DNA from: Sulfuritalea sp.
GTDB lineage: Bacteria; Pseudomonadota; Gammaproteobacteria; Burkholderiales; Rhodocyclaceae
Direction: 5' to 3'
Assembly: GCF_017302275.1 (NCBI RefSeq)
Contig: NZ_JAFLDR010000004.1
Span: forward strand, 92,545-156,544
Length of the DNA: 64,000 nt
Part shown: positions 1 through 64,000 of the stretch, in pieces
How the letters are laid out: each line of letters starts with the position of its first letter
Position numbering within the stretch: position 1 is the stretch's first letter
Position numbers and translations under genes: made by a program
Notes under the pieces: model-generated
Database searches by the model: none
Seen by the model: only the letters and a program-made list of their open reading frames with translations
Told to the model about the DNA's origin: nothing

Positions 1-761
1 GGGTGCCGCCCATCCGTACCGCCGAGCGTCCATCCCAGGTCGCTGTTCCCGCACGGGATTTCGACATCGCATTCGAGGACGAGGCGCTCATCGTGGTGGA
101 CAAGCCCTCGGGCGTCGCCGTGCACGGCGGCAGTGGCGTGTCCTTCGGCGTCATCGAACAATTGCGTCGGGCGCGGCCGCTGGCGAAATTCCTCGAGCTG
201 GCCCATCGGCTGGACCGCGAAACCTCGGGTCTGCTGGTGGTGGCCAAAAAGCGGGCTGCCCTGACCAGGCTCCATGACATGTTTCGCGACGGCGGAATAA
301 GCAAGCGCTACTTCGCCCTGGTCAAGGGAAGCTGGCGCAACGAACTGCAGCACGTGCGCCTGCCCTTGCACAAGTATCTGACGGCCGAAGGCGAGCGCCG
401 GGTCAGCGTCAATAAGGAAGGCAAGGCCGCGCATTCCATCGTGCGCCTGGTGGCACGCTGGGAGAATTTCAGCCTGGTCGAGGTCGAACTGAAGACCGGC
501 CGTACCCACCAGATTCGGGTTCATCTGGCGCATTTGGGCTTTCCGATCGCTGGCGATGACAAGTACGGCGATTTTTCACTCAACAAGGCGTTGCAGAAGA
601 CCGGACTGGGCCGCATGTTCCTGCATGCGGCGAAGCTGGCGCTGCCGCACCCGCTCACCGGAGCGCCGCTGGAGCTGGAATCGCCGCTGCCCGAGGAGCT
701 GCGCGCCTTCGTCGAAAAACTGGACAGGAATGAAACGGGAACGTATGGCCAAACGCTTTGA
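1..761 (+). CDS. rluC: 23S rRNA pseudouridine synthase (RluC/RluD family), 5' end cut by window
   Basis: This enzyme isomerises specific uridines of 23S rRNA to pseudouridine. The frame is open to the left edge; the GTG at base 3 is an internal Val codon, not a convincing start. About 252 codons are visible. The family catalytic motif HRLDRETSGLL is at about residues 68-78 of the visible part, with the active-site Asp in RLD. GRTHQIRVHLAHLG follows near residue 165. The N-terminal S4 RNA-binding domain expected for RluC or RluD should lie upstream of the window. The 3' end overlaps the next gene by 17 bases. The family is certain; RluC rather than RluD is inferred from the HAD-phosphatase and SppA neighbours, an arrangement common in betaproteobacteria. 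Confidence 0.88.
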   Translation, partial: VPPIRTAERPSQVAVPARDFDIAFEDEALIVVDKPSGVAVHGGSGVSFGVIEQLRRARPLAKFLELAHRLDRETSGLLVVAKKRAALTRLHDMFRDGGISKRYFALVKGSWRNELQHVRLPLHKYLTAEGERRVSVNKEGKAAHSIVRLVARWENFSLVEVELKTGRTHQIRVHLAHLGFPIAGDDKYGDFSLNKALQKTGLGRMFLHAAKLALPHPLTGAPLELESPLPEELRAFVEKLDRNETGTYGQTL

Positions 762-1401
762 ATTGATCGTCTTCGACTGGGACGGCACCCTGATGGATTC
801 CACCGGCGCCATTGTTGCCAGCATCAAGGCGGCGGCGCGGGATCTCGGCCTGGAGCCGCCCTCTGACGAGCGCGCCAACCACATCATCGGGCTTGGCCTG
901 ATCGATGCCCTGCGCCATGCCCTGCCCGATCTGCCGCGCGAACTCTATCAGGATGTGGCGCTGCGCTACCGCCAGCACTACATGGCGCGGGACCATGAAC
1001 TCCTTCTGTTCGACGGTGTCGAGGGATTGATCGATGAGCTGGCCGATGCGGGTTACATGCTCGCCGTCGCCACCGGCAAGACGCGCAAGGGACTCGATCG
1101 TGCCTTCGAGGTCAGCGGGCTGGGTTCTCGGTTCCATGCGTCGCGCTGTGCCGATGAGTGCCATTCCAAGCCGCATCCGCAGATGCTCGAACAGCTGATG
1201 GACGAGTTCGGCGTGGCGCCGGGGGCCACATTGATGATCGGCGATACCACGCATGACCTGCTGATGGCGAGGAACGCCGGGGTTCCCGCGCTGGGGGTTG
1301 CTTACGGCGCACATCCGCGCGAAAGCCTGGAGGCGCAAGCTCCGCTTTTTTGTGCGGCCGACGTGGCCGAACTGGCGGGTTGGCTGCGGCAACAGGCTTG
1401 A
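745..1401 (+). CDS. HAD-superfamily hydrolase, phosphoglycolate phosphatase-like
   Basis: A 218-residue cytoplasmic phosphatase of the haloacid dehalogenase superfamily. All four HAD motifs are visible: nucleophile motif FDWDGTLMDS (Asp11 and Asp13), motif II ATGKT near residue 112, motif III Lys in CHSKPHP, and motif IV IGDTTHDL near the C-terminus. A helical cap lies between motifs I and II, as in Gph-type enzymes. The true substrate cannot be read from sequence. The start chosen is the ATG at 745; an upstream extension in the same frame would lie wholly inside rluC. It overlaps rluC by 17 bases and the following Rieske gene by 4, so translational coupling in one transcript is likely. Confidence 0.88.
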   Translation: MAKRFELIVFDWDGTLMDSTGAIVASIKAAARDLGLEPPSDERANHIIGLGLIDALRHALPDLPRELYQDVALRYRQHYMARDHELLLFDGVEGLIDELADAGYMLAVATGKTRKGLDRAFEVSGLGSRFHASRCADECHSKPHPQMLEQLMDEFGVAPGATLMIGDTTHDLLMARNAGVPALGVAYGAHPRESLEAQAPLFCAADVAELAGWLRQQA

Positions 1402-1769
1402 ACCCGGATCGGCGCCTGCTTTGCGCCAGCGACGACCTGGTGGAGGGCGGCCGCGGTCTGCGTTTTATGGTGGATCGGCACGGTCACAGCGAGCCGGCAT
1501 TCGCGGTTCGTTTTCGCGGCGAAGCGCGGGCCTATCTGAACCGGTGCGGCCATGTGCCGGTCGAACTCGACTGGCAGCAAGGCGAGTTCTTCGATCATTC
1601 AGGCTTATACTTGATTTGCGCCACGCATGGCGCGCTCTATGCGCCGGAATCAGGGCGTTGTCTGGGGGGCCGCTGCAACGGAAAGGGTCTGATCGCATTG
1701 GCTGTGGTCGAAGACGGCGGGCAAATCTATTTGGTTGAGGAAGGCGGAGAACGTGTCGGACAGCAATGA
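1398..1769 (+). CDS. Small Rieske [2Fe-2S] protein
   Basis: A 123-residue single-domain Rieske protein. The cluster-binding motifs are present: CGH (Cys-X-His) and, about 21 residues on, CATHGALY (Cys-X2-His), followed by the GxCxGG-type loop SGRCLGG. There is no oxygenase catalytic domain and no membrane anchor, so it would be a soluble electron carrier or redox sensor. The start is uncertain. I chose TTG at 1398, which overlaps the HAD stop as TTGA; GTG at 1440 is the other in-frame choice, and a longer frame from 1350 would lie inside the HAD gene. Its partner is unknown; it sits between a phosphatase and a signal-peptide peptidase in a compact operon. Confidence 0.82.
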   Translation: MNPDRRLLCASDDLVEGGRGLRFMVDRHGHSEPAFAVRFRGEARAYLNRCGHVPVELDWQQGEFFDHSGLYLICATHGALYAPESGRCLGGRCNGKGLIALAVVEDGGQIYLVEEGGERVGQQ

Positions 1770-2697
1770 TCAGCAGTGGGAGCGCAAGGTACTCGAGAAG
1801 CTGGCAATGGAGGCGCTCGCGGAGCAGCGGCGCGGGCGTCGCTGGGGCATTTTTTTCAAGTTGCTTGGATTCTCCTACCTGGTGGTGCTGCTGGGCATTG
1901 CGATGGATTGGGGGCGCGGTGACGGGATTGCGGAGGGGTCGAAGTTCACCGCCCTGGTCAATCTCGACGGGGTCATCAAAGCCAGGGGTGATGCGAATGC
2001 CGAGCACGTGATCAGCGCCCTGCAGGCCGCGTTCGAGGACAAGCACACGGCAGGCGTGATCCTGCGCATCAACAGCCCCGGTGGCAGCCCGGTCCAGTCG
2101 GGCATCATCAACGACGAGATTCGGCGCCTGCGCGCCAAGCATCCCGAGATTCCCCTGCATGCGGTCGTCGAGGACGTCTGCGCTTCCGGCGGCTATTACG
2201 TCGCCGCGGCCGCGGACAAGATCTTCGTGGACAAGGCCAGCATCGTCGGTTCGATCGGCGTGCTGATGGACGGCTTCGGTTTCACCGGCACGATGGACAA
2301 ACTCGGCGTCGAGCGACGCCTGCTGACAGCTGGCGAAAGCAAGGGGTTCCTCGATCCATTTTCACCGCAGAACGAGAGCCATAAGGATCATGCGAAGCAG
2401 ATGCTGGGCGAGGTTCACCAGCAATTCATCGACGTGGTCAGGAAGGGCCGCGGCAAGCGGCTCAAGGAAACGCCCGACATGTTTTCCGGACTGATGTGGA
2501 GCGGTGCCAGGAGCATCGAGCTGGGCTTGGCCGATGGCTACGGCACGGTCGAAAGCGTGGCGCGCGATGTGTTCAAGGCCAGCGACGTTCGCGATTTCAG
2601 CGTGAAGCAGAATTTCGCCGAGAAGTTCGCCAAGCAGTTCGGCGCCGACATGGCCGAAGGCATGGCCAACGTGCTGACGCGGATTACGTTGCGCTGA
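1753..2697 (+). CDS. sppA: Signal peptide peptidase SppA-type S49 serine protease
   Basis: A 314-residue membrane-anchored protease that degrades cleaved signal peptides and possibly membrane proteins. One transmembrane segment lies near residues 31-52 after a basic stretch, so the catalytic domain should be periplasmic. The Ser-Lys dyad is visible: Ser145 in DVCASGGYYVA and Lys197 in GESKGFLDPF. The length is that of the short bacterial SppA form. GTG at 1753 is preferred over TTG at 1735 because a good ribosome-binding site (AGGCGGAG) precedes it. It overlaps the Rieske gene by 17 bases. Its 3' end overlaps the end of the convergent ppk gene by 14 bases. Confidence 0.9.
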   Translation: MSDSNDQQWERKVLEKLAMEALAEQRRGRRWGIFFKLLGFSYLVVLLGIAMDWGRGDGIAEGSKFTALVNLDGVIKARGDANAEHVISALQAAFEDKHTAGVILRINSPGGSPVQSGIINDEIRRLRAKHPEIPLHAVVEDVCASGGYYVAAAADKIFVDKASIVGSIGVLMDGFGFTGTMDKLGVERRLLTAGESKGFLDPFSPQNESHKDHAKQMLGEVHQQFIDVVRKGRGKRLKETPDMFSGLMWSGARSIELGLADGYGTVESVARDVFKASDVRDFSVKQNFAEKFAKQFGADMAEGMANVLTRITLR

Positions 2698-4768
2698 CGA
2701 CGCCGACACCCATGTCGGCCAGCAGGAGTTCCTGTGCGCTGACGCGTTTGCGTCGAGCCGGCTTGATCCGGTACTCGCCCGTTCCGTTCATTTCCCAGGC
2801 CTGGCAGTTGTCGGCCAGGTAGGACTTCAGGCCTTCCTTCAGCACGCGGCGCTTGAGCTTCGGGTCCAGGACCGGAAAGCTGATCTCTATGCGGCGGAAA
2901 AAGTTGCGTTCCATCCAGTCGGCGCTGGACAGATAGATGTCCTGCCTGCCGCCGCCGTGAAAATAGAAAATGCGGTGGTGTTCGAGGAAGCGGCCGATCA
3001 CGGAGCGCACCCGGATGTTTTCCGACAGACCCTTGACGCCGGGGCGCAGCGAACAGACGCCACGCACGATAAGGTCGATGGTGACTCCCGCAGCGCTGGC
3101 GTCGTAGAGCGCTTCGATGATCTCCGGTTCGAGCAGGGAGTTCATTTTTGCGATGATGCGTGCTGGATGGCCAGCGCGGGCGGCGTCGATTTCGCCCCGG
3201 ATCGCCTCGAGCATTCTTGGGTGCAATGAGAACGGCGCCTGCCATAGGTGCTTCAGGGCAGTGGCCTTGCCCAGACCGGTGAGTTGTTTGAATACCTCGT
3301 TCACGTCGTCGCCGATTTCCGTGTTGGCGGTCAGCAAGCCGAAGTCGGTGTAGAAGCGCGTGGTGCGCGGATGGTAGTTGCCCGTACCGAGGTGAATGTA
3401 GCGGCGATAGCCGTGATCCTCGCGGCGCAGCACCATCAGCATCTTGGCATGCGTCTTGTAGCCGACTACTCCGTACACCACGTGCGCGCCCACCTGCTCG
3501 AGACGGGCGGCGATCGACAGGTTGGCTTCCTCGTCGAAGCGCGCCATGAGTTCGACCACCACGGTGACTTCCTTGCCTTTTTCCGCGGCGCGCAGCAGGT
3601 GTTCCATCAGCACCGAGTCGGTACCGGTGCGGTAAACGGTCATCTTGATCGCGACCACCTGAGGGTCGTCGGCCGCCTGCTGCAGCAACTGGATCACCGG
3701 GCTGAATGACTGGAACGGGTGGTGCATCAGGATGTCGTGCTTGCGGATGCTGGCAAAAATGTCGTAGCGCTTGGCCAACACTTTCGGCAGTCCGGGCTGG
3801 AACGGCGGATACATCAGGTCCGGTCGATCGACCTGGTCGGGGACCGACATCAGGCGCACCAGGTTGACGATGCCCGGTACGCGGTACAGGTCACTGCGTT
3901 CGAGGTCGAACTGCTGCAGCAGGAACTCGGTCATGACCTCGGAGCAGTTGTCGGCTACCTCGAGGCGCACGGCATCACCGAAGTGGCGCTGCGGCAATTC
4001 GCCCTGCAGCGCAATACGCAGGTTCTTGACCTCCTCGTCATCGACGAACAGGTCGGAATTGCGCGTGACGCGGAACTGATAGCAGCCGAGCACGTTCATG
4101 CCGGCGAACAATTCGTCGACATATTCGTGCATCACCGACGAGAGGAAGACGAAACCATAGTCGAAGCCGCAAAGGTCCTTCGGCAACTGGATCACGCGGG
4201 GCAGGGCGCGCGGCGCCTGCACGATGGCGGCGCCGGAGTTGCGGCCGAAGGCATCGGTGCCTTCCAGTTCGATGGCGAAGTTGAGGCTCTTGTTCAGGAC
4301 CCGTGGAAAGGGATGCGAGGGGTCCAGCCCGATCGGAGTCAGCACCGGCATCACTTCCCTGCGGAAGTATTCACGTATCCAAATGCGCTGTTCGTCGTTC
4401 CACAGGCTGCGGCGGACGAAGGCTATGCCCTCGGCAGCCAGAGCCGGCAGGATTTCGTCATTGAGCAGCACGTACTGCTCCGCGATCAGCGCGTGTGCCT
4501 GTTCCGTGACGCGCCGGAACACGTCATGCGCCGGAAGGCCGTCGGCGCTCGCGGTGTGGCTCGCCAGCTTGATCTGCTCCTTGAGGCCGGCAACGCGGAT
4601 TTCGAAAAACTCGTCGAGGTTGGAGGAGACGATGCACAAGAAGCGCAAACGCTCCAGCAAGGGTACGCGATCGTCGGCGGCCTGGGCCAGCACGCGCCGA
4701 TTGAACGCCAGCAGCGATAGCTCGCGATTCAGGAAATGTTCGTTGGCAAAGCGGCGCGCGGTCGACAT
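2684..4768 (-). CDS. ppk: Polyphosphate kinase 1
   Basis: PPK1 polymerises the gamma phosphate of ATP into inorganic polyphosphate through a phosphohistidine intermediate. The protein has 694 residues, matching the family. It begins with the typical N-terminal segment (FLNRELSLLAFNRRVL). The motif IHLGTGNYHPRTTRFYTD carries His459, which aligns with the autophosphorylated His of E. coli PPK, and phospholipase-D-like folds follow. The ATG at 4768 is supported by the conserved N-terminus. It is divergent from ppx across 115 bases, so synthesis and breakdown of polyphosphate could share control. The last 14 bases overlap sppA tail-to-tail. Confidence 0.95.
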   Translation of the reverse strand: MSTARRFANEHFLNRELSLLAFNRRVLAQAADDRVPLLERLRFLCIVSSNLDEFFEIRVAGLKEQIKLASHTASADGLPAHDVFRRVTEQAHALIAEQYVLLNDEILPALAAEGIAFVRRSLWNDEQRIWIREYFRREVMPVLTPIGLDPSHPFPRVLNKSLNFAIELEGTDAFGRNSGAAIVQAPRALPRVIQLPKDLCGFDYGFVFLSSVMHEYVDELFAGMNVLGCYQFRVTRNSDLFVDDEEVKNLRIALQGELPQRHFGDAVRLEVADNCSEVMTEFLLQQFDLERSDLYRVPGIVNLVRLMSVPDQVDRPDLMYPPFQPGLPKVLAKRYDIFASIRKHDILMHHPFQSFSPVIQLLQQAADDPQVVAIKMTVYRTGTDSVLMEHLLRAAEKGKEVTVVVELMARFDEEANLSIAARLEQVGAHVVYGVVGYKTHAKMLMVLRREDHGYRRYIHLGTGNYHPRTTRFYTDFGLLTANTEIGDDVNEVFKQLTGLGKATALKHLWQAPFSLHPRMLEAIRGEIDAARAGHPARIIAKMNSLLEPEIIEALYDASAAGVTIDLIVRGVCSLRPGVKGLSENIRVRSVIGRFLEHHRIFYFHGGGRQDIYLSSADWMERNFFRRIEISFPVLDPKLKRRVLKEGLKSYLADNCQAWEMNGTGEYRIKPARRKRVSAQELLLADMGVGVVSAT

Positions 4769-4803
4769 TGGAAGAAGTTGTGGTTATGGGGGGCGGAAGC
4801 GGG

Positions 4804-4809
4804 AATTCT
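4804..4809 (-). promoter_or_regulatory. Candidate -10 box of ppk
   Basis: On the reverse strand this reads TAGAAT, 35 bases before the ppk ATG and within the 115-base divergent spacer. No clear -35 box was found. Confidence 0.3.
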
Positions 4810-4871
4810 ACCGGGGCAGGGAGCAGCAAATATTACAGTCATGTAGCGACGGACGGGAATCCGCGAATCGG

Positions 4872-4877
4872 TAGAAT
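4872..4877 (+). promoter_or_regulatory. Candidate -10 box placed for a leaderless ppx transcript
   Basis: TAGAAT stands exactly six bases before the ppx ATG at 4884, so transcription would start at or next to the start codon. No ribosome-binding site is visible. The same TAGAAT-N6-ATG arrangement occurs at ispD. Confidence 0.35.
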
Positions 4878-4883
4878 TGGATC

Positions 4884-6368
4884 ATGGCCTACGAACTGAT
4901 CGCCGCTGTCGACCTCGGCTCCAACAGCTTTCGCCTTCAGGTGGGGCGGATCGTCGCCAACCAGATCTATCCCCTGGACGGGCTCAAGGAATCGGTGCGG
5001 CTGGCTGCCGGCCTTACCCCGGACAAGCGCCTCGATGCGGCGGCGCAGAAGCGCGGCCTGGACGCCGTTGCGCGCTTCGCCGAACGCCTGCGCGATTTCG
5101 ACCCCGGTGCGGTGCGTGCGGTGGCCACCAATACGCTGCGCGTGGCAAAGAATGCCGAACAGTTCCTGGAAAAGGCGGAGGCGGCGCTGGGTTTTCCGAT
5201 CGAGGTGATTGCCGGGCGGGAGGAGGCGCGACTGATCTATCTTGGCGTCGCCCACACCCTGGCCAGACCCGAGACCCGGCAGATGGTGGTGGATATCGGC
5301 GGCGGTTCGACCGAATTCATCATCGGCCAGAACCTCGATCCTATCCGTCTGGAATCGCTCTACATGGGCTGCGTCAGCTTCAGCCTGCGTTTCTTTCCCG
5401 ACGGACGGGTGGACAAGTACGCGTTTCGCGAGGCCGAATTGGCGGCGCGGCGGGAACTGCAAGCCATCGTCCACCAATTCCGCGAATCCGGCTGGGACGA
5501 AGCCATCGGTTCATCCGGAACCGCCAAGGCCCTGGTCGACCTCCTGGAGTTGAACGGCTGGTCGGACCACGGCCTGACCCGGGACGGACTGGAAAAGCTG
5601 CGCGGCGAGTTGCTGCGTGCGGGAAATGCGGCGCGCCTGAAACTGCAGGGCCTGCGTCCGGATAGGATTCCGGTGTTGCCGGGCGGGTTGGCCATCATGT
5701 CGGCCATCTTCAAGGAGTTCGGGCTGGAGCGGATGGCGTTTTCCGAGGGGGCGCTGCGTCTCGGCGTGCTGTACGACCAACTCGGGCGCTTCCATCACGA
5801 CGACCTGCGAGAAGCGACCGTGAATCGCTTCATGCAGCGCTACGACGTGGATCGTCGTCAGGCGGCGCGCGTTGGGCACACGGCAATCGGCTTGCTCGGC
5901 CAACTGGTGCCCGCGAGTCGGGAGGCCGGGAACACGGATGCGCAGTTTCTCGTCTGGGCCGCGCGCTTGCATGAAGTGGGAATATCCGTGGCGCATTCCA
6001 GTTACCACAAGCATAGTGCCTACATCCTGGGCAATGCCGACATGCCGGGGTTTTCCCGGCGCGACCAGGCCCGCTTGTCACGGCTGGTGCTGGCCCATCG
6101 CGGCAAGCTGGAACGCGCACAGCCGCTGCGTGGCGAGGCGCCGGAATGGACGCTGATCTTCTGCCTGCGGGCGGCGGTGCTGCTGCATCGGTCGCGCGAC
6201 GACCAGCCGTTGCCGGCGCTGGCCGCGAGTTTCACTCGCAGCGGATTCCAATTGACGCTGGGTTCCCGCGGCCTGGACGATTTGCCGCTCACGGCGGCGG
6301 CGCTGGAGGACGAGGCACAACAATGGAGCGGAATCGGCGGCGAACTGCGGATCAATCGAAACGCCTGA
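4884..6368 (+). CDS. ppx: Exopolyphosphatase / GppA-family phosphatase
   Basis: A 494-residue enzyme that releases phosphate from polyphosphate chains, or (GppA activity) hydrolyses pppGpp. The ASKHA-fold signatures are clear: AAVDLGSNSFRLQVG at the N-terminus and the second phosphate-binding loop VDIGGGSTEFIIG near residue 135. The C-terminal HD-like region with HEVGISVAHSSYHKHSAY is the one found in long Ppx/GppA proteins. The ATG at 4884 starts directly before the conserved first beta strand. It is divergent from ppk, which favours a polyphosphate role. Ppx and GppA cannot be separated by sequence alone. Confidence 0.93.
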   Translation: MAYELIAAVDLGSNSFRLQVGRIVANQIYPLDGLKESVRLAAGLTPDKRLDAAAQKRGLDAVARFAERLRDFDPGAVRAVATNTLRVAKNAEQFLEKAEAALGFPIEVIAGREEARLIYLGVAHTLARPETRQMVVDIGGGSTEFIIGQNLDPIRLESLYMGCVSFSLRFFPDGRVDKYAFREAELAARRELQAIVHQFRESGWDEAIGSSGTAKALVDLLELNGWSDHGLTRDGLEKLRGELLRAGNAARLKLQGLRPDRIPVLPGGLAIMSAIFKEFGLERMAFSEGALRLGVLYDQLGRFHHDDLREATVNRFMQRYDVDRRQAARVGHTAIGLLGQLVPASREAGNTDAQFLVWAARLHEVGISVAHSSYHKHSAYILGNADMPGFSRRDQARLSRLVLAHRGKLERAQPLRGEAPEWTLIFCLRAAVLLHRSRDDQPLPALAASFTRSGFQLTLGSRGLDDLPLTAAALEDEAQQWSGIGGELRINRNA

Positions 6369-6391
6369 CCACCGCCGGCAGCGTGCGTGGC

Positions 6392-6397
6392 TATAAT
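6392..6397 (+). promoter_or_regulatory. Candidate -10 box upstream of the mla operon
   Basis: A perfect TATAAT lies in the short ppx-mlaE spacer, 37 bases before the mlaE start. No good -35 element was found at normal spacing. Confidence 0.4.
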
Positions 6398-6434
6398 CGG
6401 CCGCTCTCCAATCGCATCCGCAGGCACCCCAACG

Positions 6435-7553
6435 ATGTCCGTCGCGCGCATTGAACTGGTCATTCACGATGACGAACGCGTGGTCAGGCTGTCCGGGCTG
6501 TGGACGCTGGCGACCACGTCAAATGACGCGACCAGCCTTGCCGCGGAACTGAAGGACGCCGCGCAACCCGGAGCCGGCTGGGATTGCCTCGGCCTCGAAG
6601 CGATCGACAGCGCCGGCGCCATGTTGCTCTGGCGCGCCTGGGGCAGGAAGCTGCCCGGGTTTCTGCTGATTCGGCCCGAACACCGGCGCGTATTCGAACG
6701 CATCGAAGCCGCCGATCACGAGCCGCGCCCGGTGGACGCCCCGATTTCGCCGCTGCACGGCGTGATCGTGGTCGGCTCGGCAACCATCGGCATTGGCCGC
6801 CATGTGATGGACTTCCTGGCCCTGATCGGCCAGTTCGGACTCAACCTGGTGCATGTTCTGCGCTTTCCCGCGGACCTGCCGCGCCGCGAGATTTCGGCCA
6901 ACCTTTACAAGAGCGGCGTGCGTGCGATGCCGGTCACAGCCCTGGTCGGATTCCTCATCGGTGTGGTGCTGTCCTACCTTTCGGCGCTGCAGCTCAAGCA
7001 GTTCGGTGCCGACATCTTCATCGTCAACATCATTGGCCTCGGCATCGTGCGCGAACTAGGTCCGGTGCTGGTGGCGATCCTCGTTGCCGGTCGTTCCGGA
7101 TCGGCAATGACCGCGCAGCTTGGCGTAATGCGCGTTACGGAAGAAATCGACGCCCTGGCGACGATGGGCGTGCAGCGCGGATTGCGGCTGGTGTTTCCCA
7201 AGGTGGTGGCGCTGATCGTCGCCTTGCCCCTGCTGGTGTTGTGGAGCACGGCGATCGCCCTGATCGGCGGCATGGTTTCCGCCCAGGTCCAACTCGACAT
7301 TTCGTACGGGTTCTTCTTTCAGACCCTGCCGCGCGTGGTGCCGGCCGCCAACCTCTGGATCGGATTGGCCAAGGGGGCGGTGTTCGGCATGTTCATCGCT
7401 CTGGTGGCCTGCCACTTCGGGCTGCGCGTACGACCGAATACCGAAAGCCTGTCTTCCAACACCACGGCCTCGGTAGTTTCCGCGATCACCGTGGTCATCA
7501 TCCTCGATGCCTTCTTTGCCATCGCTACGCGCGGCATCGGCTTGCCGATGTAA
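6435..7553 (+). CDS. mlaE: STAS domain-MlaE permease fusion (lipid ABC transporter)
   Basis: A 372-residue inner-membrane permease of an MCE-type lipid transporter. Residues 1 to about 100 form a STAS-like domain (the role played by separate MlaB in E. coli), and the rest is the MlaE permease. The conserved core GLGIVRELGPVLVAILVAGRSGSAMTAQLG-type region is near residues 198-230 and several hydrophobic helices follow. The ATG at 6435 gives an N-terminus that starts right at the STAS fold; an upstream frame start would leave an unlikely extension. mlaF begins 9 bases downstream. The complex should move phospholipids between the inner and outer membranes. Confidence 0.88.
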   Translation: MSVARIELVIHDDERVVRLSGLWTLATTSNDATSLAAELKDAAQPGAGWDCLGLEAIDSAGAMLLWRAWGRKLPGFLLIRPEHRRVFERIEAADHEPRPVDAPISPLHGVIVVGSATIGIGRHVMDFLALIGQFGLNLVHVLRFPADLPRREISANLYKSGVRAMPVTALVGFLIGVVLSYLSALQLKQFGADIFIVNIIGLGIVRELGPVLVAILVAGRSGSAMTAQLGVMRVTEEIDALATMGVQRGLRLVFPKVVALIVALPLLVLWSTAIALIGGMVSAQVQLDISYGFFFQTLPRVVPAANLWIGLAKGAVFGMFIALVACHFGLRVRPNTESLSSNTTASVVSAITVVIILDAFFAIATRGIGLPM

Positions 7554-7562
7554 TTTCGCGGT

Positions 7563-8348
7563 ATGAACACTCCCGTGATCCGCATTCGAGAGCTTTCCAC
7601 CCGCTTCGGTGAGGTGTGGATCCACAAGGGACTCGATCTTGCCGTCGAGCGCGGCGAAATGGTGTCGCTGGTGGGCGGTTCCGGCAGCGGCAAGACCACC
7701 CTGCTGCGCATGGTGGTCGGCTTGCTGCTGCCGGACAAGGGCGGCATCGAGCTCTTTGGCGAACCGCTGTTCGGCGGCGGCATCGCCCGCGAGCGCGAGT
7801 TGCGCCAGCGGTTTGGGGTCCTGTTCCAGCACGGTGCGCTGTTTTCCGCCTTCAACGTGTTCGACAACATCGCCTTTCCGCTGCGGGAACTCAAGCGCTA
7901 CGACGAAGATGCAATCCACGATCTGGTGATGCTCAAGCTGTCGATGGTGGAATTGCTGCCGCGCCACGGCCGCCTTATGCCGGCCGAACTTTCCGGCGGC
8001 ATGGTCAAGCGCGTCGCGCTGGCGCGCGCACTGGCGCTGGAGCCGGAATTGCTTCTGCTCGACGAGCCGACCGCGGGACTCGACCCCGACCGCTCCGACA
8101 GCTTCGTGCGCCTGATCCGCATGCTGGGCGAGGAACTCGGCCTCACCGTGATGCTCGTTACCCATGACCTCGATACCCTGGCCGCACTGTCGACCAAGGT
8201 CGCCGTGCTGGCCGAGCAGCGTATCCTCGCCTACGGCAGCATCGACGAAATCATGCACATCGACCATCCCTTCATCCGCAATTTTTTCCTTTCCGAGCGC
8301 AGCGTGCGCGCCCTGCAGAATTCCGGGCTTCCGGCTGTGCCAAACTGA
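7563..8348 (+). CDS. mlaF: MlaF-type ATPase of lipid ABC transporter
   Basis: The 261-residue ATP-binding subunit that powers the MlaE permease. Walker A is GGSGSGKTT (about residues 38-46), the ABC signature is LSGGMVKRVALARAL, and Walker B is LLLLDEPTAGLDP followed by the H-loop THDL. Between Walker A and the signature the Q-loop region FGVLFQHGALFSAFNVFDN is typical of MlaF (Ttg2A). It lies 9 bases after mlaE and 4 bases before the MCE gene. It belongs to one four-gene operon with them. Confidence 0.92.
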   Translation: MNTPVIRIRELSTRFGEVWIHKGLDLAVERGEMVSLVGGSGSGKTTLLRMVVGLLLPDKGGIELFGEPLFGGGIARERELRQRFGVLFQHGALFSAFNVFDNIAFPLRELKRYDEDAIHDLVMLKLSMVELLPRHGRLMPAELSGGMVKRVALARALALEPELLLLDEPTAGLDPDRSDSFVRLIRMLGEELGLTVMLVTHDLDTLAALSTKVAVLAEQRILAYGSIDEIMHIDHPFIRNFFLSERSVRALQNSGLPAVPN

Positions 8349-8352
8349 GACC

Positions 8353-9300
8353 ATGGAAAACAGATCCCACGCGCTTGCTGCCGGAATATTCACGCTGCTG
8401 TTCGGCGTCGCTGCCGCCATCGCCATCTGGTGGCTGGGCCAGAGCGACGCCTCGACCACGACCTATGTCCTCGAAACGCGACGCAATGTGACCGGACTAA
8501 ACGTCCAGGCGCAGGTCCGCTATCGCGGCATTCGCGCCGGCAAGGTGGCGGCGATCGAGCCGGATGCGGCCGACCCGCGCCTGATCCTGGTCACCATCAG
8601 TGTCGACAATCGTTTCAGGCTGACCCGTGCCAGCACCGCGACGCTCGGTTACCAGGGCGTCACCGGCCTCGCTTACGTGCAGATCGAGGATGACGGTTCG
8701 TCGGTCGAGCCGCTGGCGGCCAAGGATGGGGTCATGCCCCGCCTGGCGCTCAAACCCACCTTGTTCGATACGCTGGGTGACAAAGCGGGCGGTATCGTCG
8801 GCCAGATAGATACCGTTGCGCTGCGCCTGGCGCAGTTGCTGGATGAGAAGAACCTGCGCAACCTTTCGCGTACGCTGGACAACCTCGCCAATGCGTCCGA
8901 CGGGCTGCGCGAGATGCCGGCGATCCTGGCGTCGATGCGTGAAGTTCTGTCGGCGTCGAACCTGCGCAGCCTGCGGCAAGTCCTCGCCCATGTCGAGAAG
9001 ACCGCCGGCGAAACCGCGCCGCTCGCCACGGAGATGCGCGAACTGGTAAAGACCATGGGTGGCCTGGCACGGCGTGTCGACCAATTGGCCGGGAGTACCG
9101 GCGAGCAGCTTGCGACCAGCACATTGCCACGCGCGAATGCGCTGATGGATGAACTGGCGGCCAGTTCGCGCCAGTTGAACCGCGTCCTCGATGGCCTCGA
9201 AAACAATCCGCAAATGCTCTTGTTCGGCCGTGATGCGGCGGCTCCCGGGCCGGGCGAACCAGGTTTTTCGGCGCCCGCGACGCGTGCCGGCGTCAACTGA
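8353..9300 (+). CDS. mlaD: MlaD-like MCE-domain protein
   Basis: A 315-residue periplasmic lipid-binding subunit. An N-terminal membrane anchor (about residues 10-32) is followed by one MCE domain (about residues 40-118: GLNVQAQVRYRGIRAGKV and the GVTGLAYVQIE strand). A long helical C-terminal region rich in Leu, Asn and Arg repeats follows, as in single-MCE subunits that form hexameric rings with a helical barrel. The start at ATG 8353 is 4 bases after mlaF; a longer frame would overlap mlaF by nearly 200 bases. The protein is longer than E. coli MlaD (183 residues) and closer to PqiB/YrbD-type variants. Confidence 0.85.
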   Translation: MENRSHALAAGIFTLLFGVAAAIAIWWLGQSDASTTTYVLETRRNVTGLNVQAQVRYRGIRAGKVAAIEPDAADPRLILVTISVDNRFRLTRASTATLGYQGVTGLAYVQIEDDGSSVEPLAAKDGVMPRLALKPTLFDTLGDKAGGIVGQIDTVALRLAQLLDEKNLRNLSRTLDNLANASDGLREMPAILASMREVLSASNLRSLRQVLAHVEKTAGETAPLATEMRELVKTMGGLARRVDQLAGSTGEQLATSTLPRANALMDELAASSRQLNRVLDGLENNPQMLLFGRDAAAPGPGEPGFSAPATRAGVN

Positions 9301-9354
9301 GTTGCACAACGCCAGTCGAATGTGCCGAATCAACCAATGAATGAGGGGGAATCG

Positions 9355-9960
9355 ATGAAGACGTGGCTGCTTGCACTGTGCGCCGGGATCTTGCTGGTGG
9401 CATGTGCTGCGAATCCGCGGGCCGGGGACGTGGTCCACTATGATTTTGGCAGTTCGGGCGCGGGCGGCACTGCCTGGCCCGTTTCGCCTGGTGCGGTGGA
9501 AGTTCAGGCGGCGTCATGGCTTGCGGGACCTGCGATGCATTATCGGCTCGGCTTTGCCGAACCTCTGCGCCGCCAGAGCTATGCAGGCAGCCGTTGGGCG
9601 GCCGCTCCGGCCGAATTGCTGGAAAGCGCGCTGAGGCGTCGCCTGGCGGCAGTGGACCCGAACGCGCGTGGCGCGGGGTGCCGGCTGCAACTGGTGCTTG
9701 ACGAGTTCGAGCAGCGCTTCGACGACCTGCAGAACAGCCAGGCGGTGATCGAGCTGCGCGCCCAGTTGGTGCCGGCACGCGGTGGCGATTCCCTGGTGCG
9801 CCGCGGCTTTCGCAGCGCGCGGCCGGCGGCCACCGCCGATGCGCGCGGCGGCGCAGGCGCGGCACGTGATGCCGTGCAGGCACTGGGTGACGATCTGGGT
9901 CGCTGGCTGGCCGATCTTGCGCGCGAAAATCCCGGCATCCTTGATCGTTGCCGGACCTGA
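9355..9960 (+). CDS. ABC-transport auxiliary lipoprotein (PqiC-like)
   Basis: A 201-residue predicted outer-membrane lipoprotein. A short basic start and hydrophobic segment end in the lipobox LVAC, with the acylated Cys at residue 18. The ATG at 9355 is supported by the ribosome-binding site GAGGGGGA just upstream; the longer frame from 9322 would bury the signal peptide. The mature part fits the ABC-type transport auxiliary family, whose members (for example PqiC) partner MCE systems. It closes the mla-like operon. No separate mlaC was found, which suggests that the lipoprotein and the long MCE tail replace the soluble carrier. Confidence 0.75.
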   Translation: MKTWLLALCAGILLVACAANPRAGDVVHYDFGSSGAGGTAWPVSPGAVEVQAASWLAGPAMHYRLGFAEPLRRQSYAGSRWAAAPAELLESALRRRLAAVDPNARGAGCRLQLVLDEFEQRFDDLQNSQAVIELRAQLVPARGGDSLVRRGFRSARPAATADARGGAGAARDAVQALGDDLGRWLADLARENPGILDRCRT

Positions 9961-9982
9961 CCGACCTGACTGGAATTCCCCC

Positions 9983-11620
9983 ATGAGCAATCCCTACGCT
10001 TCAGGACTGGACAAGAACCCGGCGAACTATGTTCCGCTGACGCCGCTATCCTTCATCGAGCGCTCGGCTTATATCTATCCCGACCACGTGGCCACCATCC
10101 ACGGCGAGCGACGCTACACCTGGCGCCAGGAATACGAGCGGGCCCGGCGCCTGGCTTCAGCGCTGGCCGCTCAGGGAGTCGGCGCCGGCGACACGGTGGC
10201 GGCGATGCTCAACAACACGCCGGAGATGTTTGAGTGCCATTTCGGCGTGCCGATGTGCGGCGCCGTGCTCAATACGCTCAACACGCGCCTCGATGCGGAG
10301 ACCATCGCCTTCATGCTCAACCACGGCGAGGCAAAGGTACTGATCACCGACCGCGAATATTCTCCGATGGTGAAGAAGGCGCTGGCCGAACTGGGTCGCG
10401 AGATCTTCGTCGTCGATGTCGACGACCCCGAATACTTCGGGCCCGGCGAGCGCCTCGGCAGCATAGCCTTCGAGGCTTTCATCGCCGGCGGCAATCCCGA
10501 CTATGCGTGGCAGACACCCGCGGACGAGTGGGATGCGATTTCGCTCAACTATACCTCGGGCACCACCGGCAACCCCAAGGGCGTGGTCTATCACCATCGC
10601 GGCGCCTATCTCAATGCCTTGTCCAACATCGTTTCCTGGGGCATGCCACCACAGGCGATCTACCTGTGGACGCTGCCGATGTTCCATTGCAACGGCTGGT
10701 GCTTCCCGTGGACCGTGGCGGCGAACTCGGGCACCAATGTCTGCCTGCGCCGCGTTGATCCGAAGCTGATTCTCGATGCCATCCGCGAACACAAGGTCAG
10801 CCATTACTGCGGCGCGCCCATCGTGCATTCGATGCTGATCAGCGCCCCGGCCGAGTGGCGCGCCGGGATCAACCACAAGGTGTCGGCGCTGGTCGCTGCG
10901 GCGCCGCCACCGGCCGCCGTGATCGAGGGCATGAACCAGATCGGCTTCAACATCACCCATGTCTACGGCCTGACCGAAACCTACGGCCCGGCGGCGGTCT
11001 GCGCCAAGCACGAGGCCTGGCTCGATCTGCCGCTCGATGAACAGGTGCGTCTCAATGGCCGCCAGGGCGTGCGCTACCACTGCCAGGAAGGCATCACCGT
11101 GATGGACCCGGAGACCATGCAGTCCGTACCCTGGGACGACCAGACCATGGGCGAGATCATGTTCCGCGGCAACATCGTGATGAAGGGTTACCTGAAGAAC
11201 CCCAAGGCTACCGAGGAAGCCTTCCGTGGCGGCTGGTACCACACCGGCGACCTCGCCGTGATGCAGCCCGACGGCTACGTGAAGATCAAGGACCGCAGCA
11301 AGGACGTGATCATTTCCGGCGGCGAGAACATTTCCTCGATCGAGGTCGAGGACATGCTCTACCGCCATCCGGCGGTGATGGGCGTCGCCGTGGTTGCCAC
11401 GCCCGACCCCAAGTGGGGCGAAGTGCCCTGCGCCTTCATCGAGCTGCGCGAGGGAGCGACGGTGACGGCCGAGGAACTGACCGAGTTCTGCCGCGAGCGG
11501 ATGGCCCGCTTCAAGGTACCCAAGCGCTTCATTTTCGAGCCGCTGCCGAAGACATCGACCGGCAAGATCCAGAAGTTCGTGCTGCGCGAGAAGGCAAAGT
11601 CCACTGCCGCCATCGAGTAA
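9983..11620 (+). CDS. Acyl-CoA synthetase (AMP-forming), AlkK-like
   Basis: A 545-residue ANL-superfamily enzyme that activates a carboxylic acid with ATP and CoA. The P-loop NYTSGTTGNPKGVVYHH lies near residues 188-204. The adenine-binding VYGLTETYGP, the hinge-region GWYHTGDLAV and KDRSKDVIISGGENISS, and the C-terminal catalytic Lys in KTSTGKIQKF are all visible. The best matches by eye are medium-chain or methylmercaptopropionate-type ligases (AlkK/DmdB group); the substrate is not decidable here. ATG at 9983 follows the lipoprotein gene by 22 bases. The next gene is an enoyl-CoA hydratase homologue 25 bases downstream, so a fatty-acid or side-chain degradation role is likely. Confidence 0.88.
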   Translation: MSNPYASGLDKNPANYVPLTPLSFIERSAYIYPDHVATIHGERRYTWRQEYERARRLASALAAQGVGAGDTVAAMLNNTPEMFECHFGVPMCGAVLNTLNTRLDAETIAFMLNHGEAKVLITDREYSPMVKKALAELGREIFVVDVDDPEYFGPGERLGSIAFEAFIAGGNPDYAWQTPADEWDAISLNYTSGTTGNPKGVVYHHRGAYLNALSNIVSWGMPPQAIYLWTLPMFHCNGWCFPWTVAANSGTNVCLRRVDPKLILDAIREHKVSHYCGAPIVHSMLISAPAEWRAGINHKVSALVAAAPPPAAVIEGMNQIGFNITHVYGLTETYGPAAVCAKHEAWLDLPLDEQVRLNGRQGVRYHCQEGITVMDPETMQSVPWDDQTMGEIMFRGNIVMKGYLKNPKATEEAFRGGWYHTGDLAVMQPDGYVKIKDRSKDVIISGGENISSIEVEDMLYRHPAVMGVAVVATPDPKWGEVPCAFIELREGATVTAEELTEFCRERMARFKVPKRFIFEPLPKTSTGKIQKFVLREKAKSTAAIE

Positions 11621-11645
11621 TCAAGGTGATCCCGAGGAGACAAGT

Positions 11646-12440
11646 ATGAACGCACCCGAAACCCTGGCCCCGCTGCTATTGCGTGAAGATCGCGACGGCG
11701 TGACCACGCTGACGCTGAACCGGCCGAGCCAGTTCAATTCCCTGTCCGAGGAGATGCTGAGCGAATTGCAGGCGACCCTGGATGCGATCGCTCGCGATCC
11801 ATCGCTGCGTGTCGTCGTCATCGCCGGCGCCGGCAAGGCCTTCTGCGCCGGCCACGACCTCAAGCAGATGCGCGCCAACCACTCCAAGGCCTACATGCAG
11901 AAGCTGTTCAAGCAGTGCGGGCGGATGATGATGACCCTCGTCGCGATGCCGCAGCCGGTGATCGCCCGCATCCACGGCATCGCCACCGCGGCGGGTTGCC
12001 AGCTGGTCGCCATGTGCGACCTGGCGGTGGCGGCGGACGGCGCCAGGTTTGCCGTCTCCGGTGTCAATCTCGGCCTGTTTTGTTCGACGCCCTCGGTTGC
12101 ACTGGGACGCGCCATGGGCCGCAAGCAGGCCATGGAGATGCTGCTCACCGGCGACTTCATCGATGCGGCCGAGGCGCAGCGGCGCGGGCTGGTCAATCGC
12201 GTCGTGCCGCTCGAGCAGCTCGACGCGGAAGTGAAGAAACTCACCGATTCGATCTGTGCCAAGTCCGCCGTCGCCATCGGCATGGGCAAGCAGATGTTCT
12301 ACAAGCAACTGGAAATGGGCCTGGAAGGCGCCTACCAGCTTGCTTCGGAGACCATGGCTTGCAACATGATGTCCGAGGACGCCGGCGCCGGCATCGACGC
12401 CTTCATGGACAAGCGCAAGCCGGAGTGGAAGCATCGCTGA
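11646..12440 (+). CDS. Enoyl-CoA hydratase/isomerase family protein (ECHDC3-like)
   Basis: A 264-residue crotonase-fold protein. The CoA-binding segment AGAGKAFCAGHDLKQM and the oxyanion-hole loop GIATAAGCQLVAMCDLAVA are present. Where classical hydratases have a second catalytic Glu, it reads GVNLGLFCSTPSVALGR, the pattern of the ECHDC3 subgroup. Hydratase activity is therefore doubtful and another crotonase-type reaction is possible. The start ATG 11646 has a GAGGAG ribosome-binding site. It is paired with the acyl-CoA synthetase upstream. Family assignment is firm; the reaction is not. Confidence 0.85.
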   Translation: MNAPETLAPLLLREDRDGVTTLTLNRPSQFNSLSEEMLSELQATLDAIARDPSLRVVVIAGAGKAFCAGHDLKQMRANHSKAYMQKLFKQCGRMMMTLVAMPQPVIARIHGIATAAGCQLVAMCDLAVAADGARFAVSGVNLGLFCSTPSVALGRAMGRKQAMEMLLTGDFIDAAEAQRRGLVNRVVPLEQLDAEVKKLTDSICAKSAVAIGMGKQMFYKQLEMGLEGAYQLASETMACNMMSEDAGAGIDAFMDKRKPEWKHR

Positions 12441-12450
12441 CGTACTGAAG

Positions 12451-12472
12451 AGTCGGCGCTGGCGCAACGGCG
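12451..12472 (+). repeat. Dispersed 22-bp repeat, copy A (exact, intergenic)
   Basis: AGTCGGCGCTGGCG, two free bases, then ACGGCG. It lies in the 41-base gap between the hydratase and the ACP-FAAL gene, ending 9 bases before the latter's ATG. Bases 12446-12464 form a 19-base exact match to 34013-34031 inside hpt. Confidence 0.75.
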
Positions 12473-12481
12473 ATTGAGGGG

Positions 12482-15274
12482 ATGACGCAGTCGCCATCCG
12501 CTGATCCGGCATCGAGCCTGCTCGCGCTGGTCGACGGGCTTGTCGCCGAGTTGAGGCCGGGTGCGCGCGCGATGGCCCGGCTGGACAGCCGGTTGGACAG
12601 GGACCTGGGGCTGGACAGCCTGGCCCGGGTCGAGTTGCTGGCGCGCATCGAAGCCACATTCGGCATCCGCTTGGGCGAGGCCCTGCTCGGCAGCGCCGAG
12701 ACGCCGCGCGACCTGCTCGCCGCCATCGTCGGCGGTGGCGAGGTCGGGGCCGATGACCGCCCACACGAGCGCCGTGCGGCGCTGGATTCGAGCCATACGG
12801 ATGTTCCGGACCAGGCGGCAACCCTGGTCGAGGTTCTGCTTTGGCATGCGCGGCAACATCCGGCGCGGCCGCATGTCCTGTTCCAGCGCGGCCCGACGGA
12901 AATCGTGACGCTGACCTACGATGATCTGCTGGCCACCGCGCGCCGGCTTGCTGCCGGCTTGCGCGACCGCGGCGTGCGGCCTGGGGATTTCGTCGCGGTG
13001 ATGCTGCCGACCGGGCTGGAGTTCTTCCACTCCTTCTACGGCATCCTGCTCGCGGGCGCCGTACCGGTGCCGATCTACCCGCCGACGCGGCCGGGCCAGA
13101 TCGAGGATCACCTGCGACGCCAGGCCGGGATCCTGAAAAACTGCGAAGCGGTCGCGCTCGTGAGCTTCGATGCCGCGCGCATGGTGGCCCACATACTTTC
13201 CAGCCTGGTGCCCAGCCTGCGCACGGTGACCACGGCGGAAGACCTTTGCCGGGCGGGCGCCGACGGGGTAGGGCAGCTTGACCATCCCGGCACGCCCGGG
13301 GAGATCGCCTTCCTCCAATACACGTCGGGTTCGACCGGCAGCCCCAAGGGCGTGACGCTCGATCACCGCAACCTGCTGGCCAACATCCGGGCCTGGGGCG
13401 AGGCCGTCGCCTTGACCCCGGCCGACGTGGTGGTCAGCTGGCTGCCGCTGTACCACGACATGGGCCTGATCGGCGCCTGGCTGGGCAGCCTGTATCACGC
13501 CTGCCCGTTGGTGTTGATGTCGCCGCTGGATTTCCTCGCGCGCCCCGAACGCTGGCTGTGGGCGATCCACGAGCATCGCGGTACCGTAACCGCCGCACCC
13601 AACTTCGCTTTCGAACTGTGCCTGCGCCATCTCGACCCGCAGCGACTGCAGGGCCTGGACCTGGCTTCCTGGCGCTACGCAGCGAACGGTGCCGAACCGG
13701 TGGCGGCCGATACGCTGGCCCGCTTTGCCGCGGCCTTTCGTCCTTACGGCTTTCGCGGCCAGGCGCTGGCGCCGGTTTATGGTCTCGCCGAATGTTCGGT
13801 CGGGCTCGCCGTCTCGCCGCCGGGTCGCGGCCCGCTGATCGACCGGGTGCAGCGTGAGGCATTGGCCCTGGGCGAGGCACTCCCGGCGGCGAACGATGAC
13901 GCGGAGGCGTTGCAGATCGTGGCCTGTGGCCGGCCACTGCCCCGCCACCAGGTACGCATCGTTGACGCTGAAGGCCGCGAATTGCCGCCACGCCGCGTCG
14001 GTCGCCTGGAATTCCGTGGCCCCTCGGCGACGCGCGGCTACTACCGCAATGCGGAGGCCACCGCCTTGCTCATGCGCGATGGCTGGCTGGATTCCGGTGA
14101 CCTGGCATACCTTGCCGATGGCGACATATATATCGCCGGCCGCCTCAAGGACATGATCATCCGCGGCGGGCGCAACCTCTACCCCTACGAGTTGGAAGAC
14201 GCCGTCGGCGGCCTGCCCGGCGTGCGCCGCGGCTGCGTCGCCGTGTTCGGTGCCAAGGTGTCGGGGCTGGGGACAGAGAAACTGGTGGTGGTGGCCGAAA
14301 GCCGATTGACGGATGCCGCGGCAAGACAGGATCTGGTCCGGCGCATCGATGCATTGGCGGTGGATCTGCTCGGCGCGCCGCCGGACGAAGTGGTGCTGGC
14401 GGCGCCCAACTCCGTACTCAAGACCTCCAGCGGCAAGATCCGGCGCGCGGCCACGCGGGATGCGTATTGCGGCGATGGCTTCGGTCATCGTCCGCGGGCT
14501 CCGTGGCGACAGTTGCTGCGCCTGGCGGTGGCCGGAGCCTGGCGCCGCCTGGACAACTTCGGCGCGATGCTGTACGGCGTTTATGCATGGGGCATTCTCG
14601 GCGCGTTGGTGGTGCCGTTTGCCGCCATCGCACTCCTGGTACCCGGCCTTGGCTGGCGCTGGCGCTGCTGCGCTGGCCTGGTGCGGACCGCTTTGCGCCT
14701 GTGCGGCATCCCGCTACAGGTGGATGGACTGGAGCGCCTGCTGCCCGGCCCCCAGGTTTTTGTCGCCAACCACGCCAGCTACATCGATGGTTTGATCGTG
14801 ATCGCGGCGCTGCCGTTCCCCGTCGCCTTCGTCGCCAAGGCCGAATTGGCCAGCCACCCGCTGGCGGGCCGACTCCTGCGCCGCTTTGGCGTGGAGTTCG
14901 TCCAGCGTTTTGACGTTCGCCAGGGGGTGGATGACGTGCGTCACCTGGCCGTGCTTGCCGCCACGAGGCCCTTGTTCTTCTTTGCCGAAGGAACCTTCAC
15001 GCGGAGGTCCGGGCTGCGAACATTCCGGCTCGGCGCGTTCCAGATTGCCGTGCAGAACGGCCTGAGCGTCACGCCGGTCGCTCTCGCGGGTACCCGTGAT
15101 GTCCTGCGCGACGAGTCCTGGCTGCCGAAGCGAAGTGGCGTCCGTGTCAGCATCGGTGAAGCTGTCGCCGTCCAAGGCGATGGCTGGGCCGCCGCGCTGC
15201 GCACGCGTGATGCGGCACGAGCGGTGATCCTCAGGGAATGCGGCGAACCGGATCTCGGTGGCGATGAGGCGTGA
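12482..15274 (+). CDS. ACP-fatty acyl-AMP ligase-PlsC acyltransferase fusion
   Basis: A 930-residue three-domain protein. Residues about 10-85 are an acyl carrier domain with DLGLDSLARVELL, where Ser46 should carry phosphopantetheine. Residues about 110-680 are an adenylating enzyme with P-loop YTSGSTGSPKG (280-290) and the FAAL-typical SWLPLYHDMGLIG (319-331), plus a C-terminal SSGKIRR. Residues about 700-930 are a PlsC-type acyltransferase with NHASYID (His764, Asp769) and FFAEGTF (833-839). Two hydrophobic stretches near 695-735 could tether it to the membrane. Inferred job: activate a fatty acid as acyl-AMP, load it on the built-in ACP, and transfer it to a glycerolipid-like acceptor. It starts at ATG 12482. 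Confidence 0.88.
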   Translation: MTQSPSADPASSLLALVDGLVAELRPGARAMARLDSRLDRDLGLDSLARVELLARIEATFGIRLGEALLGSAETPRDLLAAIVGGGEVGADDRPHERRAALDSSHTDVPDQAATLVEVLLWHARQHPARPHVLFQRGPTEIVTLTYDDLLATARRLAAGLRDRGVRPGDFVAVMLPTGLEFFHSFYGILLAGAVPVPIYPPTRPGQIEDHLRRQAGILKNCEAVALVSFDAARMVAHILSSLVPSLRTVTTAEDLCRAGADGVGQLDHPGTPGEIAFLQYTSGSTGSPKGVTLDHRNLLANIRAWGEAVALTPADVVVSWLPLYHDMGLIGAWLGSLYHACPLVLMSPLDFLARPERWLWAIHEHRGTVTAAPNFAFELCLRHLDPQRLQGLDLASWRYAANGAEPVAADTLARFAAAFRPYGFRGQALAPVYGLAECSVGLAVSPPGRGPLIDRVQREALALGEALPAANDDAEALQIVACGRPLPRHQVRIVDAEGRELPPRRVGRLEFRGPSATRGYYRNAEATALLMRDGWLDSGDLAYLADGDIYIAGRLKDMIIRGGRNLYPYELEDAVGGLPGVRRGCVAVFGAKVSGLGTEKLVVVAESRLTDAAARQDLVRRIDALAVDLLGAPPDEVVLAAPNSVLKTSSGKIRRAATRDAYCGDGFGHRPRAPWRQLLRLAVAGAWRRLDNFGAMLYGVYAWGILGALVVPFAAIALLVPGLGWRWRCCAGLVRTALRLCGIPLQVDGLERLLPGPQVFVANHASYIDGLIVIAALPFPVAFVAKAELASHPLAGRLLRRFGVEFVQRFDVRQGVDDVRHLAVLAATRPLFFFAEGTFTRRSGLRTFRLGAFQIAVQNGLSVTPVALAGTRDVLRDESWLPKRSGVRVSIGEAVAVQGDGWAAALRTRDAARAVILRECGEPDLGGDEA

Positions 15275-15310
15275 TGGCGGAGCATCGCAGCGGTGAGTCG
15301 GTGCGATGTT

Positions 15311-15622
15311 TCAGCAGCATGCGGCGGCGACACGATGCAGCTTTTCGATTACGACGAGCGCCTCTACCATGCTGTTGACCGGAATCATGGCTTCGCGGCC
15401 GCTGCCGAAGGCGCCACCAACGCAAGAGATCTTTGGTTCACAGCGAGTAGGCTCGACGAACTGGATGATGCCGAGGTTGATCCAACGCCGCTTGCCCGTT
15501 TCGTCAATCGGCACTTCGTGGACACAGAAGGCCGTGAAGCCGGGAATCACCGGCTGGGCGTAGCCCGTCGCCGTGCCGGCGGCTGTTTCACCTACCACCA
15601 GAAATGTCCGAAACAGGCTCAA
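15311..15622 (-). CDS. Small hypothetical protein on the reverse strand
   Basis: A 103-residue protein of unknown function. The start is inferred as TTG at 15622 because GGAGG stands about six bases before it on the reverse strand; the longer open frame to 15760 has no comparable signal. The C-terminal half (RRWINLGIIQFVEP, then a short strand, then IPVNSMVEALVVIEKL) alternates strand-turn-strand-helix and resembles short FlbD-like or host-like strand proteins that start with a residue-position phrase of the kind 'W-(I/V)-N'. This resemblance is weak. It is convergent with the ACP-FAAL gene and divergent from livG, alone on its strand. A forward frame over the same bases looks like a shadow. 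Confidence 0.5.
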   Translation of the reverse strand: MSLFRTFLVVGETAAGTATGYAQPVIPGFTAFCVHEVPIDETGKRRWINLGIIQFVEPTRCEPKISCVGGAFGSGREAMIPVNSMVEALVVIEKLHRVAAACC

Positions 15623-15801
15623 GGGAGTCCTCCACCGCGAGCGCAGGATCGGCTCGCCGAAGGGCAACGCAGACTCGTTCGAAGGCTGGCGCCGTGGATG
15701 ATCCCACAGGCTTGCGCATTCGAGAGCGCCACCGCATAATCGACCGACACAACAATTCATGTGTCGCCGACCGGCGCACCCATCCCGACGACTGGCGCTT
15801 G

Positions 15802-16581
15802 ATGGCAGACGATTGCATTCTGGAGACGAAGGGTCTCGTCAAGGAATTTCGCGGTTTCGTGGCGGTCAATGGCGTAGACCTCAAGGTCAGGCGCGGGCAT
15901 ATCCATGCGCTGATCGGTCCCAATGGCGCAGGCAAGACCACCTGCTTCAACCTGCTGACCAAGTTCCTCGAACCGACACGCGGCAGTATACATTTCAACG
16001 GCGTCGACTTTACCCGCGATACTCCAGAGCGTATCGCGCGGCGCGGTATCGTGCGCTCCTTCCAGATCTCCGCCGTGTTTCCGCATCTCACCGTGCTGGA
16101 GAACGTGCGCATCGCATTGCAGCGCAATCTGGGCACCAGCTTCCATTTCTGGAAGTCCGATCGCAGCCTTGACCAGCTCAACGGCCGCGCCATGGAACTA
16201 CTGACCTCGGTCGGACTGGAAGCCCATGCCGGCATGGTGACAGTGGAGATGCCCTACGGCCGCAAGCGTGCGCTGGAAATCGCCACGACCCTGGCGCTCG
16301 ACCCGGAACTCATGCTTCTCGATGAACCCACCCAGGGCATGGGCCATGAAGACGTGCACCGGGTCATGGAGCTGATCAAGCAGGTGTCGGCCAACCGCAC
16401 CATCCTCATGGTGGAACACAACATGAAGGTGGTGGCCGGAATTTCCGACACGCTGACCGTGCTCGCGCGTGGCTCGGTGCTGGCCGAAGGGCCTTACGCC
16501 GAAGTGGCGGCCAATCCCCTGGTAATCGAGGCTTACATGGGTACCGAGGTCGCGGAACTGGCCTCGCCGGCGGGTCACTGA
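15802..16581 (+). CDS. livG: Branched-chain amino acid-type ABC transporter ATPase LivG
   Basis: A 259-residue ATPase of a HAAT-family uptake system. Walker A is GPNGAGKTT (near residue 39), followed by FNLLTKFLEPTRG. The signature-region equivalent is VEMPYGRKRALEIATTLA, and Walker B is LMLLDEPTQGMGHED. The ATG at 15802 gives the standard N-terminus; the open frame to 15604 runs over the reverse-strand gene start and has no ribosome-binding site. It overlaps livF as TGATG. With livF, the binding protein and two permeases it forms one complete transporter. Confidence 0.9.
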   Translation: MADDCILETKGLVKEFRGFVAVNGVDLKVRRGHIHALIGPNGAGKTTCFNLLTKFLEPTRGSIHFNGVDFTRDTPERIARRGIVRSFQISAVFPHLTVLENVRIALQRNLGTSFHFWKSDRSLDQLNGRAMELLTSVGLEAHAGMVTVEMPYGRKRALEIATTLALDPELMLLDEPTQGMGHEDVHRVMELIKQVSANRTILMVEHNMKVVAGISDTLTVLARGSVLAEGPYAEVAANPLVIEAYMGTEVAELASPAGH

Positions 16582-17288
16582 TGAGCGCTACCGAGTTCCT
16601 CCGCGTATCCGACCTGCATGCGTTCTACGGCGAGTCCCATGTGCTGCATGGCATGGACTTCGCGGTGCGGCGCGGCGAATGCATTTCCCTGCTCGGCCGC
16701 AATGGTGCGGGGCGCACCACCACCCTGCGCGCGATTCTCGGCCTGACCGGACGGCGCACCGGCTCGATCATGCTCAACGGGCGCGAAGTGATCAACATGC
16801 CCTCGCATCGCATTGCCCAGCTTGGCGTCGGCTACTGCCCGGAAGAGCGCGGCATCTATGCCAGCCTGAGTTGCGAGGAGAACCTGCTGTTGCCGCCGCA
16901 GGTCGCCAGCGGCGGACTGACACTCGACGAGATCTACGAGATGTTCCCCAACCTCAAGGAACGTCGCAACAGCCAAGGGACGCGGCTGTCGGGTGGCGAG
17001 CAGCAGATGCTGGCGATGGCACGCATCCTGCGCACCGGGGCGCGCCTGCTGCTGCTGGACGAGGTGTCGGAAGGCCTGGCGCCGGTGATCGTGCAGAAAA
17101 TAGCCGAGGTCATCCGCCAACTCAAGGAACGTGACTACACCATCATCCTGGTCGAGCAGAATTTCCGCTTTGCCGCCCCCCTGGCCGATCGCATGTTCAT
17201 CGTCGAGCACGGCCAGGTGGTAGCGGAAATCCTGCAGGGCGAGATCGAACAGAAGCAGGATTTGCTGCAGGAATACCTCGGGGTCTGA
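16581..17288 (+). CDS. livF: Branched-chain amino acid-type ABC transporter ATPase LivF
   Basis: The 235-residue second ATPase of the liv-type system. The Walker A loop reads GRNGAGRTTT, with Arg45 where the invariant Lys normally sits. The signature LSGGEQQMLAMARIL and Walker B LLLLDEVSEGLAP are intact, as is the D-loop/H-loop region VEQNF. The ATG shares its A with the livG stop. I have the impression that the Lys-to-Arg change recurs in some betaproteobacterial LivF proteins, but could not check it here. The LivG partner keeps the normal Lys. Confidence 0.9.
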   Translation: MSATEFLRVSDLHAFYGESHVLHGMDFAVRRGECISLLGRNGAGRTTTLRAILGLTGRRTGSIMLNGREVINMPSHRIAQLGVGYCPEERGIYASLSCEENLLLPPQVASGGLTLDEIYEMFPNLKERRNSQGTRLSGGEQQMLAMARILRTGARLLLLDEVSEGLAPVIVQKIAEVIRQLKERDYTIILVEQNFRFAAPLADRMFIVEHGQVVAEILQGEIEQKQDLLQEYLGV

Positions 17289-17328
17289 CGCTTCCGGCCC
17301 TGATCATTTTTTTCAAGGAGGAGACACC

Positions 17329-18558
17329 ATGATGAAACGCAAGCTGCTGGCCCTGACCCTTTCCGCGTTGTTCCTGCCGGCCGCCGGGTCCGCGCTGGCG
17401 CAGGCCGGAAAGATATCCGGCGACGTGGTCAAGATCGCCGTGCTGACCGACATGTCCGGCGTGTATTCCGCGCTGGGCGGAAAGGGTTCGGTGCTGGGGG
17501 CCGAGATGGCGATCGAGGATTTCAAGGCCAAGTTCAAGCCCAAGTTCAAGATCGAACTTGTCTCCGCCGACCACCAGAACAAGGCCGACGTGGGTTCCAA
17601 CAAGGTCCGCGAGTGGTACGACACTCAGGGCGTGGACATGGTCACGGACGTTCTGAATTCCGGCGTGGCGATTGCCGTGGCCAAGGTCACCACGGAAAAG
17701 AACAAGATCATGCTCAACACCGGCGCCGCGTCGACACGCCTGACGAACGAGGATTGCGCGCCCAGCAACGTGGTGCACTACGTGTATGACACCTACGCGC
17801 TGGCCAACGGCCCCGGCAAGGCGGTGACCAAGCAGGGCAAGGACAGCTGGTTCTTCCTGACCGCCGACTACGCCTTCGGCCATTCGCTGGAAAAAGATAC
17901 TACCGATGCGGTCAAGGCCAACGGCGGCAAGGTGCTCGGTGCCGTCCGCCATCCGCTGAATGCGTCGGACTTCTCGTCCTTCCTGCTCCAGGCCCAGGCG
18001 TCGAAGGCAAAGGTGGTCGGCCTCGCCAACGCCGGTGGCGACACCATCAACTCGATCAAGGCGGCCAACGAGTTCGGCCTGACCAAGAACCAGACCGTGG
18101 TCGGCCTGCTGACGACCATTGTCGACATCCATGCGCTCGGCCTGCCTACCACGCAAGGCATGATGTTCACCGAGGGCTTCTACTGGAACCTGAACCAGGA
18201 AACGCGCGAATTCAGCCGCCGCTTCTTCAGCAAGCACAAGGGGATGCCCAACATGCTGCCCGCCGGTACCTATTCGGCGGTTTTGCATTACCTCAAGGCG
18301 GTGCAGGCGGCCGGTACCGACGATACGGCGGCGGTGATGAAGCAGATGAAGGCCACGCCGATCAACGACGCCTTTGCCAAGGGCGGCAAGATTCGCGACG
18401 ACGGCCGCATGATCCATGACATGTACCTGGTCGAGGTCAAGAAGCAGAGCGAGTCGAAAGAGCCGTGGGACTACTACCACGTGAAGCAGGTGATTCCCGC
18501 CGAGGAGGCGTTCCAGCCGATGGCGCTGTCGCGCTGCGCCGCCGTGGCGAAAAAGTAG
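17329..18558 (+). CDS. livK: Periplasmic substrate-binding protein of the liv-type transporter
   Basis: A 409-residue type-1 periplasmic binding protein. Residues 1-24 form a Sec signal peptide (basic start, hydrophobic core, cleavage near ALAQA). The mature part begins KISGDVVKIAVLTDMSGVYSALGG, the usual LivJ/LivK opening, and ends in the CAAVAKK tail. GGAGGAG precedes the ATG at 17329. The ligand is not decidable: binding proteins of this branch also carry aromatic acids, amides or short acids. The neighbouring acyl-activating enzymes make an organic-acid substrate as likely as an amino acid. Confidence 0.88.
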   Translation: MMKRKLLALTLSALFLPAAGSALAQAGKISGDVVKIAVLTDMSGVYSALGGKGSVLGAEMAIEDFKAKFKPKFKIELVSADHQNKADVGSNKVREWYDTQGVDMVTDVLNSGVAIAVAKVTTEKNKIMLNTGAASTRLTNEDCAPSNVVHYVYDTYALANGPGKAVTKQGKDSWFFLTADYAFGHSLEKDTTDAVKANGGKVLGAVRHPLNASDFSSFLLQAQASKAKVVGLANAGGDTINSIKAANEFGLTKNQTVVGLLTTIVDIHALGLPTTQGMMFTEGFYWNLNQETREFSRRFFSKHKGMPNMLPAGTYSAVLHYLKAVQAAGTDDTAAVMKQMKATPINDAFAKGGKIRDDGRMIHDMYLVEVKKQSESKEPWDYYHVKQVIPAEEAFQPMALSRCAAVAKK

Positions 18559-18586
18559 GCCGTCTGCCAATGCAGGGGATGTTCGC

Positions 18587-19474
18587 ATGACGGAGATTTT
18601 CGGCGTACCCATACAGGCCCTGTTCGGCCAGCTCATGCTCGGGCTGGTCAACGGGTCCTTTTATGCCGTTCTGAGTCTTGGGCTGGCCGTGATCTTCGGC
18701 ATGCTGAACATCATCAACTTCGCCCATGGCGCCCTTTACATGACCGGCGCCATGCTGGCCTGGATATTTCTCGAATACCTTGGCGTCGGCTACTGGTGGT
18801 CGCTGCTGCTGGCGCCGGTTTGCGTTGGCCTGATCGGCATCGCCATCGAGCGACTGATGCTGCAATGGCTGTACAAGCTCGACCACCTTTACGGCCTGTT
18901 GCTGACCTTCGGCCTGGCGCTGATGATCGAAGGCCTGTTCCGCGATCTGTATGGCGTCGCCGGCCAGCCCTACTCGATCCCCGAGGAACTGTCCGGCGCC
19001 TTCAACCTCGGCTTCATGTTCCTGCCCAAGTATCGCGCCTGGACCATCGTCGCTTCGCTGTCGGTCTGTCTGTTGACCTGGTACATGATCGAAAAGACGA
19101 GGCTCGGCGCCTATCTGCGTGCCGCCACCGAAAACCCCAGGTTGACGCAGGCTTTCGGCATCAACGTGCCGCTGATGGTGATGCTGACCTACGGCTTCGG
19201 CGTCGGCCTCGCCGGATTTGCCGGCGTGCTGGCCGCCCCGGCTTCCCAGGTCGGGCCGCTGATGGGCTCCAACCTGATCATCGTTGTCTTCGCCGTGGTC
19301 GTGATCGGCGGCATGGGTTCCATTCTCGGTTCGGTGGTAACGGGCCTCGCGCTCGGCATCATCGAGGGCATGACCAAGGTTTTCTGGCCGGAAGCCAGTG
19401 CCACCGTGGTGTTCATGATCATGGCGGTGGTGCTCATGATCCGTCCGGCCGGCCTGTTCGGGAGGGAGAAATGA
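18587..19474 (+). CDS. livH: Branched-chain amino acid-type permease LivH
   Basis: A 295-residue polytopic inner-membrane permease, about eight hydrophobic segments. Family features include the N-terminal QLMLGLVNGSFYAVLSLGLA, the segment GMLNIINFAHGALYMTGA, and the cytoplasmic EAA-like region near GAYLRAATENPRLTQAFGIN. It lies 28 bases after the binding-protein gene and overlaps livM as ATGA. Confidence 0.92.
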   Translation: MTEIFGVPIQALFGQLMLGLVNGSFYAVLSLGLAVIFGMLNIINFAHGALYMTGAMLAWIFLEYLGVGYWWSLLLAPVCVGLIGIAIERLMLQWLYKLDHLYGLLLTFGLALMIEGLFRDLYGVAGQPYSIPEELSGAFNLGFMFLPKYRAWTIVASLSVCLLTWYMIEKTRLGAYLRAATENPRLTQAFGINVPLMVMLTYGFGVGLAGFAGVLAAPASQVGPLMGSNLIIVVFAVVVIGGMGSILGSVVTGLALGIIEGMTKVFWPEASATVVFMIMAVVLMIRPAGLFGREK

Positions 19475-20409
19475 GCCGGCGCGTCAGCATTGCCTACCTG
19501 ATCGGACTCGGCTTGCTGCTGCTGGCGCCGATGTTCATCTATCCGATCCTGGTGATGAAGGTGCTGTGCTTCGCGCTGTTCGCCTGCGCCTTCAACCTGC
19601 TGCTGGGATTTACGGGTCTGCTGTCCTTCGGCCACGCGGTGTTCCTCGGCAGCGCCGCCTATGTCACCGGCCACGCCCTGAAGGTATGGGAGTTGCCGAC
19701 CCTGCTCGGCCTGCTGGCCGGCGCCGGCGCCGCGACGCTGCTGGGCTGGGTGATCGGCAGCCTCGCCATCCGCCGCCAAGGCATCTATTTCGCCATGGTG
19801 ACGCTGGCACTGGCGCAGATGGTGTTCTTCTTCTTCCTGCAAGCGCCCTTTACTGGTGGCGAGGACGGCCTGCAGGGCGTGCCGCGCGGAACCCTGTTCG
19901 GCCTCGACCTGGCCGACGACATCAACCTCTACTACCTGGTGCTGGCGATTTTTGCCGGCGCCTTCTGGCTGATCCAGCGCACCATCCATTCGCCTTTCGG
20001 GCAGATCCTCAAGGCCATCCGCGAAAACGAACCGCGTGCAATTTCTCTCGGCTACGACGTGGCGAAGTACAAGCTGCTGGCCTTCGTGCTGTCCGCGGGG
20101 CTGGCCGGCCTCGCCGGGGCGACCAAGACCCTGGTGTTCAAGTTCGCCACGCTGACCGACGCCCACTGGCACACCTCGGGCGAGGTGGTGCTGATGACGC
20201 TGCTGGGCGGCATGGGCACCGTGTTCGGGCCGGTGGTGGGGGCGACGGTCATCGTCACGCTGCAGAACGAACTGGCCGACAAGGTCGGGTCGCTGGTCAC
20301 GGTGATCATGGGAGCGATCTTCGTCATCTGCGTGCTGGCTTTCCGCCGCGGCATCGTCGGCGAATCGCTGGCGCTATACCAGCGCATGATCGGTCAGAAG
20401 AGCCGCTGA
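19471..20409 (+). CDS. livM: Branched-chain amino acid-type permease LivM
   Basis: A 312-residue inner-membrane permease, second half of the transport channel. The conserved GFTGLLSFGHAVFLGSAAYV (near residues 45-64) and GQILKAIRENEPRAISLGYD (near residues 176-195) are diagnostic of LivM. ATG at 19471 overlaps the livH stop; the longer open frame back to 18796 is the other-frame shadow of livH. It is the last gene of the five-gene operon, and 55 bases separate it from the convergent dsbB. Confidence 0.92.
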   Translation: MSRRVSIAYLIGLGLLLLAPMFIYPILVMKVLCFALFACAFNLLLGFTGLLSFGHAVFLGSAAYVTGHALKVWELPTLLGLLAGAGAATLLGWVIGSLAIRRQGIYFAMVTLALAQMVFFFFLQAPFTGGEDGLQGVPRGTLFGLDLADDINLYYLVLAIFAGAFWLIQRTIHSPFGQILKAIRENEPRAISLGYDVAKYKLLAFVLSAGLAGLAGATKTLVFKFATLTDAHWHTSGEVVLMTLLGGMGTVFGPVVGATVIVTLQNELADKVGSLVTVIMGAIFVICVLAFRRGIVGESLALYQRMIGQKSR

Positions 20410-20464
20410 AAGTTCCCAAAGGGACGCAGGGCACTGGCGCCGGCAACACGGCACCGTTGCCGCA

Positions 20465-20968
20465 TCAGGGCTTGCGCAGCAGGGCCACCAGCATGGCCAA
20501 GGTCATGGCGCTGAACGCCGTCAGCGACCATTCCGCAATGGACAGGCCGAGGAACTTCCAGCCGGCCTCCGAGCACAGGCCGGATGCCTCGAACATCATC
20601 GGCCATCGCGTGCCGGCCCAATTCACGAAATGCTCCCACCACGGCTGGTCGGCGGTGCAATTCACGCCCTTGGCGAAACGTTGCAACCAGGTCTGGTAGG
20701 CCGCGATCCAGACTCCGGTCGCCGCCGTGGCGGCCATGACGAGCGCCATCAGACGTCGCGGCTGCTTTGATCCGGCGAGCATCCAGGCGGCACCCGATTC
20801 CAGCACCAGCAGCAGGTAGAGCATGCGCTGCAGGATGCACAGCGGACAGGCGGCCAGGTTCAGCGTCTGGGCCAGCACCACGCCTCCGGCGACCAGCCCC
20901 AGCGCCGTTGCGCCCGTGACGGCGAACAGGCCGCGCGGGGCGAGCAGGAGGGCGGACGCCAGAGGCAT
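20465..20968 (-). CDS. dsbB: Disulfide bond formation protein DsbB
   Basis: A 167-residue inner-membrane quinone-linked oxidase that reoxidises DsbA. There are four hydrophobic segments. The first redox pair is in ACPLCILQR (Cys41, Cys44). The second is Cys104 (GVNCTADQPW) and Cys132 (ASGLCSEAGW), both in the second periplasmic loop. The start ATG at 20968 lies 3 bases after the dsbA stop on the same strand, so dsbA and dsbB form one operon, an efficient pairing that is not universal. Confidence 0.93.
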   Translation of the reverse strand: MPLASALLLAPRGLFAVTGATALGLVAGGVVLAQTLNLAACPLCILQRMLYLLLVLESGAAWMLAGSKQPRRLMALVMAATAATGVWIAAYQTWLQRFAKGVNCTADQPWWEHFVNWAGTRWPMMFEASGLCSEAGWKFLGLSIAEWSLTAFSAMTLAMLVALLRKP

Positions 20969-20971
20969 CGC

Positions 20972-21616
20972 CTACTTGCCCTTGCGCTCCTTGCGCACCT
21001 TGTCGACGATCGCTTCGGTGATCCTCAGCAGGTCCTGATAGCTGCTGGCGGCCTCGTTGTTGACCAGAAAGCGCCCGTCGACGGCAATGGACGGCACGCC
21101 GCCGATCCGGGCGGCGCCGGCGTCCTGGTCGGCGCGCTGAACCTTGGCCTGCATGGAAAAGCCGCTGAAGGCTTCGGCGAACTTCTTGGCGTCGGCGCCC
21201 TTGCTCGCTACCCAGGAGAACACGGCCTCGTCCGTCTTGAACTGGACGCGCTGTTCATGGATCGCGACGAAGACTGCGGCGTCGAGCTTGGCCAGGTCGC
21301 CGGTGGCTTCGAGCGCGTAGAAGATCTTCGAAAGGCGCGCCCACTCGGGGCGGTTGAAGCTCACCGGAATCCGGCGGAAGCTGACATCCTTGGGCAGGCT
21401 GGCGGCCCACTGGCTGATGGTGGGATGGAAATCGCTGCAATGATTGCAGCCGTAAGAGAAAAACTCGACGACCTCGATCTTGTCCTTGGGGCTGGCCAAC
21501 GGGGGAGCAATAGCCTTGTACTCCTTGCCGGCCTGCGGTTCGGCGGCATGGCCGAGGCCGGGTGCGAGTAGCGCGGGAAGAAGGACGGCGAACAGCAGGG
21601 CAATCAGTTTCTTCAT
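20972..21616 (-). CDS. dsbA: Thiol:disulfide interchange protein DsbA
   Basis: A 214-residue periplasmic oxidoreductase that introduces disulfide bonds into exported proteins. A signal peptide of about 24 residues ends near GHAA. The active site is CNHC (Cys57, Cys60) within EFFSYGCNHCSDF, and the cis-Pro loop is GGVPSIAVDG. The ATG at 21616 has a GGAG ribosome-binding site; the frame back to 21895 would place a hydrophilic extension before the signal peptide. It is transcribed with dsbB and is divergent from lysR across 150 bases. Confidence 0.92.
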   Translation of the reverse strand: MKKLIALLFAVLLPALLAPGLGHAAEPQAGKEYKAIAPPLASPKDKIEVVEFFSYGCNHCSDFHPTISQWAASLPKDVSFRRIPVSFNRPEWARLSKIFYALEATGDLAKLDAAVFVAIHEQRVQFKTDEAVFSWVASKGADAKKFAEAFSGFSMQAKVQRADQDAGAARIGGVPSIAVDGRFLVNNEAASSYQDLLRITEAIVDKVRKERKGK

Positions 21617-21766
21617 GAAAATCTCCGTGTAAAAGTGCTTGGAGCGGAATTCTAAGACAGCGTTCCCCATACAATGATGAAAGAGTGATTTTTTTGGCGT
21701 CGGCCGCGGCAAAGCGGCGTGGCCCGATTGCATTGCGGGCTTGCCGGAATTGAAGGAGCGATTGGG

Positions 21767-22681
21767 ATGGACCGTTTGGCGGCAATGCAGGCTTTTGTCA
21801 GGGTGGCCGAAGCCGGCAGTTTCACGGCGGTGGCGGACCAGATGAATGTCGCGCGCTCCGCGGTGACGCGCCAGATCGCCGCGCTGGAAGCGCACCTGGG
21901 CGTCAAGCTGATGGCGCGCAGCACGCGGCGCCTGTCATTGACCGAAGCGGGCGCGACCTACCTGGAAGAGTGCCGCGCCATCCTCGACCGCATCGCCGAG
22001 GCCGAAGGCGGCCTGGCCGGCGAGCGTCAGACCCTGCGCGGCACCATTCGCACCACGGTGCCGCTGTCCTTCGGCCTGTTGCACCTGACGTCGCTGATCC
22101 TGGAGTTTTCGCAGGCGCATCCGGACATCCGCATCGACCTTGACTTCAACGACCGGCGCGTCAACCTGATCGAGGAGGGCATGGACCTCGGCTTGCGCAT
22201 CACCGACCGGCTGCCCGACACCACCGTGGCGCGGCACCTGACGACCTGCCGCTCGGTGGTGGCCGCCGCGCCCGACTACCTGCGCCGGCATGGCGAACCG
22301 CGACATCCGGACGAACTGGCGCGGCACGACTGCCTGGCCTATTCGCTGACCTCGCGCAGCAGCTGGACCTTCCTGGTCGATGGCCAGCCGCATGCCGTCG
22401 AGATACGCGGGCCGATCACCGCCAACAACGGCAACGCGTTGCTCGAAGCCGCGCTGCGCGGCATGGGCATCCTCTACGGTCCGACCTTCATCGTCGCCGA
22501 GGCGATACGCGCGGGCACGATGGCGCCCATCCTCAAGGACTATCCGCTGCCCCTGCTGGGCATGTTCGCCGTGTTTCCCGGCAATCGCTTCGTACCGTGG
22601 CGCGTGCGCAGCTTCGTCGATTTCCTTGCCTCCCGCCTCGGTCCCGAACCCTACTGGGATCTTGGACTCGAACTGGGCTGA
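21767..22681 (+). CDS. LysR-family transcriptional regulator
   Basis: A 304-residue regulator. The N-terminal winged helix (about residues 1-62) contains SFTAVADQMNVARSAVTRQI and LGVKLMARSTRRLSLTEAG. The rest is the periplasmic-binding-like effector domain. The ATG at 21767 follows GAAGGAGCG at good spacing. It is 3 bases upstream of an aldolase gene and divergent from dsbA. The likely role is control of the aldolase-dehydrogenase pair, although most LysR genes that control neighbours are divergent from their target, and this one is co-directional. Confidence 0.9.
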   Translation: MDRLAAMQAFVRVAEAGSFTAVADQMNVARSAVTRQIAALEAHLGVKLMARSTRRLSLTEAGATYLEECRAILDRIAEAEGGLAGERQTLRGTIRTTVPLSFGLLHLTSLILEFSQAHPDIRIDLDFNDRRVNLIEEGMDLGLRITDRLPDTTVARHLTTCRSVVAAAPDYLRRHGEPRHPDELARHDCLAYSLTSRSSWTFLVDGQPHAVEIRGPITANNGNALLEAALRGMGILYGPTFIVAEAIRAGTMAPILKDYPLPLLGMFAVFPGNRFVPWRVRSFVDFLASRLGPEPYWDLGLELG

Positions 22682-22684
22682 GCC

Positions 22685-23473
22685 ATGGACATGCCGAAAA
22701 ACCTCTTCAAGCAGCGCCTGCGCGAGAAGCGCCTGCAAGTCGGGCTGTTCGTCGGCCTCGCCAGCCACTACAGCATGGAGATACTCGCCGGCGCGGGTTT
22801 CGACTGGCTGGTGATCGATGCAGAGCATACGCCCAACATTCCCGCCAGCGTTCTGCCGCAATTGCAGGCCGCTGCCTCCTATTCGCCGCAACTGCTGGTG
22901 CGCCCGATGAACCATGATCCGGCGTTGATCAAGCAGTACCTCGACATCGGAGCGCAGACCCTGATGCTCCCACTGGTCGACGATGCGGAACAGGCCGGGG
23001 CGCTGGTGCGTGCCATGCGCTATCCGCCACAGGGTATCCGCGGCGTCGCATCTTCCATGGCGCGGGCCGCATGCTGGAATGGCGTCGAGGGCTACGTGCG
23101 GCAGGCCAATGACGAAGTCTGCCTGGTCGTGCAGATCGAAACCCGACAGGGACTGGAGAACCTCGACACGATCCTCGCCGTCGAGGGAGTCGATGCCGCC
23201 TTCATCGGTCCCGCCGACCTCGCGGCGTCGCTCGGCCACCTCGGCGACTCCGGGCACCCGGAAGTTCGGGCGGCCATCGAGGCTGCGCTGCAACGAATCG
23301 CCGCCTCGGGCAAGGCCGCCGGGGTATTCGTCACCGACCCGCAGTTGGCCCGGCACTATTGCAGTTGCGGCGCCGGCTTCATCGCCGTCGGCGGCGATAC
23401 CACGTTGTTGCGCAATGCGGCCGTCAAACTTGCCGCCGCGTTTCGCGACGACGGGGCCGGAGTCGCGCGCTGA
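22685..23473 (+). CDS. HpcH/HpaI-family class II aldolase
   Basis: A 262-residue metal-dependent pyruvate aldolase. The family motif is seen in GFDWLVIDAEHTPN, VQIETRQGLENLDTI (metal-ligand Glu) and FIGPADLAASLG (metal-ligand Asp). Such enzymes cleave 4-hydroxy-2-oxo diacids such as 4-hydroxy-2-oxoheptanedioate to pyruvate and succinate semialdehyde, or the homologous sugar-derived acids (GarL). The gene follows lysR by 3 bases and is followed, 73 bases later, by a succinate-semialdehyde-type dehydrogenase. That is the order expected for the last two steps of such a pathway. Confidence 0.88.
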   Translation: MDMPKNLFKQRLREKRLQVGLFVGLASHYSMEILAGAGFDWLVIDAEHTPNIPASVLPQLQAAASYSPQLLVRPMNHDPALIKQYLDIGAQTLMLPLVDDAEQAGALVRAMRYPPQGIRGVASSMARAACWNGVEGYVRQANDEVCLVVQIETRQGLENLDTILAVEGVDAAFIGPADLAASLGHLGDSGHPEVRAAIEAALQRIAASGKAAGVFVTDPQLARHYCSCGAGFIAVGGDTTLLRNAAVKLAAAFRDDGAGVAR

Positions 23474-23546
23474 CTTCTGGCACTACTACCTCGCTGGCGG
23501 GCAATACGGCAAAATCCGGCCTCTGTCGACACGACGAAAGCCTGCC

Positions 23547-24989
23547 ATGAAGAATCCCGAACTCCTGCGCAATGCCTGCCTGATCGGCGGCGAATGGCTG
23601 GCGGCCAACGGCGCCATTATCGAGGTGCGCAATCCGGCCAATGGCCAACGGGTCGGCTCGGTGCCGAATTTCGGCGCGGCCGAGACGCAACGGGCCATCG
23701 ATGCGGCGCAGGCCGCTTTTCATCCATGGCGGGCGAAGACGGCGGCGGAACGGGCGAAGATCCTCAAGCGCTGGTTCGAACTGATGATGGAGCACCAGGA
23801 CGAGCTGGCGCGGCTGATGACGGCGGAGCAAGGCAAACCGCTGGCCGAAGCGCGCGGCGAGATCGCCTATGCGGCCTCCTTCATCGAGTGGTTCGCCGAG
23901 GAGGCGCGGCGCGTATATGGCGAGGTGATTCCGTCGCCGCTGCCCGACCGTCGCCTGATCGTGCTGAAGCAGCCGGTCGGTGTCTGTGCCGCGATCACAC
24001 CGTGGAATTTTCCCGCGGCGATGATTACGCGCAAGGTGGCTCCTGCACTGGCGGCCGGCTGTACCATGGTGGTCAAGCCGGCCGAGCAGACGCCGCTTTC
24101 CGCGCTGGCGCTGGCCTGGCTCGGGCAGCAGGCAGGAATCCCGCCCGGGGTGCTCAACATCATCACGGGCGACCCGGTGGCGATCGGGGGCGAACTGACC
24201 TCGAACCCGAAGGTGCTGAAACTGTCCTTCACCGGCTCCACCGAGGTCGGCCGGCTCTTGATGGCGCAATGCGCGCCGACGATCAAGAAGCTGTCGCTGG
24301 AACTCGGCGGCAATGCACCTTTCATCGTGTTCGACGATGCCGACCTGGATGCGGCGGTTGCCGGGGCCATGCTGTCGAAGTATCGCAACACCGGGCAAAC
24401 CTGCGTCTGCACCAACCGATTCCTGGTGCAGGAAGGCGTCCAGGAGGCCTTCGCACGGAAACTGGCCGTCGCCGTCGGTGCGCTCAAGGTAGGCGACGGC
24501 ACCGAGGAAGGCGTGACGCAGGGTCCCCTGATCGACGGCTCGGCGCTGGCCAAGGTCGAGGAACTGCTGGCCGATGCGCTGGCCAAGGGTGCCCTGGTGC
24601 TATGCGGTGGCCGGCGCCACGCCCGCGGCGGCACCTTCTTCGAACCGACCGTGATCGCCGGTGCGACCGCCGCGATGCGCCTGGCGCGCGAGGAGATCTT
24701 CGGCCCGGTGGCACCGATCTTCAGCTTCAAGGACGAGGCGGAGGCGGTGTGCATGGCCAACGACACCGAGTTCGGCCTTGCTGCCTATTTCTACAGTCGC
24801 GACATAGCGCGCGCCTGGCGCGTGGGGGAAGCGCTAGACTATGGCATGGTCGGCGTCAATTCCGGGGTGATTTCCAACGAGGTGGCGCCCTTTGGTGGCA
24901 TCAAGCAATCCGGGTTGGGCCGCGAAGGCTCGCGCCATGGCATCGAGGAATACCTGGAGATGAAATACCTGGCGATGGCCGGCTTGTAA
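23547..24989 (+). CDS. gabD: NAD(P)-dependent succinate-semialdehyde dehydrogenase-type ALDH
   Basis: A 480-residue aldehyde dehydrogenase oxidising a semialdehyde to its acid. Catalytic residues are Glu252 in LELGGNAPF and Cys286 in GQTCVCTNR. The oxyanion Asn is in PWNFPAAM. The extra Cys two residues after the catalytic Cys is the GabD arrangement linked in E. coli-type and human enzymes to redox control. The start is ATG 23547. Succinate semialdehyde is the likely substrate from the upstream HpcH-type aldolase. Confidence 0.9.
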   Translation: MKNPELLRNACLIGGEWLAANGAIIEVRNPANGQRVGSVPNFGAAETQRAIDAAQAAFHPWRAKTAAERAKILKRWFELMMEHQDELARLMTAEQGKPLAEARGEIAYAASFIEWFAEEARRVYGEVIPSPLPDRRLIVLKQPVGVCAAITPWNFPAAMITRKVAPALAAGCTMVVKPAEQTPLSALALAWLGQQAGIPPGVLNIITGDPVAIGGELTSNPKVLKLSFTGSTEVGRLLMAQCAPTIKKLSLELGGNAPFIVFDDADLDAAVAGAMLSKYRNTGQTCVCTNRFLVQEGVQEAFARKLAVAVGALKVGDGTEEGVTQGPLIDGSALAKVEELLADALAKGALVLCGGRRHARGGTFFEPTVIAGATAAMRLAREEIFGPVAPIFSFKDEAEAVCMANDTEFGLAAYFYSRDIARAWRVGEALDYGMVGVNSGVISNEVAPFGGIKQSGLGREGSRHGIEEYLEMKYLAMAGL

Positions 24990-25045
24990 GCATCCCGTCA
25001 CGACGCGGGTGCTACCATGGTTTTCCACCTGACCGGCCCGGCACC

Positions 25046-25678
25046 ATGATTCCGTTTGAAGTCCTGCTCGCTTTCCTCGCCGCCTCGGCGCTGATCACCA
25101 TCGCGCCCGGGCCGGACAACCTGATGGTGCTGTCGGTCGGCATCAGTCGCGGACGCACCGCCGGGATCGGTTTCGGGCTGGGCTGCGCGCTGGGGTGTTT
25201 TGTCCATACGCTGTGGGCCACGCTGGGCATAGGCGCCGTGGTGCTGGCCTCGGAAGAGACCTTCACCACGCTGAAAATGGCCGGTGCGGCCTACCTTGTG
25301 TACATCGGCATCCAGGCCTGGCGCCATGCAGGAAAGATGGCCATGATCCAGCTCGATCCGGCGGCGGCGGAGCCGTTGTCGGTGCACCTGCGTCGCGGCT
25401 TCATCGCCAATGTGGTGAACCCGAAGGTCGCCCTGTTCTTCATCGCCTTCCTGCCGCAGTTCGCCGACCCGACGCGCGGCGCCGTGTGGCCGCAACTGCT
25501 GCTGCTGGGAGCGCTCTTTGCCGCGCTGACCGTGGCGATCTTCGGCACCCTGGGCTGGTTTGCCGGAAGCGTCGGTGCGCGCCTCCAGAAGAAGCCGGTT
25601 CTGGCGGTCTGGCTCGATCGTTGCGCGGGCGCCATCTTTTTCCTGCTGGCCCTGCACCTGGCGACTTCCGGCCGCTGA
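25046..25678 (+). CDS. LysE/RhtB-family exporter
   Basis: A 210-residue inner-membrane exporter with six hydrophobic segments. The family opening TIAPGPDNLMVLSVGISRGRTAGIGFGLG is recognisable (residues about 18-46), as is NPKVALFFIAFLPQF near residue 130. Members export amino acids or related metabolites; the substrate cannot be told. ATG at 25046 follows gabD by 56 bases. It ends 28 bases before the convergent queF. Confidence 0.88.
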   Translation: MIPFEVLLAFLAASALITIAPGPDNLMVLSVGISRGRTAGIGFGLGCALGCFVHTLWATLGIGAVVLASEETFTTLKMAGAAYLVYIGIQAWRHAGKMAMIQLDPAAAEPLSVHLRRGFIANVVNPKVALFFIAFLPQFADPTRGAVWPQLLLLGALFAALTVAIFGTLGWFAGSVGARLQKKPVLAVWLDRCAGAIFFLLALHLATSGR

Positions 25679-25706
25679 AAGCCGGCCGCCGGTTTCGGCT
25701 GCCGCG

Positions 25707-26138
25707 TCAACCTCGCGTGTTCGACTGCAGCGAAAACTCCGCCAGTTCGATCTTCGCCGCCGGTTTCCAGCCCTTCTTGCGGTGTTCCGCAACGATGTTG
25801 GTGAATATTCCCCCACGCACGTAAAAGCGGGCAGCGAGTCGCATGAAGCGCGGCTGCGTGGCGCGCACCAGGTCGTCAAGGATGCGGTTGGTCACATCCT
25901 CGTGGAAATGGCCCTCGTCGCGAAAACCCCAGATGAAGAGCTTGAGGCTTTTGAGCTCGACGCAGAGTTTGTCGGCGACGTAATCGAGGGTCAGCACGGC
26001 GAAGTCCGGCTGCCCGGTCTTGGGGCAAAGACAGGTGAATTCCGGGATTTCCATGTGGATCTGGTAATCCCTGTGCGGCGCCGGATTGGCAAAGGTTTCC
26101 AGGAAGGTGGAACGGGTCCGGGCGGAGGGTTTTGGCAT
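25707..26138 (-). CDS. queF: NADPH-dependent 7-cyano-7-deazaguanine reductase QueF
   Basis: A 143-residue tunnelling-fold enzyme that reduces preQ0 to preQ1 in queuosine synthesis. The nucleophilic Cys lies in [15 protein letters not shown] and the QueF motif is [12 protein letters not shown], with the catalytic Asp/His region RDEGHFHE. The short, unimodular form is as in Bacillus. ATG at 26138 is preferred; the frame back to 26225 adds 29 residues unlike family members and overlaps the smc promoter area. It is divergent from smc. Confidence 0.92.
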
Positions 26139-26171
26139 GCTCTGGGGCCGCAGGTAAGAGGGGCGGGACGG

Positions 26172-26179
26172 ATTATAAT
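26172..26179. promoter_or_regulatory. Palindromic -10 shared by queF and smc
   Basis: ATTATAAT reads TATAAT on both strands: 26174-26179 forward, 51 bases before the smc start, and 26177-26172 reverse, 33 bases before the queF start. It lies centrally in the 92-base divergent spacer. No clear -35 boxes. Confidence 0.4.
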
Positions 26180-26230
26180 GGCGCGCCAGATCCACGGCTT
26201 CTTCGCGATCATCTTTCCGGTTCATCCCAC

Positions 26231-29200
26231 GTGCGTCTATACAAGCTGAAACTCTCGGGCTTCAAGTCCTTTGTCGAGCCCACCACGGTGCTTTTTCCGG
26301 GCCAGCTGGCCGGGGTCGTCGGTCCCAACGGTTGCGGCAAATCCAACATCATCGATGCCGTGCGCTGGGTGCTGGGCGAATCCAAGGCCTCGGAACTGCG
26401 CGGCGAGTCGATCCAGGACGTGATCTTCAAGGGATCGGGCAATCGCAAGGAAGTCTCCCGCGCCGCGGTCGAACTTCACTTCGACAATGCCGCGGGTCGC
26501 GCCGCCGGCCAGTGGAGCCAGTACGCCGAGATCACCGTCAAGCGCGTGCTCGACCGCGAGGGCAATTCCAGCTACTACATCAACAACCTGCACGTCCGTC
26601 GCCGCGACGTGATCGACCTCTTCCTCGGCACCGGCCTGGGGCCGCGAGCCTACGCCATCATCGGCCAGGGCATGATTTCGCGCATCGTCGAGGCCAAGCC
26701 CGAGGAACTGCGCTTCTTCCTCGAAGAGGCGGCCGGCGTCACCAAGTACAAGGAACGCCGCCGGGAAACCGAACATCGCCTGGAAGACGCCCGCGAGAAC
26801 ATCGCCCGCGTCGATGACATCCGCAACGAACTCAAGAAGCAGGTCGAGCACCTTCAGGCGCAGGCCGCCGTGGCACAGCAGTATCGCGGCCTGCACGAGG
26901 AGATGTCGCGCAAGCAGACCCTGCTCTGGCTGAAGAAACGCAATGACGCACGCAGCGACGGCCAGCGCCTGTCGCGCCAGGTCGAGGAAGCCGTCACCCG
27001 GGTCGAGGCCGAAACCGCGCAGTTGCGCGAAATCGAAGCACGCGTCGAGCACTCGCGCGAGAGCCACTATTCGGCGTCCGATGCGCTGCATGCCGCGCAG
27101 GCGGAAATGCATGCCGCGACCAACGAGGTCGGCCGGCTGGAAAGCGAATTGGGCCATCTGCGCGATTCACGCAGCCGGTTGGAAACGCGGCTGGCCCAAC
27201 TGGGTGCTGAACAAAGCCACTGGAGCGGCCAGCAGGCGACCCTGGCGGAAGATTCGGCGCGCTGGAACGCGCTTCTGGATAACTCCCGCAATCGTGTCGC
27301 CGCCGCTGCCGCGCGCCACGAGGAGGCTGCCGCGCGCCTGCCGGAGTGCGAGGACGCGGTGCAAAGTGCCGGCGGCGATGTCACCGAGGCCCGTCGCGCC
27401 CTGAGCGAGGCCGAGCAGGCCTTGCGCCTGGCCGAGGCCGATCGCGGTCATGCCCAGCGCGCACTTGAAAATCTTGCCCAGCGGCGCGGCCGGCTGGAAC
27501 AGGACAAGCAAGCGCTCGGCGCGCCCGACCCTGCGCAACTGGCCGCGTCGCGCGAGGCCGAGGCACGCGGCGCCGAAGCGCTCGACGTGGCGCAGGAACG
27601 CCTGACCGAACTGCAATCCACCGTGCCTGGAGCGGAAGCCGCGCTGCGCGCGGCACGCGAATCCCTGCAGGCGGCGCATCGCGGCCTGACCGAATCCCGT
27701 GCCCGCCACGATGCCTTGGCCCAGCTGCAGGCCAAGGTGGCCAAGGGCGGGGAGATCGGTGACTGGCTCAAGGCGCGCGGGCTCGCCGAAGCGAAACCCC
27801 TGTGGCAGTCGATCCAGGTCGAGGCGGGCTGGGAAACCGCGGTCGAGGCGGTGTTGCGCGAGCGCTTTTCGGCGCTGGCCGCCGATCCCGAAACGCTGCG
27901 TGCGGCGCTGCAATCGCCTCCACCGGCGATTCTGACCCTGGCCGTGACTTCCGCATTGGCGGCAGCAAGTGCGCCGATGGAAAGCCTGCGCGCCAAGGTG
28001 CGCTGCGAGGATGCGCGCTGGAACGGCGTGCTCGACGAATGGCTGGCCGAAGTGTCGGTCAGCGAGGATCTCGCGGCCGGCTTGCCGCTGGCAACTGGTT
28101 GCCGCGTTTCGCGCGCGGGCCATTTGCTGACGCCGGCCGGCCTCACGCTGTATGTCCCCGATGCCAAGACCCACGGTGTCATCGAACGCCAGCGCGAGAT
28201 CGACGATCTCGCCGCGCAACTCGACGCGCGTGCCGAAGCGGAAGATATCGCGCGCGCGCGCCAGCAGGGCGCGGAACAGGAACTGGCCGAGTTGCAGGTC
28301 CAACTGACGAGCGCCCGGCGTGCCCTGCAGGAAGCCCAGCAGGCCCTGCACGCTGCCCAGGTCGAGGCGCTGAAGCTGGCCCAGGCCCAGGCGCGCTACG
28401 AGGAACGCAGCGCGCAGATCGACCGCGACCTGGCAGAGTTGCAGCGGCAGGAGGAAATCGAGAAGGCGCGCATCGGGCGCGCCGACGACGAGGGAGAACT
28501 GCAGCGCGAGCGCCTCAGCGCCGTGCGCGAGCGCGTCGAGCGCGCCATCGACCTGCACCGGCAGAGGGACATGGCGCTGCGCGACGCGCGGGCGGTCGAG
28601 ACCCAGCTCGGGCGCGAGTTGCAGGAAGCCGGGTTTTCCGAGCGTGAATGCCTCTCCAAACTCGATGACAACGGCCGCGCGGCGGCGACGGCCAGCAGCC
28701 AGTTGCAGCGCATCGACGCCGAAACCGCGGCGGCGCGCACCGAGGTCGCCGGCATCAGCGACACCGTGCTGCAGGAACAACTGCATGCGGCGCTGGATGC
28801 GCGCGGCATCAAAGAGTCGGCGCTGGCGGAACGGCGCAACGTGCTCGAAGCGGCGGCCGGCGAACTGCGCAACCTCGACGAACAGCGCCTGCGGCTGGAG
28901 CAGGGCCTGACGCCGCTGCGCGACAAGATCAGCGACTTGCGGCTCAAGGCCCAGGCGGCGCAGCTCAACGAGGAGCAGTACCGCGAGCGCCTCGCCGAAG
29001 TACGCGTCGTCAGCGAGGCGGACGAAGCCCCCTTCCTCGGCGAACTTTCCGCGGGTGGCGCCGATAGGCTCAAGGACAGCGTCCTGCAGGGCGACATCGC
29101 GCGGCTCACCGCCGAAATCGAAACGTTGGGCCCGGTCAATCTTGCGGCGCTGGAGGAACTCGCCACGGCGTCCGAGCGCAAGAGCTTCCTCGATGCGCAG

Positions 29201-29752
29201 TCCGCCGATCTGGCCGAGGCCATCGGCACGCTGGAGGACGCCATCCGCCGCATCGACCGCGAAACCCGCGAGCAGTTGCAGGAGACCTACAACACGGTCA
29301 ACCTGCATTTCGGCAACCTGTTCCCGCAGCTCTTCGGCGGCGGCGAAGCGCGGCTGATACTGACCGGCGACGAAATCCTCGATGCCGGCATCCAGATCAT
29401 GGCGCAACCGCCGGGAAAGAAGAACACCACGATCCACCTGTTGTCCGGCGGGGAGAAGGCGCTTACCGCGATCGCCCTGGTGTTCGCCATCTTCAACCTG
29501 AACCCGGCCCCGTTCTGCATGCTCGACGAAGTCGATGCACCGCTCGACGATTCCAACACCGTGCGTTTCTGCGAGATGGTCAAGCGCATGTCCGTGAATA
29601 CGCAGTTCGTCTTCATTTCGCATAACAAGATCGCCATGGAAATGGCGCAGCAACTGATCGGCGTGACCATGCAGGAGCAGGGCGTGTCGCGCGTGGTGGA
29701 AGTCGATATCGAAGAGGCGCTGCGCCTCGCCGACGAACAGAAAGTGGCTTGA
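26231..29752 (+). CDS. smc: Chromosome segregation ATPase SMC
   Basis: A 1173-residue condensin core protein. The head is split between the two ends. Walker [10 protein letters not shown] is at residues 31-39, with the following [10 protein letters not shown]. The C-terminal signature is [19 protein letters not shown], and Walker B is [15 protein letters not shown]. Long Glu/Arg/Ala-rich coiled coils occupy about 170-500 and 670-1010, with a hinge-like globular part between them. GTG 26231 is the best start since it opens directly into the conserved [17 protein letters not shown] extension upstream would include promoter DNA. It is followed by zipA with a 2-base gap. A copy of the dispersed repeat encodes ESALAERR within the second coil. 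Confidence 0.95.
28815..28836 (+). repeat. Dispersed 22-bp repeat, copy B (exact, inside smc)
   Basis: Exact match to the consensus, read as part of E-S-A-L-A-E-R-R in the SMC coiled coil. This copy might reflect codon bias as well as a true repeat. Confidence 0.6.
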
Positions 29753-29754
29753 GC

Positions 29755-33093
<3,339 letters not shown>

Positions 33094-33097
<4 letters not shown>

Positions 33098-33960
33098 AAA
33101 AAGTCACCAAGGCGGTCTTTCCCGTGGCGGGCCTGGGCACCCGCTTTCTGCCGGCGACCAAGGCCAGTCCGAAGGAGATGATGCCGATCGTCGACAAGCC
33201 GCTGATCCAGTACGCGGTGGAAGAAGCCGTCGCGGCCGGGATCACCGACATGATCTTCGTCACGGGCCGCTCCAAGCGCGCCATCGAGGACCATTTCGAC
33301 AAGGCCTACGAGCTGGAGAGCGAACTCGAACAGCGCGGCAAGACCGAGTTGCTGGAGTTCGTGCGCAACATGATTCCGAAGAACATCAACTGCATCTACA
33401 TCCGCCAGCCCGAAGCGCTGGGTCTGGGCCATGCGGTGCTGTGCGCCTATCCGGCGGTGGGCGACGAACCCTTCGCCGTGTTGCTGGCCGACGACCTGCT
33501 CGATGGCGATCCGCCGGTGATGAAGCAGATGGTCGATGTCTATGACTACTACCGCGGCTCGGTGATCGGCGTGCAGCAGGTCGCCCGCGAAGACACGCCC
33601 AGCTACGGCATCGTCGAATCGAAACCGATGACCGATACCCTGGAACAGATCGTGCGCATCGTCGAAAAGCCCAAGCCCGAGGATGCACCCTCGACCCTGG
33701 CGGTGGTTGGCCGCTATGTGTTGACGCCGCGCATCTTTCACCACCTGGCGCGCATCGGCAAGGGTTCCGGCGGCGAGATCCAGCTCACCGACGGCATCGC
33801 GGCGTTGCTTACCGAAGAACAGGTGATGGCCTATCGCTACCGAGGCACGCGCTACGACTGCGGCTCCAAGCTGGGCTACCTTGAGGCGACCGTGGCCTTC
33901 GGCCTGCGCCATCCGGAAGTGGGTCCGCAGTTCGCGACGATGCTGAAGAACCGGAAATGA
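33094..33960 (+). CDS. galU: UTP-glucose-1-phosphate uridylyltransferase
   Basis: A 288-residue nucleotidyltransferase making UDP-glucose for polysaccharides and cell envelope. The opening [31 protein letters not shown] is the family pyrophosphorylase signature and catalytic Lys loop. [15 protein letters not shown] and the C-terminal [19 protein letters not shown] are also typical. ATG 33094 is preferred to 33088 because the ribosome-binding site at 33081-33087 has correct spacing only for it. It overlaps hpt as ATGA. Confidence 0.95.
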
Positions 33961-34502
33961 ATCCGCAGGAAGCGCGCCGCATCCTTGACGAAGCGGACCC
34001 GATCTGTTCGGCTGAAGAGTCGGCGCTGGCGGTACGGCGGGTGGCGGCCGAAATCGGCCAGCGCCTCGGAAAAGCCAATCCGCTGGTGCTGTCGGTGATG
34101 GGCGGGGCGGTGGTGTTTACCGGCCAGCTGCTGCCACAACTGGATTTCCCGCTCGACTTCGATTACCTGCATGTCACGCGTTATGGCAACGTCACCACCG
34201 GCGGCGAACTGGAATGGATAGTCAAGCCGCGCTCGGCCGTCGCCGGGCGCGTCGTGCTGGTGGTCGATGACATCCTCGACGAAGGCGTGACGATGGCTGA
34301 AGTCGCCACGCACCTGAGAGCACTGGGTGCGCAGGAGGTCCTGTGCGCCGTGTTCGCTGACAAGGACCTAGGTCGGGCCAAGCCAATCGTCGCCGACTTC
34401 ATCGGTGTCCACGTGCCCAATCGTTACGTGTTCGGCTACGGCATGGACGTCAAGGGCGCCTGGCGCAATCTGCCCGCCGTGTATGCGGTGAAGGGCCTGT
34501 AA
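33957..34502 (+). CDS. hpt: Hypoxanthine-guanine phosphoribosyltransferase
   Basis: A 181-residue purine-salvage enzyme. The PRPP-binding loop [15 protein letters not shown] is near residue 98, with the flexible loop [10 protein letters not shown]. The C-terminal [21 protein letters not shown] is characteristic of the hypoxanthine-type enzymes. The start overlaps the galU stop by four bases. Residues 21-28, ESALAVRR, are encoded by a copy of the dispersed repeat. Confidence 0.92.
34018..34039 (+). repeat. Dispersed 22-bp repeat, copy C (exact, inside hpt)
   Basis: Exact consensus match, read as E-S-A-L-A-V-R-R near the Hpt N-terminus. Its 19-base left part is identical with the intergenic copy A. 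Confidence 0.65.
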
Positions 34503-34589
34503 GGGCAGGTCACCGTTGCGCGAAGGAGGTGTTCGCCGCAAGCGCTTGCGTAAGTGCAACAGTTTTTTTTGCGTGGAGCCGCGCAGGGC

Positions 34590-34619
34590 TTGCAAGTTGC
34601 GCGGAAATAGTGGAACAAT
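34590..34619 (+). promoter_or_regulatory. Candidate promoter of the HU-like gene
   Basis: TTGCAA (34590-34595), 18-base spacer, then AACAAT (34614-34619), 28 bases before the ATG. The region is more AT-rich than its surroundings, which suits a strongly expressed nucleoid protein. Confidence 0.45.
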
Positions 34620-34647
34620 GCGGCTTTCCAAACCAAAGGGGTACTCG

Positions 34648-35013
34648 ATGAACAAGAGCGAACTGATCGATGCAGTAGCCGAGCGTGCCGAACTGTCGAA
34701 GGCCGCAGTCAACAAGGCAATCGACGCGATGACCGAAGTGATCACCTCCGTAATCGCCAAAGGCAATCCGGTTGCCCTGATCGGTTTCGGCACATTCAAG
34801 TCCGTGATGCGTTCCGCACGCACCGGCAAGAACCCGAAGACCGGCGCGCCGCTGAAGATCGCCGCCAAGGCCGTACCGAAGTTCTCCGCTGGCGCCGGCC
34901 TCAAGGCCGCCGTGGCTGGCAAGAAGCCCGCCGCGAAGAAGGCTGCCGCTCCGGCCAAGAAAGCCGCCGCCAAGCCCGCCGCCGCGAAGAAGCCCGCCGC
35001 CAAGAAGAAGTAA
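34648..35013 (+). CDS. HU-family DNA-binding protein with histone H1-like Lys/Ala/Pro tail
   Basis: A 121-residue nucleoid protein. Residues 1-90 are an HU/IHF fold (MNKSELIDAVAERAELSKAA, then GFGTF and the DNA-clamp segment RTGKNPKTGAPLKI). Residues 91-121 are a repetitive basic tail made of AAKK, PAKK and KPAA units, like the C-terminus of eukaryotic histone H1. ATG 34648 is the true start; the open frame to 34516 adds an unrelated extension. A strong terminator follows at once. Confidence 0.93.
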   Translation: MNKSELIDAVAERAELSKAAVNKAIDAMTEVITSVIAKGNPVALIGFGTFKSVMRSARTGKNPKTGAPLKIAAKAVPKFSAGAGLKAAVAGKKPAAKKAAAPAKKAAAKPAAAKKPAAKKK

Positions 35014-35027
35014 TCCTTCCGGCATGT

Positions 35028-35059
35028 AAAAAAGGCAACCCCCGGGTTGCCTTTTTTTT
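35028..35059. terminator. Bidirectional rho-independent terminator
   Basis: Six As, stem GGCAACC / GGTTGCC with a four-base loop, then eight Ts. It can end the HU-like gene forward and DUF1015 in reverse. Confidence 0.9.
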
Positions 35060-35103
35060 CGCGACGCCTGAGCGGCCGGTATCCGGCGGATGGGGCGTGC
35101 CCT

Positions 35104-36354
35104 TCAGTCGAGCACGTGGGACACCAGGCCGTCCGCCAGCTTGGGTTCGAACCAGGTCGATTTCGGCGGCATCACCTCGTTGCTGTCGGCGACCGCCATC
35201 AACTGATCCATGCGTGTGGGATGCAGGGCGAATGCCACGGCCATTTCGCCCGAGTCGACGCGCTTTTCCAGTTCGGCAAGGCCGCGGATGCCGCCGACGA
35301 AATCGATGCGCTTGTCGCGGCGCAGGTCGGCGATACCCAGCAACGGGCCCAGCACGTGATCGGACAGCAGCGACACGTCGAGGCTGGCGACCGGATCCTG
35401 CGGTACCAGCGCAGGCTTGATTGAAAGCCTGTGCCATTTTCCGGCGAGGTACATGCCGAACTCGCCGGGGCGCGACGGATGCACCCGCTGCGCGCTGGCT
35501 TCCACGCTGAAGGCGCCGCTCAGCTTCTGCAGCAGCGATGCTGCGTCGAGTCCACGCAAATCCTTGACCACGCGGTTGTAGTCGAGGATCTTCATCTGGT
35601 GATGCGGGAAGATCACGGCCAGGAAGGAGTCGGCCGAGTTCGTCCGACCCTGCTGGTGGCGCGCCGCGGCGACACGCGAGGCGGCCGCCGAACGGTGGTG
35701 GCCGTCGGCAATGTAGAGCGCCTTCATCGCGGAAAACGTTTCGGTGATGGCGGCGATCGCCGCGGGATCGGCCAGCACCCAGATCTGGTGGCGGATGCCG
35801 TCGTCGGCGGTGACATCGGAGTCCGGCGTGCCGCGGGCGATGGCGTCGATCAGTGCATCGGCGGTGGCCGAGGTCGGATAGGCAAGCAGGACGGGCCCGG
35901 TCTGGGCATTGAGCGCCTCGATCTGCCGCACGCGGTCGTCTTCCTTGTCGGGCCGGGTGAATTCGTGCTTGCGGATGCGGTTGCTGTCGTAGTCGGCGAC
36001 GTTCGCCGCCGCCACGATGCCTGTCTGGACATGGTCTTCGCCGCTTTCACCAATCGCGCCGGGCATGGTCAGGCGGTAGGCGTAGTAGCAGGGCGCCGAA
36101 TCGCGCACCAGGATGTCGGCGTCGAGCATTTTCCGCAGGTTTGCGGCGGCCTTGGCATAGACCTCCGGCGCATAGGGGTCGGTGTCGCGCGGCAGGTCGA
36201 TTTCCGGTTTGGAGATATGCAGGAAGGACCAGGGCTTGCCGGCAGCGCGGGTTCTCGCCTCGTCGCTCGACAGCACATCGTAGGGAGGGGCGGCGATGGC
36301 GCTGGCCTGGCCGGCAGCCGGGCGCAGTCCGCGGAAGGGTTGGATCAGGCTCAT
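35104..36354 (-). CDS. DUF1015 family protein
   Basis: A 416-residue cytoplasmic protein of the widespread DUF1015 family. The N-terminus FRGLRPAAGQASAIAAPPYDVLS, the central YIADGHHRSAAASR (near residue 215) and the C-terminal EVMPPKSTWFEPKL are family hallmarks. The His-His-Arg and Asp-Gly motif suggests a nucleotidyl- or phosphate-handling site, and homology to the serine-kinase SerK family has been discussed, but the function here is not known. It lies 9 bases downstream of the DAHP-synthase gene on the same strand. Confidence 0.85.
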   Translation of the reverse strand: MSLIQPFRGLRPAAGQASAIAAPPYDVLSSDEARTRAAGKPWSFLHISKPEIDLPRDTDPYAPEVYAKAAANLRKMLDADILVRDSAPCYYAYRLTMPGAIGESGEDHVQTGIVAAANVADYDSNRIRKHEFTRPDKEDDRVRQIEALNAQTGPVLLAYPTSATADALIDAIARGTPDSDVTADDGIRHQIWVLADPAAIAAITETFSAMKALYIADGHHRSAAASRVAAARHQQGRTNSADSFLAVIFPHHQMKILDYNRVVKDLRGLDAASLLQKLSGAFSVEASAQRVHPSRPGEFGMYLAGKWHRLSIKPALVPQDPVASLDVSLLSDHVLGPLLGIADLRRDKRIDFVGGIRGLAELEKRVDSGEMAVAFALHPTRMDQLMAVADSNEVMPPKSTWFEPKLADGLVSHVLD

Positions 36355-36363
36355 GGCGGTGGC

Positions 36364-37455
36364 TCAGGAATTGGCGGGTTGGGGAATGACGCTGCGTAGG
36401 GCCGCGTCGGCCTCGCGAATCATGGTCTCGGTGGTCGCCCAGTCGACGCAGGCGTCGGTGACCGAACAGCCGTATTTCAGTTGCCCATGCAAGGCCGGGT
36501 CGTCGGGAATCGGCTGGTTGCCGGCTTCGATGAAGCTCTCGATCATCAGGCCGACGATGGAGCGATGTCCGCTCCTGCGCTGGTCGCGGATCTGGTTGAT
36601 GCAGTCATGCATCACCAGCGGTTGCAGGTCCGGCTTCTTGTAGCTGTTGGCATGCGAGCAATCGACCACGATGTTGTGCGGCAAGTTCGCCTTGGCCAGT
36701 GCATCTTCGGCCAGCGCGACGCTGACCGTGTCGTAGTTGGGCCGGCCGCCGCCGCCGCGCAGCACCAGGTGGCCGTAGCGGTTGCCGGCGGTGCGTACCA
36801 CGCAGGAACGGCCCTGCATGTTGATGCCGAGGAAGCTGTGCGGGCTGCCGGCCGAAATGATCGCATTCACCGCGGCGTCGAGCGAGCCGTCGGTGCCGTT
36901 CTTGAAGCCGACCGGCGTTGAAAGTCCCGAGGACATTTCGCGATGGGTTTGCGACTCGGAGGTGCGCGCGCCGATCGCGGTCCACGCGATCAGGTCACCC
37001 AGGTACTGCGGCGCGATCGGGTCGAGCGCCTCGGTGCCGGCCGGCAGCCCGAGCTCATTCACCGCCAGCAGGAATTCGCGCGCCTTGTGCAGTCCTTCCT
37101 CGATGTGGAAGGAATCGTCCATGCGCGGATCGTTGATGTAACCCTTCCAGCCGGTGGCGGTACGCGGCTTTTCGAAATACACCCGCATCACCAGCTGCAG
37201 GGTGCCGGCCACTTCGTCGGCGAGTTTCTTCAGACGCCGCGCGTAATCGATGCCGGCGACCGGGTCGTGGATCGAACAGGGGCCGACCACGACGAAGACG
37301 CGAGGGTCGCTGCCGTCGAGGATGCCTTGCAGGGCGCGCCGTCCCGCCAGCACCGACTCGGCGGCGGCATCGGACAGAGGCAGGCGGGCATGGACTTCCT
37401 CCGGCGTGGGCAGGAGGTCGAAGGCTTCGATGTTGAGGTTTTCGGTTTGTTGCAT
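36364..37455 (-). CDS. aroG: 3-Deoxy-7-phosphoheptulonate synthase (class I)
   Basis: The 363-residue first enzyme of the shikimate pathway (DAHP synthase, AroF/G/H type). VVGPCSIHDPVAGIDYA (near residue 57), VMRVYFEKPRTATGWKGYINDPRMD, and IVDCSHANSYK (phosphoenolpyruvate/metal site) are diagnostic. The length and N-terminal extension suit a regulated form; which aromatic amino acid inhibits it cannot be seen. ATG at 37455. It is followed by DUF1015 in a short operon, and the toxin gene ends 6 bases upstream of its start. Confidence 0.94.
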   Translation of the reverse strand: MQQTENLNIEAFDLLPTPEEVHARLPLSDAAAESVLAGRRALQGILDGSDPRVFVVVGPCSIHDPVAGIDYARRLKKLADEVAGTLQLVMRVYFEKPRTATGWKGYINDPRMDDSFHIEEGLHKAREFLLAVNELGLPAGTEALDPIAPQYLGDLIAWTAIGARTSESQTHREMSSGLSTPVGFKNGTDGSLDAAVNAIISAGSPHSFLGINMQGRSCVVRTAGNRYGHLVLRGGGGRPNYDTVSVALAEDALAKANLPHNIVVDCSHANSYKKPDLQPLVMHDCINQIRDQRRSGHRSIVGLMIESFIEAGNQPIPDDPALHGQLKYGCSVTDACVDWATTETMIREADAALRSVIPQPANS

Positions 37456-37460
37456 GTCGG

Positions 37461-37847
37461 CTACCAGATACGTTTGATGCCGTAATCGGAAAATGCCCGG
37501 TCGGAACTGACTACGGGCAGCTTGCGGTTCTTCGCCTGCGCGACCAGCAGCCGGTCGAAGGGGTCGCGATGATGAAGAGGGAGGGTTTCGATGGCGGCCA
37601 CGTCGTCGATTTCGATACCGAGCAGGCGAAAGCCGTTGGCCTCGATATGGCTCGCCACATAGCGGCCGACCGGCAACGCCAGCTTGATGCCGCCCTGGCC
37701 GGACTTGATCGCCAGTTCCCAGGCGACGACGACGCTGACCAGAATTTCATTGTCCGGATTGGCGATGCAGGATTTGGCCCGCGTCGACAACTTGTCGTCG
37801 CCTTCCACCCAGCGCAGGAAGGCATTCGTGTCGAGCAGAGCAATCAC
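37461..37847 (-). CDS. PIN-domain toxin (VapC-like)
   Basis: A 128-residue PIN-fold RNase toxin. Acidic site residues are visible: Asp6 in LLDTNAF, Glu44 in VAWELAIK, Asp95 and Asp98 in HHRDPFDRLL, and Asp116 in VVSSDRAF, as in the PIN subgroup found with Phd/YefM antitoxins. The ATG overlaps the antitoxin stop (ATGA). Targets are unknown. Confidence 0.88.
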   Translation of the reverse strand: MIALLDTNAFLRWVEGDDKLSTRAKSCIANPDNEILVSVVVAWELAIKSGQGGIKLALPVGRYVASHIEANGFRLLGIEIDDVAAIETLPLHHRDPFDRLLVAQAKNRKLPVVSSDRAFSDYGIKRIW

Positions 37848-38074
37848 CCGGTGTAGTCCTCGAACCCCTCCGGGATCGCATCGAAGTTTTCCGCCATGAA
37901 CAGGATCTGCCCCTTGCCAGAGCCGGGCTTACGCTTCTGTTGTGCGCGCTTGATCGGCACCAGCATCGCCAGCGGCTTGTTGTCGCGGGCGATGACGATT
38001 TCCTCGCCCATCATGGCTTTTTGCACCAGCTCCGAGAGATGGGCCTTGGCTTCGGCAATGTTGAACTGCTGCAT
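37844..38074 (-). CDS. Phd/YefM-type antitoxin
   Basis: A 76-residue antitoxin. The N-terminal MQQFNIAEAKAHLSELVQ and the strand EEIVIARDNKPLAMLVPI are the Phd/YefM DNA-binding fold. The C-terminal tail should wrap the toxin. It is the first gene of the pair, with a good GGAG-like site, and a perfect palindrome stands just upstream of it. Confidence 0.87.
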   Translation of the reverse strand: MQQFNIAEAKAHLSELVQKAMMGEEIVIARDNKPLAMLVPIKRAQQKRKPGSGKGQILFMAENFDAIPEGFEDYTG

Positions 38075-38089
38075 GGCAAACTCCTTGTA

Positions 38090-38114
38090 TGTTGGTCATT
38101 TTAAATGACCAACA
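38090..38114. promoter_or_regulatory. Palindromic operator of the toxin-antitoxin operon
   Basis: TGTTGGTCATTT (38090-38101), one centre base, AAATGACCAACA (38103-38114): perfect 12-base arms. It is 16 bases before the antitoxin start and AT-rich at the centre, where a reverse -10 would lie. It suits autoregulation by the antitoxin. Confidence 0.75.
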
Positions 38115-38225
38115 GCTAGAGGTCAAGGTTTGGGCTTGAGAAATTGCGGAGGGCTGGAGCGCGGTTCGACGTGAATGAGGTTGCCTGATCTTTTTGTTGG
38201 CGCGGTCATGCAGTCCGATACCGAA

Positions 38226-38247
38226 AGTCGTCGCTGGCGGGACGGCG
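38226..38247 (+). repeat. Dispersed 22-bp repeat, copy D (one mismatch, intergenic)
   Basis: AGTCGTCGCTGGCG, GG, ACGGCG: one change (G to T) from consensus. Confidence 0.7.
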
Positions 38248-38308
38248 GCTGTTCGGCCGAAGCGGTCCGTCCATTGCATCCCCGTCGGCGGCGGCACTCG
38301 GCCAGGAA

Positions 38309-38395
38309 CCGTCATTCCGGGGCCGCGAAGCGGAACCCGGAGTCCAGCATCCTTGCTCGAACGCCGCTGGATTCCCGCGTTCGCGGGAATGACGG
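38309..38395. repeat. 87-bp element with terminal inverted repeats (REP/MITE-like)
   Basis: It is bounded by CCGTCATTCC and GGAATGACGG, perfect 10-base inverted repeats. Inside the right end is the hairpin ATTCCCGCG-TT-CGCGGGAAT (38371-38390). The sequence style, with GAACCCGGAGTCCAGCATCC between, is that of intergenic palindromic repeats widespread in proteobacteria. Only this copy is in the window. Confidence 0.75.
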
Positions 38396-38576
38396 CAAAG
38401 GGCACGAAGCGGAAATTCTCATCCGTTAGCAACAATGTCGGCTTCGGCCGAGAGCCTGCCCGTCGTCCACGTCACCATCCCGGAGCCGCTTCTCCTGAGT
38501 TCATCAATCGTCGTCACACCAGCGCCATCCGCAAAGGACACTGCCTCCGGCTTCGCCGTAGACATAGTTCGGCGGA
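38396..38576. other. Intergenic stretch with no supported gene
   Basis: Together with 38115-38225 and 38248-38308 this completes the 500-base gap between the antitoxin and mfd. Apart from the repeats listed I see no coding frame with a start signal, no terminator and no tRNA. Confidence 0.6.
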
Positions 38577-41500
38577 TCAGCGCTTGAGGCGGCGGAAGAG
38601 TTCCTTCACCGCCGCGACCCGCTCGTTGAGCGCGGCGGTCGGCTTCTGCCAGGTGAGCTTGTCCGGGCCGGCGAGTTTGAAGCTGCGGTCCGACTGGATC
38701 AGCAGAATGATGTTGGCCGGGTCGAGCGGAGGGTTCTTTACGAACTGCACTTGTATCGCCTGCGGGCCCGCATCCAGTTTGGCCAGGCCCAGCGCGCGTC
38801 CGTACAGGCGCAGGCGATGTGTTTCCATCAGGGCCAGGGTCTGCGGCGGCATCTCGCCGTAGCGGTCGATCAGTTCCTCCTGCATGGCGCGCAGGTCGTC
38901 CTCGCCGTCGCAGTTGGCGAGGCGCTTGTAGAGCGTCAGGCGCTCATGCACGTCGGGGCAGTAGTCGCTGGTCAGCAACGCCGGTACGCGCAGGTTGATT
39001 TCCGAGGTGATGGCCAGCGGTTGCGTCAGGTCGGGCACCTTCTCGCCGGCCTTCAGTGCGCGCACCGCGGCGTTGAGCATGTTGGTGTACATGGCGAAGC
39101 CGACTTCGTGGATCTCGCCGCTTTGCGATTCGCCGAGCACCTCGCCGGCGCCGCGGATTTCCAGGTCGTGCATGGCGAGGAAGAAACCGGAGCCGAGCTC
39201 CTCCATGGCCTGGATGGCTTCCAGCCGCCGCTTGGCCTGCGCCGTCGGCTTGGCGTCCTCGTGGGTCAGCAGGTAGGCGTAGGCCTGGTGGTGGCTGCGG
39301 CCGACGCGGCCGCGCAGCTGGTGCAGCTGGGCCAGGCCGAACTTGTCGGCGCGGTTGATGACGATGGTGTTGGCATGCGGGTTGTCGATGCCGGTCTCGA
39401 TGATAGTCGAGCACAGCAGCAGGTTGTGTTTCTGCTGGGTGAATTCGCGCATCACGCGTTCCAGCTCGCGCTCGGGCAGCTGGCCGTGGCCGACAACGAT
39501 ACGCGCCTCGGGCAGCAGGGCTTCGAGGCGCTCCTTCATGTTGGCTATGGTGTCGACTTCGTTGTGCAGGAAATAGACCTGGCCGCCGCGCTTGAATTCG
39601 CGCAGGCAGGCTTCGCGCACCTGGCCGTTGGACCATTTGCTGACGAAAGTCCTTATCGCGAGTCGCTTCTGCGGCGGCGTGGCGATCACCGAGAAATCGC
39701 GCAGGCCTTCGAGCGACAGGCCCAGCGTGCGCGGGATCGGCGTCGCGGTCAGGGTCAGTACGTCGACCGAGGCGCGCAGCGCCTTCAGTGCCTCCTTCTG
39801 GCGCACGCCGAAGCGGTGTTCCTCGTCGATGATGATGAGGCCGAGGCGTTCGAACTTGACGTCCTTCTGCAGCAGGCGATGGGTGCCGATCAGGATGTCG
39901 ATCTTGCCCTCGGCCAGCAACGCCACCGCTTCGTCCTGTTCCTTCGCCGATTTGAAGCGCGAGATTTCGGCGATCCTGACCGGCCACGAATGGCCCACCT
40001 GCGCGAAGCGGTCACTGAAGTTCTGGTAATGCTGTTCGGCCAGCAGCGTGGTCGGGCAGAGGATCGCGACCTGCTTGCCGTCGGCCACGGCGACGAAGGC
40101 GGCGCGCATGGCGACCTCGGTCTTGCCGAAACCGACATCGCCGCAGACCAGGCGATCCATGGGCTTGCCGGACCTCATGTCCTCGATCACGGCATTGATC
40201 GCGGTCTGCTGGTCGGGCGTTTCCTCGAAGCCGAAGCCGTCGGCGAAGGCCTCCAGGTCGTGCTGCTTGAATTCGAACTTGTGGCCCTCGCGCGCGGCGC
40301 GCTGGGCATACAGGTGCAAGAGCTCGGCGGCGGTGTCATGCACCTGCAGGGCGGCCTTCTTCCGGGCCTTTTCCCACTGGCCCGAGCCCAGCGTGTGCAA
40401 CTGGATGGATTCCGGGTCGGCGCCGCTGTAGCGCGAGATGACCTGCAGTTGCGAGACCGGCACGTAGAGCTTGGCGCCATTGGCGTATTCGAGGTGGAGG
40501 AACTCGGTGTCGCCCTCGCCGAAATCCATGTGCACCAGGCCCAGGTAGCGGCCGATGCCGTGGGCTTCGTGCACCACCGGATCGCCCACCTTCAGCTCGG
40601 ACAGGTCGCGCAGCCAGCCTTCGAGATTGGCGCGGCGCGCGTCGGTGCGGCGCCCCATTCCACTCCTGGGGCGGGCGGTGGCGGCATAGAGCTCGTTTTC
40701 CGTGACGACGGCGATGCCGTCCCCCAAGGGGGCTTCCTTCGGGGCGTCGAGCAAAAAGCCGCCGGAAAGCGGGCCCACGCCGAGCATGAAGCGCGACTCG
40801 CTGCCAAGGAAGCCGGCGAAATCGATGCAGGGTTCGGGCGCCAGCCCATATTCGGCAAGGTAGTCGGCCAGCGTCTGGCGCCGTCCCGCCGATTCGGCCA
40901 TCAGCAGCACGCGGCCGGCATGGCCGGCGAGGAAGGCGCGCAGGGCGGCGAGCGGGTCGTCGGCCTTGCGGTTCACGGCGAGGGAAGGCAGGGCCGAGTT
41001 GCCTCGGTTGTGTTCGTCCCGTTCGGGCTGAGCCGTGAGCCCGTCGAACGGTCGAAGCCCTTCGCTAGGCTCAGGGCGAACGGGAATCGATGCTTCACCA
41101 CGCTGCGTCAATAGGTGCAACTGCGGCAACGCCTTGGCGGCGACGAAGAATTCCTCGTCGCGCAGGAACAGTTCGCCCGGCGGCAGCACCGGGCGCGAGC
41201 GGTCGCCGCCGAGCATCTTGTAGCGGCCTTGCAGGTCGGTCCAGAACTCGGCGATGGCGCCGGCGACGTCGCCGTGCAGCAACAGCGTGCTGTCCGCGGG
41301 CAGGTAGTCGAACAGGGTCGCCGTGGTTTCGAAGAACAGCGGCAGGTAGTATTCGATGCCCGCCGGCAGGATGCCGTTGGACACGTCCTTGTAAAGCCCG
41401 ACACGCGAGGCGTCGCCCTCGAAGGCTTCGCGGAAGCGCTGGCGGAACAGGTTGCGGCCGGCCTCGCCGGCGGGGAACTCGCGCGCCGGCAGCAGGCGGA

Positions 41501-42125
41501 TTTCCGGCACCGGGTAGAGGGTGCGCTGGCTATCCACGTCGAAGCTGCGGATGGTTTCCACCTCGTCGTCGAACAGCTCGATGCGGTAAGGCAGTTGGGT
41601 GCCCATCGGGAACAGGTCGACCAGGCCGCCGCGCACGCTGTATTCGCCGGCGGCGATCACCTGCGTCACATGCTGGTAGCCGCCCAACGTCAGTTGCGTG
41701 CGCAGCTTGTCGAGGTTCAGCCGCTCGCCCTTCTTCATGAAGAAGGTGTGGCCGGCAAGGAAAGCCGCCGGCGCCAGGCGCGTGACGGCGGTCGACGCGG
41801 CGGCGATCAGCACCTCGCATTCATTGCCGGACACGGCATGGAGCGTCGCCAACCGTTCCGAGATCAGGTCCTGGTGCGGCGAAAAGCTGTCGTAGGGCAG
41901 GGTTTCCCAGTCCGGCAACAGATGCACGCGCAGCGCGGGATCGAACCAGGCGATCTCCTCGGCAAGCCTTTGCGCCTCCAGCGGGCTGGCGCTGACCACC
42001 GCCAGCAGGCGTCCCGGCCGCGCCAGCTGCGCCAGCGCGAGGGCGTCGGCGGAAGGCGCGAGGGATGGCAGGTCGAGACGCTGGCCGGGTTTGGGCGAGG
42101 CAGGGAGCGACAGCAGGGACTTCAT
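38577..42125 (-). CDS. mfd: Transcription-repair coupling factor Mfd
   Basis: A 1182-residue translocase that releases RNA polymerase stalled at DNA damage and recruits UvrA. Parts in order: a UvrB-like N-terminal module; the RNA polymerase-interacting domain (KVGDPVVHEAHGIGRYLGL); RecG-like motor motifs with Walker A GDVGFGKTEVAMR (near residue 660) and DEEHRFG; the TRG region; and the UvrA-binding-related C-terminus. It is about 34 residues longer than the E. coli protein; residues about 348-369 are encoded by an in-frame 67-bp repeat element. Start ATG at 42125. Confidence 0.95.
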   Translation of the reverse strand: MKSLLSLPASPKPGQRLDLPSLAPSADALALAQLARPGRLLAVVSASPLEAQRLAEEIAWFDPALRVHLLPDWETLPYDSFSPHQDLISERLATLHAVSGNECEVLIAAASTAVTRLAPAAFLAGHTFFMKKGERLNLDKLRTQLTLGGYQHVTQVIAAGEYSVRGGLVDLFPMGTQLPYRIELFDDEVETIRSFDVDSQRTLYPVPEIRLLPAREFPAGEAGRNLFRQRFREAFEGDASRVGLYKDVSNGILPAGIEYYLPLFFETTATLFDYLPADSTLLLHGDVAGAIAEFWTDLQGRYKMLGGDRSRPVLPPGELFLRDEEFFVAAKALPQLHLLTQRGEASIPVRPEPSEGLRPFDGLTAQPERDEHNRGNSALPSLAVNRKADDPLAALRAFLAGHAGRVLLMAESAGRRQTLADYLAEYGLAPEPCIDFAGFLGSESRFMLGVGPLSGGFLLDAPKEAPLGDGIAVVTENELYAATARPRSGMGRRTDARRANLEGWLRDLSELKVGDPVVHEAHGIGRYLGLVHMDFGEGDTEFLHLEYANGAKLYVPVSQLQVISRYSGADPESIQLHTLGSGQWEKARKKAALQVHDTAAELLHLYAQRAAREGHKFEFKQHDLEAFADGFGFEETPDQQTAINAVIEDMRSGKPMDRLVCGDVGFGKTEVAMRAAFVAVADGKQVAILCPTTLLAEQHYQNFSDRFAQVGHSWPVRIAEISRFKSAKEQDEAVALLAEGKIDILIGTHRLLQKDVKFERLGLIIIDEEHRFGVRQKEALKALRASVDVLTLTATPIPRTLGLSLEGLRDFSVIATPPQKRLAIRTFVSKWSNGQVREACLREFKRGGQVYFLHNEVDTIANMKERLEALLPEARIVVGHGQLPERELERVMREFTQQKHNLLLCSTIIETGIDNPHANTIVINRADKFGLAQLHQLRGRVGRSHHQAYAYLLTHEDAKPTAQAKRRLEAIQAMEELGSGFFLAMHDLEIRGAGEVLGESQSGEIHEVGFAMYTNMLNAAVRALKAGEKVPDLTQPLAITSEINLRVPALLTSDYCPDVHERLTLYKRLANCDGEDDLRAMQEELIDRYGEMPPQTLALMETHRLRLYGRALGLAKLDAGPQAIQVQFVKNPPLDPANIILLIQSDRSFKLAGPDKLTWQKPTAALNERVAAVKELFRRLKR
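41018..41084. repeat. 67-bp palindromic repeat element read in frame within mfd
   Basis: Ends CCCGTTCG and CGAACGGG, with CTGAGCC/GGCTCAG inside. In the mfd frame it encodes PVRPEPSEGLRPFDG and LTAQPERD, the tell-tale translation of a dispersed repeat common in proteobacteria. It is in a presumed linker of Mfd and the frame is kept. Confidence 0.8.
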
Positions 42126-42163
42126 CGAATGCAGGGTGCCGCAGGGGGCGCGGGAGGCCGCGA

Positions 42164-42169
42164 ATTATA
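42164..42169 (-). promoter_or_regulatory. Candidate -10 box of mfd
   Basis: Perfect TATAAT on the reverse strand, 38 bases before the mfd ATG. The region expected for the -35 lies inside copy E of the dispersed repeat. Confidence 0.45.
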
Positions 42170-42174
42170 CGCAG

Positions 42175-42196
42175 TGCCGTGCCGCCAGCGCCGACT
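42175..42196 (-). repeat. Dispersed 22-bp repeat, copy E (one mismatch, upstream of mfd)
   Basis: On the reverse strand AGTCGGCGCTGGCG, GC, ACGGCA. Together with two further bases it holds the 16-mer AAAGTCGGCGCTGGCG shared with copies F, G and H. Confidence 0.75.
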
Positions 42197-42403
42197 TTCG
42201 GGGTTGGCGATGGGTCGCGATTCCGGGTGAAAGCCGCACTACTGCAAGGTCGCGCCGTGCTGGAAGTCTGCATCGTGCCCATGACGGCCCTTCAGCTTTC
42301 TCCAAAGCGGTCGTCCAGCCAAACCCAGCCTTTACGCAATGGAATTCCACGAAGCAGTCGTTGGTTAGATCACGCTGCCGACGACAAGAGAGATGCTCAC
42401 TGA

Positions 42404-42435
42404 ATACCAGATCGGCACTTCTGAGTGACTGGTAT
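42404..42435. promoter_or_regulatory. Inverted repeat upstream of acnA
   Basis: ATACCAG (42404-42410) and CTGGTAT (42429-42435), 18 bases apart, about 85 bases before the acnA start. Half-sites of this form occur in GntR-type operators; the regulator is not in the window. Nothing else was seen in the 392-base mfd-acnA spacer besides repeat copy E and the mfd -10. Confidence 0.3.
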
Positions 42436-42517
42436 CCTTGCTAGGGAACGCATCGCGCTGTGGCCAATCCAACCGGTAGCCCGCCGAGCACCAATCTTTG
42501 TACTCCAGGAGAATTCC

Positions 42518-45223
<2,706 letters not shown>

Positions 45224-45343
45224 AATCGCTCACTGAATTTTCAGGAAAAAGGTACTTGTCCGTCCCAAGGAGCGCTCTCTCCCCTGCGGGCATATCCATG
45301 CGAGCGCTGCCGTGCGTTCATTCTTGATCCGGAGGACTCTTTT

Positions 45344-45826
45344 TTGGCGATTATCTTTTTGTGGATCTTGTGCGCCGCCCTGATCCTGGCAGGCCTGGCG
45401 GGCTCCGTGCTGCCCGTGCTGCCGGGCACCCTGCTGGTCTGGGGCGGCATCGTGCTGGGGGCATGGATCGACGACTTCACGCGCGTCGGGGTGACCACCC
45501 TGGCGGTGGCCACCGTGCTGGCGGTGCTGGCCTGGGGTTTGGACTATGTCGCCGGGCTCATGGGAGCAAAAAAGGCCGGGGCCAGCAAACTGGCCCTGCT
45601 GGGCGCAGCGGCAGGCACGGTGGTCGGGCTGTTCATGGGACTGGTCGGGGTGCTCTTCATGCCGCTGGTCGGTGCCGCCGCCGGCGAGTACCTGGCGCAG
45701 AAGGACCAGGCACGCGCCGTCAAAGTCGGCGTGGCGACCTGGGTCGGGATCATGGTGGGGCTCATCGCCAAAGTGGTGTTGTCTTTCATCATGGTGGGTA
45801 TTTTCCTGGCGTCCTTGCTGATCTGA
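45344..45826 (+). CDS. DUF456 family membrane protein
   Basis: A 160-residue protein with about four hydrophobic segments. GLAGSVLPVLPGTLLVWGGIVLGAW and LDYVAGLMGAKKAGASKLA are the repeated Gly-rich modules typical of DUF456. The start is TTG at 45344, eight bases after GGAGG; no ATG is available near. Function unknown. It stands 120 bases after acnA and ends 64 bases before a convergent gene. Confidence 0.85.
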   Translation: MAIIFLWILCAALILAGLAGSVLPVLPGTLLVWGGIVLGAWIDDFTRVGVTTLAVATVLAVLAWGLDYVAGLMGAKKAGASKLALLGAAAGTVVGLFMGLVGVLFMPLVGAAAGEYLAQKDQARAVKVGVATWVGIMVGLIAKVVLSFIMVGIFLASLLI

Positions 45827-45890
45827 GACGGCGAAACCGAGCGGCGACGGCCCGCACATCGCCCTGAACTCCATCGGAATTCCATAGCGA

Positions 45891-46724
45891 TCAACCGCGC
45901 TCCGGCTGCACCGATGTCACTGCGGTGCGGACGAAACTTCGATCCTGGCGCGCAAAGTCCCACTGTTCGATAAGGCAGATCGCCGGTGCTTCGGCCCCGG
46001 TCAGCGCCTCGTCACCGCGTGCGCCGGACGCATCGCCCCAGCGCAGGATGTGCACCGAGTTGGGCACCCCGGGGCGTGTGCGCGACGAAACGGCGGTGCC
46101 GGCCTGGACCACCCACAGTCGCCGCGCCAGACCTTGTTGCGCCAGCGTGTAAGGCAGATGGATGTGCCCACCCAACACGAGGTCGGCCCCGGCGGCCGAC
46201 CAGGCCCGCAGGGCGGCAGGGTGACCGCGCAAGAGATCGGGCCGGTCGCCAGCCGCGGTCACGGCCACGGGTTGGTGCACCGCCACCACGCGCAGCTGCC
46301 GCGGGCTGGCTGCGCTCAGCCGCTGGGCGACACGATCGATCTGTGCCGCAGACACCTCTCCGTTCTTGTGACGCCACGCGCGCGTCGTGTTGACGCCGAT
46401 GAGCAGCAGATCCGGCGAGGAGTGCACGGGCTCCAGATCGGCCCCGAACACCCTGGTGTAGCGCGCGTAGGGTCGGGTCAGCCGCGCCCAAAGGTCGAAC
46501 AATGGAATGTCATGGTTGCCGGGGATGGCCAGAACCGGCGCACCCAGCCGCTCGACGAAGGCCTTTGCCGCGCGAAACTGCGCCGGCTGCGCGCGCTGGG
46601 TGATATCACCCGACAGCACCACCAGCTTTGGCCGCTGCTCGGCTGCCAGGGTGAGCAGGGCCTCGACCACCTGCGCCTGTTCGGTGCCGAAGTGGGTGTC
46701 GGAGATCTGCAGCAGCACGCTCAT
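45891..46724 (-). CDS. Calcineurin-like metallophosphoesterase
   Basis: A 277-residue soluble hydrolase. Metal-binding motifs in order: ISDTHFG, VVLSGDITQR, IPGNHDIP, AVHQP and GGHIHLPY. The nearest type is the CpdA/Icc-like group, cyclic-nucleotide or phospholipid phosphoesterases; the substrate is uncertain. The start overlaps the stop of the lipid-kinase-like gene (ATGA), so the two are probably co-translated. Confidence 0.88.
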   Translation of the reverse strand: MSVLLQISDTHFGTEQAQVVEALLTLAAEQRPKLVVLSGDITQRAQPAQFRAAKAFVERLGAPVLAIPGNHDIPLFDLWARLTRPYARYTRVFGADLEPVHSSPDLLLIGVNTTRAWRHKNGEVSAAQIDRVAQRLSAASPRQLRVVAVHQPVAVTAAGDRPDLLRGHPAALRAWSAAGADLVLGGHIHLPYTLAQQGLARRLWVVQAGTAVSSRTRPGVPNSVHILRWGDASGARGDEALTGAEAPAICLIEQWDFARQDRSFVRTAVTSVQPERG

Positions 46725-47773
46725 GCGGCAGTCCGCGGCGCGTCTGCCGTGTCCGCTGTACCCGCTGCGCCACTGGGCTGGAGCAGGTACAAGGGTTGGT
46801 CGAGCACGCGAATGTCGATGGGCGAGCGCATGCGTGTCACCTCGCCGTCGAACGCCACCACGACCTTCTTGCGGCCCGGTGCCAGCGTGGGCTTCACCAG
46901 CATGCGGTGGAACTCGAAGCTCTCGACGCCGGCGGCTTCTCCCAGCCTTCCCATCGCGCCATGCAGCATCAGCCAGATCATCGACAGCGTGCCGATGGGA
47001 CGCAGCATCAGCGCCGCCATGCTGCCGTCGCCGGGAGTGCCGGCCAGGGTATCTTCCGGCTCGGCGCCGAACTGCTGCAGTTGCAGCCGGTTGTTGCCGA
47101 CGAAGAGCGTCAAAGTCTGCACGTCGCGAACCGTGTCACCCATCTCGATGTGCAGACGCAGCCGGCGCTGCGCGCGCAGCAGGGTCGCACAGGCCGCCAC
47201 GAACGCTACCCAGCGGCTGCGGCCGAAGCGGGCTTTGTAGGCCTCGCGGTCCTGCAGGAGTTCCGGATAGATGCCCAGGCTGGCGTTGACCAGGAAAACC
47301 CGGTCGTTGATGGCCGCCACCTGCACCGGCAGCGGGTGCGCATCCAGCAGCAGCCGTGCCGCAGCCGCCGGATCGGTGGGGATGCCGTGCGTCCTGGCAA
47401 AGTAGTTGAACGTGCCGTAGGGGATGACGCCCATGGCGCAACCGGCGCCATGCGCGGCCTGGGCCACCGTGTTCAGGCTGCCGTCGCCGCCGACGGCGAT
47501 CACCGCCGTAGCGCGCGCCACCGCGGCTGCTGCGGCCTCGGCGGCCACCTGCGGCAGATCACCGGGCCCGCAAACCAGCAGTTCGCCCTTGCGCCCGCGC
47601 GCTGCCAGGGCCGCTTCGATCACCCCACGCTTGGCGTCGATGACCTGCGCTCCGGCAGAAGCGTTGATCACGAACAGGAGGGCCGCCCCGGGGTCGAGAC
47701 AAGGGACCGCCAGCGCCGACTTTTTGCGCCCGGGCCGGCCTTCCCCGGATTCTTCTTGCCCGGTTTGCTCCAT
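46721..47773 (-). CDS. Diacylglycerol kinase-family (YegS/DagK-like) protein
   Basis: A 350-residue lipid kinase homologue. The glycine-rich nucleotide-binding motif VIAVGGDGSLNTVAQA is near residue 95, with YGTFNYFARTHGIP following. The C-terminal ligand-binding half ends near VAFDGEVTRM. The first 30 residues are an unusual hydrophilic extension that includes repeat copy F, read as KKSALAV. ATG 47773 directly follows the stop codon of a decayed frame. It pairs with a metallophosphoesterase, suggesting lipid turnover, but this is inference. Confidence 0.87.
   Translation of the reverse strand: MEQTGQEESGEGRPGRKKSALAVPCLDPGAALLFVINASAGAQVIDAKRGVIEAALAARGRKGELLVCGPGDLPQVAAEAAAAAVARATAVIAVGGDGSLNTVAQAAHGAGCAMGVIPYGTFNYFARTHGIPTDPAAAARLLLDAHPLPVQVAAINDRVFLVNASLGIYPELLQDREAYKARFGRSRWVAFVAACATLLRAQRRLRLHIEMGDTVRDVQTLTLFVGNNRLQLQQFGAEPEDTLAGTPGDGSMAALMLRPIGTLSMIWLMLHGAMGRLGEAAGVESFEFHRMLVKPTLAPGRKKVVVAFDGEVTRMRSPIDIRVLDQPLYLLQPSGAAGTADTADAPRTAA
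47708..47723 (-). repeat. Dispersed repeat, copy F (16-base part only, in dagK-like gene)
   Basis: Reverse strand AAAGTCGGCGCTGGCG is exact, but the right part of the consensus (ACGGCG) is missing. It lies in the N-terminal extension of the kinase. Confidence 0.55.
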
Positions 47774-47899
47774 TCAATGCTCGCGCAGGAGGATGCGGTT
47801 GCGGCCGCCGTGCTTGACGTCGTACATCACGGGGTCGCCTGGGCCGCGGCGGCCCTCATGCCCGACACGGTGAGAAAGACCGGAAGGCCTTCCGGAGCT
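47774..47899 (-). pseudogene. Decayed C-terminus of a GGDEF (diguanylate cyclase) domain
   Basis: Read on the reverse strand, one frame gives GLPVFLTVSGMRAAAAQATP then a stop. A second frame continues with DPVMYDVKHGGRNRILLREH and a stop directly before the kinase ATG. The two pieces look like the end of a GGDEF domain (the TVS strand, then the Tyr-X-X-Lys-X-X-Gly-Arg-Asn-Arg helix). A frameshift joins them and nothing upstream of about 47899 is left, where the antiporter gene begins. Confidence 0.5.
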
Positions 47900-49414
47900 T
47901 CATGGCCTTCCTTGTCCGATGTACTCCCGTTCCGCAATCAGCCGGGCCCAGGCCAGAGGTGTCGCTTCGCTGTCGGCGAGCATGCCCGCGGTCAGCGTCG
48001 CGGCGGCGGTGAATAACGGGGGCAGTAGCAGCAGCAAGGCCGTTTCCCGCCAGCCGCGGCGGGCGATGTGTTCTTCCGGCCACGCGGCCGGCACGGGACG
48101 CAACCATGCGCGCCAGAGTATGGGCAGGAAGTAGGCGGCGTTGAGCAGGCTGGAGGTCCACAACACCCAGATCGCCCAGTCCATCCGGGCTGCCGTGGCG
48201 CCATCCATGAGCCACGCCTTGCTGACCGCGCCGGCCGTGAGCGGCGCCCCCATCATCCCCAGCGCGCCGATGGAGAATGCCAGCGTGGTGAGCGGCATGC
48301 GCCGCCCGGCACCATCCATTTCACTGACCTTGTGGATGCCGAGGGTTTCGGCGAAATTCCCGGCGCAGAAGAACAGGGTGATTTTCATGATGCCCTGATG
48401 CACCAGATGGACAAGGCCGCCGATGGTGCCGATGGGGCCGAACAGCGCGACGCCGAGCACGATATACGACACCTGGCTCACCGTGGAATAGGCCAGCCGC
48501 TTCTTCAGATCGTCCTGGAACAGCGCGCGGAAACTGCCCCAGAGGATGGTCACCGCGGCAAATATGGCAAGCGGGTACAGCAGGTCGAGCGACTGCGCGA
48601 ATTCGACGCCATACACCTCGTAGACAATGCGCACGATGCCAAAGGCGCCGGCCTTGACCACGGCGACGGCGTGCAGCAGCGCCGACACCGGCGCCGGGGC
48701 CACCATCGCCTGCGGCAACCAGCCGTGCAGCGGCACGATGGCGGCCTTGACGCCGACGCCGGCGATCAGCAGCAGGAAGATGATTTTCAGCTGGCCGGCG
48801 TATTCCGGGCCGAGCGCGGCGGCGATGCCGGCATGGGCGAATTCGGTATGACCAAGCAGGTGGTGCAGCCAGACGATGCCGGCCAGCAATGCCGTGCCGC
48901 CGATCAGCGTGTAGGCGAGGTAGATCGTGCCGCCCTTCATGGCCTTGTCGGTGCCGCGATGCACCACCAGCGGGAAGGTCGACAGCGTCAGCAATTCGTA
49001 GAAGATGAAGAAGGTAAAAAGGTTGGCCGCCATGGCGATGCCCATCGTCGCCGTCACGCACAGGCTGAAGAAGCCGAAAAAACGGCTGCGGTGCGGCGCG
49101 CCTTCGAGGTAGCCGATGGCATAGAGCGTGGTGAACAGCCACAGGATGGCCGACAGCGTGATGAACAGCATGCCGAGTGCGTCGGCCTTGAGCGCCAGTT
49201 CCAGACCCGGCAGCACCGCGTAGCGCACGCCGTACTCCTCGCCGGCCGCGACGCCGGCCAGCAGCAGGGCGACCAGGCCCAGTTTGGCGATGGCAGCGAA
49301 GAGGTTGAGGAAAGTGCGGACGCCGATCCAGGCTTCCGGCAGCGCGAAGATGATCAGTCCGGGCAGCAACGAGGAGGCCAGTACCGCCAGCGGCAAGAGT
49401 TCGTGGCTGGTCAT
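47900..49414 (-). CDS. Proton-translocating antiporter-like subunit (MrpD/NuoL/M family), last gene of operon
   Basis: A 504-residue polytopic protein of the proton-conducting antiporter family. The conserved KAAIVPLHGWLPQAMVAPAPVSALLHAVAVVKAG block is near residue 210-245, and SRVSQ-like KKRLAYSTVSQVSYI lies at about 290-305. Fourteen or so hydrophobic segments are present. ATG at 49414; the frame continuing up to 50752 is a shadow of the next gene. Overlaps the 480-residue subunit by four bases. A second MrpD-type subunit in this position recalls MbhH-like doubling. Confidence 0.9.
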   Translation of the reverse strand: MTSHELLPLAVLASSLLPGLIIFALPEAWIGVRTFLNLFAAIAKLGLVALLLAGVAAGEEYGVRYAVLPGLELALKADALGMLFITLSAILWLFTTLYAIGYLEGAPHRSRFFGFFSLCVTATMGIAMAANLFTFFIFYELLTLSTFPLVVHRGTDKAMKGGTIYLAYTLIGGTALLAGIVWLHHLLGHTEFAHAGIAAALGPEYAGQLKIIFLLLIAGVGVKAAIVPLHGWLPQAMVAPAPVSALLHAVAVVKAGAFGIVRIVYEVYGVEFAQSLDLLYPLAIFAAVTILWGSFRALFQDDLKKRLAYSTVSQVSYIVLGVALFGPIGTIGGLVHLVHQGIMKITLFFCAGNFAETLGIHKVSEMDGAGRRMPLTTLAFSIGALGMMGAPLTAGAVSKAWLMDGATAARMDWAIWVLWTSSLLNAAYFLPILWRAWLRPVPAAWPEEHIARRGWRETALLLLLPPLFTAAATLTAGMLADSEATPLAWARLIAEREYIGQGRP

Positions 49415-50853
49415 GTCACCGCTCCCGGCAACTGCATCAATTCGACGCCGCGCAGGCCGAGCAACACGCTGGCCGCCGCGAGCGCGAACGCGCTCCACTC
49501 CAAGGTGCGCGGTACGGGCGCGAGCGTCGCGCTCGCCGGCGCCATGAGGAAGGCCTGGCGCAGCACGCGCAAGACATAGACGGCCGCCAGCAGGCCGCCG
49601 GCCAGCACCACTGCGGCGATGATCCAGTGGCCCTGTGCCAGCGCCGCCTCGATGATCTGCCATTTGGCGAGAAAGCCCGAGGACGGCGGCAGCCCCATCA
49701 GCGTCATGCCGGCAAGGCCGAAGGCGAACATGGTCACCGGCAGGCGCTCCACCGCGCCGGCCAGACCGGCCACCGTATCCTGCCCGGTGGCCTTGATCAG
49801 CACGCCGGCAGCGGCGAACATGCCGGCCTTGGCCAGGCCGTGGGCAAATACCTGCATCACGCCGGCATGAATCGCGCCAGGGGCCGCCAGCAAGGGAAAG
49901 ATCAGGAACAGGTAGCCGAGTTGCGCCACGGTCGAATAGGCGATCAGGCGTTTCAGTTTCACGGCGCGAATTGCCTGCCAGGACCCCCAGAAGATTGCCG
50001 CGGCGCCGAGCAGTGCCATCAGCCAGGCGAAGGCGGGCAAGACGGCTTGCAGCGGCCCCAGCCAGAGCCGCAGGATCAGGTAGAACGAGGCCTTCACCAC
50101 CAGTGCCGAGAGCAGCGCCGAGACAGGTGCCGGCGCGCCACCGTGCGCCGGCGGCAACCAGAAGTGGAAGGGGAACAGCGCCGTCTTGAGCATCAGGCCG
50201 GCCACCATCAGTCCGCCGGCAATCCACGCCAGACGCGGCGCGTCGTCGGTCACCAGCGGCAACAGGGTAGCGATCGACACCGTGCCGTAGGCGCCGTAGA
50301 TCAGCGCGACGCCGAGCAGGTAGGCGCCCGATCCCACGAGCGTGGCGAAGAGATAGCGCAAGGCGGCGGCCACCTGCTGCGCGCCGCCGCCCGCCGCGAC
50401 CAGGCCCACGGCAGCGAGTCCGACCAGTTCGAGGGTGACATAGAGGTTGAACAAATCGGCGGAAACGAACAAGGCGTTCAAGCCGGCGATCAGGAAGCCC
50501 GTCAGCGGCCAGAACCAGGTGCCGGCAGGATCCCCCGGCTTGAAGTAACTGCGCGCGTAGATGGCCAGTGGCAGGGCCACGGCCTGTGTCAATAACAGCA
50601 TGGCGGCCGAGAGGCCATCGACGGCGAGGTCGATTCCCAGGGGCGCCCCCCAGCCGCCAACAACATGAGCCGCCGTCCCGCCAGCGCCGACTTTCTGAGC
50701 AAGGTCGAGGGCCAGCCAACATTGCGTTGCCAGACCGGCGATGGCCGGCCACGCGCCGCGCCCCGGCCCGAGCACGAAGGCCAGCGTCGCCCAGGCCAGC
50801 GGCAGCAGGATCAGCCAGGCCAGGGGATCGAACAGGGGCTCACTCATCGACAT
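49411..50853 (-). CDS. mrpD: Cation antiporter subunit MrpD/MbhH-like
   Basis: A 480-residue proton-conducting antiporter subunit. GWGAPLGIDLAVDGLSA (near residue 66-83) is typical of MrpD/MnhD. The central block LKTALFPFHFWLPPAHGGAPAPVSALLSALVVKA contains the conserved Lys and His residues of the proton path. Copy G of the dispersed repeat is read as KVGAGGTA (residues 54-61) in the loop just before the first motif. Start 50853 (overlapping mrpC by 14) or the second ATG at 50847. Confidence 0.9.
   Translation of the reverse strand: MSMSEPLFDPLAWLILLPLAWATLAFVLGPGRGAWPAIAGLATQCWLALDLAQKVGAGGTAAHVVGGWGAPLGIDLAVDGLSAAMLLLTQAVALPLAIYARSYFKPGDPAGTWFWPLTGFLIAGLNALFVSADLFNLYVTLELVGLAAVGLVAAGGGAQQVAAALRYLFATLVGSGAYLLGVALIYGAYGTVSIATLLPLVTDDAPRLAWIAGGLMVAGLMLKTALFPFHFWLPPAHGGAPAPVSALLSALVVKASFYLILRLWLGPLQAVLPAFAWLMALLGAAAIFWGSWQAIRAVKLKRLIAYSTVAQLGYLFLIFPLLAAPGAIHAGVMQVFAHGLAKAGMFAAAGVLIKATGQDTVAGLAGAVERLPVTMFAFGLAGMTLMGLPPSSGFLAKWQIIEAALAQGHWIIAAVVLAGGLLAAVYVLRVLRQAFLMAPASATLAPVPRTLEWSAFALAAASVLLGLRGVELMQLPGAVT
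50671..50692 (-). repeat. Dispersed 22-bp repeat, copy G (exact, inside mrpD)
   Basis: Exact consensus on the reverse strand with GG as free bases, extended left by AA (16-mer shared with E, F, H). It encodes K-V-G-A-G-G-T-A in a loop. Confidence 0.75.
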
Positions 50854-51142
50854 CGCCCGGCAATCCGAGTTGCCCGGTCAGCGCGTGCAGTTTGCGCACC
50901 AGGGCCAGGGCCAGCGCCGTCGCGGCAACGGCAACGACGATGCCGGTGAGCACCATGGCCTGTGGCACCGGATCGGCCACGTCCTGGCGCTGGGCCAGTC
51001 CCACCAGGACGAGGAAGGCGCCGCTGCCCATCAGATTGAAGGCGAGGATGCGCCGCAACAGGTGGCCGATCAATACCACGCCCGCCACCCCCAGCGAGAA
51101 CAGGACAGCGCCCGCCAAGGCGAATACGAAACCCGTGCTCAT
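50840..51142 (-). CDS. mrpC: Cation antiporter subunit MrpC/NuoK-like
   Basis: A 100-residue protein with three hydrophobic helices, as in NuoK and MnhC. The middle helix has GHLLRRILAFNLMGSGAFLVLV, and the third is PVPQAMVLTGIVVAVAATALALAL; the PQAMVLTGIV block is diagnostic. ATG 51142 overlaps mrpB by four bases. Confidence 0.9.
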   Translation of the reverse strand: MSTGFVFALAGAVLFSLGVAGVVLIGHLLRRILAFNLMGSGAFLVLVGLAQRQDVADPVPQAMVLTGIVVAVAATALALALVRKLHALTGQLGLPGDVDE

Positions 51143-51801
51143 GCCCCTTCCTCGCGCGAGAGGAAAAGGAACAAGCTGGCGAGGATCAGCGCCAGCGAGA
51201 CGGTGAGACCGCTCTCGATCAGCAGGATCAGCACGCCTGCCGCTGCGGGCGGATACTGAAGCAAGGAGCCCTGCGTCAGCAGCCCGGTGGCCACCGCCAG
51301 AAACAGCACGAAGCCGGCCGCGAGCCCGATGCGCAGCCCCAGCCGGGGCCTGCTCCATCCCGGTTGCAGGCCGACCAGATGCAACAGCACGGCGGCCGCA
51401 GCCAGCACCGCGCCGGCCTGAAAGGCGCCCCCCGGTCTGAATGCGCCGGCCCAGAGCAGATAGACGGCAACGACGATCATCAAGGGGGTAGCCAGCCGCG
51501 CCAGAGTCTGGAGCACCGGATGCGCCGCACGGGAGGGCGGCACAGGTGCGTCGCCGACGACCGCCAGGAGGGCCAGCAGCGCTACCAGCAGCACCGCGAT
51601 TTCGAGCAGGGTATCGTAGCCGCGATAGTTGAGCAGCACGGCGGTGACCGGATGGGTCACGCCGCTCTGGGCCAGATGCGCTGCCACCGGTGCCCGCAGG
51701 TCGATGGTGGTCGGTCCGAGGTCCAGCATCGCGCCGGCCAGCAGGAAGACAAATGCCAGGGCAAGCGTGAGCACGAAGGCGACAAGCACTCTGCGCTTCA
51801 T
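51139..51801 (-). CDS. mrpB: MbhE-MrpB-like fused antiporter subunit
   Basis: A 220-residue membrane protein. The first 85 residues match the MbhE-like or MrpA C-terminal segment (VTAVLLNYRGYDTLLEIAVLLVALLA). The remaining part is MrpB (FRPGGAFQAGAVLAAAAVLLHLV, then ESGLTVSLALILASLFLF). MrpB alone is about 140 residues, so this is a two-module subunit. Starts overlap with the previous gene by four bases. Confidence 0.85.
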   Translation of the reverse strand: MKRRVLVAFVLTLALAFVFLLAGAMLDLGPTTIDLRAPVAAHLAQSGVTHPVTAVLLNYRGYDTLLEIAVLLVALLALLAVVGDAPVPPSRAAHPVLQTLARLATPLMIVVAVYLLWAGAFRPGGAFQAGAVLAAAAVLLHLVGLQPGWSRPRLGLRIGLAAGFVLFLAVATGLLTQGSLLQYPPAAAGVLILLIESGLTVSLALILASLFLFLSREEGA

Positions 51802-52043
51802 GGCCTTACCCTCCGCCGCAATACTCCGTAGGCGTCAAGCAGCAAGGCGCCGGTGAGGCCCGCACCGATCGCGGCCTCGGCCAGCCCGATGTCGGGCGCC
51901 GCCAGCCGCGCCCAGGCCAGGCTCATCAGCAGCCCGAAAACAATGAACAGCACGAGGGCGCGGTCGAGCCGGGGTGTCGCCAGCGTGCGCCAGGCAGTCC
52001 ACAGCAGCGACAGCGCGAGCAAAAGGTCGAACGCGAGCGTCAT
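51798..52043 (-). CDS. DUF4040 / MbhD-like antiporter subunit
   Basis: An 81-residue two- to three-helix protein. RALVLFIVFGLLMSLAWARLAAPDIGLAEAAIGAGLTGALLL matches the DUF4040 module, which in classic Mrp is part of the large MrpA but in archaeal Mbh is the separate MbhD. ATG 52043 overlaps mrpG by four bases. Confidence 0.85.
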   Translation of the reverse strand: MTLAFDLLLALSLLWTAWRTLATPRLDRALVLFIVFGLLMSLAWARLAAPDIGLAEAAIGAGLTGALLLDAYGVLRRRVRP

Positions 52044-52342
52044 GGCCGTTCCTGGCGCCAGGGAGTGATGCCGAGCCTGTCTGCGCGGCGGGCGATGGCG
52101 AAGCTGATGCCGGCGCTCGCTGCCATTACCAGGGGCCAGATCAGCAGCAGCTTGAGCGCCACCGCGATGCTCTCGGCCTGGAGCGCGAGTCCGAGCAAGA
52201 CGCAACCCAGGCCCAGATTGTCCGCCTTGGCCAGCGCGTGCAGGCGGCTATACACATCCGGAAAGCGCAGCAGCCCCACGGTCCCGGCGAAAAAGAAGAA
52301 GGCGCCGACCAGTAGCAGGGCCATGCTCAGCCACTCAATCAT
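52040..52342 (-). CDS. mrpG: Cation antiporter subunit MrpG/MnhG
   Basis: A 100-residue protein with three helices. The motif GTVGLLRFPDVYSRLHALAKADNLG is diagnostic of MnhG. ATG 52342 lies inside the end of mrpF (8-base overlap). Confidence 0.9.
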   Translation of the reverse strand: MIEWLSMALLLVGAFFFFAGTVGLLRFPDVYSRLHALAKADNLGLGCVLLGLALQAESIAVALKLLLIWPLVMAASAGISFAIARRADRLGITPWRQERP

Positions 52343-52607
52343 GCTCACCCTCCGTGCGCTGCCAGGCGCGCTTGGCGAAGGCGATACCGCCGATGGCGGC
52401 GAGCAGCGCCAGTACCAGCGCGACATCGACCAGCGCAGGCAGATGCATCACAGGCGCCAGAAGGACGAGGATGCCCGTGCCGGTGGTGCCGATCAGCAGC
52501 GCCACCAGCATGCCGTCGGCCGCTGTCGGGCCGCGCGCCGCGGCAATCAGGGCGACCGCCAGATTGGCGAGCAGGAACAGCGCGACGGCGAGCACCAGCG
52601 TGGTCAT
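52335..52607 (-). CDS. mrpF: Cation antiporter subunit MrpF/MnhF
   Basis: A 90-residue three-helix protein; RGPTAADGMLVALLIGTTGTGILV is the MnhF pattern and LVDVALVLALLAAIGGIAFAK is the last helix. It overlaps mrpE by four bases. Confidence 0.9.
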   Translation of the reverse strand: MTTLVLAVALFLLANLAVALIAAARGPTAADGMLVALLIGTTGTGILVLLAPVMHLPALVDVALVLALLAAIGGIAFAKRAWQRTEGEHD

Positions 52608-53074
52608 GGCGCCTCCCCGAACAATCCGGCGATCGAGGTTTCGAGCGCCCGCGTTTCGGCAACGACTGGCAGGGAATCGTCCAGCACATGCAGGCGCAGG
52701 CTTGTGTCATTCAGGTCGACGCCGAGCGTGCCCGGCATCAGACCCAGGGCGTTGACCAGCAGGATCCGCGCTTCACCCGGCGGCAGCATAACCCGCAGTT
52801 CGATGATCCCGGGGCGCAAGGCCGCGCGCCCGCGCAGTGCCATGGCGGCCACCTGAAAGCCACCGCGCAGCGAATTCCAGAGGAAGAAGCGCAGAAAACG
52901 GACCAGCCCGGCAAGGCGCATGGGCAGCTTGCCCGGCGGCTGAAGCTTGAGGCTCGTCCAGGTCGCCGCCGCGACGGCAACACCGCCCAGCAGCCAGCCG
53001 TCGAGGCGGCCTTCGGCGAGGATCCACCACAGGAGGCCGAAGGCCAGCCCGCGCAAGAAAGTCGACCGAATCAC
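52604..53074 (-). CDS. mrpE: Cation antiporter subunit MrpE/MnhE
   Basis: A 156-residue subunit with two N-terminal helices and a cytoplasmic domain. LNALGLMPGTLGVDLNDTSLRLHVLD-type sequence, here VNALGLMPGTLGVDL, is the MnhE signature. It is the first gene of the eight-gene antiporter operon E-F-G-(DUF4040)-B-C-D-D', 12 bases after the CaCA gene, which probably belongs to the same transcript. Confidence 0.9.
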   Translation of the reverse strand: MIRSTFLRGLAFGLLWWILAEGRLDGWLLGGVAVAAATWTSLKLQPPGKLPMRLAGLVRFLRFFLWNSLRGGFQVAAMALRGRAALRPGIIELRVMLPPGEARILLVNALGLMPGTLGVDLNDTSLRLHVLDDSLPVVAETRALETSIAGLFGEAP

Positions 53075-53086
53075 CGCCCCATCCCG

Positions 53087-54208
53087 TCAGCGGTGGCGAA
53101 CTCGCCATTGGCGCAGGGTGATCACGGCCAGCGTGATGGCGGTCAGCGGTAACACGACCGTCGTCATGGCCGCTCCGTAGGTCGTGAGTGCATCGTGCTG
53201 TTGCGCCGCCAGGAGCAGGAAGGCTGTATACACAAAGTAGTAGAACAGGAACAGCGCGCCTTCCCAGCGCTCGATCGCGTAACCGGAAAAAAAGATCGGC
53301 AAGCAGGCGACGGCAACGGCGATCATGGCCAGCAGGTCGAAACTGAGCATGGCCGGGGCCACGGGCAAAGCCGCCGGGGCGACCAGGCTCGAAACCCCGA
53401 GCACGCCGAGGATGTTGAAGGTGTTGCTGCCGATGACGTTGCCGACCGCGATGTCGCGCTCGCCGCGCAACGTGGCAATCACTGATGTCGCCACCTCGGG
53501 CAGCGATGTGCCGGCGGCGACGATGGTCAGGCCGATCACCAGTTCGCTCAAGCCGAGGGCCCTGGCAAAACTGACCGCCGCATCGACCAGCCAGTGTGCG
53601 CCGAGCACGAGCATGCCAAGCCCGCCGGCGACGAGCAAGAGCTGCATGCCCCAGTGGCTATCCCACGCCGCCCCTCGCGGCGCGGCAAACTCAGTCGCGT
53701 ATTCGTCCTTCGTGCTCTGCGTCTCCTTGCGGCTCTGACGGATCAGGAAAACGGTGTACGTGACAAGCAAACCGAACAACAGTGCCCCATCCAGCCGGCC
53801 GATGCCGCCATCCAGGGCCAGCGCAAACAGCAGCACCGAGGCGCCGACCATGATCGGCACTTCCTGGCGGATCAGTTGGGGCGCCACCAACAGCGGTGCG
53901 ATGACTGCCGAGACGCCAAGAATGAACAGCACATTGAAGATGTTGCTGCCGACGACGTTACCCAGCGCGATATCGACCTGCCCACCCCATGCCGAACGCA
54001 CCGAGACGGCGAGCTCCGGCGCGCTGGTACCGAAGGCGACGATCGTCAGTCCCAGTACCAGCGGTGAAATGCCAAACGACAAGGCGAGCTTCGAGGCGCC
54101 GCGAATCAGGAGCTGAGCGCCGAAGACCAGCGTGACGAGACCGAGGGCGAAGATCAGTGCGGTCAGTTCAATTTCTCCTCGAAGTGAATGGGATCTGCCC
54201 CAAGACAA
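53087..54208 (-). CDS. Calcium/sodium-type (CaCA family) antiporter
   Basis: A roughly 370-residue exchanger with the two CaCA alpha repeats: GTSAPELAVSVRSA with GNVVGSNIFNVLFILG, and GTSLPEVATSVIAT with GNVIGSNTFNILGVLG. Each repeat holds the acidic cation ligand. Ten or so hydrophobic segments. The start is unclear: TTG at 54208 gives 373 residues; a GAGGAG site stands about eight bases before an in-frame CTG that would give a tighter N-terminus. Ions exchanged could be Ca2+ or another cation for Na+ or H+. Confidence 0.9.
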   Translation of the reverse strand: MSWGRSHSLRGEIELTALIFALGLVTLVFGAQLLIRGASKLALSFGISPLVLGLTIVAFGTSAPELAVSVRSAWGGQVDIALGNVVGSNIFNVLFILGVSAVIAPLLVAPQLIRQEVPIMVGASVLLFALALDGGIGRLDGALLFGLLVTYTVFLIRQSRKETQSTKDEYATEFAAPRGAAWDSHWGMQLLLVAGGLGMLVLGAHWLVDAAVSFARALGLSELVIGLTIVAAGTSLPEVATSVIATLRGERDIAVGNVIGSNTFNILGVLGVSSLVAPAALPVAPAMLSFDLLAMIAVAVACLPIFFSGYAIERWEGALFLFYYFVYTAFLLLAAQQHDALTTYGAAMTTVVLPLTAITLAVITLRQWRVRHR

Positions 54209-54253
54209 TCAAAGCGGTGAGCAATGCGCCGTGGGAGAAAGGATGCCAGTGGC

Positions 54254-54655
54254 TCACTTGGGTGGTTCAGTCCGAAAAAGAACGCCCTGGCCCTGGCGCA
54301 AAAAATAGTGCCGGGCCGCCAGCAGGGCGACGAAAGCCAGTGCGCATAAGAAAATATCGAGGGCATCGACATCGGCCTTGAACGTCTTGCGCGCGACCAC
54401 AAACGCCAATAGTTCGAGAATTGCCTCGAGACTGTGCGTGAGCAGTGTTCGGACAAGTTCGATCCCGATCACCATCAGCAACACTCGGTAGATCAATTCA
54501 TAGAACGTCGCTGTGTCATGCCAGTCCATATGAACCAGTTCGGTCGTACTCGCAATCCCATAGGCAATAATCCCGGCAACGATCCCGGATGCCAGAAGGC
54601 GCTCGAGCCATGTACCGAAATGCCTGGCCAAGCTAGTCAGTCGTTCTGAATTCAC
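54254..54655 (-). CDS. PsiE-like small membrane protein
   Basis: A 133-residue protein with four hydrophobic segments, resembling the phosphate-starvation-inducible PsiE family (conserved acid in YELIYRVLLMVIGIELVRTLL). The start GTG at 54655 has a clear AGGAGG seven bases before it; the frame to 54688 is less likely. Function is unknown even in E. coli. It lies 45 bases before the CaCA gene on the same strand. Confidence 0.55.
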   Translation of the reverse strand: MNSERLTSLARHFGTWLERLLASGIVAGIIAYGIASTTELVHMDWHDTATFYELIYRVLLMVIGIELVRTLLTHSLEAILELLAFVVARKTFKADVDALDIFLCALAFVALLAARHYFLRQGQGVLFRTEPPK

Positions 54656-55240
54656 GGAGCGCCTCCTGTGGATATGGCCGGTCGGCAATCATCAAATTGT
54701 ACAGGCCGTATTTGGCTCTGGAATTTTGCTTCCCTGAAGCCGCCGGTCGCCACTGCATGCTTGATGCCCGGATCAACTGTAGGGCCATCGTAATTTCACC
54801 GAACTCTTCGATATGGGAGGTGGTGCATGGAAATCCAACGGCATGCGCGAAACAAAAATTCACGGCAGCTGTATTGTTAGCGAGGGTGTTCCCAATCATG
54901 CTTGTCTACAGTGCTCGCATCGCACGGGACTCAGGAGAAAATTGAGTTATCTACGCTGATCGGATCCATCACAGAGTCAAGGCAGTTCAGATGTCAATCT
55001 GATCGTCGCGAACCGGACATTCAACTGGGGCAGAATGCGCCTCCACTATTGACATTGGATCGCAACCTCGATCGGCAAGTAATGGCCGGGGTGGCACAGT
55101 GCGGATGACAGTTGCTCGCCATGAACCGGACCTTCAGCCGAGGCAAAGGTCACGCTAGCCACAGGAACTAGACGGCTATCTCGAATGGCATAATGGCCGA
55201 TCCCTGCCGGTCGAACGATCGATCGGCACATAGCGGGGCG
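54656..55240. other. 585-base region without a supported gene, lower GC than neighbours
   Basis: Reverse ORFs of 60-90 codons (for example 54633-54899) and forward ones (54697-54945) exist here but none has a convincing start site, length or recognisable motif. Base composition is clearly more balanced than in the flanking genes, which points to foreign or decayed DNA. No tRNA, terminator or repeat was seen. Confidence 0.5.
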
Positions 55241-55771
55241 TCACGTCCCACCTTTCGCGGCATTGCTCTGCCGGGCCTCCATCCAGCGCCCATCGCCCAG
55301 CACGACCGAGGTTTCGACTTGCCGCTCGGGAATCGACCAGTATTTGCGGAGCAGGGAATCCTTGTCCTCTTTCGGTACCAGAGCAAAGCCGTTCCGGCGA
55401 TAGAAATCGATGGCCCAGGACGCGTCCGCCCAGGTGCCGACCAACAGGGGCTTTTCCGCGAGGCTTGCCACCTGGCGCAGGAGCATTGTCCCCACCCCTT
55501 TCCTCTGTATGGCCAGCGCGATGTAGGCATGGCGTATCAGGGCGACGGCTCCCTTGTCCTGCATTCCCATCACCCCGGCCAGTCGGCCGTCGTCCTCCGC
55601 GACCCGGAACATGACGCCATTCGCAATTTCACCTTCGAGTTCATCGCGTGGCATGTAGGGTTCGTGCCACCTGTCGACTGGGATCACGCCGCGATATGCC
55701 TGGGCGGCTGCGTTGATGATCGCCAGCGCCGCATCCACATCCGTCGCCAGCATTTCCCTGATCCCCATCAT
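55241..55771 (-). CDS. GNAT-family N-acetyltransferase
   Basis: A 176-residue acyltransferase. Motif A reads ALAIQRKGVGTMLLRQV, binding acetyl-CoA (R-K-G-V-G loop). The C-terminal part carries ASWAIDFYRRNGFALVPKE, the typical last helix-strand. The first ATG at 55771 overlaps the VanZ gene stop (ATGA). Substrate unknown. It is the last gene of the AmmeMemoRadiSam operon. Confidence 0.85.
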   Translation of the reverse strand: MMGIREMLATDVDAALAIINAAAQAYRGVIPVDRWHEPYMPRDELEGEIANGVMFRVAEDDGRLAGVMGMQDKGAVALIRHAYIALAIQRKGVGTMLLRQVASLAEKPLLVGTWADASWAIDFYRRNGFALVPKEDKDSLLRKYWSIPERQVETSVVLGDGRWMEARQSNAAKGGT

Positions 55772-56166
55772 GCGCTTCGAGTGGCGCTGCCTTGCCAGCG
55801 CTCGCGCAGGATCGGCAGGCGATGGCAGAGCGGACGCAACAACGCATAGGCGGCGAGGCCGAGGGCGTCCACGGCAAGGTCGAGCATCGAGAAATGGCGG
55901 AAGGGCAGGAAGTACTGCACGATTTCGATCAGCAGTCCGTAGCCGAGCAGTGCGCCGGCCTTGGCGAGGGTGAATTCCTCGCGCGGGAAGGAAAAATCGA
56001 GCAGCGCGGCCAGGACCAGGAAGGCTGCCATGTGGTTGAGCTTGTCGCTGACCAGATGCGACAGCTTGTGCTCCGCAGGTGTCACCGCGAGGTAGCTGAC
56101 GACGACCAGCGTCACCGCGAACGCGATGCGAAACGCCGGAACGTAACGCAGAAAGCGGTCGCTCAT
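55768..56166 (-). CDS. VanZ-like family membrane protein
   Basis: A 132-residue protein with about four hydrophobic segments. Conserved acids in SDKLNHMAAFLVLA and LLIEIVQYFLPFRHFSMLDLAVDALG are the VanZ-family pattern. Its role in this setting is not known. It follows amrS by 18 bases and overlaps the acetyltransferase gene. Confidence 0.78.
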   Translation of the reverse strand: MSDRFLRYVPAFRIAFAVTLVVVSYLAVTPAEHKLSHLVSDKLNHMAAFLVLAALLDFSFPREEFTLAKAGALLGYGLLIEIVQYFLPFRHFSMLDLAVDALGLAAYALLRPLCHRLPILRERWQGSATRSA

Positions 56167-56184
56167 GGCTCGGCCTGGCCCCGG

Positions 56185-57257
<1,073 letters not shown>

Positions 57258-57282
<25 letters not shown>

Positions 57283-58664
57283 TTCTGCACCTCGTAGCGT
57301 TGCAGCCTGACGTCGGGCGACCAGTAGTCGGCGGGCAGTCCGGCCTTCTGTTTCAGGTGGGCCATGAACTGGCGCGGATCGGGCAACTGTTCCCAGACCT
57401 GGGGCAGGAAGGTGCTGCGGCCGAGTTTGCCACCCTCGCCGGCGCTGAAGATCACGCCATCGACATTCGGCCGCAACTGGCGCAGGGCGTCGGCTTCGTC
57501 GCTGAACGCCATCGGCTGCGGCGCGGTCAGCAGCGAAACCTCGACCCGGGTGCGCGTAAATTCGGCCAGGGTCAGCGGCGGAAAGCGCGGGTCGCGGAAC
57601 GCGGCGGCGAGGGCATTGGCGCGCACGTCCTGGTCGAGCGGACGATGGGCTTCGAGCGAGCCGATGCAGCCGCGCAAAAGCCCATTCTGGGTCAGCGTGA
57701 CGAAGGTCGCACCCGGTTGGTCCAGCGCCGGATGCGCCGGTTCCGCCCGGGTGGCCTGTCCGAGTTTGGCGGCGATGGCGTTGCGGGCGCGCACCAGCAG
57801 TGCCGGGCCGGGATCGGCGGCGGCGGTCGGCGGCGCTTCGTAGAGGGCGAAGGAGGCATAGCCGACCACGCGGCCCTTGTCGCCGGCCGTGTCGCCGGAG
57901 TTGCACTGGGCGATGCGCTCGATGCGCAGTCCGCGTTTGCGTGCGACCGCCAGCAGGCCGTTGATCGGCAGCGCGCCGCAGGCCTGCTCGAAGCTGGTCA
58001 GTTGCTCCAGCGCGAGGATGCGCCCGGCCGTGGCCTGGTCGATCTTGCGTGCCTCGGCGTAGGCGTGGAAATGCGACAGGTCGGAGCTGATCACGATCAG
58101 GGTTTCCGGCCCGCCCCAGAGCCGGTCGATGACCTGGGCGACTTCGGCGGCACCGGTCTGGCCAACCGCGAGCGGCACCAGTTTGAAATCGCCGAGCACG
58201 GTCTGCAGGAATGGCAGTTGCACTTCCAGCGAATGCTCCTGGGCATGGGCGGCGTCGCTGGACACGATCTGCGGCAGGTCGGCCAGGCCGTCGAGCGCCG
58301 CGCGGTCGACGGCGATCCGCCCAAGCGGCGTGGCGAAGGCCTGCGCCGTCGGCGCGGCAAGCCCGCGCACCGAAACGCGGTGGCAGGGACCGAGCAGCAC
58401 CACGCGACGGATGCGGCCGGCCAGCGCGGCAAGCAGGGCGTAAGCCTTGCCGGCGGTGCCGCCGGAATAGATGTAGCCGGCATGCGGCACGATGAGGGCC
58501 TTGAGCAGGCCGTCGCCAGAAGTTATGCGAAGCGGTATCCCCTTGTGGGACGGCGCCGGCGACACGGCGAGACAAACTGCCAATTCGTCCCGCAGCGCAT
58601 CGGGATCGCCGGGATAGAAACTGCCGGCCACGGCCGGCGGGCGTTGCGTGGTGGCGGTAGTCAT
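57258..58664 (-). CDS. Memo-AMMECR1 fusion protein (AmmeMemoRadiSam B and A in one chain)
   Basis: A 468-residue two-domain protein. Residues 1 to about 275 are a Memo domain (AGSFYPGDPDALRDEL, PHAGYIYSGG, SSDLSHFHAY, and the C-terminal VVGYASFALYE), like class III ring-opening dioxygenases. Residues about 285-468 are AMMECR1 (GATFVTLTQNGLLRGCIGSLEAHRPLDQDV). In many genomes these are separate; fused forms are known and strengthen the view that they act together. ATG 58664 is 2 bases after the MgtC-like stop. Confidence 0.9.
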
Positions 58665-58666
58665 GG

Positions 58667-59923
58667 TCACTCCATCAGCAGGAGGCCGCCTACCAGTCCG
58701 GCGGCAATGGCGGCAAAACCCGGCAAGGTGAAGCGAGCGAGCGCCACACCGCCGATGATGGCCACCAGCCCGGTCTTGAAGGCGAGGTTGGAAAGCGTTG
58801 CCAGTGTTATCGCAGTAATAGTTTGGGCCTCGCTCAGCTTGTTCAAGCTGAACATGCGCAAGGAGGACAGCGTGATCGCATCGACGTCGGTCAGGCCCGA
58901 GGCCAGCGCCAGCAAATAGAGGCCGCGATTGCCGGCGATGTCCTGCAGCCAGGCCGAGAGCACCAGCACCAGGGCGTAGAGGGCGCCGAAGGTCAAAGCG
59001 GTCTTGATTTCGGTCGGATTGGCGACCTGCGGCAGGGGCAGCGAGTCGCCGCCCTGCAACTGGCGCCAGCCCCACAGCGTGGCGCCGACGCCCAGCACCA
59101 GGCCAGCGCCCAGCACCGCGACCAGCGAAGGCAGGATCTCCGGTGCGACGATGAAGGAAACCACCGACAGGCGCACCAGGACCACGATGTTGGCGAGCAG
59201 GATGACCACCATCGCGGTGCGCGCCAGTTCGACATGCGCGCGCGCGTGGCGGGCGAAGATCATGGTGGTCGCGGTCGATGAAACCATGCCACCGAAGATT
59301 CCGATCAACGCCGCGCCGTGGCGCGCGCCGACCACGCGCAGGGCGGCGTAGCCGGCCAGCGAAACGCCGGAGATCAGCACCACCATCCACCAGATGTTGC
59401 GCGGGTTGAGCGCGTCGTAGGGGCCGAAGTCGCGGTCGGGCAGGATGGGCAGGATCACCAGCGCCAGCACGCCGAATTGCAGGATCGACAACAGGTCGAC
59501 GTGCGTCAGGCTTTTCGAGATGCCGTGCAGTTGCGCCTTGAAGTAGAGCAGCACGGTCGTCGCGATCGCCAGCATCACCGCGACGGAAGCATGGCCGAAC
59601 CAGACCATGGCGCCCAGCGCATAGCAGACCATCAGCGCGACCACCGAGGTGGTGCCGGGATCGCCGGTGTCGAGCGGATCGGAGACATGGGCGGCGATCA
59701 TCATGGCGGCCACCGCCAACAGGCCGGCGGCGATGATCCAGCCGCTGTCGGTGATCTGCGCCAGAAGGGCGCTGACGCAGCCGAGCAGGCCGACCAGGGC
59801 GAAGGTGCGCAAACCGGCCTTGAGGTCGGACTGGCGCTCGCGCTCCAGGCCGATCAGCAGGCCGATGCCGATGCTGGTGGCAAAGGCCTGCAGGCTTTCG
59901 TACTCGGTTCCGCCGGCGAACAT
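58667..59923 (-). CDS. MgtC/SapB-type membrane protein with DUF4010
   Basis: A 418-residue polytopic protein. The first part has the MgtC N-terminal motif SIGIGLLIGLERERQ and the LRTFALVGLLGCVSALL helix. The second part (about 170-415) is DUF4010, with eight or so hydrophobic segments. Function is unknown; MgtC proteins affect Mg2+ and ATP-synthase homeostasis. ATG 59923 opens right before the MgtC motif. It leads the operon with Memo-AMMECR1, amrS, VanZ and GNAT. Confidence 0.85.
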   Translation of the reverse strand: MFAGGTEYESLQAFATSIGIGLLIGLERERQSDLKAGLRTFALVGLLGCVSALLAQITDSGWIIAAGLLAVAAMMIAAHVSDPLDTGDPGTTSVVALMVCYALGAMVWFGHASVAVMLAIATTVLLYFKAQLHGISKSLTHVDLLSILQFGVLALVILPILPDRDFGPYDALNPRNIWWMVVLISGVSLAGYAALRVVGARHGAALIGIFGGMVSSTATTMIFARHARAHVELARTAMVVILLANIVVLVRLSVVSFIVAPEILPSLVAVLGAGLVLGVGATLWGWRQLQGGDSLPLPQVANPTEIKTALTFGALYALVLVLSAWLQDIAGNRGLYLLALASGLTDVDAITLSSLRMFSLNKLSEAQTITAITLATLSNLAFKTGLVAIIGGVALARFTLPGFAAIAAGLVGGLLLME

Positions 59924-59957
59924 GGGATTTCCCGCGCAATGTCCTATAGGCTGATTA

Positions 59958-59963
59958 TAGAAT
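59958..59963 (+). promoter_or_regulatory. Candidate -10 box placed for a leaderless ispD transcript
   Basis: TAGAAT exactly six bases before the ispD ATG (59970), as at ppx. No ribosome-binding site is visible. Confidence 0.35.
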
Positions 59964-59969
59964 CCGGCC

Positions 59970-60677
59970 ATGAGATATCACGCACTGGTTCCCGCTGCCG
60001 GTTCCGGCTCACGCATGGGCGGGCAGGACGGCGCTGCGCTGCCCAAGCAATACCTGCCGCTGGCCGGGCGGCCGATGATCTGGCACGCGCTGGCGACCTT
60101 GTGCGCGACGCCGGCGATTGCCAGCGTTTTCGTCGTGCTGGCGCCCGAGGACATTCATTGGCCTGCACCGATGATGGAATCGCTGGGACCCAAACTGCGC
60201 GTCCTGCGCTGCGGCGGCGAAACCCGTGCCGCGAGCGTTACCGGAGGCTTGCGCGCGATGGCCTCCGAACCGGGCGCCAGCGGCGACGACTGGGTGCTGG
60301 TGCACGACGCGGCACGGCCCTGCCTGACCGTCGCGCTGGTCGAGAAGCTGATCGCCGAAGTCGGCAACGACGATGCCGGCGGCCTGCTGGCGGTGCCGGT
60401 CGCCGATACCCTCAAACGCGGCGACGAACGCGGCTACGTGCTGCAGACCGTGCCGCGCGAAGGATTGTGGCAGGCACAGACGCCGCAGATGTTCCGCCAC
60501 CGGCTGCTGCTCGATGCGCTCGATTTCGCGCCCAGCGTCACCGACGACGCCAGCGCCATCGAGACGCTGGGCCTGTCGCCGCGCCTGGTGGCGGCCGACG
60601 CCAGCAACCTCAAGGTGACATGGCCGCGCGACCTGCAACTGGCGGAAAGGATTTTGCAGAACCGGGGGCCGGAATGA
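59970..60677 (+). CDS. ispD: 2-C-methyl-D-erythritol 4-phosphate cytidylyltransferase
   Basis: A 235-residue enzyme of the MEP isoprenoid pathway transferring CMP to MEP. The N-terminal CTP-binding loop is [12 protein letters not shown], with the catalytic [13 protein letters not shown], then [11 protein letters not shown] and, at the end, the [11 protein letters not shown] segment. The ATG has a -10-like TAGAAT six bases before it. It overlaps the thioredoxin-like gene as ATGA and diverges from the MgtC-like gene across 46 bases. Confidence 0.94.
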
Positions 60678-61012
60678 ACGACGCGACGGAACCGACCCGC
60701 GAGGAAATCGACGCGATTGCGGAACCCCTGGTCGTCGAATTCGGCACCTCGTGGTGCGGCCATTGCGCGCGCGCCCAGTCGCTGATCGCTGAAGCATTGG
60801 CAGCGCATCCCGGACTGCGGCACCTGAAGGTCGAGGATGGGCCTGGCCGTCGCCTGGGGCGCAGCTTCCGCGTCAAGCTGTGGCCGACCCTGGTATTCCT
60901 GCGCCAGGGCGTCGAAGTGGCGCGCCTGGTGCGTCCGGACGATGTGGCCACGATCGAAGGTGCGCTGGCGCGGATCGACGCGGCGACCGATCCGCGCCCG
61001 TTACCGAATTGA
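60674..61012 (+). CDS. Thioredoxin-like protein
   Basis: A 112-residue single-domain redox protein, cytoplasmic since no signal peptide is present. The active site is WCGHC (Cys28, Cys31) and the cis-Pro loop is LWPTLVFL. The CGHC centre is a more oxidising one than thioredoxin CGPC. It sits, overlapping on its left, between ispD and ispF, two genes that are usually adjacent. Its relation to the MEP pathway, whose IspG and IspH are iron-sulfur enzymes, is open. Confidence 0.85.
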
Positions 61013-61066
61013 TGGTTGGAATTCGGCTATGCTGATCGCCTGCAACTGCCACCGGGATTCTCCGTG

Positions 61067-61555
61067 ATGAACTCTCCATTTCGCATCGGCCAAGGCTACG
61101 ACGTCCACGCCCTGACGCCCGGCCGCGAGCTGATCCTGGGCGGGGTGCACATCCCGCATCCGCAAGGCCTTTTGGGGCATTCGGATGCCGACGTGCTGCT
61201 GCACGCCATCACCGACGCCGTCCTCGGCGCCGCCGGCATGGGCGACATCGGGCGCATGTTTCCCGACAGCGACGCGCAATGGGAAGGCGCCGACAGTCGG
61301 CGCTTGCTGCGTGGTGCCGTTGCGGCGGTGAATGCCGCCGGCTGGCAGGTGGGCAATATCGACGCCACCATCATCGCCCAGGCGCCGCGCATCGCGCCGC
61401 ATGTCGCCGCGATGCGCGCCAACATCGCCGCCGACCTCGGCATCGAGGTCGATGCCGTCAACATCAAGGGCAAGACCACCGAACGCCTCGGCTTCACCGG
61501 TCGCGGCGAAGGCATCGCCGCCGAAGCCGTGGCCCTGTTGCTGCGCCAGGAATAG
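61067..61555 (+). CDS. ispF: 2-C-methyl-D-erythritol 2,4-cyclodiphosphate synthase
   Basis: A 162-residue MEP-pathway enzyme, a trimer with zinc. [12 protein letters not shown] gives the zinc ligands Asp and His, [20 protein letters not shown] the substrate loop and third ligand, and [18 protein letters not shown] the CMP site. ATG 61067 matches family starts; the open frame to 61016 would add an unconserved extension. It is followed by thpR after 6 bases. Confidence 0.95.
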
Positions 61556-61561
61556 CCGCAC

Positions 61562-62107
61562 TTGGGCGAGGCGCGCCCGCACCGGGTCTTCTTCGCGCTG
61601 TGGCCGGACGCCGCGGCGGTGAGCCGCCTGTCGGCGCTGGCGCAGGAAATGGCCACTGCCGGCGGACGTGCCATGCACCCGGCGACGCTGCACATGACTC
61701 TCGCCTTTGTCGGCTCCGTCACTACGGTGCAACTTGAGGCACTCGAAGGCCTGGCCGCCGGGATACATGGTGAAGCCTTCGACCTCAGCCTCGACCACCT
61801 CGGCTTCTTTCCCCGTGGCGGCATCGCCTGGGCCGGTTGCCGGCGGACGCCGTCGCGCCAGCGCCGACTTTCCGGGGAATTGCACGCGGCGCTGCAGGCC
61901 GCCGGCTTCGTCGTCGATCCGCGGGCGGGGCAGGTGCCGCATGTCACGCTGGCGCGCCGCGTGCGGTCGCCAGAGCTGCCGCCGCTCGATCCGCCGATCG
62001 GCTGGCGGGTGAGCGAGTTCGCACTGGTCGAAAGCCAACTGCATCCGTCGGCCGCAACCTACCGGACCCTGGCGCGCTTTTCCCTCGCCGAAGCGCGCGC
62101 CGATTGA
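61562..62107 (+). CDS. thpR: RNA 2',3'-cyclic phosphodiesterase ThpR
   Basis: A 181-residue 2H phosphoesterase. The two catalytic HXTX motifs are HMTLAFV (His44) and HVTLARR (His127). The start is TTG 61562, six bases after ispF. Residues about 96-103 (SRQRRLSG) are encoded across copy H of the dispersed repeat, in the segment that links the two lobes. Confidence 0.88.
   Translation: MGEARPHRVFFALWPDAAAVSRLSALAQEMATAGGRAMHPATLHMTLAFVGSVTTVQLEALEGLAAGIHGEAFDLSLDHLGFFPRGGIAWAGCRRTPSRQRRLSGELHAALQAAGFVVDPRAGQVPHVTLARRVRSPELPPLDPPIGWRVSEFALVESQLHPSAATYRTLARFSLAEARAD
61848..61869 (-). repeat. Dispersed 22-bp repeat, copy H (exact, inside thpR)
   Basis: Exact consensus on the reverse strand, antisense to thpR, with the AAAGTC left extension shared by E, F and G. 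Confidence 0.75.
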
Positions 62108-62195
62108 ATTAGAATCGCGTCATTGTTGTTGCGCCAGGCCGGCCAGTGCAAGCGGCGGGTGCAAACCCCGCCGAGCCGATCCTGGAGCCGTTGCC

Positions 62196-62738
62196 GTGGT
62201 CAATTTGTTTCGCCTCAGAAAATCGACGCCGCGCCTGGAGCGCCTGCATACGCTCAGCCTGTTCGTGAACCTGACGCCGGCCGAATTGCGCATCGTCGAT
62301 GGCCTGCTGCACGAACGCGACTACCTGGAAGGCGAGGTGATCTTCGACGAAGGCGAGGAAGGCCAGGCGATCTACATCGTCGCTTCCGGAGAAGTCCTGA
62401 TCTGCCGCCAGGAGCATGCGGAGGCGGGGAGTTCCAAGATGGCCGAAGCGGCGATGCCCCACCCGCGCCGGCGCCAGGGCGACAGCGGGCGCGTCGCCCA
62501 ACTCGGCCCCGGCACCTTTTTCGGCGAACTGGCCCTGCTCGACAATTCACCGCGTTCGGCGCAGGCGCGGGCGGCGAAGCCATGCAAGCTGATCGTTTTC
62601 TTCCGCGACGATTTCGTCAGCCTGCTCGACACCCATGCCCGCATCGCCTCGAAGATCTCGCGCGAACTGGCCCGCCACCTCGGCGCCCGGATGCGCACCA
62701 TGGCGCAGGCGATGGGCGCCAACCAGCACGTTGTTTGA
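62196..62738 (+). CDS. Cyclic nucleotide-binding domain protein
   Basis: A 180-residue protein with one cNMP-binding fold (FVNLTPAELRIVDG, EVIFDEGEEGQAIYIVASGEV, then GTFFGELALLDNSPRSAQARA with the phosphate-binding cassette). An insertion of about 25 residues rich in Ala, Glu, Arg and Pro divides the fold. The helix-turn-helix of CRP/FNR is absent, so it is a sensor or adaptor, not a DNA binder. GTG start 62196. It is followed 3 bases on by the AI-2E transporter gene. Confidence 0.82.
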   Translation: MVNLFRLRKSTPRLERLHTLSLFVNLTPAELRIVDGLLHERDYLEGEVIFDEGEEGQAIYIVASGEVLICRQEHAEAGSSKMAEAAMPHPRRRQGDSGRVAQLGPGTFFGELALLDNSPRSAQARAAKPCKLIVFFRDDFVSLLDTHARIASKISRELARHLGARMRTMAQAMGANQHVV

Positions 62739-62741
62739 CAG

Positions 62742-63872
62742 GTGAACGCCTCGCATCCGCCCGAACACGCGCACAGTGCCTCCGGACCGGTGGTCTGGGT
62801 GGCGATCATCGGCGTCACTTGCCTGCTGCTGCTGGTGTTCCAGAAGGTGTTGTGGCTGGTGGTGCCCTTCCTGCTGGCACTGATCCTCTATTACTTCCTC
62901 TATCCGGCGGTCCGCAGCCTGATCTTTCGCGGCATGAGCCGCGATGCCGCGGCCAGCGTCGTGACGCTGGCCTTCCTGGTGCTGCTCGCGCTGGCCGTCG
63001 TTTCGCTGATGCCGCGCCTGACCAGCCAGGTCAGCCATTGGCAAAATACCGTCGATCGTTACGTGCAGGGCGGCACGCAGTTGCTCGACGCTTCCTTGCG
63101 TTCGCTTGAACGCCACTGGTCGACCCTGGAGCGGGCGAAGCTGGCCGATACCGTCGCCGCGCGCCTGAACCAGGGCGCCGGCAACATCAGCGACCACATC
63201 GAACCGGTGGCGCTGGGCATCATGGCCTGGACGCCGTCCTTGTTGCTGGCGCCTTTCCTCGCCTTCTTCTTCCTGCGCGACGGACGCCGCTTCAAGCGCT
63301 TCCTGAGCGCCGCCGTGCCCAACGCCTTTTTCGAACGCACGCTCTACCTGCTGCACGAGATCGACCGCACCGCGCGCGCCTACTTCCAGGGTCTGATCAA
63401 CCTCACCATCCTCGATACCGTGACGCTGGCGGCAGGGCTATGGCTGCTGGGTATCCCCGGGCCGCTGACGCTGGGCGTGATCTGCGCCGTGCTGGCCTGG
63501 GTGCCCTACGTCGGTTCCATCCTCGGCGGCCTCCTGGTGGTGCTGGTGGCCGCCACCGATTTCCCCAACGATCCGGCGATGGCCTACTGGGCGATCGGCC
63601 TCTTCGGCCTGGTGCGCCTGCTCGACGATTTCCTCTACATGCCGCTGACCATCGGCAAGAGCCTGGAACTGCATCCGCTGGTGACCGTGCTGATGATCTT
63701 CGTCGGCGGCGCGGTGGCCGGCGTGTCCGGCCTGATGCTGGTGCTGCCGGTGTTGGGCGTGGTGATGGTGGTCGGCGAGACCATCGGCATGATCGTAACC
63801 GACTCGCGCCTGATGGCACGCCATCGACACGCGCGCAAGCTTCTGCGCGAACAGGTCAGTAGCGACCTCTGA
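62742..63872 (+). CDS. AI-2E family transporter (PerM/YdiK-like)
   Basis: A 376-residue polytopic protein with about seven to eight hydrophobic segments. The pattern VPFLLALILYYFLYPAV at the N-terminus and, in the second half, GLINLTILDTVTLAAGLWLLGIPGPLTLG, with the C-terminal LELHPLVTVLMIFVGGAVAG, is the family signature. GTG at 62742. The name derives from TqsA (autoinducer-2 export); other members move sodium or unknown solutes, so the substrate is undecided. Confidence 0.88.
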   Translation: MNASHPPEHAHSASGPVVWVAIIGVTCLLLLVFQKVLWLVVPFLLALILYYFLYPAVRSLIFRGMSRDAAASVVTLAFLVLLALAVVSLMPRLTSQVSHWQNTVDRYVQGGTQLLDASLRSLERHWSTLERAKLADTVAARLNQGAGNISDHIEPVALGIMAWTPSLLLAPFLAFFFLRDGRRFKRFLSAAVPNAFFERTLYLLHEIDRTARAYFQGLINLTILDTVTLAAGLWLLGIPGPLTLGVICAVLAWVPYVGSILGGLLVVLVAATDFPNDPAMAYWAIGLFGLVRLLDDFLYMPLTIGKSLELHPLVTVLMIFVGGAVAGVSGLMLVLPVLGVVMVVGETIGMIVTDSRLMARHRHARKLLREQVSSDL

Positions 63873-63893
63873 TTATTGAGACTTCCGTAATTC

Positions 63894-64000
63894 ATGACAT
63901 CACCACAGCGTAGCCTGCATCCAGCACGCAGCGATGATCGAAGGGCGTTTCTGAGCGCTCTTGAGTTTGTTTCGCGCGGTCGCGTGCAACTCGCCCAGGT
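63894..64000 (+). CDS. Start of a further gene, cut by window edge
   Basis: ATG 63894 opens a frame that continues to the right edge (35 codons, ending ...SALEFVSRGRVQLAQ). No family is recognisable in so short a piece, and no clear ribosome-binding site precedes it. Confidence 0.35.
   Translation, partial: MTSPQRSLHPARSDDRRAFLSALEFVSRGRVQLAQ

Follow-up and report, generated by a model that had tools for sequence, protein, structure and literature searches.

DNA uptake sequences are known only in the Neisseriaceae and Pasteurellaceae, according to a 2025 paper (PMC12616744). In the Neisseriaceae, the DUS numbers at least in the hundreds per genome and is common in genes and permissive regions (PMC3630211). 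It is described as continuous, up to ~13 nt long, with dialects that follow clade, whereas the USS of the Pasteurellaceae extends to as much as 32 nt, with conserved stretches in addition to its core (both from PMC12616744). Another report places 65% of the Haemophilus influenzae USS in coding regions and, from a gap test similar to ours, attributes USS origin to substitution (PMC1626085). Even spacing of USS is also on record, as cited in PMC1939737.

Here we describe a dispersed repeat in 64 kb of DNA from Sulfuritalea sp. (Rhodocyclaceae), the whole of which we call the window. Its features suggest that it is probably a DUS-like motif, a candidate self tag of ~26 bp in some of the Rhodocyclaceae. 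It resembles the Neisseriaceae DUS, whose receptor is ComP, in copy number, in its occurrence in genes and permissive regions, and in its clade dialects. It resembles the Pasteurellaceae USS in lying in genes (189 of 286 copies in a complete relative, G002), in substitution origin, and in even spacing, and the conserved stretches that the USS has beyond its core are a further likeness. However, it is unrelated to either in sequence and, unlike them, is known from sequence alone. It also differs from the DUS in being ~26 bp long with an open dinucleotide and in its rare inverted pairs, and from the USS, which has AT-rich flanks, in being GC-rich. Its 20 fixed positions exceed the 9- to 12-nt cores of known uptake sequences, which counts against the uptake reading. 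Our search found no publications on the motif, its insert, or uptake sequences in Rhodocyclaceae, Sulfuritalea, or Burkholderiales.

A split motif is abundant in Sulfuritalea and some relatives

The consensus is RARAGTCGGCGCTGGCGRNACGGCGA, a motif of ~26 bp with sharp edges, in which 20 positions are fixed and a central dinucleotide is open. In G002, the two central bases are variable, the bases next to them are 94 to 100% fixed, and the flanks are unconserved. The genome that contains the window has 684 copies within 2 mismatches, compared with 3 for a reversed control. We sampled G002 as 80 evenly spaced 20-kb segments (1.6 of 3.8 Mb), which contained 286 copies within 2 mismatches. Matches with 0, 1, 2, and 3 mismatches numbered 129, 97, 60, and 22 (reversed control, 0, 0, 0, and 5).

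The motif was present in all 31 genomes of the genus that were searched, with 46 to 732 copies each. More than 100 copies each were also found in 25 of 284 other genomes of the family. Carriers span six genera, and some clades appear to have their own spelling of the motif. At cross-genus positions, the motif was kept in three of seven alignments. One genome, G017, had 1, 12, 33, and 49 copies with 0, 1, 2, and 3 mismatches (reversed control, 8 in total) and looks like a lineage in which the motif is decaying.

Copies in the window

The earlier note listed eight places in the window, and all of them exist. Exact copies lie between genes at 12451..12472 (+), inside an SMC gene at 28815..28836 (+, frame SALAxRR), inside a phosphoribosyltransferase gene at 34018..34039 (+), inside an antiporter/NADH dehydrogenase subunit gene at 50671..50692 (-, frame VGAGxTA), and antisense within a LigT/2'-5' RNA ligase-like gene at 61848..61869 (-). 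Copies with one mismatch are at 38226..38247 (+) and 42175..42196 (-), and a partial copy of 16 bases is at 47708..47723 (-). Independent gene calls agreed that 12451, 38226, and 42175 are intergenic. Three further places were absent from that list. These are a one-mismatch copy inside a DAHP synthase gene at 37337..37358 (-), a weak copy with 2 mismatches inside an AMP-binding enzyme gene at 10177..10198 (+), and the right part of a long form at 58548 (+, 3 mismatches). The long form itself (58521..58569, +) consists of AGT, a 27-bp insert, and the right motif part, antisense within a Memo/AMMECR1 gene. Excluding the 47708 part, the window has 10 places within 3 mismatches, compared with 0.05 on average across 100 dinucleotide shuffles.

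The motif has no strand polarity

Chi and KOPS are short, dispersed, asymmetric chromosomal words that are strand-biased with replication. A polar replication or recombination signal of this kind would be favored by an apparent strand switch at 38 to 42 kb in the window. The switch is not clean, because 37337 is on the minus strand left of 38.3 kb and 58548 is on the plus strand right of 42.1 kb, and it is best read as chance. In the G002 samples, strand counts for the two replichores were 68+/78- and 66+/74- (P = 1.0), and adjacent copies were on the same strand in 111 cases and on opposite strands in 99. Unlike Chi and KOPS, therefore, the motif is not strand-biased with respect to the origin and terminus, and the counts refute a polar signal for this complete relative. 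We now regard such a signal as highly improbable.

Copies occupy tolerated places and are evenly spaced

In G002, 93 of the 286 copies were intergenic, although noncoding DNA made up 12.5% of the sample. The intergenic excess was slight in the G000 sample (12 of 44 copies, compared with 21.9% noncoding). Coding fractions were set by a gene caller (0.875 for G002 and 0.78 for G000), which probably overestimated the noncoding share of G000. Nearly all genic copies in G002 (185 of 189) fell within four of the six frame/sense classes, and the peptides of these classes, read off by hand, consist mainly of small residues. Preferred frames in the G000 sample agreed (29 of 30).

Neighbor pairs less than 1 kb apart numbered 28 in G002, compared with 44.9 (SD, 5.7) under random placement, and none of 500 placements was as low. 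Frequent inverted pairs are a common but not defining property of DNA uptake sequences; here, close inverted pairs were scarce, with two, at 27 to 28 bp, among the 286 G002 copies. Two G002 samples (1.90 to 1.97 Mb) had no copies and encode TraN, TraU, TraK, and TraD-like proteins. They represent one conjugative element, and copy number also tracks GC. Conjugative elements have reportedly been found from DUS distribution.

Individual copies are conserved and arose by substitution

Copies occupy the same codons in orthologous genes. Among other genomes of the genus with an alignment, the SMC gene copy was kept in 22 of 23 and the phosphoribosyltransferase gene copy in 23 of 23, and the DAHP synthase gene copy was kept in 16, decayed in 3, and absent in 2 of 21. 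For three copies in three genes, third codon positions were identical at a rate of 0.944 in the motif, compared with 0.666 in the flanks (P = 2.4e-7). In a modest retention control, 51 of 66 motif copies were retained within 2 of 20 positions, compared with 628 of 1,867 control windows.

Could the word simply be produced by a protein-level constraint or a codon-usage effect? The earlier note had proposed codon-preserving shuffles as a test and had argued that a shared protein motif was insufficient. Four such shuffles of the G002 samples still yielded 6 to 9 matches in 1.6 Mb, and therefore common peptide frames lift the background a little. However, 286 copies were observed, which refutes this explanation. 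In addition, about a third of the copies (93 of 286) are intergenic, and those in genes correspond to four different peptides, in sense and antisense. Third positions are also conserved beyond the flanks. This leaves a protein or codon effect with almost no probability.

Spread of the copies by insertion, as a miniature mobile element or as a relic of transposition, was another option. Hundreds of near-identical copies would fit it, as would the insert-bearing long forms described below, and REP/MITE-type repeats share the many near-identical copies and the palindromic inserts of some long forms. However, at orthologous sites without the motif, 86 of 97 pairwise cases were ungapped (these 86 came from three sites), and the 11 gapped cases included no clean motif insertion. 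Precise insertion at orthologous empty sites, as expected of REP/MITE-type repeats, was thus not found for the short motif. In three of four window genes, namely those whose alignments reached the site, solved homologues were also ungapped through the motif-encoded residues. At these few sites, then, sequences with and without the motif are separated by substitutions rather than by an insertion. A looser comparison of 91 alignments had the motif kept and ungapped in 62, lacking and ungapped in 4, and gapped in 25. Unlike REP/MITE-type repeats, the motif is mostly intragenic and its central dinucleotide varies freely. Its flanks are unconserved, copies lie in tolerated frames, and six genera carry it with clade spellings. 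The earlier suggestion of a small mobile sequence is therefore unsupported for the 22- to 26-bp motif, and we consider spread by insertion improbable.

Some copies carry a precise insert

Some of the 25 gapped alignments in the looser comparison led to the long form. In some copies, inserts of 24 to 27 bp lie exactly between AGT and CGG, as a precise presence/absence difference, and the inserts of some long forms are palindromic. At 58521, the outgroup alignment stops short of the long form. Folding of the motif or long form was no better than that of shuffles (z = -0.48, 1.35, -1.12, and -1.35), providing no sign of a hairpin. No RNA family reached the gathering threshold in the window or in L180, L308, and L309.

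Competence genes are shared by carriers and noncarriers

In line with the uptake reading, ComEC was found in 48 of 48 genomes searched, and 35 of 37 had a ComP_DUS-family pilin, carriers and noncarriers alike. G114, a carrier with its own spelling, is nevertheless one of the two genomes without this pilin. The decaying G017 also has ComEC, DprA, and 11 to 17 pilin-like genes, as does G309, a genome with zero copies in a carrier genus. In G005, a strong carrier, the sole DprA match was below the cutoff. Therefore, presence of ComP_DUS, ComEC, N_methyl, or DprA does not single out a receptor, and this counts against the uptake reading. An incomplete literature search found no report of natural competence in Sulfuritalea.

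Discussion

The earlier note had named an uptake signal as one option. Most sequence-level tests appear to fit it, with the exception of the expected frequent inverted pairs. There are hundreds of copies, far above chance, in both orientations without replichore polarity (one genome, sampled). The lack of polarity, tolerated frames, intergenic enrichment (G002; slight in G000), spacing, third-position conservation, and substitution origin (few sites) together give a DUS-type profile, to which the clade dialects can be added. The lack of copies in two samples of one conjugative element may point the same way.

Even spacing, conservation of orthologous sites and third positions, and absence from the conjugative element would also follow if an intracellular chromosome-organizing or repair protein bound the motif at several hundred sites and ordinary selection maintained it. 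However, there is neither polarity nor concentration in one region, since each octant of G002 has 27 to 40 copies, with the fewest around the terminus. By our arithmetic, the logo holds ~36 bits, compared with ~14 needed to mark ~700 sites, although this sum is inflated because copies were selected by similarity. In addition, two low-copy genomes of the family have clustered copies, five of six inside 41 kb (G151) and four of seven inside 11.3 kb (G124), and therefore these look like DNA received from carriers. An intracellular protein is a less likely explanation, though one to be taken seriously.

If the motif is an uptake tag, the ~26-bp word would be preferred by a receptor at the cell surface, carried on competence type IV pili. 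Cells would import fragments bearing the word more often and integrate them into the chromosome by recombination, and because of this, the word would accumulate and be maintained wherever genes tolerate it. More tentatively, an uptake-tag system might have evolved independently for a third time in the Rhodocyclaceae, in which at least six genera would use dialects of a 26-bp split motif. In the genus of the window, a tiny palindrome-bearing element of 24 to 27 bp or more might additionally insert precisely in the tag (AGT^CGG), as a parasite of the self-recognition code or a spacer variant within it. We view this combined scenario as possible rather than probable.

If the uptake reading is true, it would provide a third case of uptake tags, in environmental bacteria, and so allow the reasons for the evolution of such tags to be tested independently. 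Natural competence would be predicted in Sulfuritalea and its relatives. The tag would mark donor DNA inside the genomes of relatives, and the set of spellings could be used to find the receptor by covariation.

Abundance and consensus of the motif

All eight copies that an earlier note had placed in the window were confirmed in its sequence, but two additional complete copies had been overlooked, as had the right-hand part of one long form (the motif with an insert between AGT and CGG). With up to three mismatches allowed, the window held 10 matches versus 0.05 expected. Its assembly (4.41 Mb, 88 contigs) contained 349 + 335 matches with at most two mismatches, versus only 1 + 2 for a reversed control, the motif pattern read backwards. 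The prediction that copies would outnumber those in codon-preserving shuffles also held: samples of a complete relative, G002, contained 286 copies versus 6 to 9 in four shuffles. A 464-kb sample of the window's own genome, G000, contained 44 versus 0 to 3 in four shuffles. This sample is copy-poor, because the whole-genome mean predicts approximately 72.

G002 is a single 3.8-Mb contig, which we sampled as 80 stretches of 20 kb. Its consensus, RARAGTCGGCGCTGGCGRNACGGCGA, was derived from 285 copies with flanks. The 20 specified positions were 80 to 100% fixed among these copies, which were preselected at two mismatches or fewer, and conservation ended abruptly on either side. There were 129 exact copies, dropping to 22 with three mismatches, beyond which matches were at background.

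Persistence at orthologous sites

The window block at 26.2 to 38.6 kb was matched in all 31 Sulfuritalea genomes. Among the stretches compared, the motif copy was retained in 22 of 23 other species in the SMC gene, in 23 of 23 in a phosphoribosyltransferase gene, and in 16 of 21 in the DAHP synthase gene. Pairwise comparisons, which are not independent of each other, gave 1339 copies kept, 78 decayed to three or four mismatches, and 97 absent. The earlier note had listed a small mobile sequence as a possible origin of the motif. This is not what the 97 absences suggest, none of which was a clean insertion: 86 were ungapped, and no clean motif insertion was found among the 11 gapped ones. Three gene sites account for the ungapped absences: SMC, DAHP synthase, and another whose copies are weak. 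Gain and loss are not told apart in these counts.

Identity to G000 at third codon positions was 0.944 in the motif versus 0.666 in the flanks (21 motif and 290 flank positions in three genes; p = 2.4e-7). When the DAHP synthase, phosphoribosyltransferase, and antiporter-like proteins were each aligned with their best solved homologue (one alignment each), all were ungapped through the motif-encoded residues, and the homologues had different residues there. The antiporter-like alignment had a two-residue gap about 10 residues upstream of the site. A comparable gap argument was applied by Redfield and colleagues to the uptake signal sequence (USS) of Pasteurellaceae (PMC1626085).

Placement on the chromosome

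The strand switch near 38 to 42 kb in the window, which had been read as a possible polar chromosomal signal, is broken by copies at 37337 (-) and 58548 (+). The cumulative GC skew of G002 has a single main maximum at about 1.85 Mb and a minimum close to the contig end. Genes favored the leading strand (453+/321- in one half and 312+/419- in the other), whereas copies showed no such bias (68+/78- and 66+/74-; p = 1.0). Copy strand is unrelated to replichore in this genome.

Of the 286 copies in G002, 93 were intergenic, 189 were in genes, and 4 were at gene edges, with a noncoding share of 12.5% by our own gene calls. In the G000 sample, 12 of 44 were intergenic versus 21.9% noncoding, a slight excess. 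By peptides deduced by hand, the in-gene copies of G002 encoded VGAGxTA (83), AVxPAPT (51), SALAxRR (30), and RRxASAD (21), leaving just 4 in the remaining two frame/sense classes; 115 were sense and 74 antisense. The same four classes accounted for 29 of 30 in-gene copies in the G000 sample. Close neighbors were scarce in G002, with 28 less than 1 kb apart versus 44.9 by random placement and 54 less than 2 kb apart versus 80.4 (as low in 0 of 500 placements for both).

Four of the 80 G002 samples lacked any copy. Two adjacent, low-GC samples (L308 and L309, 1.90 to 1.97 Mb) carry TraN, TraU, TraK, TraD-like, and HipA genes and were therefore read as a conjugative element. Another has genes for a Tle1-like effector, a DNase II-like protein, and transporters, and the last has nusA, infB, and pnp. 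Copy number tracks GC across samples (rho 0.48), which is partly expected of a GC-rich motif. Therefore, its absence from the conjugative element is a weaker argument.

Long form and other repeats

In the long form, AGT is followed by TATGCGNAGCGGTATCC... and then by a motif-like right part. With up to two mismatches to a 21-base left pattern, it occurred ten times in the G002 samples and three times in G000; all DNA compared gave 14 distinct places with up to three mismatches of 20. Five alignments, covering four loci, pair the long form with a plain motif in another species that lacks exactly the 24 or 27 bp lying between AGT and CGG; two of these loci are clean, and a second gap lies close by in the other two. 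Of the 31 Sulfuritalea genomes, 30 had the left pattern. It was not found in 30 further genomes, 6 from the family and 24 from the order, all outside the other high-copy genera. The insert may be a small mobile sequence, or the long form may be a variant of the candidate uptake tag with a spacer. At L304, the insert has an extended palindromic middle, CCTCTGGCGACGCCAGAGG. Longer inserts at L287, L304, L321, L322, and L324 have a palindromic middle flanked by TATGC and GCGGTATCC.

The window also contains an inverted-repeat element at 38297 to 38416 (CGTCATTCC...GGAATGACGG), similar to dRS3-like repeats. Copies at 97% and 99% identity lie elsewhere in the genome, and several relatives have similar ones.

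Distribution and variant spellings

All 31 Sulfuritalea genomes searched, including the window's own, had the motif (46 to 732 copies). Copies were also counted in 297 evenly drawn family genomes, 13 Sulfuritalea and 284 others. Among the others, 25, spanning five genera, had more than 100 copies, five had 14 to 40, and 254 had 10 or fewer. None of 40 genomes from other families of the order had more than 5. A slightly degenerate pattern matched at least 117 stretches among named contigs. The 80 listed had mostly Sulfuritalea, Sulfurisoma, or Rhodocyclaceae/Rhodocyclales titles, and the matches listed also included other MAGs and scattered matches elsewhere. Contigs filed as viral gave at least 120 stretches with the degenerate pattern. 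One, L180, has a tandem array at 629 to 2240, in which a 316-bp unit is repeated about 4.7 times. Five motif copies lie inside and just past the array, and its boundaries, GTTAGGC and TAACGT, are reminiscent of integron attC sites.

Spellings varied among genomes. Among the copies listed, G048 had an ACGGCA ending in 8 of 10 (none exact), G052 had AGTCAGCGCCGGCG with ACGGCG in 9 of 40 and 7 exact copies, and G114 had AGTCGACGC in nearly all, with GGGG replacing GGCG in many. An RAA-like left end of the same kind was common to the flanks of 30 loci in six locus groups, of which only the first two are assigned to a genome. Within the genus, G017 had mostly copies with two or three mismatches (1, 12, 33, and 49 with zero to three; reversed control, 5 + 3). 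Copies were clustered in the low-copy family genomes G151 (5 of 6 inside 41 kb), G124 (4 of 7 inside 11.3 kb), and, likewise, G125; these are perhaps carrier-derived DNA or binning errors.

Competence genes and possible DNA uptake

ComEC was found in 48 of 48 genomes searched, and 11 to 17 N_methyl pilins were found in each of 17. A ComP_DUS-family pilin was present in 35 of 37, the exceptions being G114, a carrier, and G134. DprA passed the cut-off in 16 of 17 genomes, the exception being G005, a strong carrier. G309 has ComEC, DprA, and pilin genes but no copies, although its genus is a carrier. Competence genes were equally common in non-carriers and decayed cases and therefore do not discriminate carriers. 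A search of open-access papers, with subscription journals mostly outside it, found no report of the motif or of uptake sequences in Rhodocycl- taxa. Biased uptake with recombination has been demonstrated by others for the USS and for the DUS, the uptake sequence of Neisseriaceae. Judged from sequence, the facts assembled here fit biased DNA uptake plus recombination as a candidate mechanism.
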